Source of the DNA: Candidatus Poribacteria bacterium
GTDB taxonomy: Bacteria > Poribacteria > WGA-4E > WGA-3G
Reading direction: 5' to 3'
Length of the DNA stretch: 64,000 bases
Assembly (NCBI GenBank): GCA_022825825.1
Contig: JAJDWA010000050.1
Location: 1 to 64,000 of the forward strand
Shown: positions 1 through 64,000 of the stretch, one piece after another
Layout of the letters: every line of letters starts with the position of its first letter
Position numbering within the stretch: position 1 is the first letter of the stretch
Position numbers and translations under genes: made by a program
The notes under the pieces: generated by a model
What the model was told of the DNA's origin: nothing
Seen by the model: the letters and a program-made list of their open reading frames with translations, nothing else
Database searches by the model: none

Positions 1-1
1 T

Positions 2-262
2 AAACTAACGAAACAGCGTCTCAGTGACTTCTTCGTCAAAGAGGATGGGCATGTTGCGCATAAGAATGCCTTAGTCGCTGGAACTGTCGCAACGGGTGCT
101 ATTCTCGCATCAGTGATGCTGACACCCGATACCGCTCAGGCTATAGAATGGTATAAGTGTGGTGAAGAAAACAATCACGTTTGGTGTATAAGGTTTGAAG
201 AGGATTGTCGCTCCGGTTTCCACGGCAACGGTGATGTGTTCTATGAATGTGTCGATATATAG
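2..262 (+). CDS. Small Cys-containing exported-type peptide, 5' end outside window
   Basis: The frame is open from the window edge to a TAG at 260-262, so the start lies upstream. The visible 86 residues begin with a charged stretch (KLTKQRLSDFFVKEDG), then a hydrophobic Gly/Ala-rich segment ending in TPDTAQA, which looks like a membrane segment or signal cleavage region. A ~40-residue tail follows with four cysteines (YKCG, WCIR, EDCR, ECVD). This layout resembles exported Cys-rich or RiPP-like precursor peptides. The kelch protein and A24 prepilin-peptidase homologue lie just downstream on the same strand. I do not recognise the family and function is unknown. Confidence 0.5.
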   Translation, partial: KLTKQRLSDFFVKEDGHVAHKNALVAGTVATGAILASVMLTPDTAQAIEWYKCGEENNHVWCIRFEEDCRSGFHGNGDVFYECVDI

Positions 263-489
263 GAGACAGTTGCCCTGGATATGTGGATGTGGCAAACGAA
301 CTTACCTAATTGTGGCTTAAATGCACAATTTGAATAAGAGTTCGTTTTTGCAACTTTCCCATATATTAACTAAGGAGAAAACTTAAGAACAGATTCTGTG
401 CGGAAGAAGTTTAGGAAGACACTACTTTTCGCTTTTTCCGCACACACTTGACTTTGATTACTTTGATTTGCATTGAGGAGGAAGCATCA

Positions 490-1599
490 ATGCTGTTGAA
501 AACGTTTCAACGTCTACGATGGATTGTTGTTGGTTTGGCTGCTGTGGTTCTCTCTCATCTGGCAATAGTAAATACTGCTGCACACGAGTGGTCGGTGATC
601 ACCCAACTGCCAACGCATCGAACTGGATTCTCGACCGTTGTTGTTGATGGTAAGATTTATCTCATCGGTGGCACGCTCTTTGGAAATGACCGTAGGGGTC
701 CATTTGGGATGTCGTTGGTGGAAGTATATGACCCAGAAACCAATAGTTGGGAGCGACTTGCTGATATGCCTACTGCTCGATCAGATCCTAAGATGGCAGT
801 TGTTGATGGAAAAATCTATGTCCTGGCAGGATACGCGGGGAAAGACAGGGGTATGGATTTCAAATTTCTGAATGTCGCTGAGATGTACGACCCAGAAACC
901 GATACATGGGTCAGAAATCAGGACATGCCCACTCCCCGGATACAGTTTGGTGTCGGTGTGGTCGCTGGCAAAATCTACACTATTGGCGGGCTGGTGGATC
1001 CGAAAAAACCCGAGGATCCGTGGCGCGTGGATCTCGTGGAAGTCTATGATCCTATTAGTGATACATGGGCGAAGCGAGCAAAGATGCCGACCAAGCGTGA
1101 TGGCGTTCGGGCAGCAGTTATTCGGGATATCATTTATGCTATCGGGGGGGCTGGGTGGCCACAAATCGGGGCGGGAGGTCCCTCCCTTGGGACGATTGAG
1201 GCTTATGAACCAAGAATCAACCGATGGACAAAGAAACCTGACATGCCAAATCTGAGAGCGGGTTTTTCAATAGTCGTTATTGGAGATAAGATCTATCTCA
1301 TTGGCGGCTTTGATGTGCAAGTAGGAGGTATTGGAAGGGGACAACAACTTACGAGCATTGAAGTGTATGAGCCAGTTACTGAGAAATGGAGGTTGATTCC
1401 TACCACCCCAACTGTAGAGCACCCATTTGGAGTAGTGGCGGTCAATGGCAAGATTTACGTCTTTGGGGGCTATACAGAAGATTCGGAATTTCTTCCAGCC
1501 GTTGAAGTGTTTGATACCGGCTTTCGTGCCGTCACAGCGATTGGGAAACTGCCGACACGCTGGGGAGCGTTGAAAATGGAACACCAAAGCCAACCTTGA
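490..1599 (+). CDS. Secreted kelch-repeat protein
   Basis: About 369 residues. I start at 490 rather than 448 because GAGGAGG lies just upstream and the protein then opens with a clean signal peptide (MLLKTFQRLRWIVVGLAAVV, then an Ala-rich cleavage region). The mature part is about six kelch repeats, each with GKIYxIGG, a VEVYDPxTxxW strand and a PTxR turn (for example VDGKIYLIGG, VEVYDPETNSW, MPTARSD). Kelch repeats form a beta-propeller used for protein or glycan binding. No catalytic residues are evident. It lies 11 bp upstream of the A24 peptidase gene and may be co-transcribed with it. The fold is certain, the ligand unknown. Confidence 0.85.
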   Translation: MLLKTFQRLRWIVVGLAAVVLSHLAIVNTAAHEWSVITQLPTHRTGFSTVVVDGKIYLIGGTLFGNDRRGPFGMSLVEVYDPETNSWERLADMPTARSDPKMAVVDGKIYVLAGYAGKDRGMDFKFLNVAEMYDPETDTWVRNQDMPTPRIQFGVGVVAGKIYTIGGLVDPKKPEDPWRVDLVEVYDPISDTWAKRAKMPTKRDGVRAAVIRDIIYAIGGAGWPQIGAGGPSLGTIEAYEPRINRWTKKPDMPNLRAGFSIVVIGDKIYLIGGFDVQVGGIGRGQQLTSIEVYEPVTEKWRLIPTTPTVEHPFGVVAVNGKIYVFGGYTEDSEFLPAVEVFDTGFRAVTAIGKLPTRWGALKMEHQSQP

Positions 1600-1609
1600 G
1601 GAATCGGAA

Positions 1610-2746
1610 ATGCTAAGTTACGAGAATTTATTCATTAGTCTTCTGTTACTTTTCTGTTGCTATGCTACCTATACAGACTTGCGGGAAAGAAAAATCAAGA
1701 ATTTTTGCAGCTACGGGCTCATCTACGCTGGGATTCTCAGTCAAGTCATCTCAGTTTTGTCAGGGAGCAATGGTCTTTTAAGCAGTATCTTTACGGTTGT
1801 TGGCGGTTTTTTAATCGTTCTCGCGCTTTATTGGTTTGGTGTTTTCGCCGCTGGAGATGCCAAACTGGTTTGGGGTGCGTCACTACTGATGCCAGCAGGG
1901 TTATTTTCGGAAGCGACTGCATTCGCGCAATACACGCCGACAACCCTCATTATCAATATTTTCGTGCCGTATTGTGTGATCCTTGTTACTTACCTGTGCC
2001 TGAAAACAGATGTCCAACAGAAATGGCAAGCGTTTATGCTGATCTTCCAGCGAGAAGATTTCCGTAAACAGATTTTCGAGAGGATATTCCAGCTTATTTT
2101 TTTACTCGGGTTGCGACAGTTTGTTATACTCTCGCTACGTTGGTTAGGGATCGAAGTCGGACTGTGGCATCAGCTCTTGGTTGTATTTTCCCTGTATTTC
2201 ATCCTGAGTTACTATGTAAAGAAATTCGGTCTGGAAAGGATCCGTAACTATGTTGTTTCTGTAGTGATGATTCAATTGATAGTTATCACAACCCCTTGGA
2301 CGTTGAGTGCTTGGTCACAGGCGTACGCACCGCTTTTGAAGATATACCTTTTGTACCTTACCGTATTCTTCTTCGGGAGATATTTCATTGAGAATCTCGA
2401 TAGCATGGTGTTAGATCGCGAGGTAAACATCTCTGATTTGAAAGAGGGCATGGTGCCTGCTGAACAGATTATTAGAGTCGGAGGGAGCGATGGAGAAATC
2501 ACGTATCGCAAGCAAGAGTTTGCGCTCCCAAATGTCTTGGATTCAAACATCGTTCTGGGAACGTTGCCTGGGGGAGTGTCAAAAGAAAAAGCGGCAGAAT
2601 TGAAACAATTGGCGACAGATGGCGAATTTGAGGATTTTGATAACACAATCCGGATTCAGTACTCTTTGCGGTTCGCGCCTATGATCTGTTTGGGCGTTAT
2701 CTTGACGCTTTTATGCCGAGGTCCTTTCTTCACGTTTTTTCAGTAA
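1610..2746 (+). CDS. A24-family prepilin-peptidase-like membrane aspartyl protease
   Basis: A 378-residue polytopic membrane protein. The two aspartates expected of A24 (TadV/PilD/FlaK-type) proteases are visible: YTDLRERKIKN near residue 22 after the first membrane helix, and GDAKL (FAAGDAKLVWG) near residue 85, matching the GxGD-type site with Ala in place of the first Gly. At least seven hydrophobic segments follow. The C-terminal ~120 residues are soluble and rich in charged residues before a last membrane helix, longer than minimal A24 enzymes. The family cleaves leader peptides of prepilin-like substrates at the inner membrane. No pilin genes are nearby; the upstream small peptide is a possible but unproven substrate. 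Confidence 0.8.
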   Translation: MLSYENLFISLLLLFCCYATYTDLRERKIKNFCSYGLIYAGILSQVISVLSGSNGLLSSIFTVVGGFLIVLALYWFGVFAAGDAKLVWGASLLMPAGLFSEATAFAQYTPTTLIINIFVPYCVILVTYLCLKTDVQQKWQAFMLIFQREDFRKQIFERIFQLIFLLGLRQFVILSLRWLGIEVGLWHQLLVVFSLYFILSYYVKKFGLERIRNYVVSVVMIQLIVITTPWTLSAWSQAYAPLLKIYLLYLTVFFFGRYFIENLDSMVLDREVNISDLKEGMVPAEQIIRVGGSDGEITYRKQEFALPNVLDSNIVLGTLPGGVSKEKAAELKQLATDGEFEDFDNTIRIQYSLRFAPMICLGVILTLLCRGPFFTFFQ

Positions 2747-2834
2747 ACGTTCGCTTCTTATGAACAAACCTCAGTAGGAGATTGCCTATTCCAGCAAATA
2801 TCGGAAACATCAAAAATGAAAAAGGAGTTATAGC

Positions 2835-3143
2835 ATGTCGAAATCAAGAATCTTTTATATTCTCACACTACGGGAGAAAAAGAAAAAGAAAGATTTGAAG
2901 AAATTCCTTGAAACGCAATGGCTTCCAGTTCTACGAAAAGCACCTGGATGCTTGGCGGTTGAACTGCTGGATACCTATCAAGATCGGGCTGGATATTGTG
3001 TTTCAGAATTATGGGAAAATCGAGAGATTCATCTGCAAAGCACGGCGAAATTATGGCGTGAAACGCATACGAATCTCATGCAAAAAGCTGGGGAGTACGC
3101 CACGATCGAATTTCTCTGGAATTGTGTAGTCTTGGATGCTTAA
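2835..3143 (+). CDS. Antibiotic-biosynthesis-monooxygenase (ABM) domain protein
   Basis: A 102-residue protein behind an AAAGGAG Shine-Dalgarno at about 2819. The dimeric alpha/beta-barrel ABM pattern is visible: a first strand (RIFYILTLREK), a helix FLETQWLPVLRKAPGCLAVELLD, then strand AGYCVSELWENREIHLQS and helix WRETHTNLMQKAGEY. The family includes small cofactor-free monooxygenases and heme-degrading enzymes, but many members have no known substrate. It lies just upstream of the GHMP kinase. Family call is reasonable, reaction unknown. Confidence 0.6.
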   Translation: MSKSRIFYILTLREKKKKKDLKKFLETQWLPVLRKAPGCLAVELLDTYQDRAGYCVSELWENREIHLQSTAKLWRETHTNLMQKAGEYATIEFLWNCVVLDA

Positions 3144-3184
3144 GCATCGGATGTATCACGTTACCTATACAGGAGACTCAGCCC

Positions 3185-4279
3185 ATGATGCGTTCAGCTT
3201 TGCTTCACAAAACACAAAATGATTGGCAGCAGATTTCATCTGCTGGGCAAGAGAGAGCCATAGCAAGCCTATTGCATCGCGCGCCTCTCTATGCGCGCGC
3301 ACCGACGCGGATTGATTTTGCTGGTGGGTGGACAGATTTGATTCCGTTCGCGATGGAAAATGAAGGGGTGGTGGTGAACGCGGCGATTGATTTACATGTC
3401 TACGCGTCTCTCACACCTGCCCTTGACGCATGTGTAAGTCTCCATGCTGTGGATCTCAAAGAGTTCTTTTATCCGGTGGACGTATCAGCATGCTTGCACG
3501 GCCTGAATCTTCCGCAAGCGATTTTGTCCCGTTTTCGTCCTAATAAGGGCTGCCATCTCGCGACTTGGAGCGAAGTTCCAAAGGGCAGCGGACTGGGGGC
3601 TTCTGGCACTCTTGGCGTTGGACTTGTAGGGCTACTCTCAACTTTTGTCGAAAAGACATTAACGCTATCCCAAATTGTTGACATCGCGGCGGGTGTTGAA
3701 CAGGAAACCGGAATTCCATGTGGAAAGCAAGATCACTACGCCGGTGTACTCGGTGGGATAAACCTGCTACGATGTAATAGCGAATTTGTTAAATCAACTC
3801 CGCTCGGACTGACCGAGGACGTTCTTGAAGAACTTCAGGAGTCTCTACTACTTGTGTACACAGGGGAGTCGCATTTTTCAGGCTGCATTCTCCAGAATGT
3901 AATTGACACTTACAAAGCGGGGAACAGAAAGACGCATGAAGCCTTGAAGGCACTTCGCAGGATTGCTGATGAGATGAAACAGATATTTGAGACCGCCAAT
4001 TTCTCTCACTTAGGTCAATTGCTTGACGAGAATTGGCACTTTCAAAAACAATTACATCCTTCTGTAAATACGGAACGGATTGATGAACTGGTCGATATTG
4101 CAAAAAAAAATGATTGTACAGGTGGGAAAGCATGCGGAGCCGGTGGTGGTGGCTGCTTAGTGTTCCACTGTAATCCAGATTGTATTGATGCCGCAAAGAG
4201 AGGATTTAGAGAAGTGGGGGCCCAAGTCATTCCTTTTCGTTTTGACTTTGAAGGTCTTCGAATATGGTCTCCTGAATAG
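3185..4279 (+). CDS. GHMP kinase, heptose-7-phosphate/fucose-kinase-like
   Basis: I choose the ATG at 3185 because AGGAGAC sits about 8 nt upstream; the frame is open further up but has no ribosome site. The ~364-residue protein has the three GHMP motifs. Motif 1 is RAPTRIDFAGGWTDLIPFA near the N-terminus, motif 2 is the phosphate-binding KGSGLGASGTLGVGL, and motif 3 is GGKACGAGGGGCLVF near the C-terminus. The motif 1 form is typical of D-glycero-D-manno-heptose-7-phosphate kinases (HddA) and related L-fucose kinases, which phosphorylate a sugar for nucleotide-sugar synthesis. No other heptose-pathway gene is visible, so the substrate is unproven. Confidence 0.85.
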   Translation: MMRSALLHKTQNDWQQISSAGQERAIASLLHRAPLYARAPTRIDFAGGWTDLIPFAMENEGVVVNAAIDLHVYASLTPALDACVSLHAVDLKEFFYPVDVSACLHGLNLPQAILSRFRPNKGCHLATWSEVPKGSGLGASGTLGVGLVGLLSTFVEKTLTLSQIVDIAAGVEQETGIPCGKQDHYAGVLGGINLLRCNSEFVKSTPLGLTEDVLEELQESLLLVYTGESHFSGCILQNVIDTYKAGNRKTHEALKALRRIADEMKQIFETANFSHLGQLLDENWHFQKQLHPSVNTERIDELVDIAKKNDCTGGKACGAGGGGCLVFHCNPDCIDAAKRGFREVGAQVIPFRFDFEGLRIWSPE

Positions 4280-4320
4280 CAGTATTATAGAAAATCCATG
4301 TAACTATTGGGAGTACACCA

Positions 4321-4761
4321 ATGGGAAAGAAAGGACGATCTTCCTACACGCATGATATATCGGAGCGGTGTAAGACAAATACAGACAATTATCGCTATGA
4401 ACTCGTGAGAAAACTGTTGGAAAAACTGCCAGAGAATGAGCGAACGATAATCGTACTTTGTTACCTGGGTGAAATGGCACCTAAGCAGATAGGTAACTTC
4501 TTGGGTGTGTCAGCGAATACAATTGCCCGTAGGCTTCAGCGGGCGCATAAACTTTTACAAAAGGATGAGATACTCCTCATTCAAAAAGTGCTGGGTGGCG
4601 CGCAGATATCTGGAAGTGTACACGAGAAGCTTATGCGACAAGTCCCCTACATAAAATCGGAATCTCATTCAGTTAGGAAGCGGTTCTTTTTTACTTTTTT
4701 AATAATTTTGGGACTCGCAATTATAGTTGCTTCAGTGCTCAAAATCCTAAGTATCAACTAA
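4321..4761 (+). CDS. Sigma-70 region 4-like protein with C-terminal membrane anchor
   Basis: 146 residues. The centre matches sigma-70 region 4 (LPENERTIIVLCYLGEMAPK then IGNFLGVSANTIARRLQRA), the helix-turn-helix that recognises the -35 box in ECF sigma factors. Region 2, needed for core polymerase and -10 binding, is absent, since the N-terminus is only about 35 polar residues. The C-terminus has one hydrophobic helix (FFFTFLIILGLAIIVASVL) expected to cross the membrane. It is either a membrane-tethered regulator or the remnant of a larger sigma factor. Many poribacterial genomes carry sigma-like proteins with extra-cytoplasmic tails (recollection). Confidence 0.65.
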   Translation: MGKKGRSSYTHDISERCKTNTDNYRYELVRKLLEKLPENERTIIVLCYLGEMAPKQIGNFLGVSANTIARRLQRAHKLLQKDEILLIQKVLGGAQISGSVHEKLMRQVPYIKSESHSVRKRFFFTFLIILGLAIIVASVLKILSIN

Positions 4762-4870
4762 AAACCTATTTACCTCATTATGCATGTAAATGGCGGTCTG
4801 TTGCATTCAAAGTCCCGTTGTAGGTTGTACGGAATAACAAAACAACCTGATTTTACGAAAGGCAAATTAT

Positions 4871-5075
4871 ATGATGAACCAAAACTATGACGATACGAGG
4901 ACAAAAGTTCTGATTGAGAACACAGCACAAGGCGTTTTCAAGCACCTCAATGAGATGAAGTCAAGCGGTAGGCATAAGCGATGGATTTGGGAGTTGTTGC
5001 AGAATGCGCGCGATGTTTCGACAGATGCTGATAACCACCTTTTATACAACATAGGGGTAAAACGGAAACCTTCGA
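4871..5075 (+). pseudogene. N-terminal stump of GHKL/sacsin-like ATPase gene
   Basis: The first ~65 residues (MMNQNYDDTRTKVLIEN, then WIWELLQNARDVS) match the start of large sacsin-like or HSP90-type ATPase proteins, where ELLQNA contains the conserved N-box asparagine. From about 5080 the sequence becomes a non-coding repeat that recurs at 56.3 kb, and the frame soon stops at 5167. The remaining ATPase, normally many hundreds of residues, is missing. I read this as a gene truncated by a repeat insertion or recombination junction. Confidence 0.6.
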
Positions 5076-5079
5076 GAAA

Positions 5080-5235
5080 CGTAAAGGTCTCTGATTTTTG
5101 TTGTTTAACGATAAAAAAATTTAAAGAATTGAAGTCCTCTTCCATAGAAGCAAACCCGATAGCATAGACTGTGAGTCCGATTTTCCTCTTTCTCGCTTGA
5201 CTGACACTTTCTAATTCCTCCTCTATTCTTTTCCA
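5080..5235 (+). repeat. Dispersed repeat, copy A (second copy at 56.32 kb)
   Basis: About 150 bp that recurs in direct orientation at about 56315-56460, with roughly 75-80% identity by eye. The best block is TTTAAAGAATTGAAGTC followed by TCTTCCATAGAAGC. Its left border coincides with truncation of the ATPase gene. The minus strand can be read as protein in both copies, but the differences fall at all codon positions, so I treat it as non-coding. Confidence 0.65.
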
Positions 5236-5567
5236 CGCTGCCCCTTTTCCTTTCACCACTCGCTGGCAAGACACTCGCCGGTTTGTAGTGGGGAAACCAT
5301 TCAGGGTCTCTCGTTCTACCTCCCGTAGGCGAGACCTCCGATTCCCAATGCTTAATTTTGAAAATCTTGAATCCTGTAAACCCTATCTCCGACAACTAAC
5401 GCCGACACTACTTTTGTGCCCTCTCCTACACTCATCTCAAGAAAAAACTTTACTGAAAATAAGGTTATCTATATAATATAATATAATATAATATTAATAA
5501 ATAAAACAGCCCGAAATGTCAAATCGCGTCATAAGACCTGACATGCTTAAACACGCAATCTGAACAT
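5236..5567. other. Gene-free, AT-rich lead-in to helicase gene
   Basis: No gene found. About 5310-5345 holds a GC-rich imperfect hairpin (GTAGGCGAGACCTCC), similar in style to one near 9.88 kb. At about 5468-5505 there is a microsatellite of roughly five TATAA units followed by ATTAATAAATAAA. Such AT-rich tracts next to a replication protein can act as duplex-unwinding elements. That role is inference from position only. Confidence 0.4.
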
Positions 5568-8500
5568 TTGGACTGCATCAAATGGCCATTTTATTTCAGG
5601 GAGCAAGCACGGGCAAACATCCGTCACGAACACGATGTTTGTTTGCCTACGTGCTATTTCACTAAGGAAATGATACCAGATTCCACGAATTTTCACAATA
5701 AAAATCCTGCGCCCCGCGACCGACATGATGCCAACGAGATCTTCATCCACTGTCTCGTCAACGCCTCGCGCACCCTTAAACACCCGAAACAGAAAGTACG
5801 ACGGGATGATAAAGTATACTACGCCCATCATAACTACAAAGCCCGGTACTTCTCCCTTGACAACGTCATTGCAGAAACCCTATTCAAGGGCTATCAACTC
5901 ATACCCGGTGAATTCAAATATACCCCCGAACACGGCATCCGCAGCACCAGCAGCTGGAGATCCCAGCAGCTCTTTCTCATCGAATTCGATGGGGTCGGTG
6001 AGAATACACTCCACGATTTCATAAACGCCAGCCCCTTTATCAAAGCAAACGCATGGTGCGTTGTTGAAAGCATCCGTTCTCGGTACGATGATCCAGATGA
6101 CGAAAAATGCAACGGAGAACTCCGACCCAGAATCGTCTTCTGCATGCCCGAAGCCATTACAACACTCACCGAGCGTCAATGGATCTACGAGGCATTAGTG
6201 AAGGAATTACCCAGTTGCGATACCGGGGCGGCCAACTCCGTCACCAACGGCGGATTCGGCAGAGTCGGGGCAGAATCCATCGGACTCGGTAAAATCGTCG
6301 ACCCCGATTGGTTCGAGGGTGCCATCAACATCGGACGACAGAAGGATGAAGCCGAAAAACAAGCCAAACACCAGCGCGCAGAACGCCTGAAACGCAAACA
6401 AGCCGAGCACGCCGCCATGGGATTCACCGAACGTGAAGGCGAACTCCCCTTAAACGCTCTCGCAAAAACCGACCCCGCGCCCTTCTTGGAAACCATCGGG
6501 TTGACATTCAAATCCGAGAACGGAAAATACCAGCACTGGGGAAGACCCCAAAAACCCAACGACATCGCACTCTCCGTGTGGTGCTCCGACCACGGGAACT
6601 GGCAAATCCGCGTTTTCGCCAACTCCATCCCCGTTCCACCCGCCGCCAATGGTGCAATGCCTTTTACCAGATTTTACTGCTATCATGAACTCCACACCGA
6701 TATAGAAGCCTCACAACCCGACACTGAGCAGTGGAAATCCATCAACGCCCAACTCGCCGCACACGGCTACGGGACATGGCTACCCGATACCGAATTCCAC
6801 GCCCAAAACACGCAGAAAACCAGACCCACTGACACACCACGTCTTGATCCCACTGTCCAAGAAGCATCACTCATAGAAGTACGCGAAACGCCCTCCTTCC
6901 CTCATTTCTCCGAAGAAGAACGCAGGGTCGTTGACGAAGTGTTAGACATTTCACCCGATGCCGGCTGGCACGGTCGTACACCCGTGTTCACAACCAAGTA
7001 TGAACATCTGTATAAACTCACAAACAAGTTTGCCCTGAACGGGCAACCCAGCGAAGTCAAAAAGCACCGCGTCTGGTTAACACGCCTTGGGAACTGCGTA
7101 ATCTGCGGAGCACCCACCGCAAAATGGATAGATTGCTATCAGCTGACTGCCGGTTTCTACTGCGACGGCTGCCACACCGATTACCCCCTCGGATCCTATC
7201 TCGAACTCGAACTCACCCGGAAACTCCCCAACGCCATCGAAAGCGATTATCAAGGGTTCCTCGGTGACGATCCTGAGTTTCTCGATTTCCGACTCTGGGA
7301 ACCCGGCATGCTCACACATCTCGGCGCAGCGATGTCCACAGGGAAGTCAACCGAACTCTACAAAGCAATGATCACGCTCGCATTACAACAACTAAAAAAA
7401 GGGATTATTGTCGTGCCTCGCATCTCACTCGCCCGATTCCTCGCCCACTATCTCCGCCGGCGTGATGGGTACCAGGCTTGGGGATTATGGCATGAAGGGG
7501 TCAATCGCGCTGACCGTTTTATCGGTAAATACGGTGCAATCGTCTGTCTGCCTTCACTGCCGCGCGCCGTCCAGTCGGCGACAGATGCCGGTGTCAAGGA
7601 CCTCTACATCGCAATAGATGAAGTCGATTTCGCGTATAATCTGCTTTCGCTGTCAGTTGAACAAGCAACCGCCGTCAAAAAATGCCTACGGAGCGCCCTC
7701 CACACCACTGGATTGGTCGTCAGCGGACAAACCGAATCGACCCTCGCACTCGAGGCGTTGGCGGCAGAATTGGAAGCTGAACAGGTCCAAGGATTTTACA
7801 ACACCGCTCCACCGAGTGACGGAAACATTGTGCTGCATCGCCATGCCGACATTCAAGGGAAATCCAACGCCGTTCTTGCCGGTGCGATAGACGACATCTC
7901 TGAGTTTCTATCCGCCGGACACAACGTCTACACTTTCTGTTCATCGCGTCGCGATGGTGACATCATCGCCGCACAGTCCGCTGACCTGAATCCTGCGATT
8001 TACAATGCCTACACCAAAGGCGATAAACGCGCCGACGCCGTCCTAAGAAATCAAAAATTGACCGATAGTCCCCTGTTTATCGGCACATCCGCCGCTGGTG
8101 TCGGCATCTCCATATTAGACCCACAGGCACGGACAGTGACCGTTTCACGGCTAAATTACGGTTCTCGAGACGCAAACATGCTCGTTCAGGTGAATGCGCG
8201 CGATCGCGGACGTCGCGGCGGCTCTCTGCATTACACAGAATACAAACTCTCTCTACCCGTCAAACCCACCGAGACGGAGACCACCAATCTCTATCACGAA
8301 GCACTCAAGATCGCAGAAAACGAACGCTCGCATCTACCAGCAGACAGCATCAAAAAGATAGCACGTGCCGCGGCATTGGCATCCCTCGCAGATCACCAAC
8401 TTGAGACCTTCATTTCCCATCATCTCGGCACCGTCGGCAACATGCCCGTTCATCAAGCCTCTGCTTTGAGACCCTCAGAAAATAAGATCATTCTCATCTC

Positions 8501-9626
8501 TGAACGCCGACGCACCCTCATACACACTGAGCGCAAAAAGAAATTGGCAACCGCCATCCACCTACTGAAAACCCGAAACCTACTCACGTCGTCTCAGATC
8601 CGAGTCCGCAGCAACAAAGGTAAAATATCGCCAGACGAACAGCTCGCTCACGAAACCGCCAACGGATACGCCGCTGCCGTCGGCTGGAACGACACAGAAA
8701 ATCCGAAATTAGACGAAACAGACATCCGCACCGCCGTCGCACTCGCCGAAAAAAGCATCAACGCTGAAAAACTCGCCAAACACCGCCGCGGATACATCGC
8801 CGTCCACTTCCCGAACTGGACAGCATACACACTACAAACCGCACTCACCAACACCGAAAGCGATTTAGTTGATAACGGTTCAGGCATTGAGCCGACCGCC
8901 ATCCAAGATGACCGATTCCGTGGCGAACTCCTACACATCCTCCTCGATCGGCTTCAAGGAAAAGTGTTTGATATCTCCTCACTCGCCACCACAATCCGAG
9001 AAGTATTCAAAAAGAAGCGGGCAAACGGACGGACCTTCATCGGAGAGATCCTCCGCGGTGCACTCGGCGCGAGTGAATACCGCAAAGTCCGCTTTCTGTC
9101 GTATGCAGACGACACTCGAATCGTTGACTGGGCATCACAATTCATCTCCGAGTGGTATCCCGCCCGCATCCAAAAGCGCCACCCGCACTTCGCACTCGCA
9201 CCCGCCAAAAACCTTCATCTGCGACTCGCCACCTTCCAACGATGGTTAAGACACCAACCGAGTCCACCCGACAACCTACCCCCACACCTCAACATTTCAT
9301 TCCAACCCACAGCACTCCCCGATCCCCATGCCCAACTAAAATCTGTTGCTCGGTCCCGGCGTGAAAGCGGCGAAACAATCAAATCCATCGCTCAAAGTCT
9401 GAATCGGGATCCCAAGACGATCCGTAAATGGTGCAAAGGCATCAAACCCCCTTCACCAGCCCAAAGCGACGTCTTGAGCATCCTCAGCGATGGGAAAGTA
9501 TGGAAAACGTCAGATATTGTCAAACATTCACGCTTTACGCACCAAAATGTTTCCACTGCCCTCAAAAAATTGGTAGATACCCGAGCGATTTCCCGAATAA
9601 AGAGAGGACATTATCAGAAAAAGTGA
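5568..9626 (+). CDS. Giant replication-type helicase with zinc finger and C-terminal HTH
   Basis: 1352 residues if it starts at the TTG at 5568; a downstream start such as the Met near residue 34 is possible. The helicase core has Walker A (AAMSTGKST, ~588), Walker B (LYIAIDEVDF, ~680) and a late helicase motif (GTSAAGVGISILD), similar in order to origin-binding-protein/DEAD-type superfamily 2 helicases. A CVIC...CDGC zinc finger precedes it (~510-540). The N-terminal ~250 residues (LFLIEFDGVG, PRIVFCMPEA) could be a primase-like domain, but I cannot prove that. The C-terminus (~1265-1352) holds an HTH (IKSIAQSLNRDPKTIRKWCK) and a winged-helix-like tail. Probably a plasmid or mobile-element replication protein. 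Codon use is more GC-rich than its neighbours. Confidence 0.7.
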   Translation: MDCIKWPFYFREQARANIRHEHDVCLPTCYFTKEMIPDSTNFHNKNPAPRDRHDANEIFIHCLVNASRTLKHPKQKVRRDDKVYYAHHNYKARYFSLDNVIAETLFKGYQLIPGEFKYTPEHGIRSTSSWRSQQLFLIEFDGVGENTLHDFINASPFIKANAWCVVESIRSRYDDPDDEKCNGELRPRIVFCMPEAITTLTERQWIYEALVKELPSCDTGAANSVTNGGFGRVGAESIGLGKIVDPDWFEGAINIGRQKDEAEKQAKHQRAERLKRKQAEHAAMGFTEREGELPLNALAKTDPAPFLETIGLTFKSENGKYQHWGRPQKPNDIALSVWCSDHGNWQIRVFANSIPVPPAANGAMPFTRFYCYHELHTDIEASQPDTEQWKSINAQLAAHGYGTWLPDTEFHAQNTQKTRPTDTPRLDPTVQEASLIEVRETPSFPHFSEEERRVVDEVLDISPDAGWHGRTPVFTTKYEHLYKLTNKFALNGQPSEVKKHRVWLTRLGNCVICGAPTAKWIDCYQLTAGFYCDGCHTDYPLGSYLELELTRKLPNAIESDYQGFLGDDPEFLDFRLWEPGMLTHLGAAMSTGKSTELYKAMITLALQQLKKGIIVVPRISLARFLAHYLRRRDGYQAWGLWHEGVNRADRFIGKYGAIVCLPSLPRAVQSATDAGVKDLYIAIDEVDFAYNLLSLSVEQATAVKKCLRSALHTTGLVVSGQTESTLALEALAAELEAEQVQGFYNTAPPSDGNIVLHRHADIQGKSNAVLAGAIDDISEFLSAGHNVYTFCSSRRDGDIIAAQSADLNPAIYNAYTKGDKRADAVLRNQKLTDSPLFIGTSAAGVGISILDPQARTVTVSRLNYGSRDANMLVQVNARDRGRRGGSLHYTEYKLSLPVKPTETETTNLYHEALKIAENERSHLPADSIKKIARAAALASLADHQLETFISHHLGTVGNMPVHQASALRPSENKIILISERRRTLIHTERKKKLATAIHLLKTRNLLTSSQIRVRSNKGKISPDEQLAHETANGYAAAVGWNDTENPKLDETDIRTAVALAEKSINAEKLAKHRRGYIAVHFPNWTAYTLQTALTNTESDLVDNGSGIEPTAIQDDRFRGELLHILLDRLQGKVFDISSLATTIREVFKKKRANGRTFIGEILRGALGASEYRKVRFLSYADDTRIVDWASQFISEWYPARIQKRHPHFALAPAKNLHLRLATFQRWLRHQPSPPDNLPPHLNISFQPTALPDPHAQLKSVARSRRESGETIKSIAQSLNRDPKTIRKWCKGIKPPSPAQSDVLSILSDGKVWKTSDIVKHSRFTHQNVSTALKKLVDTRAISRIKRGHYQKK

Positions 9627-9627
9627 G

Positions 9628-9703
9628 TTAATCATGCAAAAGTCCATCCAACATGTAATTAAGGCCCTTTAATTACAAATTGCGTCCCTTTTTGCATGAT
9701 TAA
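9628..9703. repeat. Nested palindrome 3' of helicase gene
   Basis: A perfect 14-bp inverted repeat, TTAATCATGCAAAA at 9628-9641 and its complement at 9690-9703, encloses a second inverted repeat (GTAATTAA 9655-9662, TTAATTAC 9669-9676). The outer arms begin two bases after the helicase stop. No U-run follows, so it is not a standard terminator. It could be a cruciform, a replication or recombination site, or an operator. Confidence 0.6.
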
Positions 9704-10001
9704 GTCCAAAAAAACTTCACAAACAACAAGATAACGTAAAAACAAATTGCCCCGTCAGTTCCAATCCCTGATGGAATATGTCATTCCCGTCAACTGGCAG
9801 GTTCTGGCGAAACTTTCCCGATGCTTTTCCAACTTTGTTGTTCGCTAGCGAGGTTTCCCAACCTCGTCTCTTCTGTAGGACCGACCTTCCGGTCGCGATT
9901 CCTTTGAATCTTCTGGTTGGAAGGAACGTCTTGCACTTCAGTGGAGTGCTATGTTTATAGAAACTTGGGGAAAAATAAAAGAAAAAATACGGTAGAAAGG
10001 T
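9704..10001. other. Gene-free stretch with GC palindromes
   Basis: No convincing gene. Short reading frames exist on both strands but lack ribosome sites. Around 9846-9930 there are imperfect palindromes (GCGAGGTTTCCCAACCTCGT and GACCGACCTTCCGGTCG). These resemble dispersed intergenic repeats and a related element near 5.3 kb. Nothing else stands out. Confidence 0.35.
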
Positions 10002-10031
10002 TTGAAAGTCTGCTCCCAAAAATGGTATAAT
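10002..10031 (+). promoter_or_regulatory. Sigma70-like promoter of leader RNA copy 1
   Basis: TTGAAA at 10002-10007, an 18-bp spacer and a consensus TATAAT at 10026-10031. The predicted start is about 10038, just before the CCAG that opens the structured leader. Confidence 0.7.
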
Positions 10032-10036
10032 TTACT

Positions 10037-10130
10037 TACCAGTTTTGAGTGGCACTGCTACGAATAGGACCCCCAATTCCGTTTCTGCTACCCTCCCACC
10101 TAGTAGGGGGATAAAAAAAGCTGGTACTGG
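10037..10130 (+). ncRNA. Pseudoknotted leader RNA, copy 1
   Basis: Helices by eye: P1 CCAGUUUU (10039-10046) with AAAGCUGG (10117-10124); P2 GAGUGGCA (10047-10054) with UGCUACCC (10086-10093), one mismatch and one G-U; pseudoknot CUGCUA (10055-10060) with UAGUAG (10101-10106). A small GGA/UCC hairpin lies inside the P2 loop. A second CUGG (10127-10130) ends 9 nt before the AUG of the next gene. The same architecture occurs in five other places in the window. This copy is the most degenerate but is behind the best -10 box. Confidence 0.7.
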
Positions 10131-10139
10131 AATAACCAA

Positions 10140-10424
10140 ATGGCTTTCTTTTTTCCTACATTTGACACAAGTTGGTCGGACAAAGAAATTGAACTAAAAG
10201 AGGTTATTGTAAATCTTGACGATTTTGACCTTATAAAGCGCGAAGGGACTATAATCAGAGCCGAGGGAGAGTCAAAATCTACTGCTCAATCATTGAACAA
10301 TGTCATGATTGCTAAATGCAAGACAGTCGGAGCTGCGCAGTATGTCATGCGTAAAATTTTGGAAAAAAAAGTGGTCACAATAGACGAAGTTCGTGCTATT
10401 GAAGAAGACGCACCGCTTTTCTAA
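10140..10424 (+). CDS. Hypothetical 94-residue protein behind leader RNA
   Basis: Starts at ATG 10140, nine bases after the leader RNA. No purine-rich Shine-Dalgarno is present other than the leader's GGUACUGGAA. The protein is soluble and mixed alpha/beta by composition: MAFFFPTFDTSWSD, then an acidic EIELKEVIVNLDDF strand region and a helical C-terminus ending EEDAPLF. I do not recognise a domain. The leader-controlled start and separate downstream gene (73 bp gap) suggest its own transcript. Confidence 0.55.
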   Translation: MAFFFPTFDTSWSDKEIELKEVIVNLDDFDLIKREGTIIRAEGESKSTAQSLNNVMIAKCKTVGAAQYVMRKILEKKVVTIDEVRAIEEDAPLF

Positions 10425-10496
10425 CGTAACGGGGCGGTGGATTCACTTCCGCCTCTTCATTTTTTTCTTAGTCAGATTAAATAGGAGGGTGTAACT

Positions 10497-11066
10497 ATGG
10501 CAGTTGAAAAAGGTAACGCGTCGGTTTTAAGCAAACTGGAGACTCTTAAACAGGAAATTCAAGAATTAAAGGGGAAGTTAAGGGGTATGTATATCAAGAC
10601 TGAAGAAGATAAAATTATAAACTTCGATCATTACCGCAGTATTGAAGTATATCCAGGGCAGGATGCATACGTACTTAGGGCAATCACGTCTATGTACTAC
10701 GAGAAACGTAGTGGTTGTGATGACATCGCTATATTTGATCAGGAAGTGGATGCATCTTATGCACTAGTTGACTTCTTTAATGCCCTAACCAATGGTAAAC
10801 ATACATGGGATGTAAGCAACGTCAAAAGCCTATCCATAGCGTGGTCTAGGGTTAAGGTGGATAACGAGAGTCTGCCGATATTAGAGAGATCAGAAATTAG
10901 CGTCATTGGCTTAGGGAAATTCGTGATTAGGCACCCATCCAAATGTAGGACAGATTATGATCTTAATGATCAGAAAAAGACGGTGGAATCCGAGCTAATA
11001 ACTGCATTAAATCAGGAAATTGAAATCTGCTGGAAACCGTGCGATGAATTGAATAGTAATGCATGA
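10497..11066 (+). CDS. Hypothetical protein upstream of methyltransferase stump
   Basis: 189 residues behind a strong GGAGGGTG ribosome site at about 10481. The N-terminus is a short coiled coil (VLSKLETLKQEIQELKGKLR). The rest is mixed, with many aromatic and charged residues (YYEKRSGCDDIAIFDQEVD, HTWDVSNVKSLSIAW). No catalytic motif seen. Its stop overlaps the ATG of the methyltransferase stump at 11063 (ATGA), so the two were once translationally coupled. Function unknown. Confidence 0.6.
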   Translation: MAVEKGNASVLSKLETLKQEIQELKGKLRGMYIKTEEDKIINFDHYRSIEVYPGQDAYVLRAITSMYYEKRSGCDDIAIFDQEVDASYALVDFFNALTNGKHTWDVSNVKSLSIAWSRVKVDNESLPILERSEISVIGLGKFVIRHPSKCRTDYDLNDQKKTVESELITALNQEIEICWKPCDELNSNA

Positions 11067-11182
11067 TCAGCATCTATTTCAGTGATAGTTTAGAAATCCT
11101 ACGAGGGATGGACGACGAGAGCGTTGATCTCATTTCCGCCAATCCGCCATTCAACAACGGAGTAACTATAACACTTTCTTAG
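11063..11182 (+). pseudogene. N-terminal stump of DNA methyltransferase
   Basis: 39 codons reading MISIYFSDSLEILRGM, then VDLISANPPFNNG, which is the start of a SAM-dependent DNA methyltransferase: a GDxLE-like opening followed by motif IV, here NPPF. The similarity ends abruptly at about 11160 and the frame stops at 11182. It parallels the intact gene at 13238 (LCGDNLELIQQLPDRSIQLV then SPPY), but is too divergent to be a recent copy. It is overlapped by the stop codon of the gene before it. Confidence 0.6.
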
Positions 11183-11708
11183 TCAACTTGCTCGTGCGAA
11201 GGAAAGTATTCATAAACTATCATTGATTATAAAAGGAACTTGATACGTGACGACCTTTGCCGCAAGCGTAACAGAACGCATCATTCATAGAACCCGCTTG
11301 GCGAGGCGCGAAAAACGCTCACTCGGCTCCACGCCACCCACCCACCGCCGGCGTTCGCGAAAGACACGCCTCGCCTGCGCTACATTTACAGCTGTCCGCT
11401 GCCCCCTAACGGGCAGTAAAGGGAGGCATCAGTCCAATTTCAGTAGGCATTTCAATAGACACTTTAGTAGGCACTTCAGTGGACATTCAGTAGGCACTTT
11501 AGAATCAAAATCTCTATGCAAGCGAGAATTTACGCCCCCTTGTGATCCCACCGCGGCGGCGCGTGCTTTTGGCGTTCACTTTGGGCAGGCAGGACGCGCC
11601 ACACCACTCCGCAGGGCGGACGCTTCACTACCGCAGGCTTTGCGCGTTCACCTCCGCCCACCTTCTAATCATCTGGTCTAAAGACTCATACAGAACATGG
11701 ATTAGCCT
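11183..11708. other. Gene-free stretch with a 12-bp tandem array
   Basis: No real gene seen. A 144-codon frame at 11247-11681 is composed of low-complexity Arg/His/Pro stretches created by repeats, and I reject it. The stretch includes GC-rich, imperfectly repetitive sequence (CGCCTCGCC, GGCGAGGCGCG) flanking the tandem array described separately. Confidence 0.5.
11437..11501. repeat. Tandem array of ~12-bp units
   Basis: About five and a half imperfect units: ATTTCAGTAGGC (11437), ATTTCAATAGAC (11449), ACTTTAGTAGGC (11461), ACTTCAGTGGAC (11473), ATTCAGTAGGC (11485, one base short), then ACTTTA. This is a minisatellite-like repeat. Whether it binds a protein is unknown. Confidence 0.7.
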
Positions 11709-12116
11709 TTACACCCTCCTTCTTGATTCAACATCCCATGCCCATGAGGCAGCTTCAGCTTCGGTTATGTTTCCTCTTGAACCGGATATCTGAGCAATAA
11801 TAGACTGTATCTCGCTGATATTCGTAGGTTTATACACTTTTTTCAACCTTTTATTCAGATATTCACAAGCATCAGATTGCCAATTCCATAAGAAACATCC
11901 GGGACTCATTTCAATCGGATCAGTGCTATTGTTCCATTTACCAGATTCATCTTGAGTTCTAAAGCAGCTGAGCCGATTTACAGAAGATGCGTGTCTATGT
12001 TCCATCATCTCGGAAATGTCCTCATAACTTATACCTTGCCGATGACTTATCCAATTGACGAGGACCATTGGAGCGGTGATTCTCTCGTCGGGTTTTTGCC
12101 TGTTAGAAACTCTCAT
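11709..12116 (-). CDS. Hypothetical small protein
   Basis: About 135 residues from the ATG pair at 12116-12119, chosen because GGAGGAA lies directly upstream; the frame is open to 12167. The N-terminal half (ERITAPMVLVNWISHRQGIS then YEDISEMMEHRH) suggests a helical, possibly HTH-like, region. The C-terminal half is rich in Trp and charged residues. No family recognised. It lies 28-79 bp downstream of another small minus-strand gene, so the two may be one operon running against the surrounding genes. Confidence 0.45.
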   Translation of the reverse strand: MRVSNRQKPDERITAPMVLVNWISHRQGISYEDISEMMEHRHASSVNRLSCFRTQDESGKWNNSTDPIEMSPGCFLWNWQSDACEYLNKRLKKVYKPTNISEIQSIIAQISGSRGNITEAEAASWAWDVESRRRV

Positions 12117-12194
12117 CATTTCCTCCATATCTATCAATTTGTGTATCACGGAGAATGCTGATAGCATCTCTCTTTTGTCTATGGTACTTCATCA

Positions 12195-12395
12195 TCAACT
12201 TGTGTAAGAGGATCCCTCGTATTCGTACGGAATATCGCCTGAGGGCAACCAATCATCCAGTATTCCCGGAAGTCCTGGGTCATGTTTTGTGAATGCTTCC
12301 TTTGATTCAAACCGTCTGCCGGTACCAATATCGTGAGTCCACATCTTAACACATTCTGCCCAATACTCCCATGTACCCTGAGAGAAACCAGTCAT
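12195..12395 (-). CDS. Hypothetical 66-residue protein
   Basis: Opens MTGFSQGTWEYWAECVKMW and ends EYEGSSYTS. It is rich in Trp, Tyr and Gly, with no membrane segment or motif I recognise. It precedes the 11709-12116 gene on the same strand. It could be a real small gene or part of a decayed one; there is only weak ribosome-site support. Confidence 0.35.
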   Translation of the reverse strand: MTGFSQGTWEYWAECVKMWTHDIGTGRRFESKEAFTKHDPGLPGILDDWLPSGDIPYEYEGSSYTS

Positions 12396-12603
12396 TATTC
12401 TCAGTTTATGAGAATCTGCATTCTTTAGTCTTGAATCGGTCTTAGTGACTCATGGTTTCGCCACAGGAATATTATACCATGTTGGACACCGCTAATACCA
12501 AGATTACGAAAACGCCATTCCCCTTTTGCAACCGACTCCATGCCTGCATCGTTAAAACCCACAATGACACCTACCAAACCCTTCCAAAGAAAGGAATTGA
12601 AAC

Positions 12604-13101
12604 ATGTCAAAACTGACCATAACCGAAGCCGTCAAGGTAATTCCAGTCTCCGAATCAACCCTTCGACGCGACCTCAAAAGCGGAAAAGTCTCCTTTGAAA
12701 CCGACGCGAAAAACCGAAAGCAGATAGACATTTCAGAACTCACACGCGTCTATGGACAGCTAAAACAATCGGCAGAAACTCGTAGGGGCGGGATTACCCC
12801 GTCCGAACAGACAGAACCCGTCAACGACACCCACCAAACCCCGTCAATGAACAGGAATGAAACCCATCAAAACCCCTCCATGACAGACACTGACACCCCC
12901 AAAATCGTCGCCTTACTCGAGAACCAGATCACCGATCTCAAAGCGCAGCTCGCACAAGCCGCCGATCGGGAAACCGCACTGACAAGCGAGAAATCCAAAC
13001 TCCTCGATATGCTATCAGCTGAACAAGAAAAGACCCGGGTGTTAATGCTCCCGAACCCCGAAAAGAAACGCAGCTGGCTGGATAGACTCACCGGAAGATA
13101 A
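12604..13101 (+). CDS. HTH and coiled-coil DNA-binding protein, copy 1
   Basis: 165 residues behind an AAAGGAATTG ribosome site. Residues ~3-50 are a helix-turn-helix of excisionase/MerR style (LTITEAVKVIPVSESTLRRD then LKSGKVSFETD). A Gln/Thr/Pro-rich linker follows, with repeats of NxTHQTPSMN type, then a coiled coil (~95-145) and a basic amphipathic end (KKRSWLDRLTGR). A close architectural twin lies at 44539 and a fragment at 43462. Both intact genes are followed within 2-27 bp by the promoter of a leader RNA, so the protein is a good candidate regulator of that RNA or its promoter. That link is inference. Confidence 0.75.
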   Translation: MSKLTITEAVKVIPVSESTLRRDLKSGKVSFETDAKNRKQIDISELTRVYGQLKQSAETRRGGITPSEQTEPVNDTHQTPSMNRNETHQNPSMTDTDTPKIVALLENQITDLKAQLAQAADRETALTSEKSKLLDMLSAEQEKTRVLMLPNPEKKRSWLDRLTGR

Positions 13102-13103
13102 AC

Positions 13104-13132
13104 TTGCCTTTTTTTCATATATCTGATACACT
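13104..13132 (+). promoter_or_regulatory. Sigma70-like promoter of leader RNA copy 2
   Basis: TTGCCT at 13104-13109, 17-bp spacer, TACACT at 13127-13132 in the context TCTGATACACTCTTAAAA. The context is almost identical in copy 3 (TCTGATATACTCTTAAAA). The promoter begins two bases after the HTH gene's stop. Confidence 0.75.
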
Positions 13133-13138
13133 CTTAAA

Positions 13139-13230
13139 ATCCAGTTTGGGTGGCACTGCTATGAAACGGATCCCACTCCGTTTTCTGCCACCCTCCCACC
13201 ATAGCAGGGGGATAACCGACTGGGGCTGGA
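13139..13230 (+). ncRNA. Pseudoknotted leader RNA, copy 2 (methyltransferase leader)
   Basis: P1: CCAGU at 13141 with GACUGG at 13218-13223. P2: GGGUGGCA (13148-13155) with UGCCACCC (13186-13193), perfect. Pseudoknot: CUGCUAUG (13156-13163) with CAUAGCAG (13200-13207), perfect 8 bp. Apical hairpin: CGGA/UCCG (13167-13180). The pseudoknot differs from copy 3 in two paired positions with pairing kept. A second CUGG (13226-13229) ends 8 nt before the methyltransferase AUG. Confidence 0.8.
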
Positions 13231-13237
13231 ATTCAAT

Positions 13238-14386
13238 ATGACAAAAATAGCGGACGCTACTTTTACAGACGCTGCAGGGAAAGGTGTTTCAAGTACACCC
13301 TGTACTGATAATGGTGTACCAATTGATCAAATCCTATGTGGGGATAACCTCGAACTTATTCAGCAATTACCGGATCGTAGCATTCAATTGGTGATTACCT
13401 CACCCCCTTACTTTCAGCAGCGAGATTACGGCAGTGGGATGGGAAATGAAGAGAATGTCAATGAGTACATTGAGATTCTACTTTGTCTTTTCCGCGAATG
13501 TGTCCGTGTTCTGACGGATGATGGCAATATCGTTTTCAATATAGGCGATAAATATCAGAACAGCAACCTACTTTTGGTTCCCTATCGTTTCGCGCTCGCA
13601 GCGATGGATACAGCAGGGGTTAGACTTGTAAATGAAATTACATGGGTCAAAAAGAATCCAACACCGCGTCAGTTCAGCCGCCGCCTCGTCAGTAGTACAG
13701 AACCCTTCTTCCATTTTGCCAAATCAGACCGCTATTTCTACAATCCCAAAGCCTTCTTAGCAAAAACCCATGCCCCGTCGTCCCCAAAGAAAAAAAATGG
13801 CACCAATGTTGGACAGAAATATTTTCAGCTGATTGATAAATCCGAACTCTCCGACGCAGAAAAAAGCCTCGCACGGACAGAATTAGCGCAGGTGATTCAA
13901 GAGGTGAAAAGCGGGAAAACCCATAGTTTTCGGATGAAAATACGCGGCATCCATGCAGCTCCATTCGGTGGGCAGGAGGGAGGGCGCACATCGCAACTCA
14001 GAAATAAAGGGTTCACAATCATTCGGATTCACGGCAACAAACTCAAACGAGATGTAATCAAAACCGATGATGTGATCGAAACCTCCGATGTGATTGAAAC
14101 ACCTGTTGCAACCCTTAAAGGGAATAAACACCCAGCGATCTATCCCGTGGAAGTCGTGGAAGAATTTCTACATCTCCTCACACCCACCGGTGCCGTGGTA
14201 CTTGATCCGTTTATGGGGGCTGGCTCAACCGCTGTTGCTTGTAAAAAACTCGGTAGGCACTATATCGGCTATGATATTAATGCTGAATACTGTGAAGATG
14301 CCCGACAGCGTGTCTCAGAAACCCCGAGTTCGTCGCAATGCCAACCGGATGAATCGCAGACCTATTTGAGATTTGAGGGGAAGTGA
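13238..14386 (+). CDS. SPPY-type DNA methyltransferase (N4-cytosine or N6-adenine)
   Basis: 382 residues. Motif IV is TSPPY at ~54-58 after VDQ-like strand QLVITSPPYFQQRDYG, and motif I (AdoMet binding) is DPFMGAGSTAVACKKLGR near 323, giving the beta-class order (IV first, I last). SPPY is usual for N4-cytosine enzymes of type II systems. The central part (~180-270) is the likely target recognition region. It starts 8 nt after the leader RNA, without a classic Shine-Dalgarno, and its stop overlaps the start of the putative endonuclease (GTGATG). Together they look like a type II restriction-modification pair whose methyltransferase translation is under leader control. Confidence 0.85.
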   Translation: MTKIADATFTDAAGKGVSSTPCTDNGVPIDQILCGDNLELIQQLPDRSIQLVITSPPYFQQRDYGSGMGNEENVNEYIEILLCLFRECVRVLTDDGNIVFNIGDKYQNSNLLLVPYRFALAAMDTAGVRLVNEITWVKKNPTPRQFSRRLVSSTEPFFHFAKSDRYFYNPKAFLAKTHAPSSPKKKNGTNVGQKYFQLIDKSELSDAEKSLARTELAQVIQEVKSGKTHSFRMKIRGIHAAPFGGQEGGRTSQLRNKGFTIIRIHGNKLKRDVIKTDDVIETSDVIETPVATLKGNKHPAIYPVEVVEEFLHLLTPTGAVVLDPFMGAGSTAVACKKLGRHYIGYDINAEYCEDARQRVSETPSSSQCQPDESQTYLRFEGK

Positions 14387-15519
14387 TGAACCAAATCCGT
14401 TCAATTCTCGAAGATACCTATCAACTCGCAGAATCAAGCGACAGTCCCTATTCGAATCTCTCAGAAAGCCAAGAACGTTGGGTCAACGCCATCATCAAAA
14501 GAGCCGAATCCTTTAGAGCCGTTCTGACCGTCCTGATTACATCCCTCGTGAAAAAGATTCAGACCCCCACCCAAGATGTCCGCTATCATCAAACAGAACT
14601 CCCCAACGGTTATTCAGGCAGAGGCTTAGACACAGAGCATATAACCCCCTTCATGAAAGAGAAATTTAGACGGTTTGCTATGGCTGAGAGTGGATGGTTG
14701 ACCCGCTCTCTTGAGCAGCCTTACCCTTACACATTAGACTATGAAGGGAAGATTCGTAGTAAAACCGTGAAAACCGCCTTTCTTCAGATTCTCAACGACA
14801 TTGAGGAAAATAAAACCGATCCGAAAAAATATCTCCAATCGATTTTCTCCGCCTTAATTACCTTGATGGAAGAATCACAGATAAGCTTCGACTTCCTAAA
14901 AGAGGCACAACACACAGAGACAGTAACGATTGAAAAAATAGTAGATCTTCTCAGACACCACTTTTCGCACGACTATGGCGTTGCGGGTGCTTCACGGCTT
15001 CCAGTAGTGGCTGTTTATTCTGCTTATGAGATGCTAATGGAGATTCAGCGATATGAAGGTAAAACCCTCTCGCCATTGAAGAGCCATACTGCATCAGATA
15101 CCAGATCTCATGGAATACGCGCAATTGGAGATATCGAGGTCATGCACAACAATAATTTTTTTGAGGGCGTCGAAATCAAACATAACATCCCCATTTCCTT
15201 GGGACTTGTTGAAGATGCCTATCAAAAATTCGCACAGACCCCTGTTTCTCGGTACTATCTCCTCACCACAGCAGAGCCCAATGTTGAAGATATAGATTCA
15301 GTAAACGACTTAGTGAGTGAAATTCACAAACAACACGGATGCGAGGTGATTGTCAACGGTATTCTCCCTTCATTGAAATACTATCTGCGATTGCTAAGGA
15401 GTCCCCAACTTTTTTTAGAGGGTTACTCGAGAAATCTTCAGTTGGATTTTCAACAGAAAACAGAAATCAAAGAAACGCATTTGCGGCATTGGGAAACCCT
15501 GCTAAATCCATCATACTGA
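14386..15519 (+). CDS. Putative type II restriction endonuclease
   Basis: About 377 residues from ATG 14386, with GAGGGG upstream; overlaps the methyltransferase stop. The C-terminal half has a plausible PD-(D/E)XK core: IRAIGDIEV (acidic residue after a strand), then FFEGVEIKH, where E-x-K is the catalytic pair, preceded by RLPVVAVYSAYEML and PLKSHTASDTRSHG. This block is familiar from restriction enzymes partnered with SPPY methyltransferases, but I cannot name the specificity. The N-terminal half is helical. The gene order methyltransferase then nuclease with overlap supports the assignment. Confidence 0.7.
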   Translation: MNQIRSILEDTYQLAESSDSPYSNLSESQERWVNAIIKRAESFRAVLTVLITSLVKKIQTPTQDVRYHQTELPNGYSGRGLDTEHITPFMKEKFRRFAMAESGWLTRSLEQPYPYTLDYEGKIRSKTVKTAFLQILNDIEENKTDPKKYLQSIFSALITLMEESQISFDFLKEAQHTETVTIEKIVDLLRHHFSHDYGVAGASRLPVVAVYSAYEMLMEIQRYEGKTLSPLKSHTASDTRSHGIRAIGDIEVMHNNNFFEGVEIKHNIPISLGLVEDAYQKFAQTPVSRYYLLTTAEPNVEDIDSVNDLVSEIHKQHGCEVIVNGILPSLKYYLRLLRSPQLFLEGYSRNLQLDFQQKTEIKETHLRHWETLLNPSY

Positions 15520-15544
15520 ATCAGAAAGCAATCGGAGTTTAGGA

Positions 15545-15862
15545 ATGAAATGGTATCAGATGCGATGGGCGCAAAAGTATTGGGGAAAAGAAGCGAGAGA
15601 ACGCTATCGACGGTACCTCCACCCCGATGTGTGGAAAACAAAGCGAAAAGCCGTTTTACAAGCCGCCGGATTCCGACATAGGGGGCACCGAATTCGATGT
15701 ATCGTGAGCCTATCATCTTTTGGTCCCATCTCACGATCGCAGACTTTGAGATATAGGCGTTCGGCGTCCAATGCCAATACATCCTTCTCATCAAAACTAT
15801 TCCCTGTCCAGAACCACATCCACCTATTCAAAGCAGGTGTCCGACAGCGGCAATTTCCCTAA
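15545..15862 (+). pseudogene. Decayed HNH-type endonuclease
   Basis: The first ~43 residues (YWGKEARERYRRYLHPDVWK then KRKAVLQAAG) match the lead-in of short HNH nucleases, where a WKxKRxAVLxR helix precedes the first CxxC. After that the zinc-binding cysteines and the HH motif are missing, and remnants such as YHLLVPSHDRRL appear in another frame. I read it as a frameshifted, degenerate HNH gene. Its start lies 26 bp after the endonuclease gene. A hypothetical protein is the alternative. Confidence 0.4.
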
Positions 15863-15874
15863 AAATTCAGATTT

Positions 15875-15935
15875 TTTTATATTTATGACATTTATGCACG
15901 AAATGTGATCAAGAAATGGGTCTTTAAGAACAGTG
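15875..15935 (+). repeat. Copy of the 61-kb inverted-repeat element arm
   Basis: Contains ATGCACGAAATGTGATCAAG followed by GGGTCTTTAA, matching with few differences the sequence at about 61190-61240. It lies directly upstream of the promoter of leader RNA copy 4. Confidence 0.65.
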
Positions 15936-15956
15936 TGAACAGATATTAAAACAATT

Positions 15957-15987
15957 TTGTTTGAAATTTTTATTTTTCTGATAGACT
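15957..15987 (+). promoter_or_regulatory. Promoter of leader RNA copy 4
   Basis: TAGACT at 15982-15987 in the context TCTGATAGACTCTATG, the same -10 context as copies 2 and 3. The -35 could be TTGTTT at 15957 (19-bp spacer) or TTGAAA at 15961 (15-bp spacer). Confidence 0.55.
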
Positions 15988-15993
15988 CTATGT

Positions 15994-16082
15994 AACTTGG
16001 CGGATAGGAGTATCAGCTCGGCGCGCTCAGCGTCGAGTCCTATCCAACCCTCTGATACGGGTTGCATGCTGAGTTGCCAAGG
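15994..16082 (+). ncRNA. Pseudoknotted leader RNA, copy 4
   Basis: P1: CUUGGC (15996-16001) with GCCAAG (16076-16081). P2: GGAUAGGA (16002-16009) with UCCUAUCC (16038-16045), perfect. Apical hairpin: CUCGGCGC/GCGUCGAG (16017-16037). Loop pseudoknot: GUAUCAG (16010-16016) with CUGAUAC (16052-16058), the latter presented in a hairpin AACCC/GGGUU (16046-16063). A further contact is possible between the apical CUCAGC and GCUGAG near 16068. GGGAGG follows at about 16081. Same helix order as copies 1-3 with entirely different helix sequences. The next gene begins at 16161, with a 12-codon frame (16118-16156) between. Confidence 0.75.
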
Positions 16083-16160
16083 GAGGTTTCCTTGTGAAAC
16101 ATTAATTTTTTACTCGGATGCCTGGGTGTTGCTATCTACTTCGGAAGTGTACCTAAAGTT

Positions 16161-17186
16161 ATGAAGCGAGATTTACGCGTATTTGCTCTCATTTTTTTCT
16201 TGTTGGTAAATATCACCGGCTGTTCGGTCACTCGGTTTGTAGAAACTCGGATGGGGCATGGCATTAAAAAAGCAAATAGAACCGATTTGGATTTGGATTT
16301 CCAACTCGATTTTAACGAAACTGCCCGCAGTTTCATCGTAACCCTGGAGTATCAGCCTTATGCTATCTACAAACCTCGTATAACGCTGACTGATTTGGGG
16401 GTCGGTCTGGCTTCTTTAGGGCTTTTAGGCAAGGTTTTCTATGATAATTGGGATCACGATAATACATTTACCTTTGCCGATGATACATTCGACTGGTATG
16501 ATTCCCAACCGTGGGAGAAAGCCGTGCTGATAGGAGTACCGATAGACATCTTACTTTACTGGGGCTTTTCGTATCCCTTCGACCAGAAAGCGATAAGACT
16601 CCCAAAACAGCCGCTCATTGCACATCCCTATCGTATTGCACTTCCGGACCATGGTCACATTAGCAGAGAGTACAGAACGCTCACCGGAACGGAGCAGATC
16701 GAGATACAGAAGTTTCTGTCTGAACTCAGACATCCCTCCTACCTTCAAAACATTGAATTTCTCAAGTTTAGAGCTTCTACAGAGGTGGGTGGGAGACAAT
16801 ACAACAGAGACTACACAGTTCGCGGGTTCATTCCGCCTCCGCCGCCACCGTCAAATGGAGAGTTATTCGTTGAAGTCGATGTGCAGTGGATCGAACACCG
16901 TTTACGGGCTGGAGAAAAGGCAACATTAAAGGTGATTGTGGAAAATACTGGCGAAACGCCTCTCACAGGCGTCACGACAACAACCTCGAGTCCCGATCCG
17001 TATTTTGACAATTGGGCGTTAGAATTTGGGAACATCGCACAAGGCACGTCCGAAACAAGGGTATTACGTTGCGTCACGTCCAAGGATCTGCGTCCACAGA
17101 CGACTGTATCTGTCGACCTTCGTTTTGAAGCTGCCACTGGTGTGATTCATCCAGAAATTGAGACAGAGTTTGAAATAATAGAATGA
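16161..17186 (+). CDS. Lipoprotein with CARDB-like domain
   Basis: 341 residues. The N-terminus is a lipoprotein signal with lipobox NITGC at ~21. The middle (~60-210) has two weakly hydrophobic segments (LASLGLLGKVFYDNW, AVLIGVPIDILLYWGFSY). The C-terminal ~110 residues (FVEVDVQWIEHRLRAGEKAT, IVENTGETPLTGV) match the CARDB/APHP beta-sandwich used for adhesion in secreted proteins. Its stop overlaps the caspase gene start by four bases (ATGA), so the two are translationally coupled. It is preceded by leader RNA copy 4 about 80 bp upstream. Probably part of an envelope complex with the two following proteins. Confidence 0.75.
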   Translation: MKRDLRVFALIFFLLVNITGCSVTRFVETRMGHGIKKANRTDLDLDFQLDFNETARSFIVTLEYQPYAIYKPRITLTDLGVGLASLGLLGKVFYDNWDHDNTFTFADDTFDWYDSQPWEKAVLIGVPIDILLYWGFSYPFDQKAIRLPKQPLIAHPYRIALPDHGHISREYRTLTGTEQIEIQKFLSELRHPSYLQNIEFLKFRASTEVGGRQYNRDYTVRGFIPPPPPPSNGELFVEVDVQWIEHRLRAGEKATLKVIVENTGETPLTGVTTTTSSPDPYFDNWALEFGNIAQGTSETRVLRCVTSKDLRPQTTVSVDLRFEAATGVIHPEIETEFEIIE

Positions 17187-19813
17187 AACGCAAGATATTT
17201 CTTTTTTCTGCAATTTTTATTTTCATATATGAAGCGGGTTTAAGCATTGCGGATGGACAGTCGTCAATGCGGAACCTTCCTGATGGGGTAATTGCGCGAT
17301 TCAGTCCTGGGGCTTCAGTGTTCACCCTCGCGTTTTCGCCGGATGGGCAGCTGCTTGCGAGCGGCGGTGATGACAATGCAGCCATCTTGTGGGATGTTTC
17401 TGACCAGAATCAACGTGAGTCTTTCATAGAACACGGCAGTGCAGTTATGTCGGTAGCGTTTTCGCCTGACGGACAGCGACTCGCGTCTGCCTGTCTTGAT
17501 GGATTTGTGAGACTGTGGGATGTTGCGAACCAGCGTAGACGCATCTCTCTCACACACGAAGGATGGGTAAGGACGGTGGCGTTTTCACCCGACGGGAAAA
17601 CACTTGCGAGCGGCGGTGGCGATCAGTTGGGAATGGTTGTATTCTGGGATGTTCGAACAGAGCAGGAGATCGCCACATTCACTGGACACGAAGGTATCGT
17701 TGAATCGGTGGCGTTTTCGCCCGATGGGAAGTATCTTGTATCGGCGAGCCGGGACAACGCAGTTATCTTGTGGGATGTTCCCCGTCAGCGGATACACAAA
17801 AAACTCACGAAACACAAGAATGTCGTCTATGCTGCTGCGTTTTCACCTGACGGACAGGTGCTTGCGACCAGCAGTCGGGATAAGACCATCAAACTCTGGC
17901 ACGTCGATTCTGGTGAAAACTTTGCGAACCTTAACCTGAGGACCGACCAATATGTTTACGCCGAGGGATTAGTGTTTTCGCCCGATGGCAAATACCTTGC
18001 ATCCGCCTGCGTGGATCACACTATCAGACTCTGGGACACTGACGCTCATCATGCAGTTGCCACGCTGAGGGGACACAATGGCGGGGTCACCTCGGTAGCG
18101 TTTTCGCCGGATGGAAGCACACTTGCCAGCGGGAGCCGAGATCGCACGGTTTTACTCTGGGACCTTTCCCATTTTAATATCATTCCAACTGACATCATCC
18201 GAGAACCGATACTCGTTGTTGAAGACACAACGCCTCCTAACATTGTGATTCTTTCACCGACAGAGCGTTTCGTGTCTTCAACTGTTGACTATCTCACCGT
18301 TCAAGGCGAAACCCATGACGACAACACAATTAGCGAAGTCAAAGTCAATAGTCAAGAGGTTTGGATTACCGCTGAAGGCAGATTTACCGCCACTGTTGAG
18401 CTCGGTAGTGGTGAGAACGAGATTCGTGTGACGGCAACAGATACATACGGGAATATGGAGACGGAACGATTTACGATCGTCCGTTCCGTTTCACAACCGC
18501 CACTACCTGATCCCGAACCTGTTCTGTCTGCTGACCTCGATCCACCAATACTCTCTCTGGAGGTGCCGCCAGAGACAGAAGCTACGGAATTTGTTATTCA
18601 AGGCAGCGTTACTGATGACAGCAGCGTTGCCGAAGTCAAAGTCAATAACAGGGAAATCTCTGTTTCTCAGGACGGGGACTTCACCGCGAGTGTCTCACTC
18701 TTTGAAGGTGAAAACGAGATTCGTGTGACGGCAACAGATACATACGGGAACATGGAGACAAACCGATTCATACTCTTTCGCAAGCCTGCGCCAATTGACC
18801 GTGTGGGACCTGATATTCGTATTCTCGCGCCGGTGCCGAATCGCGCACGGGGGCTTCAACGTGAAATCCATATAGATACTGATTTTGTGACTGTTTCGGG
18901 GACAGCGAGTGATCCCAGTGGCGTATCCGAAGTGAGCGTTCAAGGTGCAGAAGCACAGCGGACAGGGGAGCATTTCACTGCGGAGGTCCAACTCACGCGT
19001 GGTGATAATCCCATTCATATCACAGCAAGGGACACGCTCGGCAACGTGTCCGAAAAGAAAATCACCGTTTACCATTCACAATATGTAAGAGAGGGAAAGG
19101 ACTATGCACTCTTGTTTGCTGTCGAGGACTATGACGATTGGCCCGAGTTACATAACCCCGTTTCCGATGCCGAATCCATACAGCGCGATTTAGAGGGGCT
19201 CTACGGCTTTCAAACGGAGTTAATCAAGAATCCTACGCGGGCAGGTATCTTTGAAACGTTCCGTAGGTATGCGGAGATGGATTATACCGATGCTGACCAG
19301 TTATTCATCTTTTTTGCCGGACATGGGTACTTTGATGAGACATTCCGAGGCGGATATCTTGTCGCGCGAGATACCAAAAAGCCGAAAGATGACACAGAGA
19401 TGCTGAGTTACGTTTCACATTCAGTCATCCGTGACATTATTGATAGAATGAGTTGTAAACATATCCTTTTAGTGTTAGATACCTGTTATAGTGGGACATT
19501 TGATCGACTGATCGCGATGCGCGGTAGGGCCGAAGCTCTCTCCGAACGGCTGACAGAAACGGATATTCAACGAAAATTCCAATATACGACTCGGTGGTAC
19601 TTGACGTCAGGGGGCAACGAAATCGTCTATGATGATTCTCCATTTGTTCATCAACTCCTTGAAGCTTTACGAAGTAAAGGCGGTATAGACAACATCTTAA
19701 CCAAAGATGAGATCTTGAGTTACGTCCAGAAACTCGTCAGCCCCAAACCGTGTGCCAGCGGATTTGGAATCGATGAACCAGGGAGTGATTTCCTGTTTTT
19801 TGCAATAGAATGA
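17183..19813 (+). CDS. Secreted WD40-Ig-caspase (metacaspase-like) protein
   Basis: 876 residues. Signal peptide at 1-23, then seven or eight WD40 repeats (~35-335) with the signature VAFSPDG...LASGSxDxTVxLWD. Three Ig-like repeats follow (~350-630; each with GENEIRVTATDTYGNMET-type text). A C14 caspase-like domain (~633-870) comes last. The catalytic His is in FFAGHGYFD (~713) and the catalytic Cys in LDTCYSGTF (~769). The family cleaves after basic or acidic residues and often takes part in cell death or signalling. Here the signal peptide suggests periplasmic or surface action. It sits between the CARDB lipoprotein and a DUF4384 protein. Confidence 0.9.
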   Translation: MKRKIFLFSAIFIFIYEAGLSIADGQSSMRNLPDGVIARFSPGASVFTLAFSPDGQLLASGGDDNAAILWDVSDQNQRESFIEHGSAVMSVAFSPDGQRLASACLDGFVRLWDVANQRRRISLTHEGWVRTVAFSPDGKTLASGGGDQLGMVVFWDVRTEQEIATFTGHEGIVESVAFSPDGKYLVSASRDNAVILWDVPRQRIHKKLTKHKNVVYAAAFSPDGQVLATSSRDKTIKLWHVDSGENFANLNLRTDQYVYAEGLVFSPDGKYLASACVDHTIRLWDTDAHHAVATLRGHNGGVTSVAFSPDGSTLASGSRDRTVLLWDLSHFNIIPTDIIREPILVVEDTTPPNIVILSPTERFVSSTVDYLTVQGETHDDNTISEVKVNSQEVWITAEGRFTATVELGSGENEIRVTATDTYGNMETERFTIVRSVSQPPLPDPEPVLSADLDPPILSLEVPPETEATEFVIQGSVTDDSSVAEVKVNNREISVSQDGDFTASVSLFEGENEIRVTATDTYGNMETNRFILFRKPAPIDRVGPDIRILAPVPNRARGLQREIHIDTDFVTVSGTASDPSGVSEVSVQGAEAQRTGEHFTAEVQLTRGDNPIHITARDTLGNVSEKKITVYHSQYVREGKDYALLFAVEDYDDWPELHNPVSDAESIQRDLEGLYGFQTELIKNPTRAGIFETFRRYAEMDYTDADQLFIFFAGHGYFDETFRGGYLVARDTKKPKDDTEMLSYVSHSVIRDIIDRMSCKHILLVLDTCYSGTFDRLIAMRGRAEALSERLTETDIQRKFQYTTRWYLTSGGNEIVYDDSPFVHQLLEALRSKGGIDNILTKDEILSYVQKLVSPKPCASGFGIDEPGSDFLFFAIE

Positions 19814-19847
19814 GATAATCAATCTTTTTGAGAGGGGACCGAAAACG

Positions 19848-21557
19848 ATGCGAAAACTATTTTTTCTTCTTTTCACTGTATTTACAACGATTTTCATAGC
19901 AAGTGCCAGTGGCTCCGTGCCGAATTGGGTTTTATTTGAACTAAAGAAGTATCCACTCGAAACATACCTCTTTCAGGTGGGCATGAGTCAAAATGTCACC
20001 AAGTCGGAAGCCTTTAAAGAAGCGACGGCTGAAGCGCATAAAAAAGTCGCTAAACGGGTTCTCGAAAAGGTTGTGGGGATCATTTACACGAACAAAGACG
20101 ACTTGGCGCACGATATGGTAGAGGAACACTATAGCGCGGTTTTGGAAGATTACTGCTCACAACGGCGAGAAAATCCAGCACTCACCTTAGAGGGTCTCAG
20201 CGTTCGGAACCTTTCCGTTGATATGGCGCGCACAGACAAAGAGACGTATGCCTTCGTCTACATTAAACGTGACGAACTCAAAGCTATCTACGCCAAGCAT
20301 GCAGCCAGACTCCAAGAAGAAATTCAACGCCAACTTGAAATCGCCAGAATTTTTGAGGAAAAGTTGGACGTTCAGAGTGCTGTCAGAACCTATCTCCGGA
20401 CCTATCCGCTCTATGAATCGCTCAAGGAAGCAGAAATTATTCAGATTGGTGTGGAATATAGCCCGGATTCTCACACAGCGTTCAAAAGTTTAGCAGACGC
20501 GGCGACCCGAACGAGCGACACATTATGGTCACATCGGCAAGTCATTCGGCATGTAGAAGAACTTACGAAAGAAGTCATCGTTAGTTTTGACGATGTGTGC
20601 CGGATCATTGATTCTCAACTTTCACAGCAGGTGCTCTCACTAAGTGGCAGCGTCGCGGTACATCCACTGATTTATGAAGATTCAGAAATGCCAAGTCCAC
20701 TTGCAGTGGCATTTACCAGTTTCTTTCAGAAAGAACTGAAGTGGACAGTGATTGATTGGATGCGAGATTTTGAGAATACCCAATACGATCTCGACCATAT
20801 CAACCGAGATTTTCCGTGGCGGCTGAGTCCCACCTGTTGGGAAAACGGAGATGAAGTTACGATCCGTGCGATATTGCGCGATGTACATACTGGCGAATTT
20901 CTCGCGAGTGCCGTTGTGCGATACTTGAAATCCCAACAGCGGGAATCGCGCACCTATAAACCTCGGGGCTATGAGGGAGTGATGGTTGAGAAGGAAACTT
21001 TTAACCCCCGCTATTATGTAGAGGACGCGGGCACCCCTGAAGTCCTCACTGAACGCAGTTTTTCTCTCATTGGCGGGTTGGAGGTTGATGTATGGACAGG
21101 TCAAGGGCATAACCACGTGTATTACACCGAAGGCGACAGCGTAAAAATTTTCGCGCGCGTGAATCAACCGGCGTATCTCCGGATGCTCTATACCCTTGCC
21201 GATCAAAGACGCACATTGCTGATTGATAACTTTTATATCGGTCCCTCACAAGTAAACAGTCCTGTAGCGATCGGCAATTTCCGGTGCGTTCCACCTTTAG
21301 GAACGGAATTCTTGTTTGTTGCCGCACGCACCGAAGAATTTCCAGAGATTGAGACACGCCAGGAAAATGGGTATCGCTTTTTAGTGAATCAAGATGCGGA
21401 AACAGCTACGCAAAGTGTTCGCAGTTTTCCAACGCGCGGTCTCATACCTGAAGAATCCAGTGAACAACAGGTGATTGGTCCGCAGCCTGACAATAATGAA
21501 CAGCCTCGTTTCCAGCAGAGCGAGGCGCAACTGATGCTAACTATCATGAAAAAGTGA
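19848..21557 (+). CDS. Exported DUF4384-domain protein
   Basis: 569 residues behind a GAGAGGGG ribosome site. Signal peptide MRKLFFLLFTVFTTIFIASA. The N-terminal domain (~25-160) resembles LPP20/FlgT-type regions (VGMSQNVTKSEAFKEATAEA then KKVAKRVLEKVVG). A coiled helical part follows, then a curli-assembly-like middle (LSLSGSVAVHPLIYED, FFQKELKWTVIDWM). The C-terminus (~400-520) matches DUF4384 (YYTEGDSVKIFARVNQPAYL), often found beside caspase-domain proteins. Lies 34 bp after the caspase gene and surely shares its transcript. Probably an envelope partner or substrate of the caspase protein. Confidence 0.75.
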   Translation: MRKLFFLLFTVFTTIFIASASGSVPNWVLFELKKYPLETYLFQVGMSQNVTKSEAFKEATAEAHKKVAKRVLEKVVGIIYTNKDDLAHDMVEEHYSAVLEDYCSQRRENPALTLEGLSVRNLSVDMARTDKETYAFVYIKRDELKAIYAKHAARLQEEIQRQLEIARIFEEKLDVQSAVRTYLRTYPLYESLKEAEIIQIGVEYSPDSHTAFKSLADAATRTSDTLWSHRQVIRHVEELTKEVIVSFDDVCRIIDSQLSQQVLSLSGSVAVHPLIYEDSEMPSPLAVAFTSFFQKELKWTVIDWMRDFENTQYDLDHINRDFPWRLSPTCWENGDEVTIRAILRDVHTGEFLASAVVRYLKSQQRESRTYKPRGYEGVMVEKETFNPRYYVEDAGTPEVLTERSFSLIGGLEVDVWTGQGHNHVYYTEGDSVKIFARVNQPAYLRMLYTLADQRRTLLIDNFYIGPSQVNSPVAIGNFRCVPPLGTEFLFVAARTEEFPEIETRQENGYRFLVNQDAETATQSVRSFPTRGLIPEESSEQQVIGPQPDNNEQPRFQQSEAQLMLTIMKK

Positions 21558-21626
21558 GGGAGAAGTCGGAGGTACAGAGTGAAGTGCCATCAGGATTTAG
21601 ACTTGGTTTAGACTGTAGCTCGAATT

Positions 21627-21646
21627 TCCGGTGGCAGTACACTCTT
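21627..21646 (-). repeat. Isolated end of IS3-family element
   Basis: The sequence CCGGTGGCAGTACA is identical to the outer end of the intact IS at 42.39-42.405 kb. The match stops after about 20 bp and no transposase sequence adjoins it. It is a solo terminal repeat left by deletion or recombination. Confidence 0.6.
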
Positions 21647-21685
21647 TCGGGAGTAATTCCCCAGTATACCATATAGAGGGTTTGT

Positions 21686-22318
21686 ATGATAATTGATAAA
21701 TCTAACAGTCTTTTTTTCTGTTTTTTTACTATCCTATTGATTATATTCGGATGTGGCAGTGATAACGAGAATCCCATTAAAGCAGAAAGCCCATCGGAAA
21801 AAATTGTTGGGTCATGGGAACTTATAACCGTTAATAGTAAATCCCCAAAAAGAGACGCTCAAGAAGATATGGGAGATGAGTGGGAAGTTGTTAATGCCTC
21901 GGAAAAACTGGTCTTTACTGCTAATAGTTCATTAGTTAGAGAGCAGACTGTGGAGTTTACGCAACGTGTAGAAGATAATTCGTTAATTCCCGGCTGGCTG
22001 CTTGAGTTTACAATTAGATTTCAAACCGCAGCTACAGTCGATGGGAGTTATGTTATTTCAGATCAGACAATTGAATTCATTTCCGGCGGTCGTAGCAATA
22101 TTGATATTAGTTTCTCCATTGATGATAGTGAGGGTTTTGAAGCACTTAAAGAATTAGAGCAGGAAATAAATAAACAGATGATAGAAACGACCCGGGTATT
22201 GGAAGATGAATTCGCGTCAAACATTGAATTGGAACTTGATACTTATACGTTTGACTTTAATGGCAACCAACTCACGCTGCTACAGGGGAGCGAGAGAAAA
22301 GTCTATAGAAAACAATAG
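21686..22318 (+). CDS. Small lipoprotein with lipocalin-like start
   Basis: 210 residues. A hydrophobic signal ends in the lipobox IIFGC (Cys ~25), and a polar linker precedes VGSWELITVNSK, the opening usual for lipocalin-like/DUF domains with a single beta-barrel. Further strands (KLVFTANSSLVREQ, TVDGSYVISDQTIEFISGG, YTFDFNGNQLTLLQG) follow the same pattern, with a helical insertion (~150-175). Likely an outer-membrane or periplasmic lipoprotein of unknown ligand. Confidence 0.65.
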   Translation: MIIDKSNSLFFCFFTILLIIFGCGSDNENPIKAESPSEKIVGSWELITVNSKSPKRDAQEDMGDEWEVVNASEKLVFTANSSLVREQTVEFTQRVEDNSLIPGWLLEFTIRFQTAATVDGSYVISDQTIEFISGGRSNIDISFSIDDSEGFEALKELEQEINKQMIETTRVLEDEFASNIELELDTYTFDFNGNQLTLLQGSERKVYRKQ

Positions 22319-22379
22319 TGCAGAGACCGATATACAAAGCACTTACGGAAGTTTTTTGGGTTTTTACTTGACAATAACT

Positions 22380-22633
22380 TGTACCGCCATCGGCTAAACC
22401 AAAATTGTGGTATACTCACAATCTGCTTGAAAGGAGTCTCCGATGGCGAAACGCAAACGAAGAAGATTCATCCGGAGGAGGCAAACGACCGCATCGGGCG
22501 TTTTATCACACAGGTGTATCATCAGAAACGCCCGCATTCGGCGTTAGGAAACCATTTGGCATCTATGGAATTTGAACGACACCACTGATCTTAACTGTGT
22601 TAATTTTTCGCATGAATAAACGGTAGCACTTCA
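22380..22633 (+). mobile_element. Internally deleted IS3-family remnant (MITE-like, 254 bp)
   Basis: Both ends are recognisable: TGTACCGCCATCGG at 22380 resembles the intact IS's TGTACTGCCACCGG, and GGTAGCACTTCA at 22622-22633 is the complement of the other end type. Inside, the orfA start is kept (MAKRKRRRF, ATG at 22443), then the sequence jumps to the end of orfB (GRFITQVYHQKRPHSALG then EFERHH). About 1 kb of transposase is missing. It could be mobilised in trans by an intact copy. Confidence 0.75.
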
Positions 22634-22650
22634 GCATGGAATAAATAGTT

Positions 22651-24645
22651 ATGATAACGTATGAACAATGGAATAAAGCAATCGTCTCCTACTTCTTTGA
22701 ACGGGCGGAGCCGGGTCAAATTGTCTTTTTGCAAACCGATGCTGACACGCTTGGTGAAATAGCCAAAACATCTGATTTCAATGTATCCGATGCTGTTGAG
22801 AGTTTAAAAACAGCTGTGCAAGACAAAGCCGTCGTTGAAGAATTAGGAGTAGTTAACCTATGGAAAGTGAATCCAAATTTGTGGGAAGACTATTCTCAAG
22901 AAGAACCGCCTCAAGTTGCCTTTCTGGCTCTAACTGTATTTGCCGCAACCTTAATGGAGGCTGAAGGTGCGATGGCTTCTCATAATTACTATGGCCGCCT
23001 GCATCAGGTTCTATTTGGACGAGTAAACGAGGGAACTCCACCGGGTTTTACGAGGCGTAAATTTGCAAAGTTCTGGAAACACCTCCGAAGATGGGCACTT
23101 GAGCAGCATGATGTTGTCCTTTATTTGACTGAAGGCTCATCAAACCGAAAATACGTTTGGTACCCAATCTCACAATGTTTGATTAGTAAGCATCACCAAC
23201 GAGACATTTACTGTTTTTTTCGTGATCATAATTTGACACCCTTTTCACCAATTTTGGATGACCAACTTGAAAGACACTTAAGGAATTCAGGGCTTACGAA
23301 AATTGAAAGTTATCTGTCCGATCCTTTTTACAGAGATTTGATTCTCAGTCAAGTTAGATCACTTCTGCAAAATTGGGACGGTGAAATTCCACCTAAGCCG
23401 TTTCGCGGTGAAAGGCAAGCGACAGCCTCTGTAAACGTTGAGATCCAATTTAATCAGTCTAATGATGGTTCTAACAATAGTGTGAAAATCCACTATTGGT
23501 TCCCAACACTTGGAAGAAATAAAGTAAGATGCAGGGCTAATCCTTTAGGGATTGAGTATCTACAACCATCACATTTGGAAAAGTGGTTTCGGCCAGTCTC
23601 TGATACCAAAGGAGCGTTTTGGAATCGGAATCCGTCAAATCGTTTGCAATTACGGACAGATGAGACGAATCCGATCATTTACACACTGGCGGGGTCGGAT
23701 ATCTGGGTTTTTCGAGAAGACTTGGACCGCGATGGCACTCTGCTATCTCAACGAAACCTGCAGCTCGGTGAGAATCATCTAATAATATTCCGTAAGTCCC
23801 TTGTGAACCCAGTCATGAATTGTTTGGAAAAGGTTTGTGAACGGGAAGTTGAAAAACCAATGCCTATCCGCGTTAACAATAAAGGAGAGGATTGGCTGTA
23901 CCTATGGGTTGAACCTGTCAAATTGTGTGTTTTCGACCAAAAACTTTGGAGACTTTCGGTCGCCGCAGGTAAACGTTTAAGTTTTAGGGGCGGATTATCA
24001 GTCACCAATCAAAGTAAACGGAAGGCTTACCTTGATATCTGCCTTCCCAACGTTTTTGTCCCTGACCTTGGACATTCTGATCAGGAACCTTTACGTATTG
24101 ACGATCAAGAATTACCATTAGACAAAAATCGGCTTGTCACGTTGTGTAATGTACGCGGACCGGGAGTGTATCAGCTTACCTATGGGCGACAAACCAAAGA
24201 ATTACGAGTCATATCTGCAGAATGTTCATTAGAACATCACAATAAAACCTTAATTGCCTCCATATCCCAAGATCAATCCGCAATGCCAGCTTACTCTATA
24301 AAAGAGATTGCAGAAGTCTCAGAAAAATTCGGACTGTGGCTCACTGGTGCTAAATTTTTCGGGACAGAAATTCCTGAAGTCTCCTGGAAGGATATGGAAG
24401 AAATACCACAGGAACCGCCACCATCCAAACCATCTTTCAAAGTCCCCGCGAATGTAGTATCCTCGGTTGTGCGGGTGGCAATTGATTTCAAACAAGGAAA
24501 GACTTCTGCACCAGATTGGTTTGAAGAAGCCATTGAATATCTGGACCAAAATGTTGCCCTCCGAGGACTCGTTCAGAAAAAGTTGAATATCTATCACGAG
24601 ATAGCTGTGTCCTACGTGGAACTCCGTGAGAAAGTGGGTAAATAG
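22651..24645 (+). CDS. Druantia-like operon, accessory protein 1
   Basis: 664 residues, first gene of a four-gene coupled operon. The N-terminus (MITYEQWNKAIVSYFFERAE, EIAKTSDFNVSDAVESL) looks like a small winged-helix or adaptor domain. The middle (~90-230) is helical with many aromatics and basic residues (FTRRKFAKFWKHLRRWA, FFRDHNLTPFSPIL). The C-terminal half is mostly beta by composition (LRTDETNPIIYTLAGSD, VTNQSKRKAYLDICLPN). No catalytic motif found. It may be a structural or target-sensing partner of the helicase. I cannot match it to a named Druantia component. Confidence 0.65.
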   Translation: MITYEQWNKAIVSYFFERAEPGQIVFLQTDADTLGEIAKTSDFNVSDAVESLKTAVQDKAVVEELGVVNLWKVNPNLWEDYSQEEPPQVAFLALTVFAATLMEAEGAMASHNYYGRLHQVLFGRVNEGTPPGFTRRKFAKFWKHLRRWALEQHDVVLYLTEGSSNRKYVWYPISQCLISKHHQRDIYCFFRDHNLTPFSPILDDQLERHLRNSGLTKIESYLSDPFYRDLILSQVRSLLQNWDGEIPPKPFRGERQATASVNVEIQFNQSNDGSNNSVKIHYWFPTLGRNKVRCRANPLGIEYLQPSHLEKWFRPVSDTKGAFWNRNPSNRLQLRTDETNPIIYTLAGSDIWVFREDLDRDGTLLSQRNLQLGENHLIIFRKSLVNPVMNCLEKVCEREVEKPMPIRVNNKGEDWLYLWVEPVKLCVFDQKLWRLSVAAGKRLSFRGGLSVTNQSKRKAYLDICLPNVFVPDLGHSDQEPLRIDDQELPLDKNRLVTLCNVRGPGVYQLTYGRQTKELRVISAECSLEHHNKTLIASISQDQSAMPAYSIKEIAEVSEKFGLWLTGAKFFGTEIPEVSWKDMEEIPQEPPPSKPSFKVPANVVSSVVRVAIDFKQGKTSAPDWFEEAIEYLDQNVALRGLVQKKLNIYHEIAVSYVELREKVGK

Positions 24646-24647
24646 TT

Positions 24648-25742
24648 ATGCAATTGAGACTTTTAGTACGGCAGATATTGGATAAAATTATATCTTTTGA
24701 GACGCGGTTGAATACAATAGAAAGTACAATTGTTCAAGTTAGGTCAGGAAGGATTGACGAACCAAGAATAGCTAATCAAGCTGAGCAAATTGGGCAAAAA
24801 CATAAGACCCAATTGCGAAGAAAAAATAAGCGTTATTTAAATGAAAACCACTACCTATTGGATTTTAGTTCCAACCTACGACAAGTTGGTGTCACGGATT
24901 CCGAAGAGACTGTGAAAGCTATTCATGTTGCGATGAAGGCTTTTCCAGCACTTGAGGTTACTGATGCGAGGCTAATGAGAGTGTGGCGTGTAATGTGCTG
25001 GGATCATTTACATTTGACGACACTTAATGTAGAAATGGGTTGGTTGGGATTGCGAGATTGGTTTCCTAATCTCTTTGCCGAAGAGTGCTTCAACGAAACG
25101 TTGGAACGATCTGACCTTGAGGCTTCAATTGGAAAAATGCTTGAATTGGGCGATATGCCTTGGGCAATCTATTTTCGTAATTGTGACCGATCCTTTCCAG
25201 AAAGTTACCTGCCAAGTTTTCTAAATTGGATTGATCAGTTTTGTAAAGGGGGCATTGTATTGTTCCTCATTCGTTGCTCTGGTACAAATCGGTGCGAGAC
25301 AAATGGAGATTTTTACGAACGGGTAGCGCGCCTCCCTGAACCCGATAATCCACACTTGACGAGTAAGTCAGTAAATCTGCGGGACTCAGAGATTGTTCTT
25401 ACGTTATCTGAATGGGAAGATTGGTGCCATCCGCATCCTGATGCGGATTCGCTTTTTGAAAATCAGTTTGCGTTTCTGACGCAACTTGAATCAGAAATTG
25501 CGGACAAAGGTATACAAGTGCCAATGGAGCTTCTTTCAGAGATTCAACATTACTTACGACTTTCGCATGAAATTCTGGCACCAACCCGTGCTTTTGATTG
25601 GGCATTGACTATGCGCTTTTTACCGTGGATCGGAAACCGACATGAGTTGATTGATGTAGTGCAAAATTGGGTTAAGGAAACCAACCCAGAATTAAATCAT
25701 TTTCAAGAAGGATTACAGGCTGCACGCGAGTCGGATGAATGA
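24648..25742 (+). CDS. Druantia-like operon, accessory protein 2
   Basis: 364 residues, two bases after accessory protein 1. A short coiled coil lies at ~8-35 (ILDKIISFETRLNTIESTI), then a basic patch (HKTQLRRKNKRYLN). The rest is a mixed alpha/beta region with conserved-looking aromatic blocks (NENHYLLDFSSNLRQVGVTD, MGWLGLRDWFPNLFAEECF, DMPWAIYFRNCDRSFPESYL). No Walker motif or nuclease motif is evident. Its stop overlaps the start of gene 3 (GAATGAACG), so translation is coupled. Function unknown. Confidence 0.6.
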   Translation: MQLRLLVRQILDKIISFETRLNTIESTIVQVRSGRIDEPRIANQAEQIGQKHKTQLRRKNKRYLNENHYLLDFSSNLRQVGVTDSEETVKAIHVAMKAFPALEVTDARLMRVWRVMCWDHLHLTTLNVEMGWLGLRDWFPNLFAEECFNETLERSDLEASIGKMLELGDMPWAIYFRNCDRSFPESYLPSFLNWIDQFCKGGIVLFLIRCSGTNRCETNGDFYERVARLPEPDNPHLTSKSVNLRDSEIVLTLSEWEDWCHPHPDADSLFENQFAFLTQLESEIADKGIQVPMELLSEIQHYLRLSHEILAPTRAFDWALTMRFLPWIGNRHELIDVVQNWVKETNPELNHFQEGLQAARESDE

Positions 25743-26641
25743 ACGAAATGGAAAACAACGTATTTGATAAACTCCTTTATTACCTATCACATGAAAGTGA
25801 GTTAAGTTGGGAAAAGTTCAAGGATGCCATTGACCGATTGACAGACAATCAATCTCGTTTTGAATATCCATCTACCTATCTGAAGCCCCTTGGTCGGTTA
25901 GGGCATCTTGATTTTGATCCGATGCCATTATCTCGTATTGTAGCCACTCCTACTGCTTTGGTTGAAACAGCGGTAGAGAACCACTATGTTCTCGTTGGAA
26001 GTCGAACACCTGACTTTCTTATGAATATCAAAAAGTGCGTCTCTGACACCGGCGGGAATTTTGAGGTTATCTCAGAACAATACGGCCCAACAACCATTAT
26101 GCTAAGCGGATTAACAGAGGCTTCTTTTGCTGAAATTGAGAGTTTGGGGATTCACATCAGCCTTGCATTTTCCGCGAAACTCTCGGACGTATTGCCAAGT
26201 CCTAAGTATTCGAGCTTCCCTCGGAGCGAAACCGCATTTCCGGGCAGATTTGGTAAGTTTAATCTCAGTACCTTGGAATACGATAAACGATCCAATAACT
26301 TACGGATTAACAATGGACTTTATGAAATTCCGCGATATGGACCGGACGTTTACATTTTGAAATCTGGTGCCTTTCAACGGAGGGTTCCACGAGACTGGGG
26401 GGAGTGGCTCACTCTTTCTATGTTTGGAAAGAAAACTGGATTTATTTCTTACAAAGAAAGTTCTCAAACATGGCGTGTCAGAAACAAATTGCATGTGCCC
26501 TTAATTGTAGATCGGTGTGCGACGCTCTGTTCAGGCTATCCGCCAAGATTAATAGGCAATTTTGTTTGCTATTCTGACGTGCCAGTTGGGATAGCATACC
26601 GATTGACGAAATCACTTTATCAAGATTGGGAGGTCGTTTGA
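25739..26641 (+). CDS. Druantia-like operon, accessory protein 3
   Basis: 300 residues. The opening (LLYYLSHESELSWEKFKDAI) followed by LKPLGRLGHLDFD, then a VATPTALVE block and YVLVGSRTPDFLM, is a pattern I recall from proteins encoded next to DUF1998 helicases in other bacteria. That is a recollection, not a search. The remainder is beta-rich with a Cys near the end (DRCATLCSG). Overlaps the previous gene by four bases and the helicase by one (TGATG). Probably a dedicated partner of the helicase. Confidence 0.65.
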   Translation: MNEMENNVFDKLLYYLSHESELSWEKFKDAIDRLTDNQSRFEYPSTYLKPLGRLGHLDFDPMPLSRIVATPTALVETAVENHYVLVGSRTPDFLMNIKKCVSDTGGNFEVISEQYGPTTIMLSGLTEASFAEIESLGIHISLAFSAKLSDVLPSPKYSSFPRSETAFPGRFGKFNLSTLEYDKRSNNLRINNGLYEIPRYGPDVYILKSGAFQRRVPRDWGEWLTLSMFGKKTGFISYKESSQTWRVRNKLHVPLIVDRCATLCSGYPPRLIGNFVCYSDVPVGIAYRLTKSLYQDWEVV

Positions 26642-29600
26642 TGTCAGATCCTTTTGAAACTTATGAACTGCTTTGTGATTCCTATATTCGTTACATACAG
26701 ACGATTATGGGCTTTAATAGTGAGGAATTGGAAGAGGAGCGAGACAAACTGCTACGAGAAAATGGATTACTTTTCCAAGAACCCCGCTTTGAACCGATAT
26801 TTCCTTACCCTTCTGCCGGCAAAACACTGTCCGATCTGTGTCATAATTCACAATTATCCTCTGAGCTTGGAGACTTTCTCGCAGCAGGTGGTGCAGATGG
26901 GCTTGCACCAATGAACCGCTCACTTTATGACCATCAGGTAGATGCCATTAAAGCATCAGCGATTGATGGCAAGGATGTTGTTGTTACAACTGGCACAGGT
27001 TCAGGAAAAACTGAGTGCTTTTTACTTCCTATTTTCAGCTATCTTGTCAAAGAGTCCCAAAACTGGAATAGTTACGGGGACCGGAATCCTGACCATCCTT
27101 GGTGGCGGCGATTCCAGCGGACTAAAGGAAAACGTGTCCCTCAGCGCGAAGGTGAGAATCGTCCAGCTGCTATTCGCGCCCTGATTTTATATCCTCTAAA
27201 TGCACTTGTTGAAGATCAATTAATGAGACTTCGGCGCGCCTGTGACAGTCCTGAGGCACGCCAATGGCTCTATGCCCACCGGGGCAATAACCGATTTTAC
27301 TTTGGTCGTTATACAAGTCTAGCACCTGTTTCTGGTAAAGAAAATCCGAATACACTGTCAAGACTCCGGAGAAAACTTGAGGAGTTACGTAGACAATCTG
27401 AAAAAGTTCGTGATTCAGACGAAGAACGCTATTTCTTTCCTTCTACAGACTCTGATACGGCCGAGATGTGGTCGCGTTGGGACATGCAGGACCATCCCCC
27501 TGATATTCTGATCACAAATTATTCAATGCTAAATATCATGCTCACTCGCGGCTTAGAACAGTCGATTTTTGAAAAAACTAAAGAGTGGTTACAGAAAGAG
27601 GATAGTGTTTTTCATCTTGTTGTTGATGAACTGCATTCTTACCGCGGGACAGCAGGTTCCGAAGTTGCCTATTTACTTCGGACTCTGTTTAATCGCCTCA
27701 ACCTTGAACCTGATTCTCCAAAACTGCGTATTATTGCGTCAAGTGCCTCACTTGAAGGAGATGAAGGTGATGGCGGAGAGAAGTATCTTCGTCAATTTTT
27801 CGCTCGGGATAAGGTTTTTGAGATTATCAATTCACCTCCTCAATCTGATCAGAGTGAGGAGCTCCGGAAATGTCTGCAATATGCTAAACAGTTTGAAGAT
27901 TTTAATGCAGATTCAGAAAAAAAATCCACACAATTGGACAAAGTTCGGGATGAACTTGACCTTCGGTCTTCTGTGGTGCAGCTTTGCAATCATGGTGGAA
28001 AACTACACGCTTCAACAATTGGGGAGATGGTTGAAGCCGCGAATAAGATTAGTCCTATACAGATCTCTGAAGGAGCTATCCGTGGTTTAATTCAATATCT
28101 GATTCGGCAGAAGGATTTAAAAACAAATCTAGCTTTATTGCCGCTTCGGGTGCATTATTTCTTTAAGAATTTTGAGGGGTTGTGGGCGTGTAGTAACCCG
28201 AATTGTCAAAATAATAGTCATGATTTCCGTATCGGAAAACTGTTCGCAAATCGAAGGGTTTTATGTGATGAGTGTGGTTCACGAGTACTAGATCTGTTAG
28301 TGTGTCAGACATGTGGAGATCTCCTTATTGGCGGTTACAAGTATCAACGTCCAACAAACGATCTTGAACGTCCAATAAACACGCTTGGCTGGTACCTCAG
28401 TGGCGACTATCAAAAGTTGGATGAATTACCCGAGAAAGGAGTCCGGGATAGGAACTATGAAACTTACACTGTTTTCTGGCCGAGAACGCAAGTGCCTGAG
28501 CCACGGCGATCATGGCAAAAAAACAAACTTACAAGACGGTGGTCACCTGCGCAGTTCACACCAGCGGATGGAACGCTTACTCCCAATTCTGTAGATTATA
28601 ACGGTTATTTTTATAAGATTGATAAACCAGAAGATTGGTGCTCAGAAATACCTAAGTATTGTCCAAATTGTGGAGATGCATGGGATTTCTCAGGAAAAAA
28701 GGTGCTTATCAACGGTAAAGAGCAAGCATACTCGCCTATTTACAAAATGGAAACGGGTCTGCAAAAGGTTCTCCAAATCCTCACGCAAACCCTGCAGGCA
28801 GCTATCGAATCGCAATCCGCGCGAAAGACTATTATCTTCTCCGATAGCCGTCAAGATGCGGCTAAGTATGCAACAGGTCTCCAATGGGATCACTATAAGG
28901 ACATGATTCGGCTCATCGTTGTTGACGCGTTGAAAAAGCAGTCGAAGGATTCTGAATTCTCGATTCTCTATGATTTGCAGAATGGACAGGTGAGTCCAAA
29001 AGAAGCAATTCTAGCAATTCAGGACCTTATCGGCAAGTATCCAAATGAAGCATCTATATTCTTGGACCTTTACGCCCAAAAACCTTTGACACCGGATCAG
29101 GAAAGCCAACTTGCTGCTCTGAAGGAAAATTATCCATTTACTGTTCTCCAAACGGATTGTTTCAATGCGTTTATCCAACTTGGCATGAACCCTGGGGGTT
29201 ATGGCAATAAGGTGGATGCCTCTTGGGAAAAAACCGGAGACGATCAGTGGGTATCACATAAATGGGAGAATATATGCAACTGGAATGAAGATTCGGTGAG
29301 GCAACGCTCTTCAAGCCTATTGGAGCCGCATCAAGTAAGGTTATTAGAGAATATTGAAACTGAATTTAAAAAAGTAATTACCGAGGGGATCTTGTTCGCA
29401 CGAAGGGACATGGGCTTAGAAGGGTTAGGGCTAGCTTGGTGTGAACCTACAATAGCCTTTGACAAATGGCCGATCAAAGAGATTGATCCTGCTGAAATTA
29501 TGAACGCAGTCACTCGAATTCTCGGTGAGCGAAGACATACCAAAATTTACCGTCCCCATGATGAACAAATAGGTATGCCGGAATTCATCGAAAATTATCT

Positions 29601-32100
29601 TTCGAGTTCAGCAAAACAGGTCGGGTGCTCTTTCGGCGAGCTGACAAGAGCGGTTGATGAGCAAGTCCAAGCTTCCCGTAGTTTTGATGGTTATCTAATA
29701 CGGATTGAGAATCTCAATCTCTGTTTACCACACAGTGATATAATCTTCCGATGCTCCAAGTGTAAACGTAAGCATCTTTACAAAGCAAGTGGGATTTGTA
29801 CAAATACAAAGTGTCATGGTAAATTAGAGGAAATCGGTAGAGAAACCGACACATTAGAGCAATATGGCGGTTACTATGCCTATCAAGCCTCTTCAGATGG
29901 CCTAGGAATTCAGCCATATCGTTTTCATTGCGAGGAATTGACAGCACAGACCAATGCTGAAGAACGTCCACACCGCCAAAGATGGTTTCAAGGTATTATC
30001 CTTGAAGATGAAAATTGTTTAACAGATGAAATTGACCTTCTCAGTGTGACAACAACAATGGAAGCTGGAGTTGATATTGGTTCGCTCTCAACGGTCGTAA
30101 TGGGCAATGTTCCACCACAACGTTTCAATTATCAACAACGCGTTGGGCGCGCTGGAAGGCGCGGTGAGCCAGTTGCCTGTGCTTTGACGCTCTGCCGTTT
30201 ACGGACGCATGATGATCACTATTTCACTCATACTGGTGAAATTACAAACGCTGCGACCCCACCACCATATCTTGATATGCGGAGTTTGGACATTATTAAA
30301 CGGATTTTGGGAAAAGAAGTTTTATTTCAGGCATTTCCAAGGTCATCTAGCGGGACTACAAATGATAAGAATGTTCACGGTGAATTTGGAAAAATTTTTG
30401 ATTGGCAGACAAACCGAAAGCAACTTGTGGAGTGGATTGAAACCCATAAAGAAAAAGTAACCCAACTTGTGCAAGTGCTCGCTGCACAAACAGAACTCGA
30501 GATAGTAAGTCAAATGGATCAACTGACCTCTTGGGTTCTCAACGATCTGGTAAATGAAATTGATGCCAAAGTAAGCCAACATCTGTTTGAAGATGACGAT
30601 TTAAGCCAGGCTCTCGCGGAATCTGGGGTGTTACCAATGTTCGGTTTTCCTACAGGAGTTCGTCTATTATATCATCGTGAGCCACGACTCACCAATTGGC
30701 CCCCAACCTCAGGTGTTATTGACCGGGACATCGAAATTGCCATTAGCCAATTCGCTCCTGGTTCAGAAACTGTCAAGGATAAAAAAATCCATACTTCCAT
30801 AGGTGTTGTGTCCTATAAGCCGGAACGCGGGCGTTTAGTTCCTGACAGTGATATTGGGCGTAAGCAATTAATTGGTTTCTGTGATAATTGCAAAGCCGTT
30901 TTTACTAATCCTGTTCAGAACGAAGATAATTGTCAAATTTGTGGATGTAATACTCTTAGGTTGATTGAAGGAATTGAGCCAAAAGGTTTTCACACTAATT
31001 TTTATCCTGACGATGCCCATGAACATTTCAACTGGGCACCACGATCAACTTATTCGCGTCTACCGTCTGATGCTCATGCGAGTTTGGAAACGCAATACAA
31101 TTGCCGCTGGGGAGTAGAGAAGAAACTACAACTGCTTTCGATCAATACCAATAGCGACCGACTGTTTGAACTGCGTAGACTGCGGGATAGCGAAGCACTT
31201 GTATCCCCTGAAGTCTGTCGTGAATTGGCAGGAAAAAATGATAGGTACTATTTCAACGAAAGTACTGACGTTATTGGTCCTGTTCAGAAGGTAGCCTTTT
31301 ATGCCTCTACGACGACGGATATTCTATTAATTGAGGTTGACGAGATTCCAGAAGGCATACTCCTTGATCAGAGTGGAGAATACTGGCGAGCTGCCCTGTA
31401 TTCCTTCGGTTTTCTCTTTCGCCAGTTTGCAGCGAATCAGTTAGATGTATCTCCTAATGAGTTACGTGTTGAGATTCGTCCTGTGGAAGAGGATGGAAAT
31501 CGTAAACAGCAGGTATTTATCGCTGATGCATTAGCAAATGGTGCGGGATACTGTCGCCATTTGGGAGAATTTGATGCTAACGGAGAACTTCGGCTGCTTT
31601 CATTTCTACGCGACATGATTGACCCAAATAAGGATTTTGCTAGGAAACTGATCGCCCATGGCGAGGATTGTGATTCGTCCTGTTATAACAAAGGTTGCAT
31701 GCGTGACTACTCGAACATGCCCTATCATCCTTTTCTAGATTGGCGGTTAGGACTTGATGTTGCTCACCTATGTCTCAGGAAAGACTATCAACTGGACCTG
31801 CAAAAGGATTATTGGTCTCCTCTTGTTCATAGAGTAGAGAAGAATTTCATGGAACTTCTATGCCTTCCGAATCTTGAACGTAATGATCGTGGTGGAGTTC
31901 CCGTTTTTGAAGAACGAGCACAGAAGCGAGCTTTTATTTTTCATCATCCCCTCGCCGCACACGGAGTTCAGGCAGGACGACATATCAGATCTGCTGCCTT
32001 TGATCTTGAGAAACTTGGATTTGGCGTGGAATACATCAACATTTTTGATGCTATCCGGAGAGTGAGTGTCATAATAAATACGCTGAATCAAGGACAATAA
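26641..32100 (+). CDS. Large DruE-like DEAD/DEAH helicase with DUF1998 domain
   Basis: About 1819 residues from ATG 26641, with GGGAGG seven bases upstream inside the preceding gene. Walker A is TGTGSGKTE (~117-125), the DEAH-type box is VVDELHSYRG (~329), motif III-like is SSASLEG, and motif VI is QQRVGRAGRRGE (~1167). Four zinc-binding clusters are visible: CSNPNC...CDEC with CQTC, CPNC, CSKC...CTNTKC, and CDNC...CQIC. The C-terminus is DUF1998 (YCRHLGEF..., CDSSCYNKGCMRDYSNM, LDWRLGLD). Length and order fit DruE, the core of Druantia antiphage systems, more than the shorter MrfA/YprA repair helicases. Last gene of the coupled operon. Confidence 0.85.
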   Translation: MSDPFETYELLCDSYIRYIQTIMGFNSEELEEERDKLLRENGLLFQEPRFEPIFPYPSAGKTLSDLCHNSQLSSELGDFLAAGGADGLAPMNRSLYDHQVDAIKASAIDGKDVVVTTGTGSGKTECFLLPIFSYLVKESQNWNSYGDRNPDHPWWRRFQRTKGKRVPQREGENRPAAIRALILYPLNALVEDQLMRLRRACDSPEARQWLYAHRGNNRFYFGRYTSLAPVSGKENPNTLSRLRRKLEELRRQSEKVRDSDEERYFFPSTDSDTAEMWSRWDMQDHPPDILITNYSMLNIMLTRGLEQSIFEKTKEWLQKEDSVFHLVVDELHSYRGTAGSEVAYLLRTLFNRLNLEPDSPKLRIIASSASLEGDEGDGGEKYLRQFFARDKVFEIINSPPQSDQSEELRKCLQYAKQFEDFNADSEKKSTQLDKVRDELDLRSSVVQLCNHGGKLHASTIGEMVEAANKISPIQISEGAIRGLIQYLIRQKDLKTNLALLPLRVHYFFKNFEGLWACSNPNCQNNSHDFRIGKLFANRRVLCDECGSRVLDLLVCQTCGDLLIGGYKYQRPTNDLERPINTLGWYLSGDYQKLDELPEKGVRDRNYETYTVFWPRTQVPEPRRSWQKNKLTRRWSPAQFTPADGTLTPNSVDYNGYFYKIDKPEDWCSEIPKYCPNCGDAWDFSGKKVLINGKEQAYSPIYKMETGLQKVLQILTQTLQAAIESQSARKTIIFSDSRQDAAKYATGLQWDHYKDMIRLIVVDALKKQSKDSEFSILYDLQNGQVSPKEAILAIQDLIGKYPNEASIFLDLYAQKPLTPDQESQLAALKENYPFTVLQTDCFNAFIQLGMNPGGYGNKVDASWEKTGDDQWVSHKWENICNWNEDSVRQRSSSLLEPHQVRLLENIETEFKKVITEGILFARRDMGLEGLGLAWCEPTIAFDKWPIKEIDPAEIMNAVTRILGERRHTKIYRPHDEQIGMPEFIENYLSSSAKQVGCSFGELTRAVDEQVQASRSFDGYLIRIENLNLCLPHSDIIFRCSKCKRKHLYKASGICTNTKCHGKLEEIGRETDTLEQYGGYYAYQASSDGLGIQPYRFHCEELTAQTNAEERPHRQRWFQGIILEDENCLTDEIDLLSVTTTMEAGVDIGSLSTVVMGNVPPQRFNYQQRVGRAGRRGEPVACALTLCRLRTHDDHYFTHTGEITNAATPPPYLDMRSLDIIKRILGKEVLFQAFPRSSSGTTNDKNVHGEFGKIFDWQTNRKQLVEWIETHKEKVTQLVQVLAAQTELEIVSQMDQLTSWVLNDLVNEIDAKVSQHLFEDDDLSQALAESGVLPMFGFPTGVRLLYHREPRLTNWPPTSGVIDRDIEIAISQFAPGSETVKDKKIHTSIGVVSYKPERGRLVPDSDIGRKQLIGFCDNCKAVFTNPVQNEDNCQICGCNTLRLIEGIEPKGFHTNFYPDDAHEHFNWAPRSTYSRLPSDAHASLETQYNCRWGVEKKLQLLSINTNSDRLFELRRLRDSEALVSPEVCRELAGKNDRYYFNESTDVIGPVQKVAFYASTTTDILLIEVDEIPEGILLDQSGEYWRAALYSFGFLFRQFAANQLDVSPNELRVEIRPVEEDGNRKQQVFIADALANGAGYCRHLGEFDANGELRLLSFLRDMIDPNKDFARKLIAHGEDCDSSCYNKGCMRDYSNMPYHPFLDWRLGLDVAHLCLRKDYQLDLQKDYWSPLVHRVEKNFMELLCLPNLERNDRGGVPVFEERAQKRAFIFHHPLAAHGVQAGRHIRSAAFDLEKLGFGVEYINIFDAIRRVSVIINTLNQGQ

Positions 32101-32274
32101 GGGATAGTAAAGCTGTCCGCATGCTGATTCAGTAGACAGCAGAGATTGACGACCTCGTGCTCCGTCTGTTTGCCAAGCTGTCTGTAGGGATAACTCTTTG
32201 AAAAAAGAGCCCCGACGATTTTATGTGTGATACGAAACAGAAAAGTAATTGCTTTTGAAAGGAATAGTTATAGG

Positions 32275-33264
32275 ATGTGTCAGAATCTCAAACAACTAAC
32301 GCCTGTGGACCTCAGCGAGGTTTGGGAAACCGAACCCCAGCATTTTACCCCGTGGCTTGCACGAGAAGAAAATCTAACGCGTCTCGGTGAAACATTGGGG
32401 ATAGACCTCGAATTGGAGGCGCAGGAGATAAATATTGGTGGTTTCCGAGCCGACCTGCTTTGCAAGAATACAGTGGATGATTCGTGGGTGCTGATTGAAA
32501 ATCAGTTAGCTCCAACCGACCATACGCACGTGGGACAACTGCTCACATACGCCGCAGGCTTAGATGCTTCGACAGTTATCTGGATAGCCCGCACCTTCCG
32601 GCGGGAGCATCGTGCGGTGCTGGACTGGCAGAATCGGATCACAGATGAACGCTATCGTTTCTTTGGTGTTGAGGTGAAAGTTTGGCAAATTGGGGATTCT
32701 GACCGCGCCGTACAATTTGAAGTCGTTTCGAGTCCCAATGACTGGAGTCGGGGTGTGAGTCGGGACACCCAACGCGCCGCGAATCAAGAACTCTCTGAAA
32801 CAGACAAATCGCATCTCAGATTCTGGACAGGTTTGCATGAATACATGGAAGATAAAGGGAGCAGCCTTAATTGCCCCGCCCCTGGGCCATGGAGATACAT
32901 CGTATTTAGTATAGGACGGGCAGGCTTCAGTATGGAAACACATCTGGCTCCTACCCAGAATAAAATAAGTATTCGGCTCTGTATCGATAGAGATAACACC
33001 AAGGCATACTTCTGGTTGCTTCAGGAACAACAAGAGGCGATTGAAAAGGCATTTGGCGAAACGCTTGAATGGAATGAGCTACCCGGAAATAAAAGGAGTC
33101 GGATTAGTCTAACGAAGGTAGATACTGACCCGTTAGACGAAAAAGATTGGCTCCATCAGTATGAATGGTTTACCACACAATTGGAGGTGTTTGATACAGT
33201 TTTTCGGGAACGCATTCGGGGACTGGATGCTGCTGACTGGATACCAGAGGATGATGCCCCATAA
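32275..33264 (+). CDS. DUF4268-type protein with PD-(D/E)XK-like N-terminus
   Basis: 329 residues from ATG 32275, chosen for the upstream GAAAGGAA and because MCQNLKQLTPVDLSEVW begins the recognisable part. The N-terminal domain has GGFRADLLCKN, then WVLIENQLAPTDHTHVGQLL, a PD-(D/E)XK-like arrangement with E-N-Q in place of E-x-K, so catalysis is doubtful. The C-terminal ~150 residues match the DUF4268 style (SIRLCIDRDNTKAYFWLLQE then QQEAIEKAFGETLEWNELPG). Such proteins are common in defence islands. It follows the helicase operon after 175 bp and may be transcribed separately. Confidence 0.7.
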   Translation: MCQNLKQLTPVDLSEVWETEPQHFTPWLAREENLTRLGETLGIDLELEAQEINIGGFRADLLCKNTVDDSWVLIENQLAPTDHTHVGQLLTYAAGLDASTVIWIARTFRREHRAVLDWQNRITDERYRFFGVEVKVWQIGDSDRAVQFEVVSSPNDWSRGVSRDTQRAANQELSETDKSHLRFWTGLHEYMEDKGSSLNCPAPGPWRYIVFSIGRAGFSMETHLAPTQNKISIRLCIDRDNTKAYFWLLQEQQEAIEKAFGETLEWNELPGNKRSRISLTKVDTDPLDEKDWLHQYEWFTTQLEVFDTVFRERIRGLDAADWIPEDDAP

Positions 33265-33606
33265 TTTCTATAGGCTTTCCGATCGGAGACACACGTGAAA
33301 GAACTCCTATTAGCGGATGCACAAAGGAAGATTGTGATATAATACAATAGAAGATAATCGTGCTAAAACGCTTGCAACACAGAGAGGACTCTGTTGATAA
33401 ACAGAACCTTTGAATCCGTGTTTTGCCTTGTTCGAAACGGGGGTGTGGGGGTTTGACCCCCACCTTCTTTCTTTAACTCACACCGTTCGGGACCCAAACC
33501 CAATAAAACTTAAAAATATATCGGTCGCGCGGTACTATAAAAATGTGGTAAGACTTAAAGTGGTACCGAAAATCGCAGTGCCACGAACCCACGCCACACC
33601 TATGTT
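33265..33606. other. Intergenic: terminator and origin-like box
   Basis: Contains the terminator at 33445-33474 and the conserved 15-mer CCCACGCCACACCTA at 33588-33602, which also occurs in both Rep_3 origin copies. A GGTAC/GTACC inverted repeat spans about 33530-33567. CCTTGTTCGAAACGGGG near 33426 resembles a tRNA T-arm, but I could not fold a full tRNA. No gene seen. Confidence 0.5.
33445..33474 (+). terminator. Rho-independent terminator
   Basis: Stem GTGGGGG (33445-33451) with CCCCCAC (33457-33463), loop TTTGA, then CTTCTTTCTTT. A strong GC stem with a mostly U tail on the plus strand. Confidence 0.7.
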
Positions 33607-34650
33607 TCAGACACCTGTTTTTTGGCGACTCGCGGTATGAAAACCACCCCTCGCGGTATCAGAACCACCCCCTGCGGTATGAAAACCACCCTTCCGAGGG
33701 GGGATTCCGTTTGACATCAGACACCATTCTTCTAAATCTCGGACGATGGCTTTGCCGCCTTTGCGACGGAGGACCTTCTCGCGCGCCGTCGGGATCCAGA
33801 GTTTGCTACCCCGCTTCCGGGTCTCGAACTGCAGGTCTTCGATCCGGCACCGCACGAAACGGTTATAGGAATACCAGTACGTTCCGTCTAAATGGGGGGC
33901 ATCCTGCGACATGCCGGGGCTGCCTTTGCTGCGTTCCGATTTCGCTTGGGCATGTTCTACTTGTCCCTTGGGTCTCGGTTTCGGATAGAGTTGGAAGATT
34001 GAGAGCTCCCACCGCTTTGTGAGCCGTTTGAGCATCCCCGCCTCCTGTAGCTCTTTGATCGCATCGCAGACATGCTTTTTCGTCAGCCGGACATATTCAC
34101 TCAGCGTCTTCATCGTCATCGGATCCGTCTGACCACAATTCGCTTTCTTTGGATCCCACTCGGAATAGTGTTTTAAGACGATCCAAATCAGACACGCACG
34201 CCAGGAGATATCGCCTTTATACAACCGATCAAAGGGACCGCCTGCACCCAGCGAAACGGCAAACGCCTTCGGGGCTCCATATCTGTCGAGGGGCACCGCT
34301 TCGGCGGGACAGTCGTGATGCTTGAGTGCGTATCGGCTCCCCTTGCGTCCGATCTTGATGCGGGTCGCGACTTTCTCCAGACGCTCATAGAGCACCTCGC
34401 GCACCCACCGCAGCGACATTTTATAGACGCGGGCAAGTTTGGAAGCCGAGATCCAGCGTGTCATGCCGTTGACCCAGGTACTCATTCTATTCAGATCCAA
34501 GTAGACGATCGCCTCGAATGCGCAGATAAGACCCTCCTGGAGTTGGGAGAGGATGCTGGCGTAACCGCACGGCACCTGCATCGTTGTTTCTTCGTATTCA
34601 AACGCGGGAGCGAAGATTGGGGTATTTTTGTCTATGGAACGTAAACTCAT
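33607..34650 (-). CDS. Winged-helix replication-initiator-like protein
   Basis: 347 residues from ATG 34650, because AGGAGGAATATACG precedes it; the frame continues to 34704. An N-terminal HTH-like block (WISASKLARVYKMSLRWVRE then VLYERLEKVATRI) and a second winged-helix block (MTMKTLSEYVRLTKKHVCDA then IKELQEAGMLKRL) are visible, with a basic linker. Two winged helices are typical of plasmid initiators and DnaD-like proteins. The last ~22 residues are repetitive (GGFHTAGGGSDTARGGFHTA), encoded by 21-bp tandem repeats. A 15-bp inverted repeat upstream suggests autoregulation. The shared origin box lies just beyond its 3' end. Initiator role is inference. Confidence 0.6.
   Translation of the reverse strand: MSLRSIDKNTPIFAPAFEYEETTMQVPCGYASILSQLQEGLICAFEAIVYLDLNRMSTWVNGMTRWISASKLARVYKMSLRWVREVLYERLEKVATRIKIGRKGSRYALKHHDCPAEAVPLDRYGAPKAFAVSLGAGGPFDRLYKGDISWRACLIWIVLKHYSEWDPKKANCGQTDPMTMKTLSEYVRLTKKHVCDAIKELQEAGMLKRLTKRWELSIFQLYPKPRPKGQVEHAQAKSERSKGSPGMSQDAPHLDGTYWYSYNRFVRCRIEDLQFETRKRGSKLWIPTAREKVLRRKGGKAIVRDLEEWCLMSNGIPPRKGGFHTAGGGSDTARGGFHTASRQKTGV
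33631..33693. repeat. Three 21-bp tandem repeats in initiator 3' end
   Basis: Units start at 33631, 33652 and 33673: CGCGGTATGAAAACCACCCC, CGCGGTATCAGAACCACCCC and TGCGGTATGAAAACCACCCT plus one base each. Two helical turns per unit is the spacing of iterons. They lie inside the coding region and next to the origin-like box. Confidence 0.7.
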
Positions 34651-34713
34651 CGTATATTCCTCCTGTGTGGGGATGGAGGAATCTGAGACAGGATTCCGAA
34701 TCACTGGAATGCG

Positions 34714-34776
34714 TCTTTAATTCTATAAAAAACTTTTTTTCTTGACTTTTTTCTTTTAATGTTATAGAATTAAAGA
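34714..34776. promoter_or_regulatory. 15-bp perfect inverted repeat upstream of initiator-like gene
   Basis: TCTTTAATTCTATAA at 34714-34728 and its exact complement at 34762-34776, separated by 33 bp. The spacer holds TTGACT (34742-34747), and the right arm contains TATAGA (34763-34768), a plus-strand promoter with a short 15-bp spacer. The left arm sits over the likely promoter region for the minus-strand gene. Good candidate operator controlling both directions. Confidence 0.65.
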
Positions 34777-34808
34777 TGGAACTCTACTTACTGTCACACA
34801 CATGTCAC

Positions 34809-34849
34809 AGATTCCATCGACGGAAATCTCGGACAAGATTCCATCGACG
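34809..34849. repeat. Pair of 14-bp direct repeats
   Basis: AGATTCCATCGACG occurs at 34809-34822 and 34836-34849, 27 bp apart. They lie between the divergent promoter and the terminator at 34852, so they are transcribed in the short plus-strand RNA if that exists. Confidence 0.7.
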
Positions 34850-34851
34850 TT

Positions 34852-34884
34852 AGCCCGTGTTAATAGCGCGGGCTTTCGCTTTTT
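34852..34884 (+). terminator. Rho-independent terminator
   Basis: AGCCCGTG (34852-34859) pairs with CGCGGGCT (34867-34874) with one G-U or G-C variation, then TTCGCTTTTT. With the promoter at 34742 this would bound an RNA of about 105 nt. Confidence 0.7.
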
Positions 34885-35250
34885 AAGATGTTACTATATA
34901 TCTACCATATACCTATTGTTGTGTCAAGAAAAAAAATGGCGTGTGAGATTTATTTGTAATTTCCCATTGTATCATTTTCTGTTGTATATTTCCCACCCTT
35001 TCGGGGCGTTGGAGCAGGCGTTAGCTTAAATTCGATGGGGATTCAATAATTAGCGAACTTAACAAAATACCCAAAACGTTCCATTCAAATCACCAATTTT
35101 TACGCAAACTTCCGATTTTTTTCACAAAGTAATAATTTATCACCATTCAGACGGCGATTTTCCTTTATCTGAATTTAGTAAACAATGCTCTGAAAAAACA
35201 ACAATCCCAAATTAACAAATAGTTTAATCCCCGCCTCCCTTTTCCGCACC
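34885..35250. other. AT-rich gene-free stretch
   Basis: No gene or clear signal. Short frames only, with homopolymer runs (TTTTTTCAC, AAAAAAACAAC type). It ends at the promoter of leader RNA copy 5. Confidence 0.45.
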
Positions 35251-35279
35251 TTGACATAAAAATGAGAATACGTTAGACT
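35251..35279 (+). promoter_or_regulatory. Sigma70-like promoter of leader RNA copy 5
   Basis: TTGACA at 35251-35256 (perfect -35), 17-bp spacer, TAGACT at 35274-35279 in the context GTTAGACTCTTC, like the other copies. Confidence 0.8.
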
Positions 35280-35287
35280 CTTCTGAA

Positions 35288-35370
35288 TCCGACCGGGTAG
35301 GCGGGGCATTCTCAGCCGTGATTACCTATCCCCCCGTGAGACGGGTTGCATGCCGGGTTGCCGGGAAACT
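35288..35370 (+). ncRNA. Pseudoknotted leader RNA, copy 5 (orphan)
   Basis: P2: GGGUAGG (35295-35301) with CCUAUCC (35325-35331), one G-U. Pseudoknot: UCUCA (35310-35314) with UGAGA (35337-35341) in a CCCG/CGGG hairpin (35333-35345). A GGCAU/AUGCC contact is also possible. The 3' block GGGTTGCATGC...GGTTGCC is shared with copy 4. P1 is weak. No plus-strand gene follows for more than 400 bp; a minus-strand RHH gene converges on it, so this copy is an orphan or acts in trans. Confidence 0.6.
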
Positions 35371-35481
35371 CTCACTGTGGGTGATTTCGCTGCAACGCGC
35401 CAGATGTAAATCTTGAAGTAAGAGACGGTTTCTCCCCTCGTGTTCTGTCGAGTCTCATCGACCCTGTCCCCCTGTTGCTTG

Positions 35482-35688
35482 CTATGCGATGGGGGGAATG
35501 CCTCGTTTTTCAAAGAATGTATTGATGGCATCCCCGAGGACTTGCTCGATGGACTTATCTTCATCGGCGGCAATGAGCGGGAGTTGACGGTGTACCTCTG
35601 GATCGAACCAGCCCGTGACGTTGCGTTTATCGCGCGGTAGGTTCTGATCTTTGCGTTTCGAGGCAACAGTTTGTTGTGCTGTGGATAT
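35482..35688 (-). pseudogene. Ribbon-helix-helix partition/antitoxin-type protein lacking a normal start
   Basis: A 68-codon open frame on the minus strand encodes LPRDKRNVTGWFDPEVHRQL, then IAADEDKSIEQVLGDAINTF and FEKRGIPPIA before TAG. This closely follows the RHH protein at 57288 (LQLKILAAEQDTTIQQL, ending KHGKPPIA), so it is a homologue of the ParA partner family. There is no ATG, GTG or TTG upstream in frame: the frame opens with ATA TCC after a TGA. Either ATA serves as start, the start is upstream by frameshift, or the gene is decayed. No parA is adjacent. Confidence 0.65.
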
Positions 35689-35812
35689 TCAACTTACAGT
35701 CCTTTAGCACTCATCGTCGGTATATTGGTAGGTACATACTCCTCAGTATTCATCGCGAGTCCAATCCTGTATCTCTGGAATCGCGGACGACAGCCAGCGG
35801 AGGCTTAGTTCG

Positions 35813-36505
35813 ATGAAAATCTTAATTTTGACTTCTTACACAGGTAAGCAAAAATACAAACCCTATAATCGCATCACACGCGAAGATCGTAGGTCCAGCG
35901 CACATTATGAGCAACGGATAACAGAACTAACAGACTACAGCGCGCCTGCTGGAGAAATGTTCACCGGTCCCTATGCCTACGCATTACGTGAAGGTTTAAG
36001 GCAAATTCGGGGACATGAACAGTATGGTCAGACAAAAATCGATCAGTACTTTCCCTCACATTATTATCGAGTTGACCTGCGAGAGGACTTGGTTCATGAA
36101 AACGATATTATCGTTCCGTTCGATGTTGAACCACTTTCTGGCACAGGGAATATAGATTACGGTGAGACAGATCGTTCTGGTCGCGTTCAAGCTTTAATAG
36201 AACGTTACGACCTCGTTTTTTCACTGTTGAAAAAATACGATTTCTTCCCACTCGAACACCTATTTCGGATTCAGTATAAGGTCCCTCTCATTCTCTTGGG
36301 AGCACGAAGTTGGAAAGTTTCAGTTCCTGAGTCCCGTTTTGTTTACGCCGCGGATTTAGTTGGACACGTTGATGGTGTGAGTAAGTATAACTACCAAGGA
36401 GCGGTGCTTAGAAAATTATGTGAAGTTGCCTGTAGTGATGGCTTTGGTGTGTTTGAGCAGATCAAACGGGACCCTCAGCGGCTATTGGAAATCGTAAGTG
36501 GATAG
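35813..36505 (+). CDS. DUF6884-like protein
   Basis: 230 residues. It opens with a beta strand and loop (MKILILTSYTGKQKYKPYNR) followed by SAPAGEMFTGPYAYALREGL, the arrangement of DUF6884/YaaA-like proteins in which an LTxSxxK-like loop and an xLYxGxxxxxL helix are conserved. A DxEPLSGTG loop and a Rossmann-like end (VPLILLGARSWK) follow. The family is found in DNA-modification and defence contexts, but no reaction is established for it here. The upstream ribosome site is weak (GGAGG lies 12 bases before ATG at 35813). Confidence 0.5.
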   Translation: MKILILTSYTGKQKYKPYNRITREDRRSSAHYEQRITELTDYSAPAGEMFTGPYAYALREGLRQIRGHEQYGQTKIDQYFPSHYYRVDLREDLVHENDIIVPFDVEPLSGTGNIDYGETDRSGRVQALIERYDLVFSLLKKYDFFPLEHLFRIQYKVPLILLGARSWKVSVPESRFVYAADLVGHVDGVSKYNYQGAVLRKLCEVACSDGFGVFEQIKRDPQRLLEIVSG

Positions 36506-36650
36506 TCAGAAGATATCCCGTTCACACCGGTATCCGACAGCGACATCCCTCATGATTCCGATCACCTTTGTAACGAGGGCGCGGTAGCGACTTGGATTCG
36601 GAGCCTCGGCTTAACATGGAAACCTGACTTACATACCCAGGAGAGAATCA

Positions 36651-37700
36651 GTGCTGAATAAGATATTCATTTTTATTAGCATCCTTATTATCCTTGCCAC
36701 CACTACCTGTACAAGCGAAGATACTTGGACTTGGAAAGATGATAGCAATATGGAGCATGTCCAAGTAGACAAATGGGTTGTACCCGAAAGGATTACTGCC
36801 ACAGTTTTAAGTACGGATAGAATAAGGGACATTCGGTATTCCTCTGATGGAAGGATACTTGCTGTCGCAAGAGGCTATAGTATTACACTATACAATATAG
36901 ATAAAAGAGAAGAGCATTTCGTATTCTCTGATCACACAAATTGGGTTCAATCCATTTCTTTCAGTCCCGATGGAGATACACTCGCAAGTGCCAGTTGGGA
37001 TAAGACAATCCGCCTTTGGGATACCAACACAGGAAAACTCAAATATACACTCACCCACCCTAAAGATTGGACCTGGAGCGTCTCTTTCAGTCCAGATGGA
37101 GAAACACTTGCGAGCGGAAGTTGGGGCACGATCTATCTCTGGGATACCCATACAGGAGATCTGAAAAAAACATTCACGAACCCACAAGACTGGGGAGAGA
37201 TAAAATCTATCTCTTTCAGTCCGGATGGTTACACGCTGGCAAGTTCCAGTGAAGACAAATACATCTACCTCTGGAATACCAACACAGGAGAACTGAAAAA
37301 GACATTACGACCTACTAACGAATTCGGAGAAATAAATTTCATCGTTTTCAGTCCCGATGGACACATACTTGCAAGTGCGAATGGAAGAACTGTCCAATTA
37401 TGGGATGTCAATACAGGAAAGCTCGAAAAAATACTTACTGGACATAGAAATTGGGTCGAATCCATCGTTTTCAGTCCCGATGGACACACACTTGCGAGTG
37501 CAAGTAGAGACGGAGATGTCCGTCTTTGGGATACCAGCACAGGCACTCTCAAATACACACTCACCGCATATCGCGAAAATCAATATGGAAAGTATCGGGA
37601 CCCTAAATGGTCAGTATCCTTTAGTCCAGATGGAAAGACACTCGCCACAGCAAGTGATTTTGCAACAATTTACTTCTGGAGACACAAAGAAAAGTTTTAA
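36651..37700 (+). CDS. Exported WD40-repeat protein
   Basis: 349 residues, AGGAGAG six bases upstream. The N-terminus is a hydrophobic signal (MLNKIFIFISILIILATTT) with a Cys at ~21, so it may be a lipoprotein with an atypical lipobox. Seven WD40 repeats follow, each with SFSPDGxTLASxSxDxxIxLWDTxTG. It forms a beta-propeller without other domains, unlike the caspase fusion at 17183. Probably a protein-binding scaffold at the envelope. Confidence 0.8.
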   Translation: MLNKIFIFISILIILATTTCTSEDTWTWKDDSNMEHVQVDKWVVPERITATVLSTDRIRDIRYSSDGRILAVARGYSITLYNIDKREEHFVFSDHTNWVQSISFSPDGDTLASASWDKTIRLWDTNTGKLKYTLTHPKDWTWSVSFSPDGETLASGSWGTIYLWDTHTGDLKKTFTNPQDWGEIKSISFSPDGYTLASSSEDKYIYLWNTNTGELKKTLRPTNEFGEINFIVFSPDGHILASANGRTVQLWDVNTGKLEKILTGHRNWVESIVFSPDGHTLASASRDGDVRLWDTSTGTLKYTLTAYRENQYGKYRDPKWSVSFSPDGKTLATASDFATIYFWRHKEKF

Positions 37701-38165
37701 TTTACTTCACAATGAAGCGTATGATCTGACGCTTGCTGGAGCGATCTGCTTTCCGATGACCTCATCGCAACCGTCCGCTTGGTATTCTTCGCGATAACTA
37801 ACGAAAAGAAAGATGAAGCGACTATGGGATCGTCAAAATTATATAGCTTCCGGGAAAGTGTTTACGATGAGTAACAATACACGCGATACATTTGCGGCTT
37901 TAAGGTTAGAGATACGCAAGCGTTCGGTGTATAAGGAACATCTTGGTGAAGAGCGACGCTTAACACGCAAGCAAGGCTGTAAATCGGTGGAAAATCACAC
38001 TCTTGGGGTATCGGTTATTGAAGTCGATCAAGACGTGGTATAGGTGGCCAGGCTAAAGTCTTATGGATGGGGGGAGCGTAAAAAAATCAGTTTTTCTCGG
38101 TTTGTCTGCCTACATAGGAATCATTTAATTTATTCGACAGTAGGCGAAGAGAGGGAAGTAGGATT
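37701..38165. other. Mostly gene-free; possible decayed fragments
   Basis: A startless frame at about 37734-37875 reads CWSDLLSDDLIATVRLVFFA, then AITNEKKDEATMGSSKLYSF, and may be the tail of a lost gene. A frame at 37867-38043 (MSNNTRDTFAALRLEIRKRS, ending VIEVDQDVV) is 58 codons with no good ribosome site; I give it about a one in four chance of being real. Nothing else stands out. Confidence 0.3.
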
Positions 38166-38696
38166 ATGTGTCTTCAAGTTACGATTGATCAAATACGGGA
38201 CGGTATAGAACAGGGGATATTAAAAGCCGAGCGTCACGCTATTGTAGAGAAACTCCTTCGAGGGTTAGGGTGGCAAACAGATGATAAAATGTTCGTCGTC
38301 CGTAAATATAGGATCGGAGGCAGAACAATAGACTACGGATTGCGTAATAATCTGGCATGGCCTCTTGCCTTCATTGAGGTCAAGAATATTAGCGAGTTAG
38401 ACAGTGTTGCGGCAAGGCAAATCTTTTCGTCTGCGATTAGAAGGCGTGTGCCGATATTTGTGCTTACCGATGGTCGAGTGTGGAGATTCTTTCACACCTT
38501 TGGAAGCGATGATTACGCCGACTGCCAAGTCTGTGCATTGGATCTCATCGATGGCGACAGTAAGACCAATGCCCTCCTGTTACAGAGATACTTGAGTTAC
38601 AAGTCCCTTCAGGATGGCGATGCGGCTCGTGCTATTGAAAATAACTATCTCCTGTTGGTGGAAGCCAAACATCTCTCGGAAAGGAAGATAATGTGA
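38166..38696 (+). CDS. HsdR N-terminal-like nuclease-fold protein
   Basis: 176 residues. It matches the N-terminal domain of type I restriction R subunits (HSDR_N-like): an N-terminal helix (KAERHAIVEKLLRGLGWQTD), then the PD-(D/E)XK core GGRTIDYGLRNN and FIEVKNISELD (D then E-x-K), and the FVLTDGRVWRFF strand and turn. The ATPase/helicase part of HsdR is absent, so it is a stand-alone nuclease or binding domain. Overlaps the next gene by four bases (GTGA). The pair may be a small defence or mobile-element unit. Confidence 0.75.
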   Translation: MCLQVTIDQIRDGIEQGILKAERHAIVEKLLRGLGWQTDDKMFVVRKYRIGGRTIDYGLRNNLAWPLAFIEVKNISELDSVAARQIFSSAIRRRVPIFVLTDGRVWRFFHTFGSDDYADCQVCALDLIDGDSKTNALLLQRYLSYKSLQDGDAARAIENNYLLLVEAKHLSERKIM

Positions 38697-39289
38697 CGAC
38701 TAAAGCGAAAGGGGAGAAACTCCTAGAAGATAATGTCTATATTGTTTATTGCTGGCGGTATGAACATCAATCTATCTGTAAAATAGGTAAGAGCATTTTT
38801 AGCAAGTTTTATGACAATAGTATAAAGCCGGCATTACGTTTTAGCGTTCTTGACATTGAGATTCTGGGAATTTGCCTATGTGATAGCAAACAAGCGCGCG
38901 ACAAACTGGAATTGTATCTATTAGACAAGCGATTCAATAGAGTGCGTTCTGACCGGGAATGGGTCTACTTAAACTCTCAAGTCAGAGATTGGATTCAGAA
39001 AGACTGCCTTGATGGAAATTGGACCGTTGAATATTTCCAAAAATTGGAGAACGAGTATAAAGAAGCCCATCGTAATCGTAATAAAGAATATCAGCGCAAG
39101 AAAAGGGATGAAGAGATTCTTAAAAAACGCGCCCGAAAAATGTACGATCGATATTCTGCTAAGTCCACATCAGGATTAACCGTTGGAGGTTCTACACTGG
39201 CACGCATCATAGTTGCTGAAGATTTGGAGATGCAGGGAGTGGATGCCTCCCGTATAGAAGAATTGTTAGCGGAAATAGAAGAAAATTAA
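38693..39289 (+). CDS. T5orf172/GIY-YIG-like nuclease-family protein
   Basis: 198 residues with a GTG start at 38693. The N-terminal ~100 residues follow the T5orf172/MUG113 version of the GIY-YIG fold: NVYIVYCWRYEHQSICKIGK (replacing GIY...YIG), then ALRFSVLDIEILGICLCDSK, the helix KLELYLLDKRF and REWVYLNSQ. The C-terminus is a long basic helix (NRNKEYQRKKRDEEILKKRA). Translationally coupled to the HsdR_N-like gene. It is one of four GIY-YIG-type genes in the window. Nuclease activity is likely but unproven. Confidence 0.65.
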   Translation: MTTKAKGEKLLEDNVYIVYCWRYEHQSICKIGKSIFSKFYDNSIKPALRFSVLDIEILGICLCDSKQARDKLELYLLDKRFNRVRSDREWVYLNSQVRDWIQKDCLDGNWTVEYFQKLENEYKEAHRNRNKEYQRKKRDEEILKKRARKMYDRYSAKSTSGLTVGGSTLARIIVAEDLEMQGVDASRIEELLAEIEEN

Positions 39290-39403
39290 CGCTACGGGAC
39301 AGGGGTCTTGCCTATAGGAGAACTGAAAAAATCACATTTTACGTCTTTTAGAAGAGTGAACGAGGTTTTATTTACGGAGTATTACCGAGCAAAGGATACC
39401 TAT

Positions 39404-41167
39404 ATGAGAACTCAAATTATTCCGATCGCATGGTGTGTGATATTTTCACTTGCTACGTTGTCCCTCCCCGCGGAAGAACGAGAGACACAACTCCCAAATC
39501 TATGGACATTCCACTGGGAGCTTGACGAAACGATAGAGGGACAGGAAAGTGCGATGCCCGTTGAACCCGTAGAGGTGACGTTTCTCAACGAGCCGGTAGA
39601 AATCGCGTCTCATAGTGCGTCTTTGGCGTTACTGCGGAAGTATTCGGTGCATCTGGGACCTGAATGGAGTCCAAGACTTGCGTATAGATTGCTCCAGACT
39701 TTTGAATCTATACCCCAAGAAACGAACAATCCTTATGGAGAAACCCCCAGCGTAGAAGCCTCTGTGTGGCGGTTAGGCAACCGCCATATTCAAGATGACC
39801 TTTCGGTGGAATATCGAGATGGACAGCAGGTTGTCACCATCGCTGAAGAGGCGTTTGTGCATGCAACACCGCTATTAGCGGAAATTGAAGGCGTTCGGGG
39901 TAGGTACTTCTCTAAACGTCTACATCATGCCGTGGTTCGGTTTGTCACCGACAGCGGTGCCGATAGATACGCCCTTGAACGGATATTACAGGAACGTTAC
40001 GCCGTCAGCATAAATATCCCAGATTATAGCGAACTCACGCGATATACAACCGGTGAACACGCAGGACGTTTTTCAGAATTCAAGAACGAAGAACTTATCG
40101 CGCTCGTCTCAATGTTAGAAGAGTTTCCGTCAGGTATGCTGAAAACACCAGGACTGAAATATTTCGTGAGGCGACTTGATGGGCAACCGCATCCGCTTTA
40201 TCCAGGCGCGCCCGCGGTCGCATGGCCGGGGGCAGGCTATATTGAGTTTATGGAATCTGCCTTTAGAGCACAAGGCGCGGACTATATTCACCGTTTGATT
40301 CTCCATGAAAAAGCACATTTCTTATGGGAATATCTCTTTGATGAGCAACTCAAACAGGATTGGATTGAACTTGGCGGTTGGTTTGAAAATCCCGACGATG
40401 TTGATGGGTGGTCAACGACAAAACAAGTTGAGTTCGTCTCTGCTTATGCCCATGGTGTAAATCCGAATGAGGACATGGCGGAGAGCATCAGTTTTTACAT
40501 TGTGAACCCTGACAAACTTCGTTCGCGTTCGCCTGCCAAATATGAGTTTATCCAGAACCGAGTGATGCACGGCACACGCTATCTCTCAAAGATACGCGAG
40601 GACTTAACCTTTGAAGTTTACAACCTCTACCCTGATTATGTCTATCCAGGGCGGATTATACGAATTGATATACAGGTTGAAGGGGAACCCGAAGAAGATA
40701 AACTCATAACGGTAGAAATTGAGATTCATGGAGAGAGTGACTTAGATACTGCACAAACCGCATATATCAGAGTTTTTAGTGAAAAAGGCACTTTCTTTGA
40801 CCTCGCGTGGATGTCTCCGGTTGATGCCAGTGGAATGAGCGTTCCGTCTGGGCATATTCTGCGTGGAGAAGCAACGCTATCGAAATATGCAGCCAATGGA
40901 TACTGGAAACCTGACCAAATCCGAATATGGGATGCTCATCGTAATGAGAGACTTGCGTCCCCAACAATCAATTTCGGGTGGAAACTCTACATTGACAATC
41001 CACTTGCCGATTGTGAACCCCCAATTTATGTCAAAAACTCAATGCGACTTTCCTTATCAGATGCAACGACTGAAGAAGGCAGACCTTATCAAATTGTTAC
41101 CGCCCGTTGGCAACTTATTGAAAAAAACGGTATACGGGGTGTTTACGCACTGAAGTGCCACCTTTAA
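39404..41167 (+). pseudogene. Secreted HExxH metalloprotease, N-terminal part (split by IS)
   Basis: From ATG 39404 (signal peptide MRTQIIPIAWCVIFSLATLS) about 582 residues are native, up to GVYA at 41149. The last few codons to TAA 41167 come from the IS. A zinc-peptidase motif, LILHEKAHFLWEYL (HExxH), lies near residue 301, with a downstream acidic stretch as a possible third ligand. Removing the IS and one CAC copy restores GVYA-QMNDENRE in frame with the 42411 segment, giving a protein of ~900 residues ending in a FlgD-like sorting domain. Probably non-functional in its present form. Confidence 0.8.
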
Positions 41168-41189
41168 TTTGGACCAAAAATTAGAAAAG

Positions 41190-42038
41190 TTAAGACAAGT
41201 TTTGTTGCTCAAATTCCACAGGTGTCAAATACCCTAACGCTGAGTGAGGACGTTTCTGATTATACACCTGTGTGAGAAACTGCTGGATGCGTTCTCGAGC
41301 CTCGGTGATGCTTTGATAGTCATTGAGGTGAACTTCTTCCTCCTTGAGGGTGCGGATGAGTCTTTCAGCATACCCGTTCTCCCACGGTCGCCCTCTGTGT
41401 GCTAACGAGATCTCAATCCCATGATGGGTGAGGATGGAGATATAAGCACTTGAAAGATACTGCACGCCTTGATCACTGTGGTGGATCTCTGGAGACCCGT
41501 TTTGGTGTAAGGCTGCCTCCAAGGGGTTCAAGGTCAGAGCTTGTGTCAGATGCTGACTCAGATGCCACCCTCTGATCATGCGAGTGAAGACATCCATGAG
41601 GAGGGCAACATACACGAAGCGTCCTTTCAAGCGGACGTAGGTAATATCGCCTACCCAGACCTGATCGGGACGACAGACCTCAACGGACTCCAAGCGATTC
41701 ACCCATGGAAACCGGGCGACTTCCGACGATCTCGTGGTTTGACCGCAAAAACGTTTGACGGAAATGGATAAGTTTTCTTCTTTCATCAACCGGGCAACGC
41801 GTTTATACCCGACGGTGTATCCTTGACGCAGTAGCAACGCCCTGATGCGCCTATATCCATAGGTCGGATACCGAGCCGCTAACCGCTGTATTTCCGCTCG
41901 CAGGACGTCTTGAGACGGGTCACTTTTCGGTTGATAATAGAAGCTACTTTTGTTGAAACCCAGCGTCTCACATATCTGTCGCACCGAATACTCCTTGCGC
42001 AACGTCTCAATGAGGCGTCGCTGTTGAGATGGATTCAA
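41190..42038 (-). CDS. IS3-family transposase OrfB (DDE integrase core)
   Basis: 282 residues. An HTH_21-like N-terminus (VRQICETLGFNKSSFYYQ; YPTYGYRRIRALLLRQGYTV) is followed by the rve core: DQVWVGDITYVRL (first Asp), then IHHSDQGVQYLSS (second Asp) and RGRPWENGYAERLIRTLKEE (catalytic Glu region). It ends in the usual NQKRPHSALGYLTPVEFEQ. Overlaps orfA by four bases; normally made as an OrfAB fusion by programmed frameshifting. Confidence 0.92.
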   Translation of the reverse strand: MNPSQQRRLIETLRKEYSVRQICETLGFNKSSFYYQPKSDPSQDVLRAEIQRLAARYPTYGYRRIRALLLRQGYTVGYKRVARLMKEENLSISVKRFCGQTTRSSEVARFPWVNRLESVEVCRPDQVWVGDITYVRLKGRFVYVALLMDVFTRMIRGWHLSQHLTQALTLNPLEAALHQNGSPEIHHSDQGVQYLSSAYISILTHHGIEISLAHRGRPWENGYAERLIRTLKEEEVHLNDYQSITEARERIQQFLTQVYNQKRPHSALGYLTPVEFEQQNLS

Positions 42039-42325
42039 TCCAACAAAGTCGATGCTTTTTTTTGAATTTCTAATGCCAATGTCAACCGTCCAACAAGTTG
42101 CTCGAGTTGAGCGATCCGCTCCGTCGCCTCGCTGGATTGCTTATCCGTGGAGGCAAACAGAGACGCCACATTTTCAACGACTTGCTGCTTCCACTTTGAG
42201 AGCTGTTGTTCGCTGAGGTTATGTCGCCGACACAGTTCTGCTTGGGAACTTTCACCACTGAGTGCCTCAAGCACGACTTCTGCTTTAAACTCGGGAGTGT
42301 ATCTTCTTCGTTTTCGTTTCGCCAT
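42035..42325 (-). CDS. IS3-family OrfA (HTH protein)
   Basis: 96 residues from ATG 42325, with AAAGGAG upstream. MAKRKRRRYTPEFKAEVVLE, then ALSGESSQAELCRRHNLSEQ and LSKWKQQVVEN form the HTH_Tnp_1 domain, followed by a leucine-zipper-like coiled coil (RIAQLEQLVGRLTLALEIQK). It binds the terminal repeats and provides the N-terminus of the OrfAB transposase. The remnants at 22.4 and 60.5 kb derive from relatives of this gene. Confidence 0.9.
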   Translation of the reverse strand: MAKRKRRRYTPEFKAEVVLEALSGESSQAELCRRHNLSEQQLSKWKQQVVENVASLFASTDKQSSEATERIAQLEQLVGRLTLALEIQKKASTLLD

Positions 42326-42410
42326 CGGAATTCTCCTTTCAATGAGATTGTTATTGTAGCACAATCTTGTTTTAGAAAGTGGTCCAGTTTTCCGGTGGCA
42401 GTACACACAG

Positions 42411-43373
42411 ATGAATGATGAGAATAGGGAAACTTACTCACGGCGCGAAAATTGGGGAGAATATAATCCAGAAACCCGTGAGGCAACAGTTAAACTCATT
42501 ATTCCTGACTACTTTCAGAACGGCACTTATACAATGTCCACCATTACAATGGAAGATGTCGCATTAAATGGCGGGAGCGTTTATTTTACTGACTGGTTTG
42601 GTGAAGAGCACAATTCAGAACTTGATGAACCCCCGGCTACCATTGAGATTCAAACAACAAATCCTGATTCGACACAACCTGTTCTGGATATAAATCGGAT
42701 TACAATTCAAGCAGAACCGACACACCCACACGTACCAAACGGGGAAACCCGCGTTGACATCATTTTCAGAGTCAAGGATGACATCAGTGGCTATGCCCAA
42801 ACAGACATGCTGCTACGCGATCCTCAGGGGGGGACGCATTTTTTTCGGCATTATGATGTGGATTTTTGGGACATCTATTTTTCACGGGATCCGAAGGTTT
42901 ATGAGATCTATCACAAGACGATTATTTTGCCTGTCGGCAGTGCGCCTGGCACGTGGGGGCTTGCTGAGATGAACGTCCATGACAAAGCACAGAACACGCT
43001 TCGCGCGGATTTCACAGAGATTGTTCGTTTTGAAGTGGAAGAGGGAGCTGCCGCTGCGCCTATAATCGCTTCACTTCCTGATGATACACAGTTGCTGGCA
43101 AATTACCCCAATCCGTTTAATCCAGAGACTTGGATACCCTACCAATTAGCAAGTGCCAGCGACGTCCAAATTACCATTTACGATATAAGGGGTCTGTTAG
43201 TTCACACACTACCACTTGGGCATCAATCCGCAGGGCATTATACAGGTAGAAGCCGTGCAGCGTATTGGGACGGGCGAAATGGTTTCGGAGAAAAAGTCGC
43301 CAGTGGCGTCTATTTCTATACACTCACTGCCGGCAAGTTCACAGCGACACGGAAGCTGTTGATACGGAAATAA
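42411..43373 (+). pseudogene. Secreted metalloprotease, C-terminal part with FlgD-like sorting domain
   Basis: 320 residues continuing the protein interrupted at 41150; the true junction is at 42409. Beta-rich domains (ATVKLIIPDYFQNGTYTMST, RVDIIFRVKDDISGYAQTDM) are followed by the C-terminal block LANYPNPFNPETWIPYQLA, VQITIYDIRGLLVHTLPLGH, YWDGRNGFGEKVASGVYFY and FTATRKLLIRK. This is the FlgD-Ig/type-A sorting module, and the WIPYQLA variant is the main hint of Poribacteria. No start codon is functional here; the listed ATG is simply the first Met. Confidence 0.8.
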
Positions 43374-43461
43374 GGCATATCAGAAAAACGAGGAAGGAGG
43401 GTGTTTTGTTGTCTACTATCCTTCTATTGAAAGCACTGATCCCACGGTGCACTCGGAAACT

Positions 43462-43620
43462 ATGCAGAATGTATCACTTCAGCAAGCCGTCAAAATGACA
43501 GGCAAGAGCGAATCAACGCTCCGTCGCGATGTGAAAAAAGGAAAGGTATCCGTAGGACGCGCAAGCGTGAACTTTTACGTGATTTCCAATTCAATTTGCC
43601 ACTTGCGAAACCACTCATAA
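43462..43620 (+). pseudogene. Fragment of HTH/coiled-coil protein gene
   Basis: 52 codons reading MQNVSLQQAVKMTGKSESTL, RRDVKKGKVSVGRASVN, then unrelated residues to TAA. It matches the HTH start of the 12604 and 44539 proteins (ESTLRRDxxxGKVS) and lacks the linker and coiled coil. The similarity ends where the 3' end of the convergent GIY-YIG gene begins (43575). Confidence 0.7.
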
Positions 43621-44333
43621 AGAGTTTTGTAGGGAATTTGTTCAAACGCTTTGAAAAATTGCTTGCGTTTTTCGGTTATATCCATATTCATCGGCATAAG
43701 AAGGACAAAGAAAAACCACCTTGCCTGCGCGTATTCGGGACGTTTCTTTGTTTCTGACATCTTCTGACATGCCTCTGCGCTGTGCCTCTTGCCATATCTC
43801 GGATTCTTCGCCCCGCGTTTTGTTTCCGACATCCTCTGACAAGTTTCTGCGCTGTGCTTCTTGCCATACATAGAGGCGTTTTCACCTGTCCTACCATAAT
43901 TTTTACCCTTCTTTGTTTCCGATATTTTCTGGCATATCTCTGTGGGACGACGCTTGCCCTTGAGTGCTTCCGAAATATTCTGGCGATGTTCTACACTAAG
44001 TTTCTTGCCATAAAACGGATGCTTTTCACCGCTTACGGTTTCTGATGTCCAACCCTCCCCGCCTTCTGTTTGATTATACCCGTTATGAAAGTCGCCGAAA
44101 TGTGCTATCCAATACATTTCCCTTTCTTTGAGGTATTCAGGATCCGTAATTCCGTCCTCGATGATCTCACGGGTAAAGTTTTCCTTACCATATTTAGCCA
44201 TCGCATCCTTTAAGGATTTACTATCACGCTTATCCCTCCAACGCTGTTTATCGCGCACAGGAAGATCGCGTTCAGTTTTCCCTGTGTAACCTTTTCCGTT
44301 AATCTTGTTTCGCCATCTGTAAATAGTTGCCAT
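43575..44333 (-). CDS. GIY-YIG homing-type endonuclease with NUMOD3 repeats
   Basis: 252 residues. The GIY-YIG core is at the N-terminus (ATIYRWRNKINGKGYTGKTE, RWRDKRDSKSLKDAMAKYG, then IAHFGDFHNGYNQTEGG with the usual Asn). Four NUMOD3 DNA-binding repeats follow (GEKHPFYGKKLSVEHRQNIS, AEICQKISETKKG-type, ASMYGKKHSAETCQRMS, NPRYGKRHSAEACQKMS). The last ~50 residues look foreign. This is the architecture of phage-type homing endonucleases, here free-standing. It begins 9-10 nt after minus-strand leader RNA copy 6, so its translation is probably leader controlled. Confidence 0.85.
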   Translation of the reverse strand: MATIYRWRNKINGKGYTGKTERDLPVRDKQRWRDKRDSKSLKDAMAKYGKENFTREIIEDGITDPEYLKEREMYWIAHFGDFHNGYNQTEGGEGWTSETVSGEKHPFYGKKLSVEHRQNISEALKGKRRPTEICQKISETKKGKNYGRTGENASMYGKKHSAETCQRMSETKRGAKNPRYGKRHSAEACQKMSETKKRPEYAQARWFFFVLLMPMNMDITEKRKQFFKAFEQIPYKTLYEWFRKWQIELEIT

Positions 44334-44342
44334 TGTGGGTCA

Positions 44343-44426
44343 CCAGTTACCAGTCTTTAACCCCTGCAAAGTAGGTAGGCAGACACGCCACCAAGCAGTG
44401 ACGCTTTGCATGTCTGCCAACTGGTC
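44343..44426 (-). ncRNA. Pseudoknotted leader RNA, copy 6 (minus strand)
   Basis: Read on the minus strand. P1: CCAGUU (complement of 44419-44424) with AACUGG (44343-44348) or ACUGG (44350-44354). P2: GGCAGACA (44411-44418) with UGUCUGCC (44378-44385), perfect. Pseudoknot: UGCAAAG (44404-44410) with CUUUGCA (44365-44371), perfect. The loop hairpin is CGUCAC/GUGGCG. The doubled CUGG is present (ACUGGUAACUGG), and the second copy ends 9 nt before the endonuclease AUG. Helix sequences are unrelated to copies 1-5, but the layout is the same. Confidence 0.8.
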
Positions 44427-44431
44427 TAAAT

Positions 44432-44460
44432 ATGATAGCATTTTGGCACTTTTCTGTCAA
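44432..44460 (-). promoter_or_regulatory. Sigma70 promoter of leader RNA copy 6
   Basis: On the minus strand: TTGACA (complement of 44455-44460), 17-bp spacer, TATCAT (complement of 44432-44437), then ATTTAGACCAG, which puts the start at the leader's CCAG. Divergent from the HTH gene at 44539. Confidence 0.8.
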
Positions 44461-44538
44461 TGTTTTTTTTGAAACTAACGCAGACTGGATTTCGTTTGAT
44501 ATACTCAAAATTTCCCACATGACACGAAATGAGGGGTA

Positions 44539-45027
44539 ATGAGTATGTCAAAAATAACTATTATCGAGGCAGTCAAACGGATCCCTGTGAGTGAGTCAAC
44601 CCTCCGCAGAGACATCGCTTCTGGCAAGGTATCATCAGAAAAGGACGCAAGAGGCAGACGTGTTATTGACGTGGCAGAATTGCAACGTGCCTATGAAGAA
44701 CTGAAAACCACCAGGAACGATGCCCAGCCAACTGAACAAACGAATAACAAGACAATGACCGGGCATGACAGGGCAGAAATTCTCGCGGTGAAGGACAATC
44801 AGATCGCCGATCTCCGTAATCAACTCGAGAAGGCAGAGTCCCAGTTTCAACTCGCGACGACCGAGAAAACAAAACTCCTGAACTTGCTATCTGCCGAGAA
44901 AGAAGAAAAGCGCGAACTAAAAGCGGAAATGCTCGCCCTGATGCCCCCACCAGAGGAAAGACAGCAGAAAACATCTCCAAACCAAATCAAACCACGCTGT
45001 TGGCTTCAAAGACTGATTGGAGCGTGA
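44539..45027 (+). CDS. HTH and coiled-coil DNA-binding protein, copy 2
   Basis: 162 residues; ATG 44539 or the in-frame ATG at 44545 (GAGGGG upstream fits the first better). It has the same plan as the 12604 protein: HTH (KITIIEAVKRIPVSESTLRR, DIASGKVSSEKD), polar linker with NNKTMTGHD, coiled coil (AVKDNQIADLRNQLEKAESQ, TKLLNLLSAEKEEKRELKAE) and amphipathic end (CWLQRLIGA). Its stop is 26 bp before the promoter of leader copy 3, and its own promoter (GATATACTC near 44498) faces the promoter of leader copy 6. It is therefore placed between two leader RNAs. Regulator role is inferred. Confidence 0.75.
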   Translation: MSMSKITIIEAVKRIPVSESTLRRDIASGKVSSEKDARGRRVIDVAELQRAYEELKTTRNDAQPTEQTNNKTMTGHDRAEILAVKDNQIADLRNQLEKAESQFQLATTEKTKLLNLLSAEKEEKRELKAEMLALMPPPEERQQKTSPNQIKPRCWLQRLIGA

Positions 45028-45053
45028 TAGCCCCGTCGCATCAAAAAAGCGAC

Positions 45054-45082
45054 TTGCCTAATTTTCGCAAATCTGATATACT
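45054..45082 (+). promoter_or_regulatory. Sigma70-like promoter of leader RNA copy 3
   Basis: TTGCCT at 45054-45059, 17-bp spacer, TATACT at 45077-45082 in the context TCTGATATACTCTTAAAA. The -35 and -10 regions match copy 2 closely. Confidence 0.8.
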
Positions 45083-45087
45083 CTTAA

Positions 45088-45180
45088 AACCAGTTTGGGT
45101 GGCACTGCTAAGACTCGGAGTCTCACTCCGTTTCTGCCACCCTCCCACCTTAGCAGGGGGATAAATCAAACTGGTGCTGG
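45088..45180 (+). ncRNA. Pseudoknotted leader RNA, copy 3
   Basis: P1: CCAGUUU (45090-45096) with AAACUGG (45168-45174), perfect. P2: GGGUGGCA (45097-45104) with UGCCACCC (45135-45142), perfect. Pseudoknot: CUGCUAAG (45105-45112) with CUUAGCAG (45149-45156), perfect. Apical hairpin: CGGAGU/ACUCCG (45116-45130). A UCCC/GGGG pairing can enclose the 3' pseudoknot strand. A second CUGG at 45177-45180 ends 8 nt before the AUG. This is the clearest copy. Confidence 0.85.
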
Positions 45181-45188
45181 AACACCTC

Positions 45189-45572
45189 ATGAAGACGATA
45201 CTTGCCCTCTCGATGCTCTGTTCTGTGGTCGCTTTGCCCGCTCTCGGCGAGTTGACCGACGCGGATCTCAACCAGATACGCTTGATTGTCAACGATGCGA
45301 TTGATGCGTCCGAAAAACGATTTGATGCAAAGATTCAAGCCTCCGAAACTCGTATGAAAGAACACATCACGCAACAGGTAGACAGTCTGAAAACACCTGT
45401 TGCATGGCTTATAGGTATTCTTGTGGCTGTAATAGCACTTATAGGTATACCTTTAGTTGTTTTGACAATCATGATAGGTTGGCGAAGCATAAAAGACAAC
45501 TCACAAGAAAAAATCAATCAAGAACTTCGAGAAGAAATCGATACTCTGAAGCAGCAGATTGTCCAACCATGA
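45189..45572 (+). CDS. Exported coiled-coil membrane protein behind leader RNA
   Basis: 127 residues from ATG 45189, the start that follows the leader at the same distance as in the other copies. Signal peptide MKTILALSMLCSVVALPALG, a short helical coiled region (LNQIRLIVNDAIDASEKRFD then AKIQASETRMKEHIT), a strong membrane segment (VAWLIGILVAVIALIGIPLV, continuing to MIGW), then a charged coiled coil (INQELREEIDTLKQQI). Small envelope protein of unknown role, possibly a scaffold or stress factor. Confidence 0.7.
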   Translation: MKTILALSMLCSVVALPALGELTDADLNQIRLIVNDAIDASEKRFDAKIQASETRMKEHITQQVDSLKTPVAWLIGILVAVIALIGIPLVVLTIMIGWRSIKDNSQEKINQELREEIDTLKQQIVQP

Positions 45573-45588
45573 AAGGCACGCCCTACAG

Positions 45589-46299
45589 ATGGATTATGAA
45601 TATAAGAATCAGCATTTCTCTGTAGAGATTGCCGAAGTACTCCTCACACAGGTATCATCGACAGGTTCCAAGATAGGTATAATAAAAAATCACTTACTTG
45701 ACTCTCACTACAAAAAGGGCGGATTCGGGCTACCAGACAGCGAGGACAGCGAGGACGAGGACATTTTCAACGCCAAAACAGCCTTGGAAATAGACATCGT
45801 CGTGCAGGCATTACGAAACTTGATGCAGAAAGCAAAAGTCAATCGTATTCACAAAGACATCTGGCGCATTGCCCGCCCGGATCAATGGATTTTCGGTAAA
45901 GGAAAGCATTGGATATATCTCTACTATTTTCCACTGGAGAAACGCGACGCAGAAAAAAAAGGTCGTTCTGTGTTTCCTTGCAAGATCGGTAAAGCTGACG
46001 GTGTAGGCCACAACGGTAACATCAAATATGATGCACCGGAAAAACGGGTGGAAGCCCTCACCCGCGGTGCAAGAGAATTCGCTAAAATTCCGCCGCTCTT
46101 TAGAACCGATACACACACAACACTGGAGACAGCCATACACAAAAACCTCGAGTTACAGCGCAAGAGCATCCCCAATAGACCCAGCAAGGAATGGTTTTTG
46201 ACCAACCCCCGTGAAGTCGTAAAAATTGTAGCAGATATTAATTTTGCTCTTCTCCATCCCTCCTATAATTTTTCCGCAATTCTCGCGGATATGAAGTGA
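45589..46299 (+). CDS. T5orf172/GIY-YIG-type protein
   Basis: About 236 residues from ATG 45589 (the TTG at 45559 would overlap the previous gene; GAAAGG lies 12 bases before 45589). An N-terminal helical domain with an acidic loop (LPDSEDSEDEDIF) is followed by the nuclease-like domain at ~105-225: HWIYLYYFPLE, FPCKIGKADG, VEALTRGAREFAKIPPLF, TTLETAIHKNLELQRKSIPN and SKEWFLTNP. These correspond to the GIY, YIG, Arg, Glu and Trp-F/Y positions of T5orf172. The gene shares the motif ATGAAAGGCAC with the two integrase genes just at its 5' flank, probably by recombination. Confidence 0.65.
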   Translation: MDYEYKNQHFSVEIAEVLLTQVSSTGSKIGIIKNHLLDSHYKKGGFGLPDSEDSEDEDIFNAKTALEIDIVVQALRNLMQKAKVNRIHKDIWRIARPDQWIFGKGKHWIYLYYFPLEKRDAEKKGRSVFPCKIGKADGVGHNGNIKYDAPEKRVEALTRGAREFAKIPPLFRTDTHTTLETAIHKNLELQRKSIPNRPSKEWFLTNPREVVKIVADINFALLHPSYNFSAILADMK

Positions 46300-46310
46300 A
46301 AGGATCGTAA

Positions 46311-46811
46311 TATGAAAGGCACGCGCCCCCTTGACAACGACGAGATCAGGTGGCACCGAGAGAAATACCGCGGGGTAGCGTCCACCCGTCCGTTATTCCC
46401 TTCGCGACACAAATCGGGACTGTCCCCATGCATCGTCAAACCGCACACGATATACTCAAAAAAGCGTTTATTGCCGCGGACTTGAACGGTAAGCTGGCGA
46501 CACACAGCCTGCGGAAGTCTTTTGCACAGCGTCTGTACGATAAGAGCGGGGACATCTACCTCGTCCAAGAGTTGCTCGGTCATCGGAACATCTCGACAAC
46601 CCAAAATTATTTGGGAGTCAACTATGCGGATGCCAGGGCAGCGGTTGAATCGATTGCCTTAATCACCGAGTCTGACAGAATTCACAAAACGTCGAACTCG
46701 GCTAAAATGTTAGACGATAAAACACTCATAACAGAACTCCAGGGGCGCGGATATGAACTCAAAACCAAACGGAAGAATAAAGCAACTGCCGAGATTGTCA
46801 AGATAGGATAA
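46311..46811 (+). pseudogene. Tyrosine recombinase, internally deleted and frameshifted
   Basis: The N-terminus MKGTRPLDNDEIR (ATG 46311) jumps directly to WHREKYRGVASTRPLFPSR, which in full-length integrases of this kind lies some 75 residues later, so the first catalytic Arg region is deleted. A frameshift near 46415 follows, after which the frame at 46427 gives MHRQTAHDILKKAF, THSLRKSFAQRLYDKSGDIY and VQELLGHRNISTTQNYLGVN, containing the His-x-x-Arg, His and Tyr of the active site. The tail (LITELQGRGYELKTKRK) is an added helix. A further fragment of the same family is at 59610. Confidence 0.75.
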
Positions 46812-46834
46812 ATCTGGGAAAAAGGAAGGACTTT

Positions 46835-47605
46835 ATGATATCAGAATACAAAATGCAATTCCCATTTACGACCCAGAAAGAAATTCTTGACTGGGAGGCT
46901 TATTACATTCAGAGGCAACGCCAAACGCGCCAAGAATTAGAAGCCTCCGTGATAGGTTTCAGAGAAAACGTCTCAAAACTCGGCTATCTGCTGGAAGCCG
47001 AATTGCGGAAGATGGCAAAATGGAAATCTCGTTTTACCCCCAGTAAGTTAGATCCAAACCCACTGGGACTTATTGAAGATGTGACTGCTGAAGCATTTCG
47101 TCTCAATGACGATTGGGAGAAACTTGAAAAATTGACAGATATAGAGGGCGTCGGTGAATCCGTTGCGTCCGTGATCCTACATCTCTACGACGAAAAGAAA
47201 TACCCTATCCTTGATAGGCATGCCCTTAACTCCATCGGGATTGACTACAGAAAAGTTGAATACGATGAACGTTTCTGGCAGGATTATACCGACTTCTGCC
47301 GTGCGGAAGCCAAGCGTTTTGACGTTGAGATGCGGACACTCGATCGCGCACTCTATAAATTTGCAGAGGCTGACGCAGACTCCATACTCAACATCATGCC
47401 AGAAGAAAAGATTTTACTGGAGCTGGCACGCCGCGGATACAACCTCTCCAGACTGCGAAATGACGAGAAAACAACGGAAGAAAAAGCAGAAAAATGGGAA
47501 AACCGAAATCGCAGCGATGCCGCTGATGTAAAAAAAAATACGGATCGTTCCAACCTTGACCAGTCTCTGGCAGAACTTAAAAGGGATGTCTTAGGCGGTA
47601 GGTGA
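46835..47605 (+). CDS. HhH-containing hypothetical protein (DNA-glycosylase-like motif)
   Basis: 256 residues, AAGGAAGG upstream. N-terminal helices (YYIQRQRQTRQELEASVIGF) are followed by LTDIEGVGESVASVILHLYD and KYPILDRHALNSIG. This is a helix-hairpin-helix with GVG followed by an Asp in the position of the HhH-GPD catalytic Asp (PILDRHAL). No iron-sulfur cluster. The C-terminus is polar, with a segment like the integrase tail (LELARRGYNLSRLRNDEKTT). It may be a DNA-binding or base-excision protein, or a non-enzymatic relative. Confidence 0.55.
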   Translation: MISEYKMQFPFTTQKEILDWEAYYIQRQRQTRQELEASVIGFRENVSKLGYLLEAELRKMAKWKSRFTPSKLDPNPLGLIEDVTAEAFRLNDDWEKLEKLTDIEGVGESVASVILHLYDEKKYPILDRHALNSIGIDYRKVEYDERFWQDYTDFCRAEAKRFDVEMRTLDRALYKFAEADADSILNIMPEEKILLELARRGYNLSRLRNDEKTTEEKAEKWENRNRSDAADVKKNTDRSNLDQSLAELKRDVLGGR

Positions 47606-47671
47606 GATTGTTAAGATTGGATAGCAAGAAAAAAGCGAAGGTATTCACCCTTTGTTCCCGGACTGTGAGTA

Positions 47672-48052
47672 ATGTTCAGTAAAATTTTTAAATATATTGC
47701 AGGGTCAATAGAAGTCGCCGGCTACATCGCTATTATTTTTCTCTCTGGTTTTAATTTTCTGGAAACAGTGGCGCATTTTCTCAGATATAATGTTTGGAAA
47801 ACGAAGTCTGTTCTCCAATTGCTATCAGATGCTGATCGAGTGGTACTCGCATCCAAGTGGAAAGGAATCTATTCTGTGCTTGAGGGCATCCCTACCTTTC
47901 TTTGGTATTGGTTTATGGGAGGCATTTATTTATATTTCTGGTATCGATTCTGGAAGGCAGTGAGAGAGGATTTGAAGGAATCACGTGAGAATGACAAAGT
48001 GAAAAAAATGGTAACAAGTCCGGAGGACGATAAACAAAATGGCACGAGATAA
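47672..48052 (+). CDS. Small membrane protein, two transmembrane helices
   Basis: 126 residues. Helix one is near the N-terminus (IEVAGYIAIIFLSGFNFLET). Helix two is FLWYWFMGGIYLYFWYRFWK at ~75-95. A soluble Ser/Lys-rich C-tail follows (DLKESRENDKVKKMVTSPED). It overlaps the next gene by 14 bp, so the two are probably one unit. No family recognised. Confidence 0.55.
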   Translation: MFSKIFKYIAGSIEVAGYIAIIFLSGFNFLETVAHFLRYNVWKTKSVLQLLSDADRVVLASKWKGIYSVLEGIPTFLWYWFMGGIYLYFWYRFWKAVREDLKESRENDKVKKMVTSPEDDKQNGTR

Positions 48053-48434
48053 TGACGATCTGTTTCGTTACATCATTGGCAACAAAGAGACCGGAGAATA
48101 CTCCGCAGAAAGCATAATAACAGCAAAGGTGAACGTTGAATACTCCGCAGAATTTGCGGAAGGTAATCAGTCCGCTATAATGCCTTTACAGATCACAACG
48201 ACTGCGATCCATTTATGCCTTTTCATACATCTAATGCGTAGTGCGGATCACGTTGACGATTTAGAGGTCACCATTCTTGACGTGAATCAGGCTGCTATAG
48301 CTTCAAACGAGATCAACAAGTTGACGTTGAAAAACTTGGCATCTGACGTGACCAACCCCGCAGCTCTTGGCGATGATGACAACGATGATGAGATAGATTT
48401 GGCGACTCTGACGAAGCACCTTCCCCCTGTATAA
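48039..48434 (+). CDS. Hypothetical acidic protein
   Basis: 131 residues, GGAGGAC ten bases before the ATG inside the previous gene. N-terminus MARDNDDLFRYIIGNKETGE, a central part with several small hydrophobic strands (IMPLQITTTAIHLCLFIHLM), and an acidic C-terminus (LGDDDNDDEIDLATL). No recognisable domain. Coupled to the membrane protein before it. Confidence 0.5.
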   Translation: MARDNDDLFRYIIGNKETGEYSAESIITAKVNVEYSAEFAEGNQSAIMPLQITTTAIHLCLFIHLMRSADHVDDLEVTILDVNQAAIASNEINKLTLKNLASDVTNPAALGDDDNDDEIDLATLTKHLPPV

Positions 48435-48439
48435 AATAA

Positions 48440-48530
48440 GATGCCTCAAAATCGCCTACAAGCCCCCTCGAAACACTTCCTCTGTGGTAGACCCCACCTT
48501 ATATCGCAAAGAATCCACCTGCTTTGACAC
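48440..48530. repeat. Dispersed intergenic repeat R, copy 1
   Basis: Family consensus (plus strand) AATCGCCTACAAGCCCCCTC followed by CCCTGTGGTCATACCC and a weaker end. Here AATCGCCTACAAGCCCCCTC is perfect. It follows a plus-strand gene. Other copies are at 51.33, 53.31 and 54.88 kb, with short versions near 59.75 and 60.37 kb. Confidence 0.65.
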
Positions 48531-48571
48531 GTTGCCTATACGATATAAATATATCACTCCCCTTGCGCCTT

Positions 48572-48958
48572 TCAAGACGAAATGGCGATACCTTCTTTCC
48601 ATCGCTTACCGGATTCAGAAAGCAAGCGGAGTCTTGGGTTCAAAGACGAGATAAAACAACATAAATCGTCGCTCATCCGAAACCATTCGCTCATTCGGGT
48701 ATTCTTTTTAAGACGGTCTGCCTTAAATTGCGCGTGCAGTTCTCGTTCCTGTTCTCGGCCACCTTCGAGTTTTGCCAACACCCGAAGCTGTCCCATATCA
48801 TCACGCCTTTTCTCGTGATAATTCCGATGCATTATACGACGGTTACTGTCTCTGCGTCTGTTGTTTTCCAGCCGTAGTTGGTGAATCCTAACGTCTATGT
48901 TATCGCTGTAACCGATTTTGATGCGATCACGCCGCATATCTTGCAGGAAATAAACCAT
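48572..48958 (-). CDS. Small T5orf172/GIY-YIG-type protein
   Basis: 128 residues from ATG 48958 (GGTAGGTGG just upstream on the minus strand; the frame is open to 49081). The domain begins at once: MVYFLQDMRRDRIKIGYSDN (GIY/YIG-like), IDVRIHQLRLENN, LRVLAKLEGGREQERELHAQ (Glu position) and SEWFRMSDDL. It is the shortest of the four GIY-YIG-type genes here. A minus-strand promoter (TTGACG, 17 bp, TAGAAT near 49194-49217) and a hairpin lie upstream. Confidence 0.65.
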   Translation of the reverse strand: MVYFLQDMRRDRIKIGYSDNIDVRIHQLRLENNRRRDSNRRIMHRNYHEKRRDDMGQLRVLAKLEGGREQERELHAQFKADRLKKNTRMSEWFRMSDDLCCFISSLNPRLRLLSESGKRWKEGIAISS

Positions 48959-49115
48959 CCACCTACCCCGCAAACAGTTTTGATTTATCTTATCACAACA
49001 GCCACACAGAAACAACACACAACGGAGCGTCTTATTTTTTCCCTTATAGCCACCGCTCAGCACTTTTCCTTGACAACGCATCTAAAAAAATTGGACAATA
49101 TATGCCAGTAGAAAG

Positions 49116-49136
49116 GGGAAGGCGGGCAACCTTCCC
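49116..49136. terminator. Hairpin between divergent genes
   Basis: GGGAAGG (49116-49122), loop CGGGCAA, CCTTCCC (49130-49136). On the minus strand it is followed by CCTTTCT, so it could terminate or attenuate transcripts from the promoter near 49.2 kb before the T5orf172 gene. Confidence 0.5.
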
Positions 49137-49193
49137 TCGATGACCAAAAACCAAATTTAGGCTATGTGTATATTGGTAATGGCTATTTCTATT

Positions 49194-49217
49194 CTAATAC
49201 ACCTGCCAGTATACGTC
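49194..49217 (-). promoter_or_regulatory. Minus-strand promoter upstream of small GIY-YIG-type gene
   Basis: On the minus strand TTGACG, a 17-bp spacer and TAGAAT. The spacing is ideal. The transcript would have a leader of more than 200 nt containing the hairpin at 49116-49136. I found no clear match to the six-copy leader structure here. Confidence 0.55.
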
Positions 49218-49242
49218 AAGCCACTTTTTTTAGAGGTAAAAA

Positions 49243-49584
49243 ATGAAAGAAATTACGTACGCTCTTATGGGGCGAATACAGGATGAAGAAACTGGTAACA
49301 GTGTGGTTTTAACGGGGGTTAAATTGACAGGGACTCCCTTACAGGTTGGAATGATTTTTGAATCTTTAAGAGACCTACCCGGACGTCCTGATGTCTCGGT
49401 AAATACTAAGACTGACCAGAAGATTTACAATATAGGTAAAGACGCTTTAGAACAAGCAAGGGCCGAACACAGCGATTTTTATGGCGATTATGAGGATCCA
49501 GATACATCTGATGATCCAAAGGAAGAACTTGCCAGACTCCGCTCTAACTGGAGAATCCATACATATCCTACGGAAACTGAATAG
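49243..49584 (+). CDS. Hypothetical protein
   Basis: 113 residues, AGAGGTAA upstream. MKEITYALMGRIQDEETGNS, then VVLTGVKLTGTPLQVGMIFE and an acidic C-terminus (HSDFYGDYEDPDTSDDPKEE). Soluble; mixed strands at the start. No family recognised. First of a row of small unrelated genes on the plus strand. Confidence 0.5.
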   Translation: MKEITYALMGRIQDEETGNSVVLTGVKLTGTPLQVGMIFESLRDLPGRPDVSVNTKTDQKIYNIGKDALEQARAEHSDFYGDYEDPDTSDDPKEELARLRSNWRIHTYPTETE

Positions 49585-49676
49585 CGAAATTGAGGACAGC
49601 AACGTTGTTGTCTTCAATCCCGATGGCATTTTTTTCTTGACACCCGAAAATAAACATGATTTAGGGAGACACAAAA

Positions 49677-50384
49677 TTGAATATCGGACGAAAGTCCCCT
49701 CAAAAATCAGAAGTTGTTGAAGTGAATCTCAAGAATTCAGAGGCTTGCATTGTTGAGTCGTCTGATGCTCCAGAATTGACGCATGATCTTCTCGCTATTA
49801 AAGCCAAGCCCATTCAGATTGTTCAACTTACTTATGATGGCAAACCCTATCACGTTCATATACGGCATGGCATGCGATTCGTTGATGAATTGAAGTCTAA
49901 CCGTATCAGATCAGAATATGGGGTAGATGCAAGCACGAATTTCATGCTATCACAGATGATAGCAAGTCCAAAAATTTCTTGGAATGGTGAAGGTGATGGA
50001 TCACCTATAGAAGATATACCACCTCTTTTAAAAGACAGACTTGCGGAAGCGTGTCTTGCTGTCAATAACCCCACAGAAGATGACATCTATCAGGTTGAAG
50101 TTTGTCTGGGTGTCCCCGACGATATTTTGAAAACCGCAAACACGTTGTTCCCGACACAAAAACCTAACGATATGACCGATGCCGATATTATCAAGAATGG
50201 AAAAGCATATAACATGGCACGGCAGACCCTTGTCATCGCGATGTTAGCGTCCCCAGTCCTATCTGAATCCGAATGTGAGGAAACTGATACATATCCAGTC
50301 AGTGGTATTTCGGAAGGTATGATGCAGACGCTTTACAACGCCGTTTGTGTTGTAAATCTCCTTCGTAGCACACAAACAGTATGA
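49677..50384 (+). CDS. Hypothetical protein
   Basis: About 235 residues if the TTG at 49677 is used (GGGAGA upstream). The middle has a beta region (IQIVQLTYDGKPYHVHIRHG, then MRFVDELKSNRIRSEYGVDA) and a helical second half (RLAEACLAVNNPTEDDIYQV). The layout is reminiscent of phage tail-assembly chaperones, but the resemblance is weak and no tail genes are nearby. Function unknown. Confidence 0.5.
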   Translation: MNIGRKSPQKSEVVEVNLKNSEACIVESSDAPELTHDLLAIKAKPIQIVQLTYDGKPYHVHIRHGMRFVDELKSNRIRSEYGVDASTNFMLSQMIASPKISWNGEGDGSPIEDIPPLLKDRLAEACLAVNNPTEDDIYQVEVCLGVPDDILKTANTLFPTQKPNDMTDADIIKNGKAYNMARQTLVIAMLASPVLSESECEETDTYPVSGISEGMMQTLYNAVCVVNLLRSTQTV

Positions 50385-50461
50385 GTACCGTCTAAAACAT
50401 ATCAAATCACGACCATGACATGTGTTTTGTGAATGTGTTATCTTAAGGAGACTTACTCCTA

Positions 50462-51268
50462 ATGACTGTGTTACAAATCCTAAATGCCAGCGGAGTCATA
50501 ATTACCGCAATCGCAACCGGTGTTCTCGCTATTATTACTTGGCGATACGTCCATTTGACAAGAGACATACTCACTGCCACGAATAAACCCCAAGTCATAC
50601 TTTTTTTACGTTACAGCGGAGACGCGGTAAGTCTGTGTGTGGAGAACATAGGTACAGGATACGCTTCAGATATAATTTTCAGTGGAAACCTACTTTCGTT
50701 CAAAACCATACCTGCAGTTCCTGGTGAAGAAGGTAAGCTACTAAAAGATTTAGAACCCTTTAAAAGTGGCATCACCTACTTGGGACCTGGATACAAGATT
50801 GACACGTTTCTTTTCGATGGCGTTAGATCAAATCAAGTAACTCGACAGACACTCCGTGCTCTGGTCTCTTACAAAGATTCTGCCAATACAGAAGAAAAAG
50901 AAATTTTCACCTTTGAATTTGGCGACTGGAAGGATGAAAACCAATTTATATCTCCACAAATTGATGATACCGCGGATAGACTCGGAAGGATTGCTAATGT
51001 CTTGGAGAGTATCAGAAACAATTTGGGAAATAACAATAGAATTAGGATTAGTCTTCCGAATCCCTTTGTCGAATATAAAAATGTGCAAATAAATCTAAAT
51101 CATGTAGAAGAATTCTGTATTGCTCCCACAAAATATAACGCAGCCAAATACAATCTCATCGTGCGATACGTGTCAGGAAAAGAACAGATAATAATCACTG
51201 GAACAGAGGAAGTATGTAAAAACTTACGTTCCAGGATATTTCTTGCTCATACCATGAGAACACGATAA
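50462..51268 (+). CDS. Membrane-anchored hypothetical protein
   Basis: 268 residues. A single N-terminal membrane helix (ASGVIITAIATGVLAIITWR) precedes a cytoplasmic domain that begins ATNKPQVILFLRYSGDAVSL and has an Ig-like or C2-like strand pattern (NIGTGYASDIIFSGNLLSFK). This is the plan of many small bacterial anchored proteins of unknown function. The C-terminal 60 residues (KNVQINLNHVEEFCIAPTKY) are separate. The ribosome site AGGAG lies in a small hairpin (AGGAGACTTACTCCT), so initiation may be modulated. Confidence 0.55.
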   Translation: MTVLQILNASGVIITAIATGVLAIITWRYVHLTRDILTATNKPQVILFLRYSGDAVSLCVENIGTGYASDIIFSGNLLSFKTIPAVPGEEGKLLKDLEPFKSGITYLGPGYKIDTFLFDGVRSNQVTRQTLRALVSYKDSANTEEKEIFTFEFGDWKDENQFISPQIDDTADRLGRIANVLESIRNNLGNNNRIRISLPNPFVEYKNVQINLNHVEEFCIAPTKYNAAKYNLIVRYVSGKEQIIITGTEEVCKNLRSRIFLAHTMRTR

Positions 51269-51324
51269 CAATGTCAATGATAGAGAACCTTGTACTATTG
51301 TCTCAATCATTGCTTTAGTCAAGG

Positions 51325-51415
51325 GCTAATCAAAAAATCCTTACCATAATCCCCTACAAGCCCCCTCAAGAACACGTCCCCGTGGTCATACCCACCTGAT
51401 ATTGACAACTTATCA
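51325..51415. repeat. Dispersed intergenic repeat R, copy 2
   Basis: Contains CCCCTACAAGCCCCCTCAAG then CGTGGTCATACCCACCTGAT and ATTGACAACTTATC. Matches copies 1, 3 and 4 over about 80 bp. Lies between two plus-strand genes. Confidence 0.65.
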
Positions 51416-51555
51416 CCAGCAACGACTCGCACGCCACAGCACAATATTGTGTCATCCCCCCACTCTTTTTTATAGACGAAAAAATTAACTCTTATTATAC
51501 TTTGTCCATAGGTCGCTATCCTCAGTCTTTGCAGATAGAAAAGGCAGGTCGGTAA

Positions 51556-52314
51556 ATGCCGATTACGTTTGATAAACAGAAAATAAGAAAGGCAATCACG
51601 GCTGGGATCCGAGACTCCCATCCAACCGCAATCGTGAATAAAGTCTCAATTGTGTTTCTGCTGTTCGTTTTTTGCTTTATCGGTTGTGTACAAAAGATAG
51701 GAAAAACGTTATCTTCAGAGGGGAATTACCACTTTCGCAAAACCAAATGGGGCTACTCCCAAGCGATGGTGCAGCTCAGCGAACAGGGTACCCGTTTAGA
51801 TTTCCGCAAAGAAAACACACTGATCTACAACGAAAGGATTGCAGATATACCTCTCAAGATCGTTTACAGTTTTGAAAATGACAGGCTCCGCGCCGCAGGT
51901 TATCTCACAGAGACACCCATCAAAAATGCTAACTTGATACACAGACATGCTGGAGATGTCTTGGGAGAGCCAAACGATCGTATCTCCGGTGGCTCGGTTT
52001 GGGCGGATTACGAGACGCTCATCTATCTCAATGGCTATGTAGGTTTTGAGAAAAAAAGTCCTGGGCGATATGAAGATAACCCGGGACTTCTTGAGCGGAT
52101 CCCGAAGAAACCTCGCAAAGGGACACCCGGCACGATTTCTTATAGCCATGTTGTCTGGACATACGTCGATCAAAGTTTCTTCAGGCAACTGCATGAGGTT
52201 GAAGACCCTTTGGCTGAACTCTCATTTTATGAAAAGCGGTTGCTGGATGTCTTGAGAAGGCAAGCCATGACCCAATATCTTGGACCTGGTGGTGGAATCA
52301 CCCTTCCACGCTAA
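51556..52314 (+). CDS. Lipoprotein of unknown function
   Basis: 252 residues. A longer than usual polar start is followed by a hydrophobic signal and lipobox (FLLFVFCFIGC, Cys at ~38); a downstream start near the hydrophobic part is possible. The mature part has RKTKWGYSQAMVQLSEQGTR and a beta-rich section (PLKIVYSFENDRLRAAGYLT, WADYETLIYLNGYVGFEKKS). No catalytic motif. Probably an outer membrane or periplasmic protein. Confidence 0.6.
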   Translation: MPITFDKQKIRKAITAGIRDSHPTAIVNKVSIVFLLFVFCFIGCVQKIGKTLSSEGNYHFRKTKWGYSQAMVQLSEQGTRLDFRKENTLIYNERIADIPLKIVYSFENDRLRAAGYLTETPIKNANLIHRHAGDVLGEPNDRISGGSVWADYETLIYLNGYVGFEKKSPGRYEDNPGLLERIPKKPRKGTPGTISYSHVVWTYVDQSFFRQLHEVEDPLAELSFYEKRLLDVLRRQAMTQYLGPGGGITLPR

Positions 52315-52384
52315 TTTGTGTATGGTATGGAAATTCTTTGAGAGTTTTTTTTAGACCTGAATCCTTTTAGCCGAGGATATATCA

Positions 52385-52870
52385 ATGCGTCAAGTTCTGC
52401 ATGATGCACTCATAGAAAACACTATCGGTTGGTTAAGGGAGTCTCCTGACTCTCTCAAAACCTATCAGTTGTGTAAATGTGGCGAGAGATTCAATAAAAG
52501 ACCGATACGCAAGAAGGCTTTTGATGAGGTTCAAGAGGAATACAAACTCATAGCTTCACGCTACCGTGCAGATATAGCCTTGCTGAAAAAAGGAAAACTG
52601 AAAGGTATCATTGAAATCAGAAACACAAGCCCTATCAGTAAAAAGAAGATTGAGTTTCTCAAGAACAACCGCATCCCTTTCATTGAAATTGACTGCGCTT
52701 CTCTCTTGGAACATGAAACAGAATTGCGTGTTGTGAGATCACACAGACCCGGACAATTCGTCAGAAGTCTCTGTAGTGTTTGTGATAGAATCAGAAGGAT
52801 ACCTATCGGGTTAAGACGACCTCAATATAATCTCGCAACTCAAGAGTTTCTAACCAGACTCAAGCCATGA
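52385..52870 (+). CDS. CoiA-like putative nuclease
   Basis: 161 residues. It resembles the nuclease half of competence protein CoiA: a short N-terminus with CKCGERFNKRPIRKKAFDEV, then RADIALLKKGKLKGIIEIRN, where D and E (E-x-R/K) correspond to PD-(D/E)XK residues, and the strand NNRIPFIEIDCASLL. The last part has a CSVC. Catalytic Lys is replaced by Arg (EIRN), so activity is uncertain. Overlaps the next lipoprotein gene by four bases. Confidence 0.6.
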   Translation: MRQVLHDALIENTIGWLRESPDSLKTYQLCKCGERFNKRPIRKKAFDEVQEEYKLIASRYRADIALLKKGKLKGIIEIRNTSPISKKKIEFLKNNRIPFIEIDCASLLEHETELRVVRSHRPGQFVRSLCSVCDRIRRIPIGLRRPQYNLATQEFLTRLKP

Positions 52871-53385
52871 AAATTAGATGCATTTTACTCATTTTGTTAG
52901 GGATCATCGCACTCGGTTGTGGCGGCTCTGAATTCGATCCGCCTACCCTTTATTTCACAGATGATGTTGATATTCGGGATATACGGGTATTTGCCGCTAT
53001 AGACCCTCCCCTAACAGGGTTCGCAGATATAAAAATAGTATTCGTCGGTCCGTATTGTGGCAAATGTCTCCACTATCAAGATACAGAGTATCAACTGGAA
53101 GAGACACGCCTGTTTGTCTGTTTAGTTGTGGGTATCACCAATGTGACGTGTTTTTGTGAGCCCAATATTCTACTTCGAAATGTATCTGGCGAGGTTTCTC
53201 TGCGTCTACCGCTCGGTGAATACAGTGTTTTTCAATGGGGAAAACGGACGGCAAACCCCTCATTGTCTTTCGAGTCGATGCAGATAAGGTTGTTATCTCT
53301 AAAAATCAGAAAAACGAAGAAAAAATCGCACAGAATCGCCTCTAAGCCTCTTCAAAACAACGCCCCTGTGGTCATCTTCTCCTGA
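52867..53385 (+). CDS. Lipoprotein, C-terminus running into repeat R
   Basis: 172 residues. Signal peptide with lipobox IIALGC (Cys ~18), a Gly/Ser start (GGSEFDPPT), then a beta-rich region with four close cysteines (GPYCGKCLHYQ, TCFCEPNILL). The last ~16 residues (IASKPLQNNAPVVIFS) are encoded by repeat R copy 3, so the gene has lost or replaced its original stop. Coupled to the CoiA-like gene. Function unknown. Confidence 0.6.
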   Translation: MKIRCILLILLGIIALGCGGSEFDPPTLYFTDDVDIRDIRVFAAIDPPLTGFADIKIVFVGPYCGKCLHYQDTEYQLEETRLFVCLVVGITNVTCFCEPNILLRNVSGEVSLRLPLGEYSVFQWGKRTANPSLSFESMQIRLLSLKIRKTKKKSHRIASKPLQNNAPVVIFS

Positions 53386-53420
53386 TATTAACAACTCACA
53401 GCCTACCGTGACACACGCCT
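53310..53420. repeat. Dispersed intergenic repeat R, copy 3
   Basis: Contains AATCGCCTCTAAGCCTCTTC, CCCCTGTGGTCATCTTCTCC and ATTAACAACTCACAGCC. It overlaps the last 25 codons of the lipoprotein gene. Confidence 0.65.
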
Positions 53421-53598
53421 GAGACGATGTTTGACCTTCACCGCACAACGTATGAAAAAAAACGATTTTTTTTGCGTTCCGCCCGATCATGAGCACCGTT
53501 TTTCAGCGCAGCAGAAACAGAGAAAGTCAATGTTTATCAGGGGTCAGGGAGAGAGAGCATCAGGGAGGCGTGCAAAGCAACAGCGAAAAAACAGTCAG

Positions 53599-53669
53599 AA
53601 ACGGACAGAAGCATGCCCCAAACGGACAAAATTCACGAGAAAACGGACAGTTTTCAGCGGAAACGGACA
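53599..53669. repeat. Four AAACGGACA iterons
   Basis: AAACGGACA at 53599, 53620, 53641 and 53661, that is, spaced 21, 21 and 20 bp, so all lie on one face of the helix. They lie at the 3' end of the wHTH gene on the opposite strand. Such spacing is typical of origin iterons or partition (centromere) sites. Confidence 0.75.
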
Positions 53670-53675
53670 GACGTT

Positions 53676-54827
53676 TCACCAGACTCTTCCAAAAACAATC
53701 AGCGGCGCGGGATCCGTTGTTTTTCGGTTTAGCAGTATTTTCCGCGCGTTCGCCTCGGAGATCGGTTCAGTGCTATTAGGCGGATACAGTTCTTGTGCCG
53801 TCCCATCATACGCCCACAACCCGACCTCATAATTGGGGGGCGTATTTTTTCTCGCACGAGGCATACTGAAGACAATCGCTTTCATATCCGCATGATAGTG
53901 TGTTGTCACCTCGAAAAACGCCTCGATCGGCGCGTTCTGTAGATCGAGGCGCGCCGACTTAGACACTTCCGCTTCGGCATCGGCTTTAGCGAGTTGCGGA
54001 TTCGTGTTCCAGCCGAGATGCACCAGCGACCACCTTTTCATGAGCCTGCCAACCGTCGCGACGCACGCGTTGAAGGTTTTGACGCTCTTGATCCGCTCGG
54101 TATCACTCACGTCCTCCAACGTAAATCCATCCTTCACGCCACCCTTGCAAACATCAATCATTTCAGTATAGACGCGGAGCAACTCATCAATGATTTCTCG
54201 ATTATCCGCTTCCGTCCACTTCACCGATCTGTGCAACTTGTAAACGCCTTTTTTGACGAGGGACACCTGGTCCACCGATAGCATTTCTGTGAGATCCCGC
54301 CGCACGGTTCGCTCAGAGCGTCCGGTCTTTCGGGCGATCGCAGCAGTCGATTGCTCACCCGCCTCGAGAAAGTTAGAAATCGCAGCAGCGACCATTGATT
54401 TCTTTACTTTCGGGGGCGCGGGGGACGGAGCGTCGGTTTCTTCGAGTTTTTCACCGGTGATGAAAGGTTCATCTTCACTTTCGGGGAGTGCGCGCAACCG
54501 TATCTTCAGTTCTACCATGTTGTCATCTGTATAAGAAACGTCTTCGGTATCTTCCTCTGGCGTGGACTTCTGATTGGAGAGTTCCGCGGCAGCTTGACGT
54601 GCCTGATATGTGTTAGAATCGTAGCCTCGATTTGCGAACGACCACCGGCGCAAGAGCGCGTCAATGGTAAGGGCTATCGACTTCAATGTTTGCAGTGATT
54701 TCAGTTTCGTGGGGAGATCCGCAGTGCCGAGCTGCTCGACAAAATCCGCATATCTTGAGAGTAAATCGGCATAATAGTCGAGTAGCTGATTGATCGTCGC
54801 TTTGTTATTGTCTTCTGTCCACGCCAT
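53676..54827 (-). CDS. Winged-helix DNA-binding protein beside iterons
   Basis: 383 residues from ATG 54827 (GGGAGG upstream on the minus strand; the frame continues to 54917 through repeat R). Two halves each begin with a similar helical segment (ATINQLLDYYADLLSRYADF; NREIIDELLRVYTEMIDVCK), suggesting an internal duplication. Between them lies an HTH (AAIARKTGRSERTVRRDLTE then LVKKGVYKL). The C-terminus is a soluble domain (VGLWAYDGTAQELYPPNSTE). The iterons at its 3' end suggest a replication or partition role; that is inference. Confidence 0.6.
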   Translation of the reverse strand: MAWTEDNNKATINQLLDYYADLLSRYADFVEQLGTADLPTKLKSLQTLKSIALTIDALLRRWSFANRGYDSNTYQARQAAAELSNQKSTPEEDTEDVSYTDDNMVELKIRLRALPESEDEPFITGEKLEETDAPSPAPPKVKKSMVAAAISNFLEAGEQSTAAIARKTGRSERTVRRDLTEMLSVDQVSLVKKGVYKLHRSVKWTEADNREIIDELLRVYTEMIDVCKGGVKDGFTLEDVSDTERIKSVKTFNACVATVGRLMKRWSLVHLGWNTNPQLAKADAEAEVSKSARLDLQNAPIEAFFEVTTHYHADMKAIVFSMPRARKNTPPNYEVGLWAYDGTAQELYPPNSTEPISEANARKILLNRKTTDPAPLIVFGRVW

Positions 54828-54884
54828 CCTCAAGCCTCCCGGAGAAAGATATATAACAGTATAGCACGTCCGAAAGAAAAAACG

Positions 54885-54965
54885 CACGAGAATCGCCGAC
54901 AAGCCCTTTGATTTCACGCCCCTGTGGTAGAACCCTCTGGAGATTGAGACTCACAACTGGCATTG
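54885..54965. repeat. Dispersed intergenic repeat R, copy 4
   Basis: Contains GAATCGCCGACAAGCCCTTT, ACGCCCCTGTGGTAGAACCC and a weaker end. On the minus strand it forms the leader directly upstream of the 54827 gene. Confidence 0.6.
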
Positions 54966-55330
54966 AATCTGTCCAGTAAGATTTTGTATCTCGGTATCTT
55001 CGTCACGCATTATTGAGAATCAAACGATCAGGGATCCATGCTCAAAAGTACAATCAAAGAATTAATGAGAAGTTAATGTCTAATTTTCGCCTCACACAAT
55101 ATCCGAGTGAATCGTTGGGAATTCATGCGACAGCGTGAAGTGTAACAGACAAGTCTTCAGGACAGTTCCACTTCAAGAATCGACACAGAACGTCAAGCAT
55201 CCGAACATCCAATAACGGATCCGAACCCTGAACCCGAATCCGATATGAACGATGGCACATCATTCTAGTCTCAACCCAATTGGTGAATCCTACCTTTTTC
55301 GGTGGGTTCACCTTTTTGGGTAGAATCTCG
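54966..55330. other. Mostly gene-free
   Basis: A minus-strand frame at 55123-55311 (GTG start, MNPPKKVGFTNWVETRM, ending VTLHAVA, 62 codons, AAAAGG upstream) may be a small gene or fragment; I give it about one chance in four. GGTGAATCC/GGGTTCACC near 55280-55310 can form a weak stem. Nothing else seen. Confidence 0.35.
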
Positions 55331-55696
55331 TCAATATGGATAGATTAAATCCTGAAAAAAATGAATGAGGGCACCCTTCACGGCTTTACGAAGATCTTCG
55401 CCCAAAAGCGAAGTCTCAAGGATTAAATCTAACTCATTTTCTACTTCGTGTAAGTCCAGTCCCGCTTGCACAGCATCATAGAGAAGCTGGAGCTTGTAGG
55501 TAGATATGATATTTGCAATATCAATATTGGAGATGACGTCGTCGATAACTTCATCAAGAGCTGCGTTGAATGCGGCGTCAAGTGCATCTTCTATCACCAT
55601 ACCGACATCAATATTATCAGAGAAAATTCCTTCACGCTCAACAGCAGCATGAATCTCATGGTAAAGTACTTCTCTAACCAACTCCTCAACACTCAT
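55331..55696 (-). CDS. Hypothetical acidic helical protein
   Basis: 121 residues from ATG 55696. It is almost all helix-forming and acidic: MSVEELVREVLYHEIHAAVE, then IEDALDAAFNAALDEVIDDV and IISTYKLQLLYDAVQAGLDL. No Cys, no membrane segment. The ribosome site is weak. It might be a plasmid-encoded regulatory or immunity protein, but no family was recognised. Confidence 0.5.
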   Translation of the reverse strand: MSVEELVREVLYHEIHAAVEREGIFSDNIDVGMVIEDALDAAFNAALDEVIDDVISNIDIANIISTYKLQLLYDAVQAGLDLHEVENELDLILETSLLGEDLRKAVKGALIHFFQDLIYPY

Positions 55697-55818
55697 TATA
55701 CTCTCGGCGCAAAAAAACACCGCCTCATTGTGTTATCACCCAGTCTGTCTACCCCTTCACTTCTCTCACCCGTAGCATGTGATACGTTCGCCTATCAGCA
55801 GACTCTTTTCGCTGTTCC

Positions 55819-55955
55819 TCACGCCGCCGCTTCCGTAGCAACTTCCGCTTTTAACTCTGACACATATCCTTGAAACTCGGCAAAAGACTTGAAACCGGCA
55901 GCACGCCAATCAACATCAGTGATCTTTTTTCGCTTGATCCCCGGTGTTCCTCAAA
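55819..55955 (-). pseudogene. C-terminal gene fragment
   Basis: An open frame on the minus strand ending in TGA (55819-55821) reads GTPGIKRKKITDVDWRAAGF, then KSFAEFQGYVSELKAEVATE. It has a protein-like composition, but the frame is blocked by a TGA just upstream and has no start. It abuts the decayed Rep_3 fragment. Probably the tail of a lost gene brought in by the rearrangement that broke the rep copy. Confidence 0.45.
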
Positions 55956-55973
55956 AAAAAACGCATCACAGCG

Positions 55974-56093
55974 CTCCCTGTAAGCATTGGCGAGTAGCAC
56001 ATTCCAAGCCCGCCGCTGCAAAAGCGAAATCTTACTCTGAATCTGAATCGCTGGACTCGTTTTGATCACTTCATCAATTTTCGCTAAGTTCAT
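55974..56093 (-). pseudogene. Decayed Rep_3 initiator, N-terminal 40 residues
   Basis: MNLAKIDEVIKTSPAIQIQS, KISLLQRRAWNVLLANAYRE is nearly the same as the first 40 residues of the intact initiator at 58249 (MHLAEINEVIKASPAIQIQS, KITHLQRRAWNVLLANAYNE). After that the match ends and the frame runs into unrelated sequence. It is on the opposite strand to the intact gene. Confidence 0.85.
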
Positions 56094-56330
56094 TCGAGAA
56101 ATATCTCCTTTTCGCATAGAACAATATACGACAAAAATGAGAGAACATCAACATAAACTTTCATCTTTCATCCCATAAACTCTCATTTTAAAATCTGGGA
56201 ATGTAGGTGTGGCGTGGTCGCATCGCACCCTTAAAATATTTAAAATTGATATATTAAAATAGTTAAACAACATACACCCAAACGGAACCTCTTTTAAGAG
56301 AGAAGGGCCTTCTATTTTTGTTTTTTAAGG
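56094..56330 (-). repeat. Left arm of inverted duplicated origin region
   Basis: Its complement matches 57878-58040 in order: AACAAAAATAG, GGCCCTTCTCTCTTAAAAGA, TGTTGTTTAACTATTTTAAT, ACGCCACACCTACATTCCCA, and two decayed iterons (GAGAGTTTATGGGATGAAAG). This copy keeps the shared box TAGGTGTGGCGTGG (56204-56217), but its iterons are reduced to about two. Confidence 0.85.
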
Positions 56331-56460
56331 ATAAAAAATTTAAAGAATTGAAGTCGTCTTCCATAGAAGCGATCCCAGTAGCATAGCCTGTGAATCTGAG
56401 TTCCCTCTTCTTCGATTGACCGACACCTTCTGACTTCTTCCCACCCTCCATCCTTACACC
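56315..56460 (+). repeat. Dispersed repeat, copy B (first copy at 5.08 kb)
   Basis: Matches 5080-5235 in the same orientation, including TTTAAAGAATTGAAGTC, TCTTCCATAGAAGC and GTAGCATAGCCTGTGA (ATAGCATAGACTGTGA in copy A). It begins inside the left arm of the inverted duplication. Confidence 0.65.
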
Positions 56461-56539
56461 GACACTTATCCGCTCGGAGTTTTCTGCCATCCTATGAAAC
56501 TCTGATGTGAATCTGACGTTTTATCTCTGTGATGGATTG

Positions 56540-56645
56540 CTGGCATGATGTCATACTGGTACACTGACATGATGCCATGATGTTCCACTTATTTGATGGT
56601 ATGCTTGTTTGATGTCATACTTGTTTGCTGGCATGCCATCATGTA
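56540..56645. promoter_or_regulatory. Repeated operator/centromere-like sites upstream of parA
   Basis: Five related 11-mers: TGATGTCATAC (~56545), TGATGCCATGA (~56571), TGATGGTATGC (~56594), TGATGTCATAC (~56611) and TGCTGGCATGC (~56628); the last three are 17 bp apart. Arrays like this upstream of parA bind the RHH or ParB partner, giving both autoregulation and partition. Role inferred from position. Confidence 0.6.
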
Positions 56646-56662
56646 TACATGGAGGTATTTCG

Positions 56663-57286
56663 ATGAAGACGTTAGCGATTCTCTCCCGGAAAGGCGGGAG
56701 CGGGAAAAGCACTTTTGCCGTGCATCTCGCCGTCGCCGCAGAAAAGGCTGGACACACGACTGCCCTGATAGATTTAGATCCACAGGCTTCTGCGGTAAAG
56801 TGGAGCCACCGGCGCGAAGGGGAGTCCCCTGTGGTTATCTCAGCGCATTCGACGTTACTGAACCAAGTCTTGGAGACTGCCGAAGAGAGAGGCGTATCTC
56901 TGTGTATCTTAGATACCTCTCCGCATTCGGAGTCAGCCGCGCTCGATGCCGCAAAAGCCGCAGATCTCGCAGTGATTCCCTCGCGTCCGTCAATCTTTGA
57001 TTTGGAGGCTGTCGGCGATACCATCCAGATTGCGAACATAGCGAAGGTACCGATCCGGGTTGTTTTGAACGGTGTCAAGCCCTCGGGGAGCGTCGTTATC
57101 AAGGCGAAAAAGGCACTCGAAATATATGACGTTCCCTGCGCACCCTGCACCCTGGGCGATCGTGTCGCTTTCTCGCATTCCGTTGTCGATGGTATCACCG
57201 CTCAAGAATACGAACCCACGGGCAAGGCGAGCCGAGAGGTCGGGGCTTTGTACGCGTATTTATCCAGAGAATTGGAGGTGGTGTAG
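56663..57286 (+). CDS. parA: ParA-type partition ATPase
   Basis: 207 residues from ATG 56663, with GGAGGT seven bases upstream; the frame opens earlier, but that start has no ribosome site. The deviant Walker A is KGGSGKST (~10-17), preceded by MKTLAILSR. Walker A' is LIDLDPQASAVKW and Walker B is LCILDTSPHSES. It lacks an N-terminal HTH, so it is of the short ParA (type Ib-like) class, which pairs with a small ribbon-helix-helix protein. It drives plasmid segregation by an ATP-dependent gradient on the nucleoid. The next gene starts two bases after the stop. Confidence 0.9.
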   Translation: MKTLAILSRKGGSGKSTFAVHLAVAAEKAGHTTALIDLDPQASAVKWSHRREGESPVVISAHSTLLNQVLETAEERGVSLCILDTSPHSESAALDAAKAADLAVIPSRPSIFDLEAVGDTIQIANIAKVPIRVVLNGVKPSGSVVIKAKKALEIYDVPCAPCTLGDRVAFSHSVVDGITAQEYEPTGKASREVGALYAYLSRELEVV

Positions 57287-57287
57287 T

Positions 57288-57566
57288 ATGGCAGGACCGA
57301 AAACAGATCTCAAAGACGCTTTACAGCAGAGCGGCGGGAAGGTCCCACCCACAGAACCCGAAGCTAAGGAAAAAGCAGTACCACCTGTGAGTCGTCAACA
57401 GAGCCTCTCGCGGGTCGGAAAAAAACCTGTGACTGTGTATTATGGGAAAGAAGCACACTTACAGTTGAAAATCTTGGCGGCGGAACAGGACACAACCATC
57501 CAGCAACTACACCAAGACGCTCTGAATGCATTGTTTGTAAAGCACGGTAAACCACCGATCGCATAA
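57288..57566 (+). CDS. Ribbon-helix-helix partition partner (ParB-like)
   Basis: 92 residues from ATG 57288, GGAGGTG nine bases upstream within parA; the frame opens further up in parA, but that part is a shadow. A basic, disordered N-terminus (MAGPKTDLKDALQQSGG to QSLSRVGKKPVTVYYG) is followed by the RHH-like fold: strand VTVYYGKEAHLQLKILAAE, helix TTIQQLHQDALNALF, and the end KHGKPPIA. Small partners of short ParA proteins bind repeats upstream of parA and stimulate the ATPase. The orphan frame at 35482 is a relative. Confidence 0.8.
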   Translation: MAGPKTDLKDALQQSGGKVPPTEPEAKEKAVPPVSRQQSLSRVGKKPVTVYYGKEAHLQLKILAAEQDTTIQQLHQDALNALFVKHGKPPIA

Positions 57567-57877
57567 ATCAGAATGCGTTGGGACCAGTAGGCGGTCATCG
57601 GCGCATCAAACGGAGGCGTACGCCGCCAGCGCAACGAAATTTGAGAGGTTTTCCAATGTGCTTTCATCCCCCTTACCATCTATACCGAATGCGAGTCCAT
57701 ACAGAACACAAACGCCGCCAAAGCAAAGAACGGAAAGGAATAGACCGGTAGCCCCGTGTCCCTCAACCCTCTTTCTGTTTGATGGTTGCCCTCTCTTTCT
57801 TTTTCGTGGTTGCCCGCTTTGGGACAAACTTTCTCCGTTCCCTCTCGTCTTAAATATATATATATTGAGTGAACAAC
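57567..57877. other. Gene-free stretch between RHH gene and origin
   Basis: No gene seen; frames on the minus strand are low-complexity. A TATATATATATATT tract lies at about 57853-57868, directly before the right arm of the inverted duplication. Otherwise ordinary sequence. Confidence 0.4.
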
Positions 57878-58200
57878 AAAAATAGGAGGCCCTTCTCTCT
57901 TAAAAGAGACCGTTTGGGTGCATGTTGTTTAACTATTTTAATATTTTTTAACAGTTTTAAATGTTTTAAGGGGGCGATCCACCCACGCCACACCTACATT
58001 CCCAAGTCTAAAGGTGATAGTTTATGGGATGAAAGGTGACGGTTTACAGGACGAAAGGTGATAGTTTATGGGATGAAAGGTAATTGTTTATGGGAAACTT
58101 CTGAAAATCCACGTCCAGCAACGGCTAAAATTGGATTTTTCAGGCGAAAGGTGATAGTTTATGGGATGAAAGGTGATAATTATCTTAAAAAAAAATAACT
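57878..58200 (+). repeat. Plasmid-type origin: iterons and right arm of inverted duplication
   Basis: Six 22-bp-spaced iterons of the type AAAGGTGATAGTTTATGGGA: 58010, 58032, 58054, 58076 and, after a 50-bp gap, 58147 and 58169. Upstream is the AT-rich arm (TTGTTTAACTATTTTAATAT) and the 15-mer CCCACGCCACACCTA (57982-57996). Iterons directly upstream of a Rep_3 gene are the classical arrangement of theta-replicating plasmids, where the initiator binds iterons and represses itself. Confidence 0.85.
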
Positions 58201-58248
58201 TGTATGGTAAAATACATAGCATATCTTTCAAAGAAAAGGGAACCCCTA

Positions 58249-59559
58249 ATGCACTTAGCAGAAATCAACGAAGTCATTAAAGCCAGTCCAGCCATCCAGA
58301 TACAGAGCAAGATCACACATCTACAGCGGCGTGCGTGGAACGTGCTACTTGCCAATGCTTATAACGAACTGCCGAATACGAACATCCATCGGGTCAGTAT
58401 TGCCGAACTCGCGAGAAAACTCGGCTTTAACAGCCATAACGAGGAATATCTCAAGGAAACGTTAGAAGCACTTGTCGATTGCACGGTGAAGTGGAATATT
58501 TTGGAGAAAGACAAAGAAGTAGAATGGGGCGTTGCGAGTCTGTTGGGATCGGCACGGATTCAGGACGGTGTCTGTCTTTATGAGTTTCCGTATGTTTTGC
58601 GGATGAAACTCTACAACCCTCGCATTTACACGAAACTCAATCTCCGCCTGCAAAACCGATTCACCAGCCGATATGCGATGATTTTGTGGGAAGTCTGTTT
58701 CGACTACTTTGATGTGAGCCGAGATGAAGGTGAAACCCCCTTTATCCCACTTGAAACCTTCAGAAAACTCATGGGACTCGAAAAAGACGAATATCCTGTC
58801 TTCAAAGTGCTCAACCGGGATGTCATCAAACCCGCCATCAAGGAAGTGAATGCGTTAACCAACTATTTCATTGAAGTCGAGCAGAAACGTATCGGACGGC
58901 GAATCGGCGAACTGAAGTTCAGGATATTGCGATTGAAAGAGATACCGGCAGAAACCGAACCCATGCAAGAAACGTTTCTGTTGGATATCGAAGATATCCC
59001 GCCTATCGCTGGGCAACTTATGCAAGCTGGCGTTGATCGGAACATGGCGATCCGCATCGCTGAACAGGACTGGGCGTTCGTTGTGCCCGAAAAGGTCCCA
59101 CCGCCCGGCACATACCCCGACTTTGCGGCGTATGCTACCGAGAAGATTGAGATGTCGCTGCATACGGGCAGTGTTAAAAACCGAGGCGGGTTTATCGTTG
59201 AAGCCATCCGCGAACACTATATCGACCCCGAAGCCGAGGCATCCCGCAAGGCAGAGAAAGCCCGCGAACAACAAGCACTGCTCAACACGCTCAAGTCCGA
59301 GCGCGATGAGAAAATAGCAGTATTGATCCATCAAGCCGTCCGTCAGACCCCAGAACTTCTCGAAAAAGCCGCAACCCACCTGCCGAGCTTCGCCCGCCGA
59401 CGGCTTGATGACTATGAGTCCGTCCAAGCCGCGTATCAAGCCGAAGGCCACGTAGCAGGCACGCTGAAGGGGATTCTTGCCGAAGACTTCTGTGCCGAGT
59501 TACTCGCCCCCGTCTACGAGGCATATGAAGACGAAAAGGCACGAATCTTAGGTCAATAG
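58249..59559 (+). CDS. Rep_3 family plasmid replication initiator
   Basis: 436 residues from ATG 58249; this start is conserved in the decayed copy, and AAGGGAA precedes it. The Rep_3 double winged helix is recognisable: LQRRAWNVLLANAYNEL, VSIAELARKLGF, LKETLEALVDCTVKWNIL, then LNLRLQNRFTSRYAMILWEV and IPLETFRKLMGLEKDEYPVF, FKVLNRDVIKPAIKEVN. The C-terminal ~170 residues are a helical extension. It binds the iterons upstream and recruits the host replisome. Full length and apparently functional, unlike the copy at 55974. Confidence 0.9.
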   Translation: MHLAEINEVIKASPAIQIQSKITHLQRRAWNVLLANAYNELPNTNIHRVSIAELARKLGFNSHNEEYLKETLEALVDCTVKWNILEKDKEVEWGVASLLGSARIQDGVCLYEFPYVLRMKLYNPRIYTKLNLRLQNRFTSRYAMILWEVCFDYFDVSRDEGETPFIPLETFRKLMGLEKDEYPVFKVLNRDVIKPAIKEVNALTNYFIEVEQKRIGRRIGELKFRILRLKEIPAETEPMQETFLLDIEDIPPIAGQLMQAGVDRNMAIRIAEQDWAFVVPEKVPPPGTYPDFAAYATEKIEMSLHTGSVKNRGGFIVEAIREHYIDPEAEASRKAEKAREQQALLNTLKSERDEKIAVLIHQAVRQTPELLEKAATHLPSFARRRLDDYESVQAAYQAEGHVAGTLKGILAEDFCAELLAPVYEAYEDEKARILGQ

Positions 59560-59609
59560 AACACCAAAGTTCACCCTCGCGTTACTTACCCGCAAGGAAC
59601 AATGAAAAC

Positions 59610-59798
59610 ATGAAAGGCACAAGACCTTTAGACACCCACGAAATCCGAAAAGTCGCCGACTATTTTGACGGCACCTTAAACGCGGATATAATCTCGCGGA
59701 GCAGCAAGAAAAACAGACAACTGGCGAAATCGTTAGGATTGGATAAACCTCCTCAAAAATCCTTTCGAGAATCCCCTACAGGTTTCCATTTCCTTTGA
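59610..59798 (+). pseudogene. Tyrosine recombinase N-terminal fragment
   Basis: 62 codons starting MKGTRPLDTHEIRKVADYFD, the same start as the integrase remnant at 46311 (MKGTRPLDNDEIR). The catalytic domain is absent. The last part (LDKPPQKSFRESPTGFHFL) is encoded by a short copy of repeat R (59745-59790). Another truncated integrase of the same family. Confidence 0.65.
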
Positions 59799-59945
59799 CC
59801 CGACCTGGATCAGATTCACCAAGACCAACAGCCGTCTCCCAAGCAGTATCACGAAAAACCATATCAGGATTCAAGACCCCCTGAAGAATCTCATCTTCCG
59901 TCCTCTGGCACGTCATCGAGGAGTAGCATGCGCAAAAAGCTACAA

Positions 59946-60362
59946 TTATAGGATATCCATCGCATTTAAAATAATCAACAAGCCAACGCCCGAGCTGAAG
60001 CCCCAAAGTAGAGACCGCCGCCGAAGTGACTTGACTTCCGATTCATAAGCATCTACATACGCCGAGACATAAGCCGACGATTTCCCTAAAAATCGGTCAG
60101 ATCGAGGCGAAATCGGATAATACTGACTCGCACCAACCACCACACCGGGAGCAAACACACTGTATGTGATTGTACCGCCTGTTGTACCACCAGCTATATA
60201 CCAACCACCAATAAGTAATGGGACCGAAAACCCAGTCAAAGCCCATACTGTTTCGTTGACATCTTGCTCAGCTTCTCTCAGCGCATCCAATCTGGCGTTA
60301 TCTCCTACAGAGAGCATTGAAAAACCAAACATCATGATTATCAATAGTGCAATTCTTTTCAT
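59946..60362 (-). CDS. Small exported or membrane protein
   Basis: 138 residues from ATG 60362, with GAAAGG upstream on the minus strand inside a short copy of repeat R. Signal peptide MKRIALLIIMMFGFSMLSVG, a short helical region (ARLDALREAEQDVNETVWAL), a Gly-rich membrane segment (GFSVPLLIGGWYIAGGTTGG), then a second one near the C-terminus (SLLWGFSSGVGLLIILNAMD). Likely a small inner-membrane protein of unknown role. Confidence 0.6.
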   Translation of the reverse strand: MKRIALLIIMMFGFSMLSVGDNARLDALREAEQDVNETVWALTGFSVPLLIGGWYIAGGTTGGTITYSVFAPGVVVGASQYYPISPRSDRFLGKSSAYVSAYVDAYESEVKSLRRRSLLWGFSSGVGLLIILNAMDIL

Positions 60363-60459
60363 TAGAAAACCTTTCGAGAATCGCTTACAACGGCTTGTTA
60401 TGTTCACATTCATTTCCAAAACTATTAGAATCCCCCTCTTAAATTGAAAGCAGGCACAG

Positions 60460-60921
60460 TGTACTGCCTACAGTTTTTTAGACCACTCCCTAAAGGAAGA
60501 CTGTGCTACAATACAATCTCATTAAAAGGAGTATCCAATGGCGAAACGAAGAAGATTCACCCCTGAGTTTAAAGTGGAGGTCGTTCTGGAGGCCCTCCGC
60601 GATGAAAGTTTGCAAGCAGAACTGCGTCGTCAACACAACCTCAGCGATGAACAACTCTCGAAGTGGAAGCAGCAAGTCGTTGAAAATGTGGCATCTGAGT
60701 CAATACCTGACCCAACCGCTGAAGCACGTCGCGGGCATCCTTGGAAGAACGGGTATACGGAAAGGTTGATCCAAACCCTCAAGGAGGAAGAAGTTCACCT
60801 CAATAACTACGAGGATATTACCGAGGCTCGAGACCGCAACGGTTCCACGTATCATAAAAAATCCTCAATAAAGTTTGCCGAAAATCTATCTCCTCAACAA
60901 ACATTCGGTTATTGTTGCTAA
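60460..60921 (+). mobile_element. Internally deleted IS3-family remnant
   Basis: The left end TGTACTGCCTACAG (60460) matches the intact IS's TGTACTGCCACCGG, and AAAAGGAG precedes ATG 60538. The orfA start is kept (MAKRRRFTPEFKVEVVLEAL through KWKQQVVENVASE). It then joins orfB at AEARRGHPWKNGYTERLIQT, a deletion of more than 600 bp, and breaks again after RDRNGSTYH. No right end found. Degenerate and independent of the 22.4-kb remnant. Confidence 0.7.
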
Positions 60922-61358
60922 TGCAAGCATTTTGAGGCTTCGTGCCTTACTTTTGATCCCCTATTGATGGTTCTGACTGAATAAGGATGTTTCCAATTTT
61001 TAACGCAAACTGTGTATTATTAAAGACCTCTTTTTTCATCGGAATTCGTGCATAAAATGAAAAAATCGTTTTCCATATTTTGACCAAATCATAGCAGATG
61101 AATGGCTCAAAACCTTGGTGGCACGTGGGGTTTCTGGGGGTGTGGATTACGATTATGGAGGGATGGATGAAAAATAAATTTTCGTATTTTTGACATCCAT
61201 GCACGAAATGTGATCAAAAAACGGGTCTTTAATATATAGTTCAAAGCCAAGGCTCAGGTGCTTAGATATGGTCAGCGTCCTGCAGCGTGGTGGCTTTCTA
61301 TACCGTTGAGAATAAAAACGATGGCGGTGATTCATAAAATATAAGGAGGTCATGGAAA
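60922..61358. other. Gene-free; inverted-repeat element
   Basis: Arms at about 61008-61060 and 61185-61240 are inverted copies: the left arm's complement reads ATGCACGAATTCCGATGAAA, then GGTCTTTAATAATA, and the right arm ATGCACGAAATGTGATCAAA, then GGGTCTTTAATATATA. A third copy of one arm lies at 15875. This resembles a MITE or IS remnant of about 230 bp. No gene seen. Confidence 0.6.
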
Positions 61359-61946
61359 ATGTACCCTCGGTCATGGTTGCTGAAGCTCGCAGTCTTTTTC
61401 ATACCCGGTGTGCTTTTTCTCATATATATCTGTTTCAATTTTTCAGTCGTAAAAGAAAAAGTTGCGCACCTCCTGTGGGAGGAACCTAAAATCACCAATT
61501 GGGTTTTGGTAGGTGTCGTTTGTTTTATCGCCGGAGGTGTGATAGACTTCTTGCGCGCAACAGTTATCTCCCTTATTCAATGGATCGGAAGTTTTAGAAA
61601 GCAAAGTATCAGTTCTTCTGAGAAATTACGAATTTTTGATAGTTTAACGAACCGCACCTACGGATATCAGTATCTTGGTTTTAACATTTCTCTCTCAATC
61701 CTTGTTGTTTGGGGACTCTTCCTTTTAAAGAAGTTAAATAGTTCCTTCTGGATAACGGTTAGTTCCTTCTGGATAACAGTCCCTGTGGCTTTTAGTCTTT
61801 TGATATTAACCGGTTGCCTATCTCGTTGGAATAAGAATCAGGCACTATCCCGACTTAAGAAAGCCTCTCAACAAAACGAAAAACGTGAAGGAGATACATC
61901 ATGTCTCAAAGAATGCCCCCCGAAGGATCACCGGTCCGATTGTTAG
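61359..61946 (+). CDS. Polytopic membrane protein preceding patatin gene
   Basis: 195 residues, AAGGAGG ten bases before the ATG. Four hydrophobic helices: LKLAVFFIPGVLFLIYICFN, WVLVGVVCFIAGGVIDFLRA, ISLSILVVWGLFLLKKL and VPVAFSLLILTGCL. A seven-residue tandem duplication, SSFWITVSSFWITV, comes from a 21-bp duplication at 61740-61780. The C-terminus is basic and polar. It overlaps the patatin-like gene by 46 bp in another frame, so the two are very likely co-translated. Confidence 0.6.
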   Translation: MYPRSWLLKLAVFFIPGVLFLIYICFNFSVVKEKVAHLLWEEPKITNWVLVGVVCFIAGGVIDFLRATVISLIQWIGSFRKQSISSSEKLRIFDSLTNRTYGYQYLGFNISLSILVVWGLFLLKKLNSSFWITVSSFWITVPVAFSLLILTGCLSRWNKNQALSRLKKASQQNEKREGDTSCLKECPPKDHRSDC

Positions 61947-63175
61947 AGACTCTTGAACCCAAGAGTCTTTCCAAAATCCCAAAGGGAACCGTAGGTATTG
62001 TACAGGCCCATTGTGACAACAGAGAATTAAAGGTCAAATTCAAACTGTGCAATACGTCTGTGGAAGTGAAAGTCAAAGAAAAACAAGTCGCGGAAAAAAT
62101 TTTTACAGTTTTGTGTATTGATGGTGGCGGTATCCGCGGCATTATCCCAGCAGTGATCCTTGACTATATTGAGCGGCAAATGAAGGAACGGCTGCCCGAT
62201 GGGAGCGACAAAGATCAACTGCGAATCGCGGATTTCTTTGATCTCATCGCAGGTACCTCCACCGGGGGCATCATCGCGCTGGCACTCACCAAGCCAGACG
62301 ATAGTCGGGAGAGACCTAAATATACAGCAGAAAGGTTAGTCGATTTGTACCTGAACGAAGGGAAAAACATCTTCAATAGACCCAAATCCCACCGTATCCG
62401 CTCAGGATATGGATGGATCAACAAGAAATACCCGGCAGACGGGATACAGAAGGTTTTAGAAGAATATTTCGGGTCTACCAGACTCAATCAAGCCGTCACC
62501 CGAGTGTTAATTCCAACTTATGACATGCGAGGTGCCCGTGTTCATTGGCGAAATGACTTTGATTGCCGGAGGGGTGGACACCCTCGCTTCTTCAAGAGTT
62601 ATTCTATAAACGACCAGACCCAGGCAACGGAAAACCCCTTGATGCGGAATGTAGCCCGTGCTACTTCCGCCGCTCCAACTTATTTTGAGCCCATTGACCT
62701 TGACCTGCAGCCGTTGCCTAACCTGACGCTGGTTGAAACCCTCGTTGATGGCGGTATCTTCGCAAACAATCCCGCAATGTGTGCTTATGCGGATGCGAAA
62801 CGAATACTGCGAAGCGAGGGTAGACCCAACGATCCAGTCCTACTTGTCTCCATCGGAACAGGAAATCTAACGGGAGCTCTGAAGGCAGAAGCGGCAAAGA
62901 ACTGGGGGAAACTTTCCTGGGTTGACACACTGATCACAATGATTTTTGATGGTGCCAGCGATACTGTGAACTATCAACTCCAATACTTGATACCCGAATG
63001 TAACTATCATCGCTTTCAACCGCAGCTCACCTTCGGTCAAGACGAAATGGACGATGTGAGTCGAGAGAACTTGATATCGCTAAAAGCACTCGCAGAAGGC
63101 TTTATTGAAGACAGACAATCTGACCTAAATACCATCAGTCAACGGCTCGTGACGAATCGGCTCTTGAATCTCTGA
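61901..63175 (+). CDS. Patatin-like phospholipase
   Basis: 424 residues. An N-terminal ~65-residue beta region (RLLETLEPKSLSKIPKGTVG then IVQAHCDNRELKVKFKL) precedes the patatin domain. The oxyanion-hole loop is DGGGIRG (~75), the nucleophile elbow GTSTGG (~113), and the dyad Asp is in VDGGIFANNP (~285). Bacterial patatins hydrolyse membrane lipids, and relatives act as CBASS effectors (CapV), but no cyclase gene is visible here. The upstream membrane protein may be a partner or immunity factor. Start 61901 has GGAGATAC upstream. Confidence 0.9.
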   Translation: MSQRMPPEGSPVRLLETLEPKSLSKIPKGTVGIVQAHCDNRELKVKFKLCNTSVEVKVKEKQVAEKIFTVLCIDGGGIRGIIPAVILDYIERQMKERLPDGSDKDQLRIADFFDLIAGTSTGGIIALALTKPDDSRERPKYTAERLVDLYLNEGKNIFNRPKSHRIRSGYGWINKKYPADGIQKVLEEYFGSTRLNQAVTRVLIPTYDMRGARVHWRNDFDCRRGGHPRFFKSYSINDQTQATENPLMRNVARATSAAPTYFEPIDLDLQPLPNLTLVETLVDGGIFANNPAMCAYADAKRILRSEGRPNDPVLLVSIGTGNLTGALKAEAAKNWGKLSWVDTLITMIFDGASDTVNYQLQYLIPECNYHRFQPQLTFGQDEMDDVSRENLISLKALAEGFIEDRQSDLNTISQRLVTNRLLNL

Positions 63176-63341
63176 AAAATGTCAGAGATATCATTTATAC
63201 CCATTAATTCACTCGAGGGCTACTTCCGCGGACAATCTGTACTGATACGTAATAACGGAGAGAACATATCCCAACGCTGTATCTAACTCGCGCCGATAGC
63301 GTTATATAATTGACTTTATACATACCTATCAGGAAAGTCTC

Positions 63342-63905
63342 ATGGCACACGAATATAAAGCATATCTCACTGCTGAGGGCAGAGATCGTATCATCAGGAA
63401 CGTTATTGACAATCCATACATGTCTAAGAAGGAAATAGACAAAGAAGCGGGTATTCCTTATGCGGGGAACCGACCTCTGAAATACCGAGAGGAAGTCATT
63501 TTAAAGCCGTGGATTCAAGAAAATACTCACTTTGTTTTTGGCGAGGACATTGATTGGCAAAGCCGAAGTTTTACCAATATGCGAGGCACTCCAAAAACAC
63601 CTGATTTGGTTGGCAAGGATGCTGAGGATCAGACTATTATTGTTGAAGTCAAATTCAAATTTGAATTCCTCGGTGATAAAAACCATATCCGTAGTGACCC
63701 TGAACATGACGCCATCGGTCAAATTCTACACGATGCTTCTGCTTACATGAGACCGTTTCTCAGTGACAACTTATTAGGGCAAATGCCGCGACTCTTTATT
63801 GTCAGTATAGATTTTTCGCCAAATGTTAACGCCGTCTGTGAACTCCTAAAGGCGTTCAACATCAACAGCAAACATATCGCTATCGAGAAGATATTCCCCA
63901 AGTAA
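63342..63905 (+). CDS. Putative PD-(D/E)XK nuclease
   Basis: 187 residues, AGGAAAG upstream. An N-terminal small HTH-like part (SKKEIDKEAGIPYAGNRPLK) is followed by the nuclease-like core: TPDLVGKDAEDQTIIVEVKF (Asp, then E-x-K), then HDAIGQILHDASAYMRPFLS and LFIVSIDFSPNVNAVCELL. These match the PD-(D/E)XK order of several short restriction-type proteins. No partner methyltransferase is nearby within the window. Single gene with its own upstream gap. Confidence 0.65.
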   Translation: MAHEYKAYLTAEGRDRIIRNVIDNPYMSKKEIDKEAGIPYAGNRPLKYREEVILKPWIQENTHFVFGEDIDWQSRSFTNMRGTPKTPDLVGKDAEDQTIIVEVKFKFEFLGDKNHIRSDPEHDAIGQILHDASAYMRPFLSDNLLGQMPRLFIVSIDFSPNVNAVCELLKAFNINSKHIAIEKIFPK

Positions 63906-63943
63906 AGCAAATATCAAACACTATTCACTTTTGAGGGCTACGC

Positions 63944-64000
63944 ATGAACGCTATAGTCAAAGCCGCCGAACCTAATGAATCACGATTACAACTTCGAAAA
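63944..64000 (+). CDS. Start of a gene cut by the window end
   Basis: ATG 63944 with GAGGG eight bases upstream; 19 codons read MNAIVKAAEPNESRLQLRK without a stop. Too short to identify. Confidence 0.4.
   Translation, partial: MNAIVKAAEPNESRLQLRK

Follow-up and report, generated by a model that had tools for sequence, protein, structure and literature searches.

What are the pseudoknotted RNA folds that recur along a single stretch of Poribacterial DNA, and how might they act on the genes behind them? The window, by which we mean the whole stretch analysed, comprises 64,000 nt of Candidatus Poribacteria contig JAJDWA010000050.1 (GCA_022825825.1, positions 1-64,000, forward strand), and the initial annotation described in it a six-copy family of leader RNAs, all of whose quoted strands are present where it had placed them (Table 1). 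As judged from comparative sequence analysis, the leaders are an unrecorded class of 5' leader RNAs of Candidatus Poribacteria, 85-95 nt long. Their best explanation is probably a new cis-acting class working as a translational switch, in which the pairing X:X'1 would leave the start free and X:X'2 would mask it.

Table 1. Leader RNAs, promoter-like boxes and adjoining genes in the window
Feature	Position	Strand	Details
Leader RNA, CCAG type (10.04 kb)	10039..10133	+	X CCAG; P2 GAGTGGCA/TGCTACCC, one mismatch; pseudoknot CTGCTA/TAGTAG; P4 TCCC/GGGA; two CTGG (X'1, X'2); R1/R2 98.0/83.0 bits
-10 box TATAAT	10026..10031	+	7 nt before the 10.04 kb RNA; from sequence
94-aa ORF	10140..10424	+	Starts 6 nt after the 10.04 kb leader; no Pfam match
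Leader RNA, CCAG type (13.14 kb)	13141..13232	+	Pseudoknot CTGCTATG/CATAGCAG; R1/R2 96.7/92.3 bits
-10-like box TACACT	13127..13132	+	Before the 13.14 kb leader; from sequence
DNA methyltransferase (N6_N4_Mtase)	13238..14386	+	Pfam E 4e-47; starts 5 nt after the 13.14 kb leader
Leader RNA, subtype B (15.99 kb)	15995..16082	+	P1 CTTGGC/GCCAAG; P2 GGATAGGA/TCCTATCC; pseudoknot GTATCAG/CTGATAC; P4 AACCC/GGGTT
Possible leader RNA, subtype B (35.29 kb)	35285..35365	+	P2 GGGTAGG/CCTATCC; pseudoknot TCTCA/TGAGA; P4 CCCG/CGGG; P1 weak
GIY-YIG + NUMOD3 endonuclease gene	43575..44333	-	Pfam NUMOD3 5.7e-22, GIY-YIG 1.7e-6; starts 6 nt after the 44.38 kb leader
Leader RNA resembling tnpB type, TTGGCAGACAT.. 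(44.38 kb)	44340..44424	-	P2 GGCAGACA/TGTCTGCC; pseudoknot TGCAAAG/CTTTGCA; tandem ACTGG ACTGG
-10 box TATCAT	44432..44437	-	From sequence; TTGACA 17 nt further upstream (44455-44460)
-10 box TATACT	45077..45082	+	Before the 45.09 kb leader; from sequence
Leader RNA, CCAG type (45.09 kb)	45090..45183	+	Pseudoknot CTGCTAAG/CTTAGCAG; P1 CCAGTTT/AAACTGG; R1/R2 98.8/94.9 bits
Small secreted-type protein (MKTI..ALPALGELTDADL)	45189..45572	+	Starts 5 nt after the 45.09 kb leader; sub-threshold Pfam matches only
T5orf172/MUG113 protein	45559..46299	+	Pfam 9.8e-6; overlaps the preceding MKTI-type gene

The annotation had recognised no known RNA class in these folds, and the Rfam 15 look-ups agreed with it: cmscan gave no match at the gathering score across the whole window, nor at the gathering threshold in 12 loci spanning the tnpB, CCAG and B types, and at E<=10 the stretches tested at that cut-off, two of which lie in the window, returned only chance-level matches. 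A covariance model trained on three window copies and one copy on contig C66 (R1, run with default filters) recovered the minus-strand copy at 44.38 kb without having been trained on it (E 1.9e-6), a copy that scored 53.9 bits with R2, run with filters off, and 68.9 bits with a further covariance model, R3. Of the proposed six-copy family, the four copies at 10.04, 13.14 and 45.09 kb (plus) and 44.38 kb (minus) are one family by covariance model, and those at 15.99 and 35.29 kb are absent from the match lists of R1, R2 and R3 alike. Fold z-scores of the 10.04 and 44.38 kb copies were only -1.4 and -1.7. The P2 mismatch that had been remarked upon in one copy lies in the 10.04 kb leader.

The two remaining copies do have in common the block ACGGGTTGCATGC..GTTGCC that had led to their being set apart (subtype B). 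The 15.99 kb copy has the same helix order as the class and a fold z of -3.95, and a relative in another genome (L047, genome G033) carries a pseudoknot pair changed on both sides, ATATCAG/CTGATAT vs GTATCAG/CTGATAC; the copy is thereby well supported, as a candidate subtype of the class with a relative elsewhere. No gene starts directly behind it. At 35.29 kb the topology is readable, the fold z is +0.67 and P1 is poor, the latter as previously described, making this copy a weak candidate for membership.

A loose scan for the helix order alone found five sites in the window (four of the six annotated, plus 51,314 minus). When the window was resampled 236 times with a Markov model, the mean was 1.3 sites and the maximum 5; the result lies only weakly above chance and is not decisive. 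The proof of the class rests instead on covariation in a larger set. Further copies, named beforehand as what would support a new class, were indeed found, many of them, in other Poribacteria genomes and with covarying pairs. In one scan of a genome collection, the tnpB-type core pattern, which divergent letters would escape, occurred in 63 stretches, 62 of them in records titled Poribacteria; the other, in a Bacteriovoracaceae record, was rejected because no such fold is seen there. Viral contigs, searched twice by pattern for signs that the leader came from a phage or virus, gave no hits. An R3 match in genome G061 (E 0.0017) was likewise rejected, as no leader was seen and the match adjoins an unrelated ORF. 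In G019 (genus g3), R2 finds 17 leaders and R3 none.

The topology found throughout the class runs P1, P2, pseudoknot strand, P3, P2', P4 and P1'. The 5' strand of P1, here called X, comes first in the RNA and is followed by P2, a one-sided strand of 6-8 nt and the hairpin P3; the partner of the one-sided strand lies in the loop of a further hairpin, P4, as the 3' pseudoknot strand, giving a pseudoknot of the kissing type. Two complements of X stand in tandem, X'1 and X'2, and each of them covaries with X; X'2 directly follows X'1 and in most copies ends a few nt before the AUG. The conserved core reads CCCAC..pseudoknot..GGGGAUAA. Pairwise difference per site amounts to 0.10 in the core strands around P4, 0.44 in the pseudoknot and 0.20 in X. 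The initial annotation had overlooked hairpin P4 and the second complement, and had also missed that the leader is coupled to the start codon and linked to tnpB and to restriction-modification genes.

Two alignments establish the class. A9 holds 36 distinct tnpB-type copies out of 62, picked by eye for near-gapless rows of the TATC type, a selection that raises its percentages; the 26 rows left out comprise five CCAG-starting copies that MAFFT had shifted in A8 (including the 44.38 kb window copy), L200 with a single X', the g3 copies and variants that were odd or of deviating length, longer or shorter, and among them is also L203, with a mismatched X'1. In A9, 98.6% of 1188 cells are paired, 22 of 33 pairs show double changes (0/500 shuffles) and double-change cells number 214 vs 62 in shuffles (0/500), while slid controls are 32-44% paired; the pseudoknot is 100% paired, with six of its seven pairs covarying. 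A5 holds 100 distinct CCAG-type rows, from 100 of the loci collected at that stage; 93.9% of its cells are paired, 26 of 32 pairs have double changes and 318 cells do so vs 97.5 in shuffles (0/500). For each alignment, the paired percentage, covariation score and double-change counts exceeded those of all 500 shuffles, whereas 37/500 shuffles in A9 and 0/500 in A5 equalled the number of further pair types. The conserved pseudoknotted fold that had been claimed thus covaries far above column-shuffled and slid controls, which correct for relatedness only in part. With no Rfam match and with covariation present, neither of the findings that had been named as speaking against a conserved novel leader RNA occurred, and that reading is therefore supported.

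Taken alone on A9, X:X'2 is 94.8% paired, with 28 double-change cells vs 6.2 in shuffles (0/500); weaker measures were reached by shuffles (pairs with a double change 8/500, pair types 16/500). The double complement recurs with other letters in family f4 (GGCTTTC with GAAAGCC-A-GAAAGCC; TTGTCCT with AGGACAA-AGGACAA), where the second complement of several copies is poor, and complementarity of X'2 to X is kept in three sequence-unrelated groups. In some copies (L158, L174, L208) X'1 and X'2 are unlike each other yet both pair with X at most positions. Slippage could be part of the reason why the tandem complements are alike.

The leaders lie between promoter and start codon, as cis-regulatory leader RNAs do. 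The -10 boxes that had been noted just before each RNA were confirmed as sigma70-type boxes at 7-8 nt in the window (at 35.28 kb the distance is 5 nt, with an uncertain start of the RNA), and a -10-like box precedes the fold in 161 of 189 distinct copies, so that transcription can start there. An ATG follows the RNA at 2-12 nt in 134/189 copies vs 29/189 in a control stretch of the same size that lies 40-50 nt away; 55/189 have none at that distance, and subtype B has none nearby. Of the 111 genes that start directly behind a leader, 15 have a Shine-Dalgarno (SD) core, vs 29 of 56 starting at least 25 nt away.

As predicted from domain content and position, tnpB in IS200/IS605-type elements is a main host of the leader. 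Among 96 OrfB_IS605 domains in three genomes (G000, G034, G036), 78 have a leader less than 900 nt upstream on the same strand and 18 have none detected; in two of the three genomes searched, leaders mostly adjoin tnpB. Comparison of element copies, which carry end hairpins, showed in groups A and B a common sequence that begins about 110-130 nt ahead of the leader and continues for about 1.25-1.35 kb, spanning the leader on both sides, and hence the leader is internal to the element. In group C the leftward agreement of one of two pairs extended over only 63 bases, in group F agreement was partial, and two of the three copies in group E lacked the core letters used. Tests for a guide or antisense role gave no clear signal in the elements: own pseudoknot 7-mers occurred 8 times in the flanks vs 6.3 expected, and own X letters 19 times elsewhere in the element vs 11.8 expected.

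Copies of divergent sequence stand in front of genes for restriction-modification, for GIY-YIG/HNH proteins and for small secreted proteins. From 101 mostly CCAG-type copies, 98 downstream proteins were collected (three copies had no ORF by the rule used), and 56 of them were scanned against Pfam, those left out being mostly further MKTI-type proteins and near duplicates. Matches comprised 15 N6_N4 methylases, 4 HNH, 3 D12, 2 DpnII, 2 HSDR_N, 2 UvrD and 1 MvaI/BcnI; BglII, GIY-YIG, tnpB and accA also occur among the downstream proteins. An MKTI-type gene stands directly behind the leader at many other loci as well. That MKTI-type genes generally head a nuclease operon was rejected: this arrangement is seen in the window, where the second gene encodes the T5orf172/MUG113 protein of the GIY-YIG superfamily, but second genes at other loci looked diverse by eye. 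Among the methylase-domain matches listed in the window's own genome, only 2 of 48 adjoin a leader, and the families listed in a PADLOC scan (25 of 222) are methylase models. The fold thus heads messages that encode DNA-cutting and DNA-marking enzymes, and its shape suggests a two-way latch on enzyme synthesis.

We infer the switching as follows. X:X'1 and X:X'2 would be mutually exclusive. In one state X:X'1 would form together with the pseudoknot core, leaving X'2 and the region around the start single-stranded so that ribosomes could enter; in the other, X:X'2 would form, the start region would abut a helix and translation would be off. The conserved core would be the site where a cellular factor or small molecule biases the choice. 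ViennaRNA, with P2, P3 and P4 forced and the pseudoknot strands unpaired, gave means of 0.69 for X:X'1 vs 0.25 for X:X'2 over 36 copies, two of which form neither well; because X:X'1 is favoured, the two states appear balanced in only part of these copies.

That preference, and a fold whose first bases lie only a few nt from where transcription is predicted to start, would also suit a passive 5' cap that shields the end from RNases or gives an unstructured start, with X'2 spare or slippage-kept; the retention of X'2 complementarity in three unrelated groups, and the copies whose differing complements both pair, nevertheless render such a cap quite unlikely. The element is extremely improbable as a DNA-level signal, such as a transposon end or ssDNA hairpin seen by transposase: most leaders do adjoin tnpB in two of three genomes and the elements compared have end hairpins, but in groups A and B the leader is internal, and it stands between a -10 box and a start codon and also precedes non-transposon genes. 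Just as improbable is a self-cleaving ribozyme of HDV-like topology, with a hairpin inside the pseudoknot. Its order of P2, pseudoknot, P3, P2' and pseudoknot' resembles nested pseudoknot ribozymes, but no Rfam ribozyme family matched in the window or the 12 loci, P4 forms around the 3' pseudoknot strand, and inspection by eye revealed neither P1.1 nor a catalytic C in J4/2, two features of HDV-like ribozymes.

Two further readings concern what acts on the core. A metabolite or ion riboswitch, whose ligand at the junction or pseudoknot would select X:X'1 or X:X'2, would account for the compact covarying fold, the conserved core and the apparent expression platform abutting the start codon, but is decidedly improbable given the Rfam result in the same stretches and given that neither a common pathway nor an obvious shared metabolite is apparent among the downstream genes, most of which are for nucleases, methylases, TnpB and small secreted proteins. 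A protein operator is rather unlikely: a host or element-encoded protein (TnpB, ribosomal or RNA-binding) would bind the pseudoknot core and repress translation, X'2 only tuning accessibility. A shared binder would be expected to leave its site conserved, and the core around P4 does vary least, with more variation in the pseudoknot and in X; S15 acting on rpsO (PMC8470358) is a precedent. TnpB as sole binder would leave the leaders before restriction-modification genes and accA unexplained.

Returning to the translational switch, we tentatively envisage an old two-state RNA latch, built from a single 5' strand and two tandem complements around a kissing-loop core, that would set translation of the RNA-guided nuclease TnpB in Poribacterial transposons and may have been copied onto restriction-modification and homing-type nuclease genes, a common signal on the core switching all together. 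TnpB is the ancestor of Cas12, and to our knowledge the control of tnpB expression is largely open. If the proposal is true, the leader would be a dedicated regulatory RNA for tnpB, and one RNA fold would link transposon nucleases with restriction-modification genes; the tandem double complement would be a simple two-state design, seen in sequence-unrelated groups.

Other RNAs of mobile elements offer partial parallels. The omega RNA (reRNA) of TnpB, which derives from the 3' end of tnpB, ends at the right end of the element and carries a guide, is likewise a structured RNA tied to tnpB elements; the Poribacteria leader, in contrast, is located 5' of the tnpB domain (in 78 cases), is internal to the element in groups A and B and occurs before non-tnpB genes as well, so it is not an omega RNA. 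The bridge RNA of IS110 is also a structured insertion-sequence RNA encoded outside the coding region, but its loops bind donor and target DNA, whereas the variable strands of the leader pair with each other. Among translational operators, the rpsO 5' UTRs of E. coli and mycobacteria fold as a pseudoknot or an alternative form and control translation initiation (PMC8470358); they serve, however, one ribosomal-protein gene with a known binder, and their fold and sequence are unrelated to the leader. In Salmonella, PMC12594629 describes an IS200 tnpA 5' UTR whose stem-loop hides the ribosome-binding site and keeps expression low. Both are structured 5' UTRs on a gene of an IS200/IS605-type element, but by that account a stem-loop and an antisense RNA act on tnpA, whereas the Poribacteria leader is pseudoknotted, has two tandem complements and stands on tnpB and on nuclease genes outside transposons.

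The leader RNA is an 85-95 nt 5' RNA whose sequences at all six window positions agree with those of the initial annotation, each site being preceded by the sigma70-type −10 box claimed there; Rfam returned no family match for the window, in keeping with the statement that the RNA belongs to no recognized class. Folding of single copies gave strong signals (z −3.6 to −4.8) for three window copies and for another copy that lies on contig C66 of the window's own genome, weak ones at 10.04 kb (−1.4) and 44.38 kb (−1.7), and no fold signal at 35.29 kb (z +0.67). Building a covariance model and searching poribacterial genomes, the check proposed initially, yielded many copies, with double-changed pairs in both alignments described below.

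Leader copies and associated features with their coordinates
Feature	Position	Strand	Remark
Leader	10.04 kb	+	CCAG type
Leader	13.14 kb	+	CCAG type
Probable leader	15.99 kb	+	Subtype B
Possible leader	35.29 kb	+	Subtype B
Leader	44.38 kb	-	Resembles tnpB type
Leader	45.09 kb	+	CCAG type
Stretch with small secreted-type protein (MKTILALSILFSAIALPALGELTDADL..)	45189-46299
Leader L010	G000 C66:72454-72530		Short, weak copy; E 0.6 with model R1, 0.2 with R2

Alignment A9 comprises 36 distinct tnpB-type rows chosen by eye from 62, with the consensus TATCACG TT GGCAGACA (7 nt) CGTTACC-loop-GGTAACG TGTCTGCC, continuing TCCCA (7 nt) GGGGATAAAnG CGTGATA CGTGATA; TACCATG follows immediately in 16 of the 36 copies. 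Counted over P1 (the 5' strand X with its first complement, X'1), P2, the pseudoknot, P3 and P4, 98.6% of 1188 cells are paired, as compared with 32-44% in slid controls. Double changes affect 22 of 33 pairs and 214 cells, against 62.0 in shuffled alignments (none of 500 shuffles reaching this value), while further pair types were equalled in 37 of 500. Alignment A5 (100 distinct rows, mostly CCAG type) is 93.9% paired, with double changes at 26 of 32 pairs and in 318 cells versus 97.5 shuffled. Selecting the A9 rows by eye and fitting A5 to model R1 bias both alignments towards the structure. Covariation in P4 is modest (1/4 pairs in A9, 4/4 in A5).

The pseudoknot is paired throughout A9, covaries at six of seven pairs and shows the most differences per site (0.44-0.45), followed by P3 (0.33), P2 (0.16) and the P4/core strands (0.10). 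A plain structural helix has no obvious need of such a rate, and the variability may keep the many copies in a cell from kissing each other. The two strands (A9 columns 18-24 and 59-65) occur as 26 and 27 distinct sequences among the 36 copies.

The initial description lacked a second complement of X, X'2, which lies in tandem with X'1. When only X:X'2 is counted on A9, 94.8% of its cells pair and double changes occupy 28 cells, as compared with 6.2 in shuffles (0/500); weaker measures were equalled in 8/500 shuffles (pairs with a double change) and 16/500 (pair types). The double complement recurs in groups unrelated in sequence: tnpB-type copies (X TATCNNN, NNNGATA twice), genus g3 (ACCGTTG, with CAACGG and AACGGT) and two sets in another family, f4 (GGCTTTC, GAAAGCC twice; TTGTCCT, AGGACAA twice). 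A search of 22 genomes, belonging to g3 or to other families, recovered 30 tnpB loci, of which 12 gave some candidate for the architecture; nine scored at least 26.3, all in f4, and five of these exceed the maximum of 62,187 Markov resamples (29.2; 99th percentile 20.8). X'2 is common and old, yet not universal, because it is poor in several of the nine f4 candidates and locus L200 carries a single X'.

Model R1, trained on three window copies and the C66 copy, recovered the untrained 44.38 kb copy at E 1.9e-6 and matched 51 of 145 genomes (the window's own included), all within the window's family. R2 (E<=0.5) matched 23 of 30 chosen family genomes, with up to 27 copies per genome, and R3, trained on tnpB-type copies, 49 of 84 phylum genomes (E<=0.01), with up to 46; outside the family R3 matches two f4 genomes, G069 and G067. 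Another outside match, in G061, was judged spurious. None of the models R1, R2 (run with filters off) and R3 reaches subtype B. A relative of the 15.99 kb copy of this subtype occurs in G033, where one pseudoknot pair is altered on both sides and one P4 pair has become G-U. Scanning the genome collection for a pattern of the tnpB-type core found 63 stretches, 62 in Poribacteria records; the remaining one is without the leader fold. No leader pattern was found in the viral contigs scanned.

R3 matches number 6 in the window's genome, 54 in its relative G034 and 42 in G036, where OrfB_IS605 domains above cut-off number 1, 54 and 41, with an upstream leader at 1, 44 and 33. The tnpB elements of groups A and B, which are of the IS200/IS605 type, share sequence from ~110-130 nt before the leader to ~1.25-1.35 kb behind the alignment core, with a palindromic hairpin close to each end; the leader is thus internal to them.

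Behind the mostly CCAG-type set lie 98 proteins, 56 of which were scanned against Pfam; in raw counts N6_N4 methylase leads (15/56), then HNH, D12, DpnII, MvaI/BcnI, HSDR_N and UvrD (among 25 of 58 families listed). BglII, GIY-YIG+NUMOD3, tnpB and accA also occur downstream, and small secreted-type proteins (MKTI..) account for 31/98 by one rule and 27/98 by another. They form a multi-copy family, present in the window and at the MKTI loci, and within this set theirs are the commonest genes to follow a CCAG-type leader. PF01555 (N6_N4 DNA methylase) matches listed number 48 in the window's genome, where the leader adjoins only two, 18 in G034 and 24 in G036. L010 (pseudoknot CTGTG/CACAG; P4 CCGC/GCGG) lies 10 nt before accA, a housekeeping-type gene (Pfam ACCA, E 3.8e-122).

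Of 189 distinct copies, 134 have an ATG 2-12 nt 3' of the RNA; an equal-sized control stretch contains one in 29 of them. A Shine-Dalgarno core precedes 15 of 111 genes starting directly behind the leader versus 29 of 56 starting at least 25 nt away, counts that use a simple ORF rule for gene starts and copies that are not independent. At the related methylase loci L039, L062, L077, L099 and L103 an ATG immediately 3' of the leader opens a short ORF before the methylase gene (in L062, by eye, 29 codons, MTGKPYFFEKSIQQ..). Two tandem leader matches ~110-130 nt apart precede one gene at L172 (G003:C60) and L143 (G001:C71). An energy model without the pseudoknot assigned means of 0.69 to X:X'1 and 0.25 to X:X'2; several copies are near balance, two almost wholly X:X'2, and two form neither well.

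The leader's fold, both complements, position and hosts are established. The arrangement suggests that X:X'1 would compete with X:X'2, that X:X'2 would mask the start and that the leader core might act as the sensor. Among the matches listed in open-licence literature on Poribacteria or tnpB structured RNAs, no earlier account of the leader was found. A 5' UTR stem-loop hides the ribosome-binding site of IS200 tnpA (PMC12594629), and in rpsO a pseudoknot alternates with another fold (PMC8470358); both work in the way proposed for the leader RNA, yet each is a different RNA.
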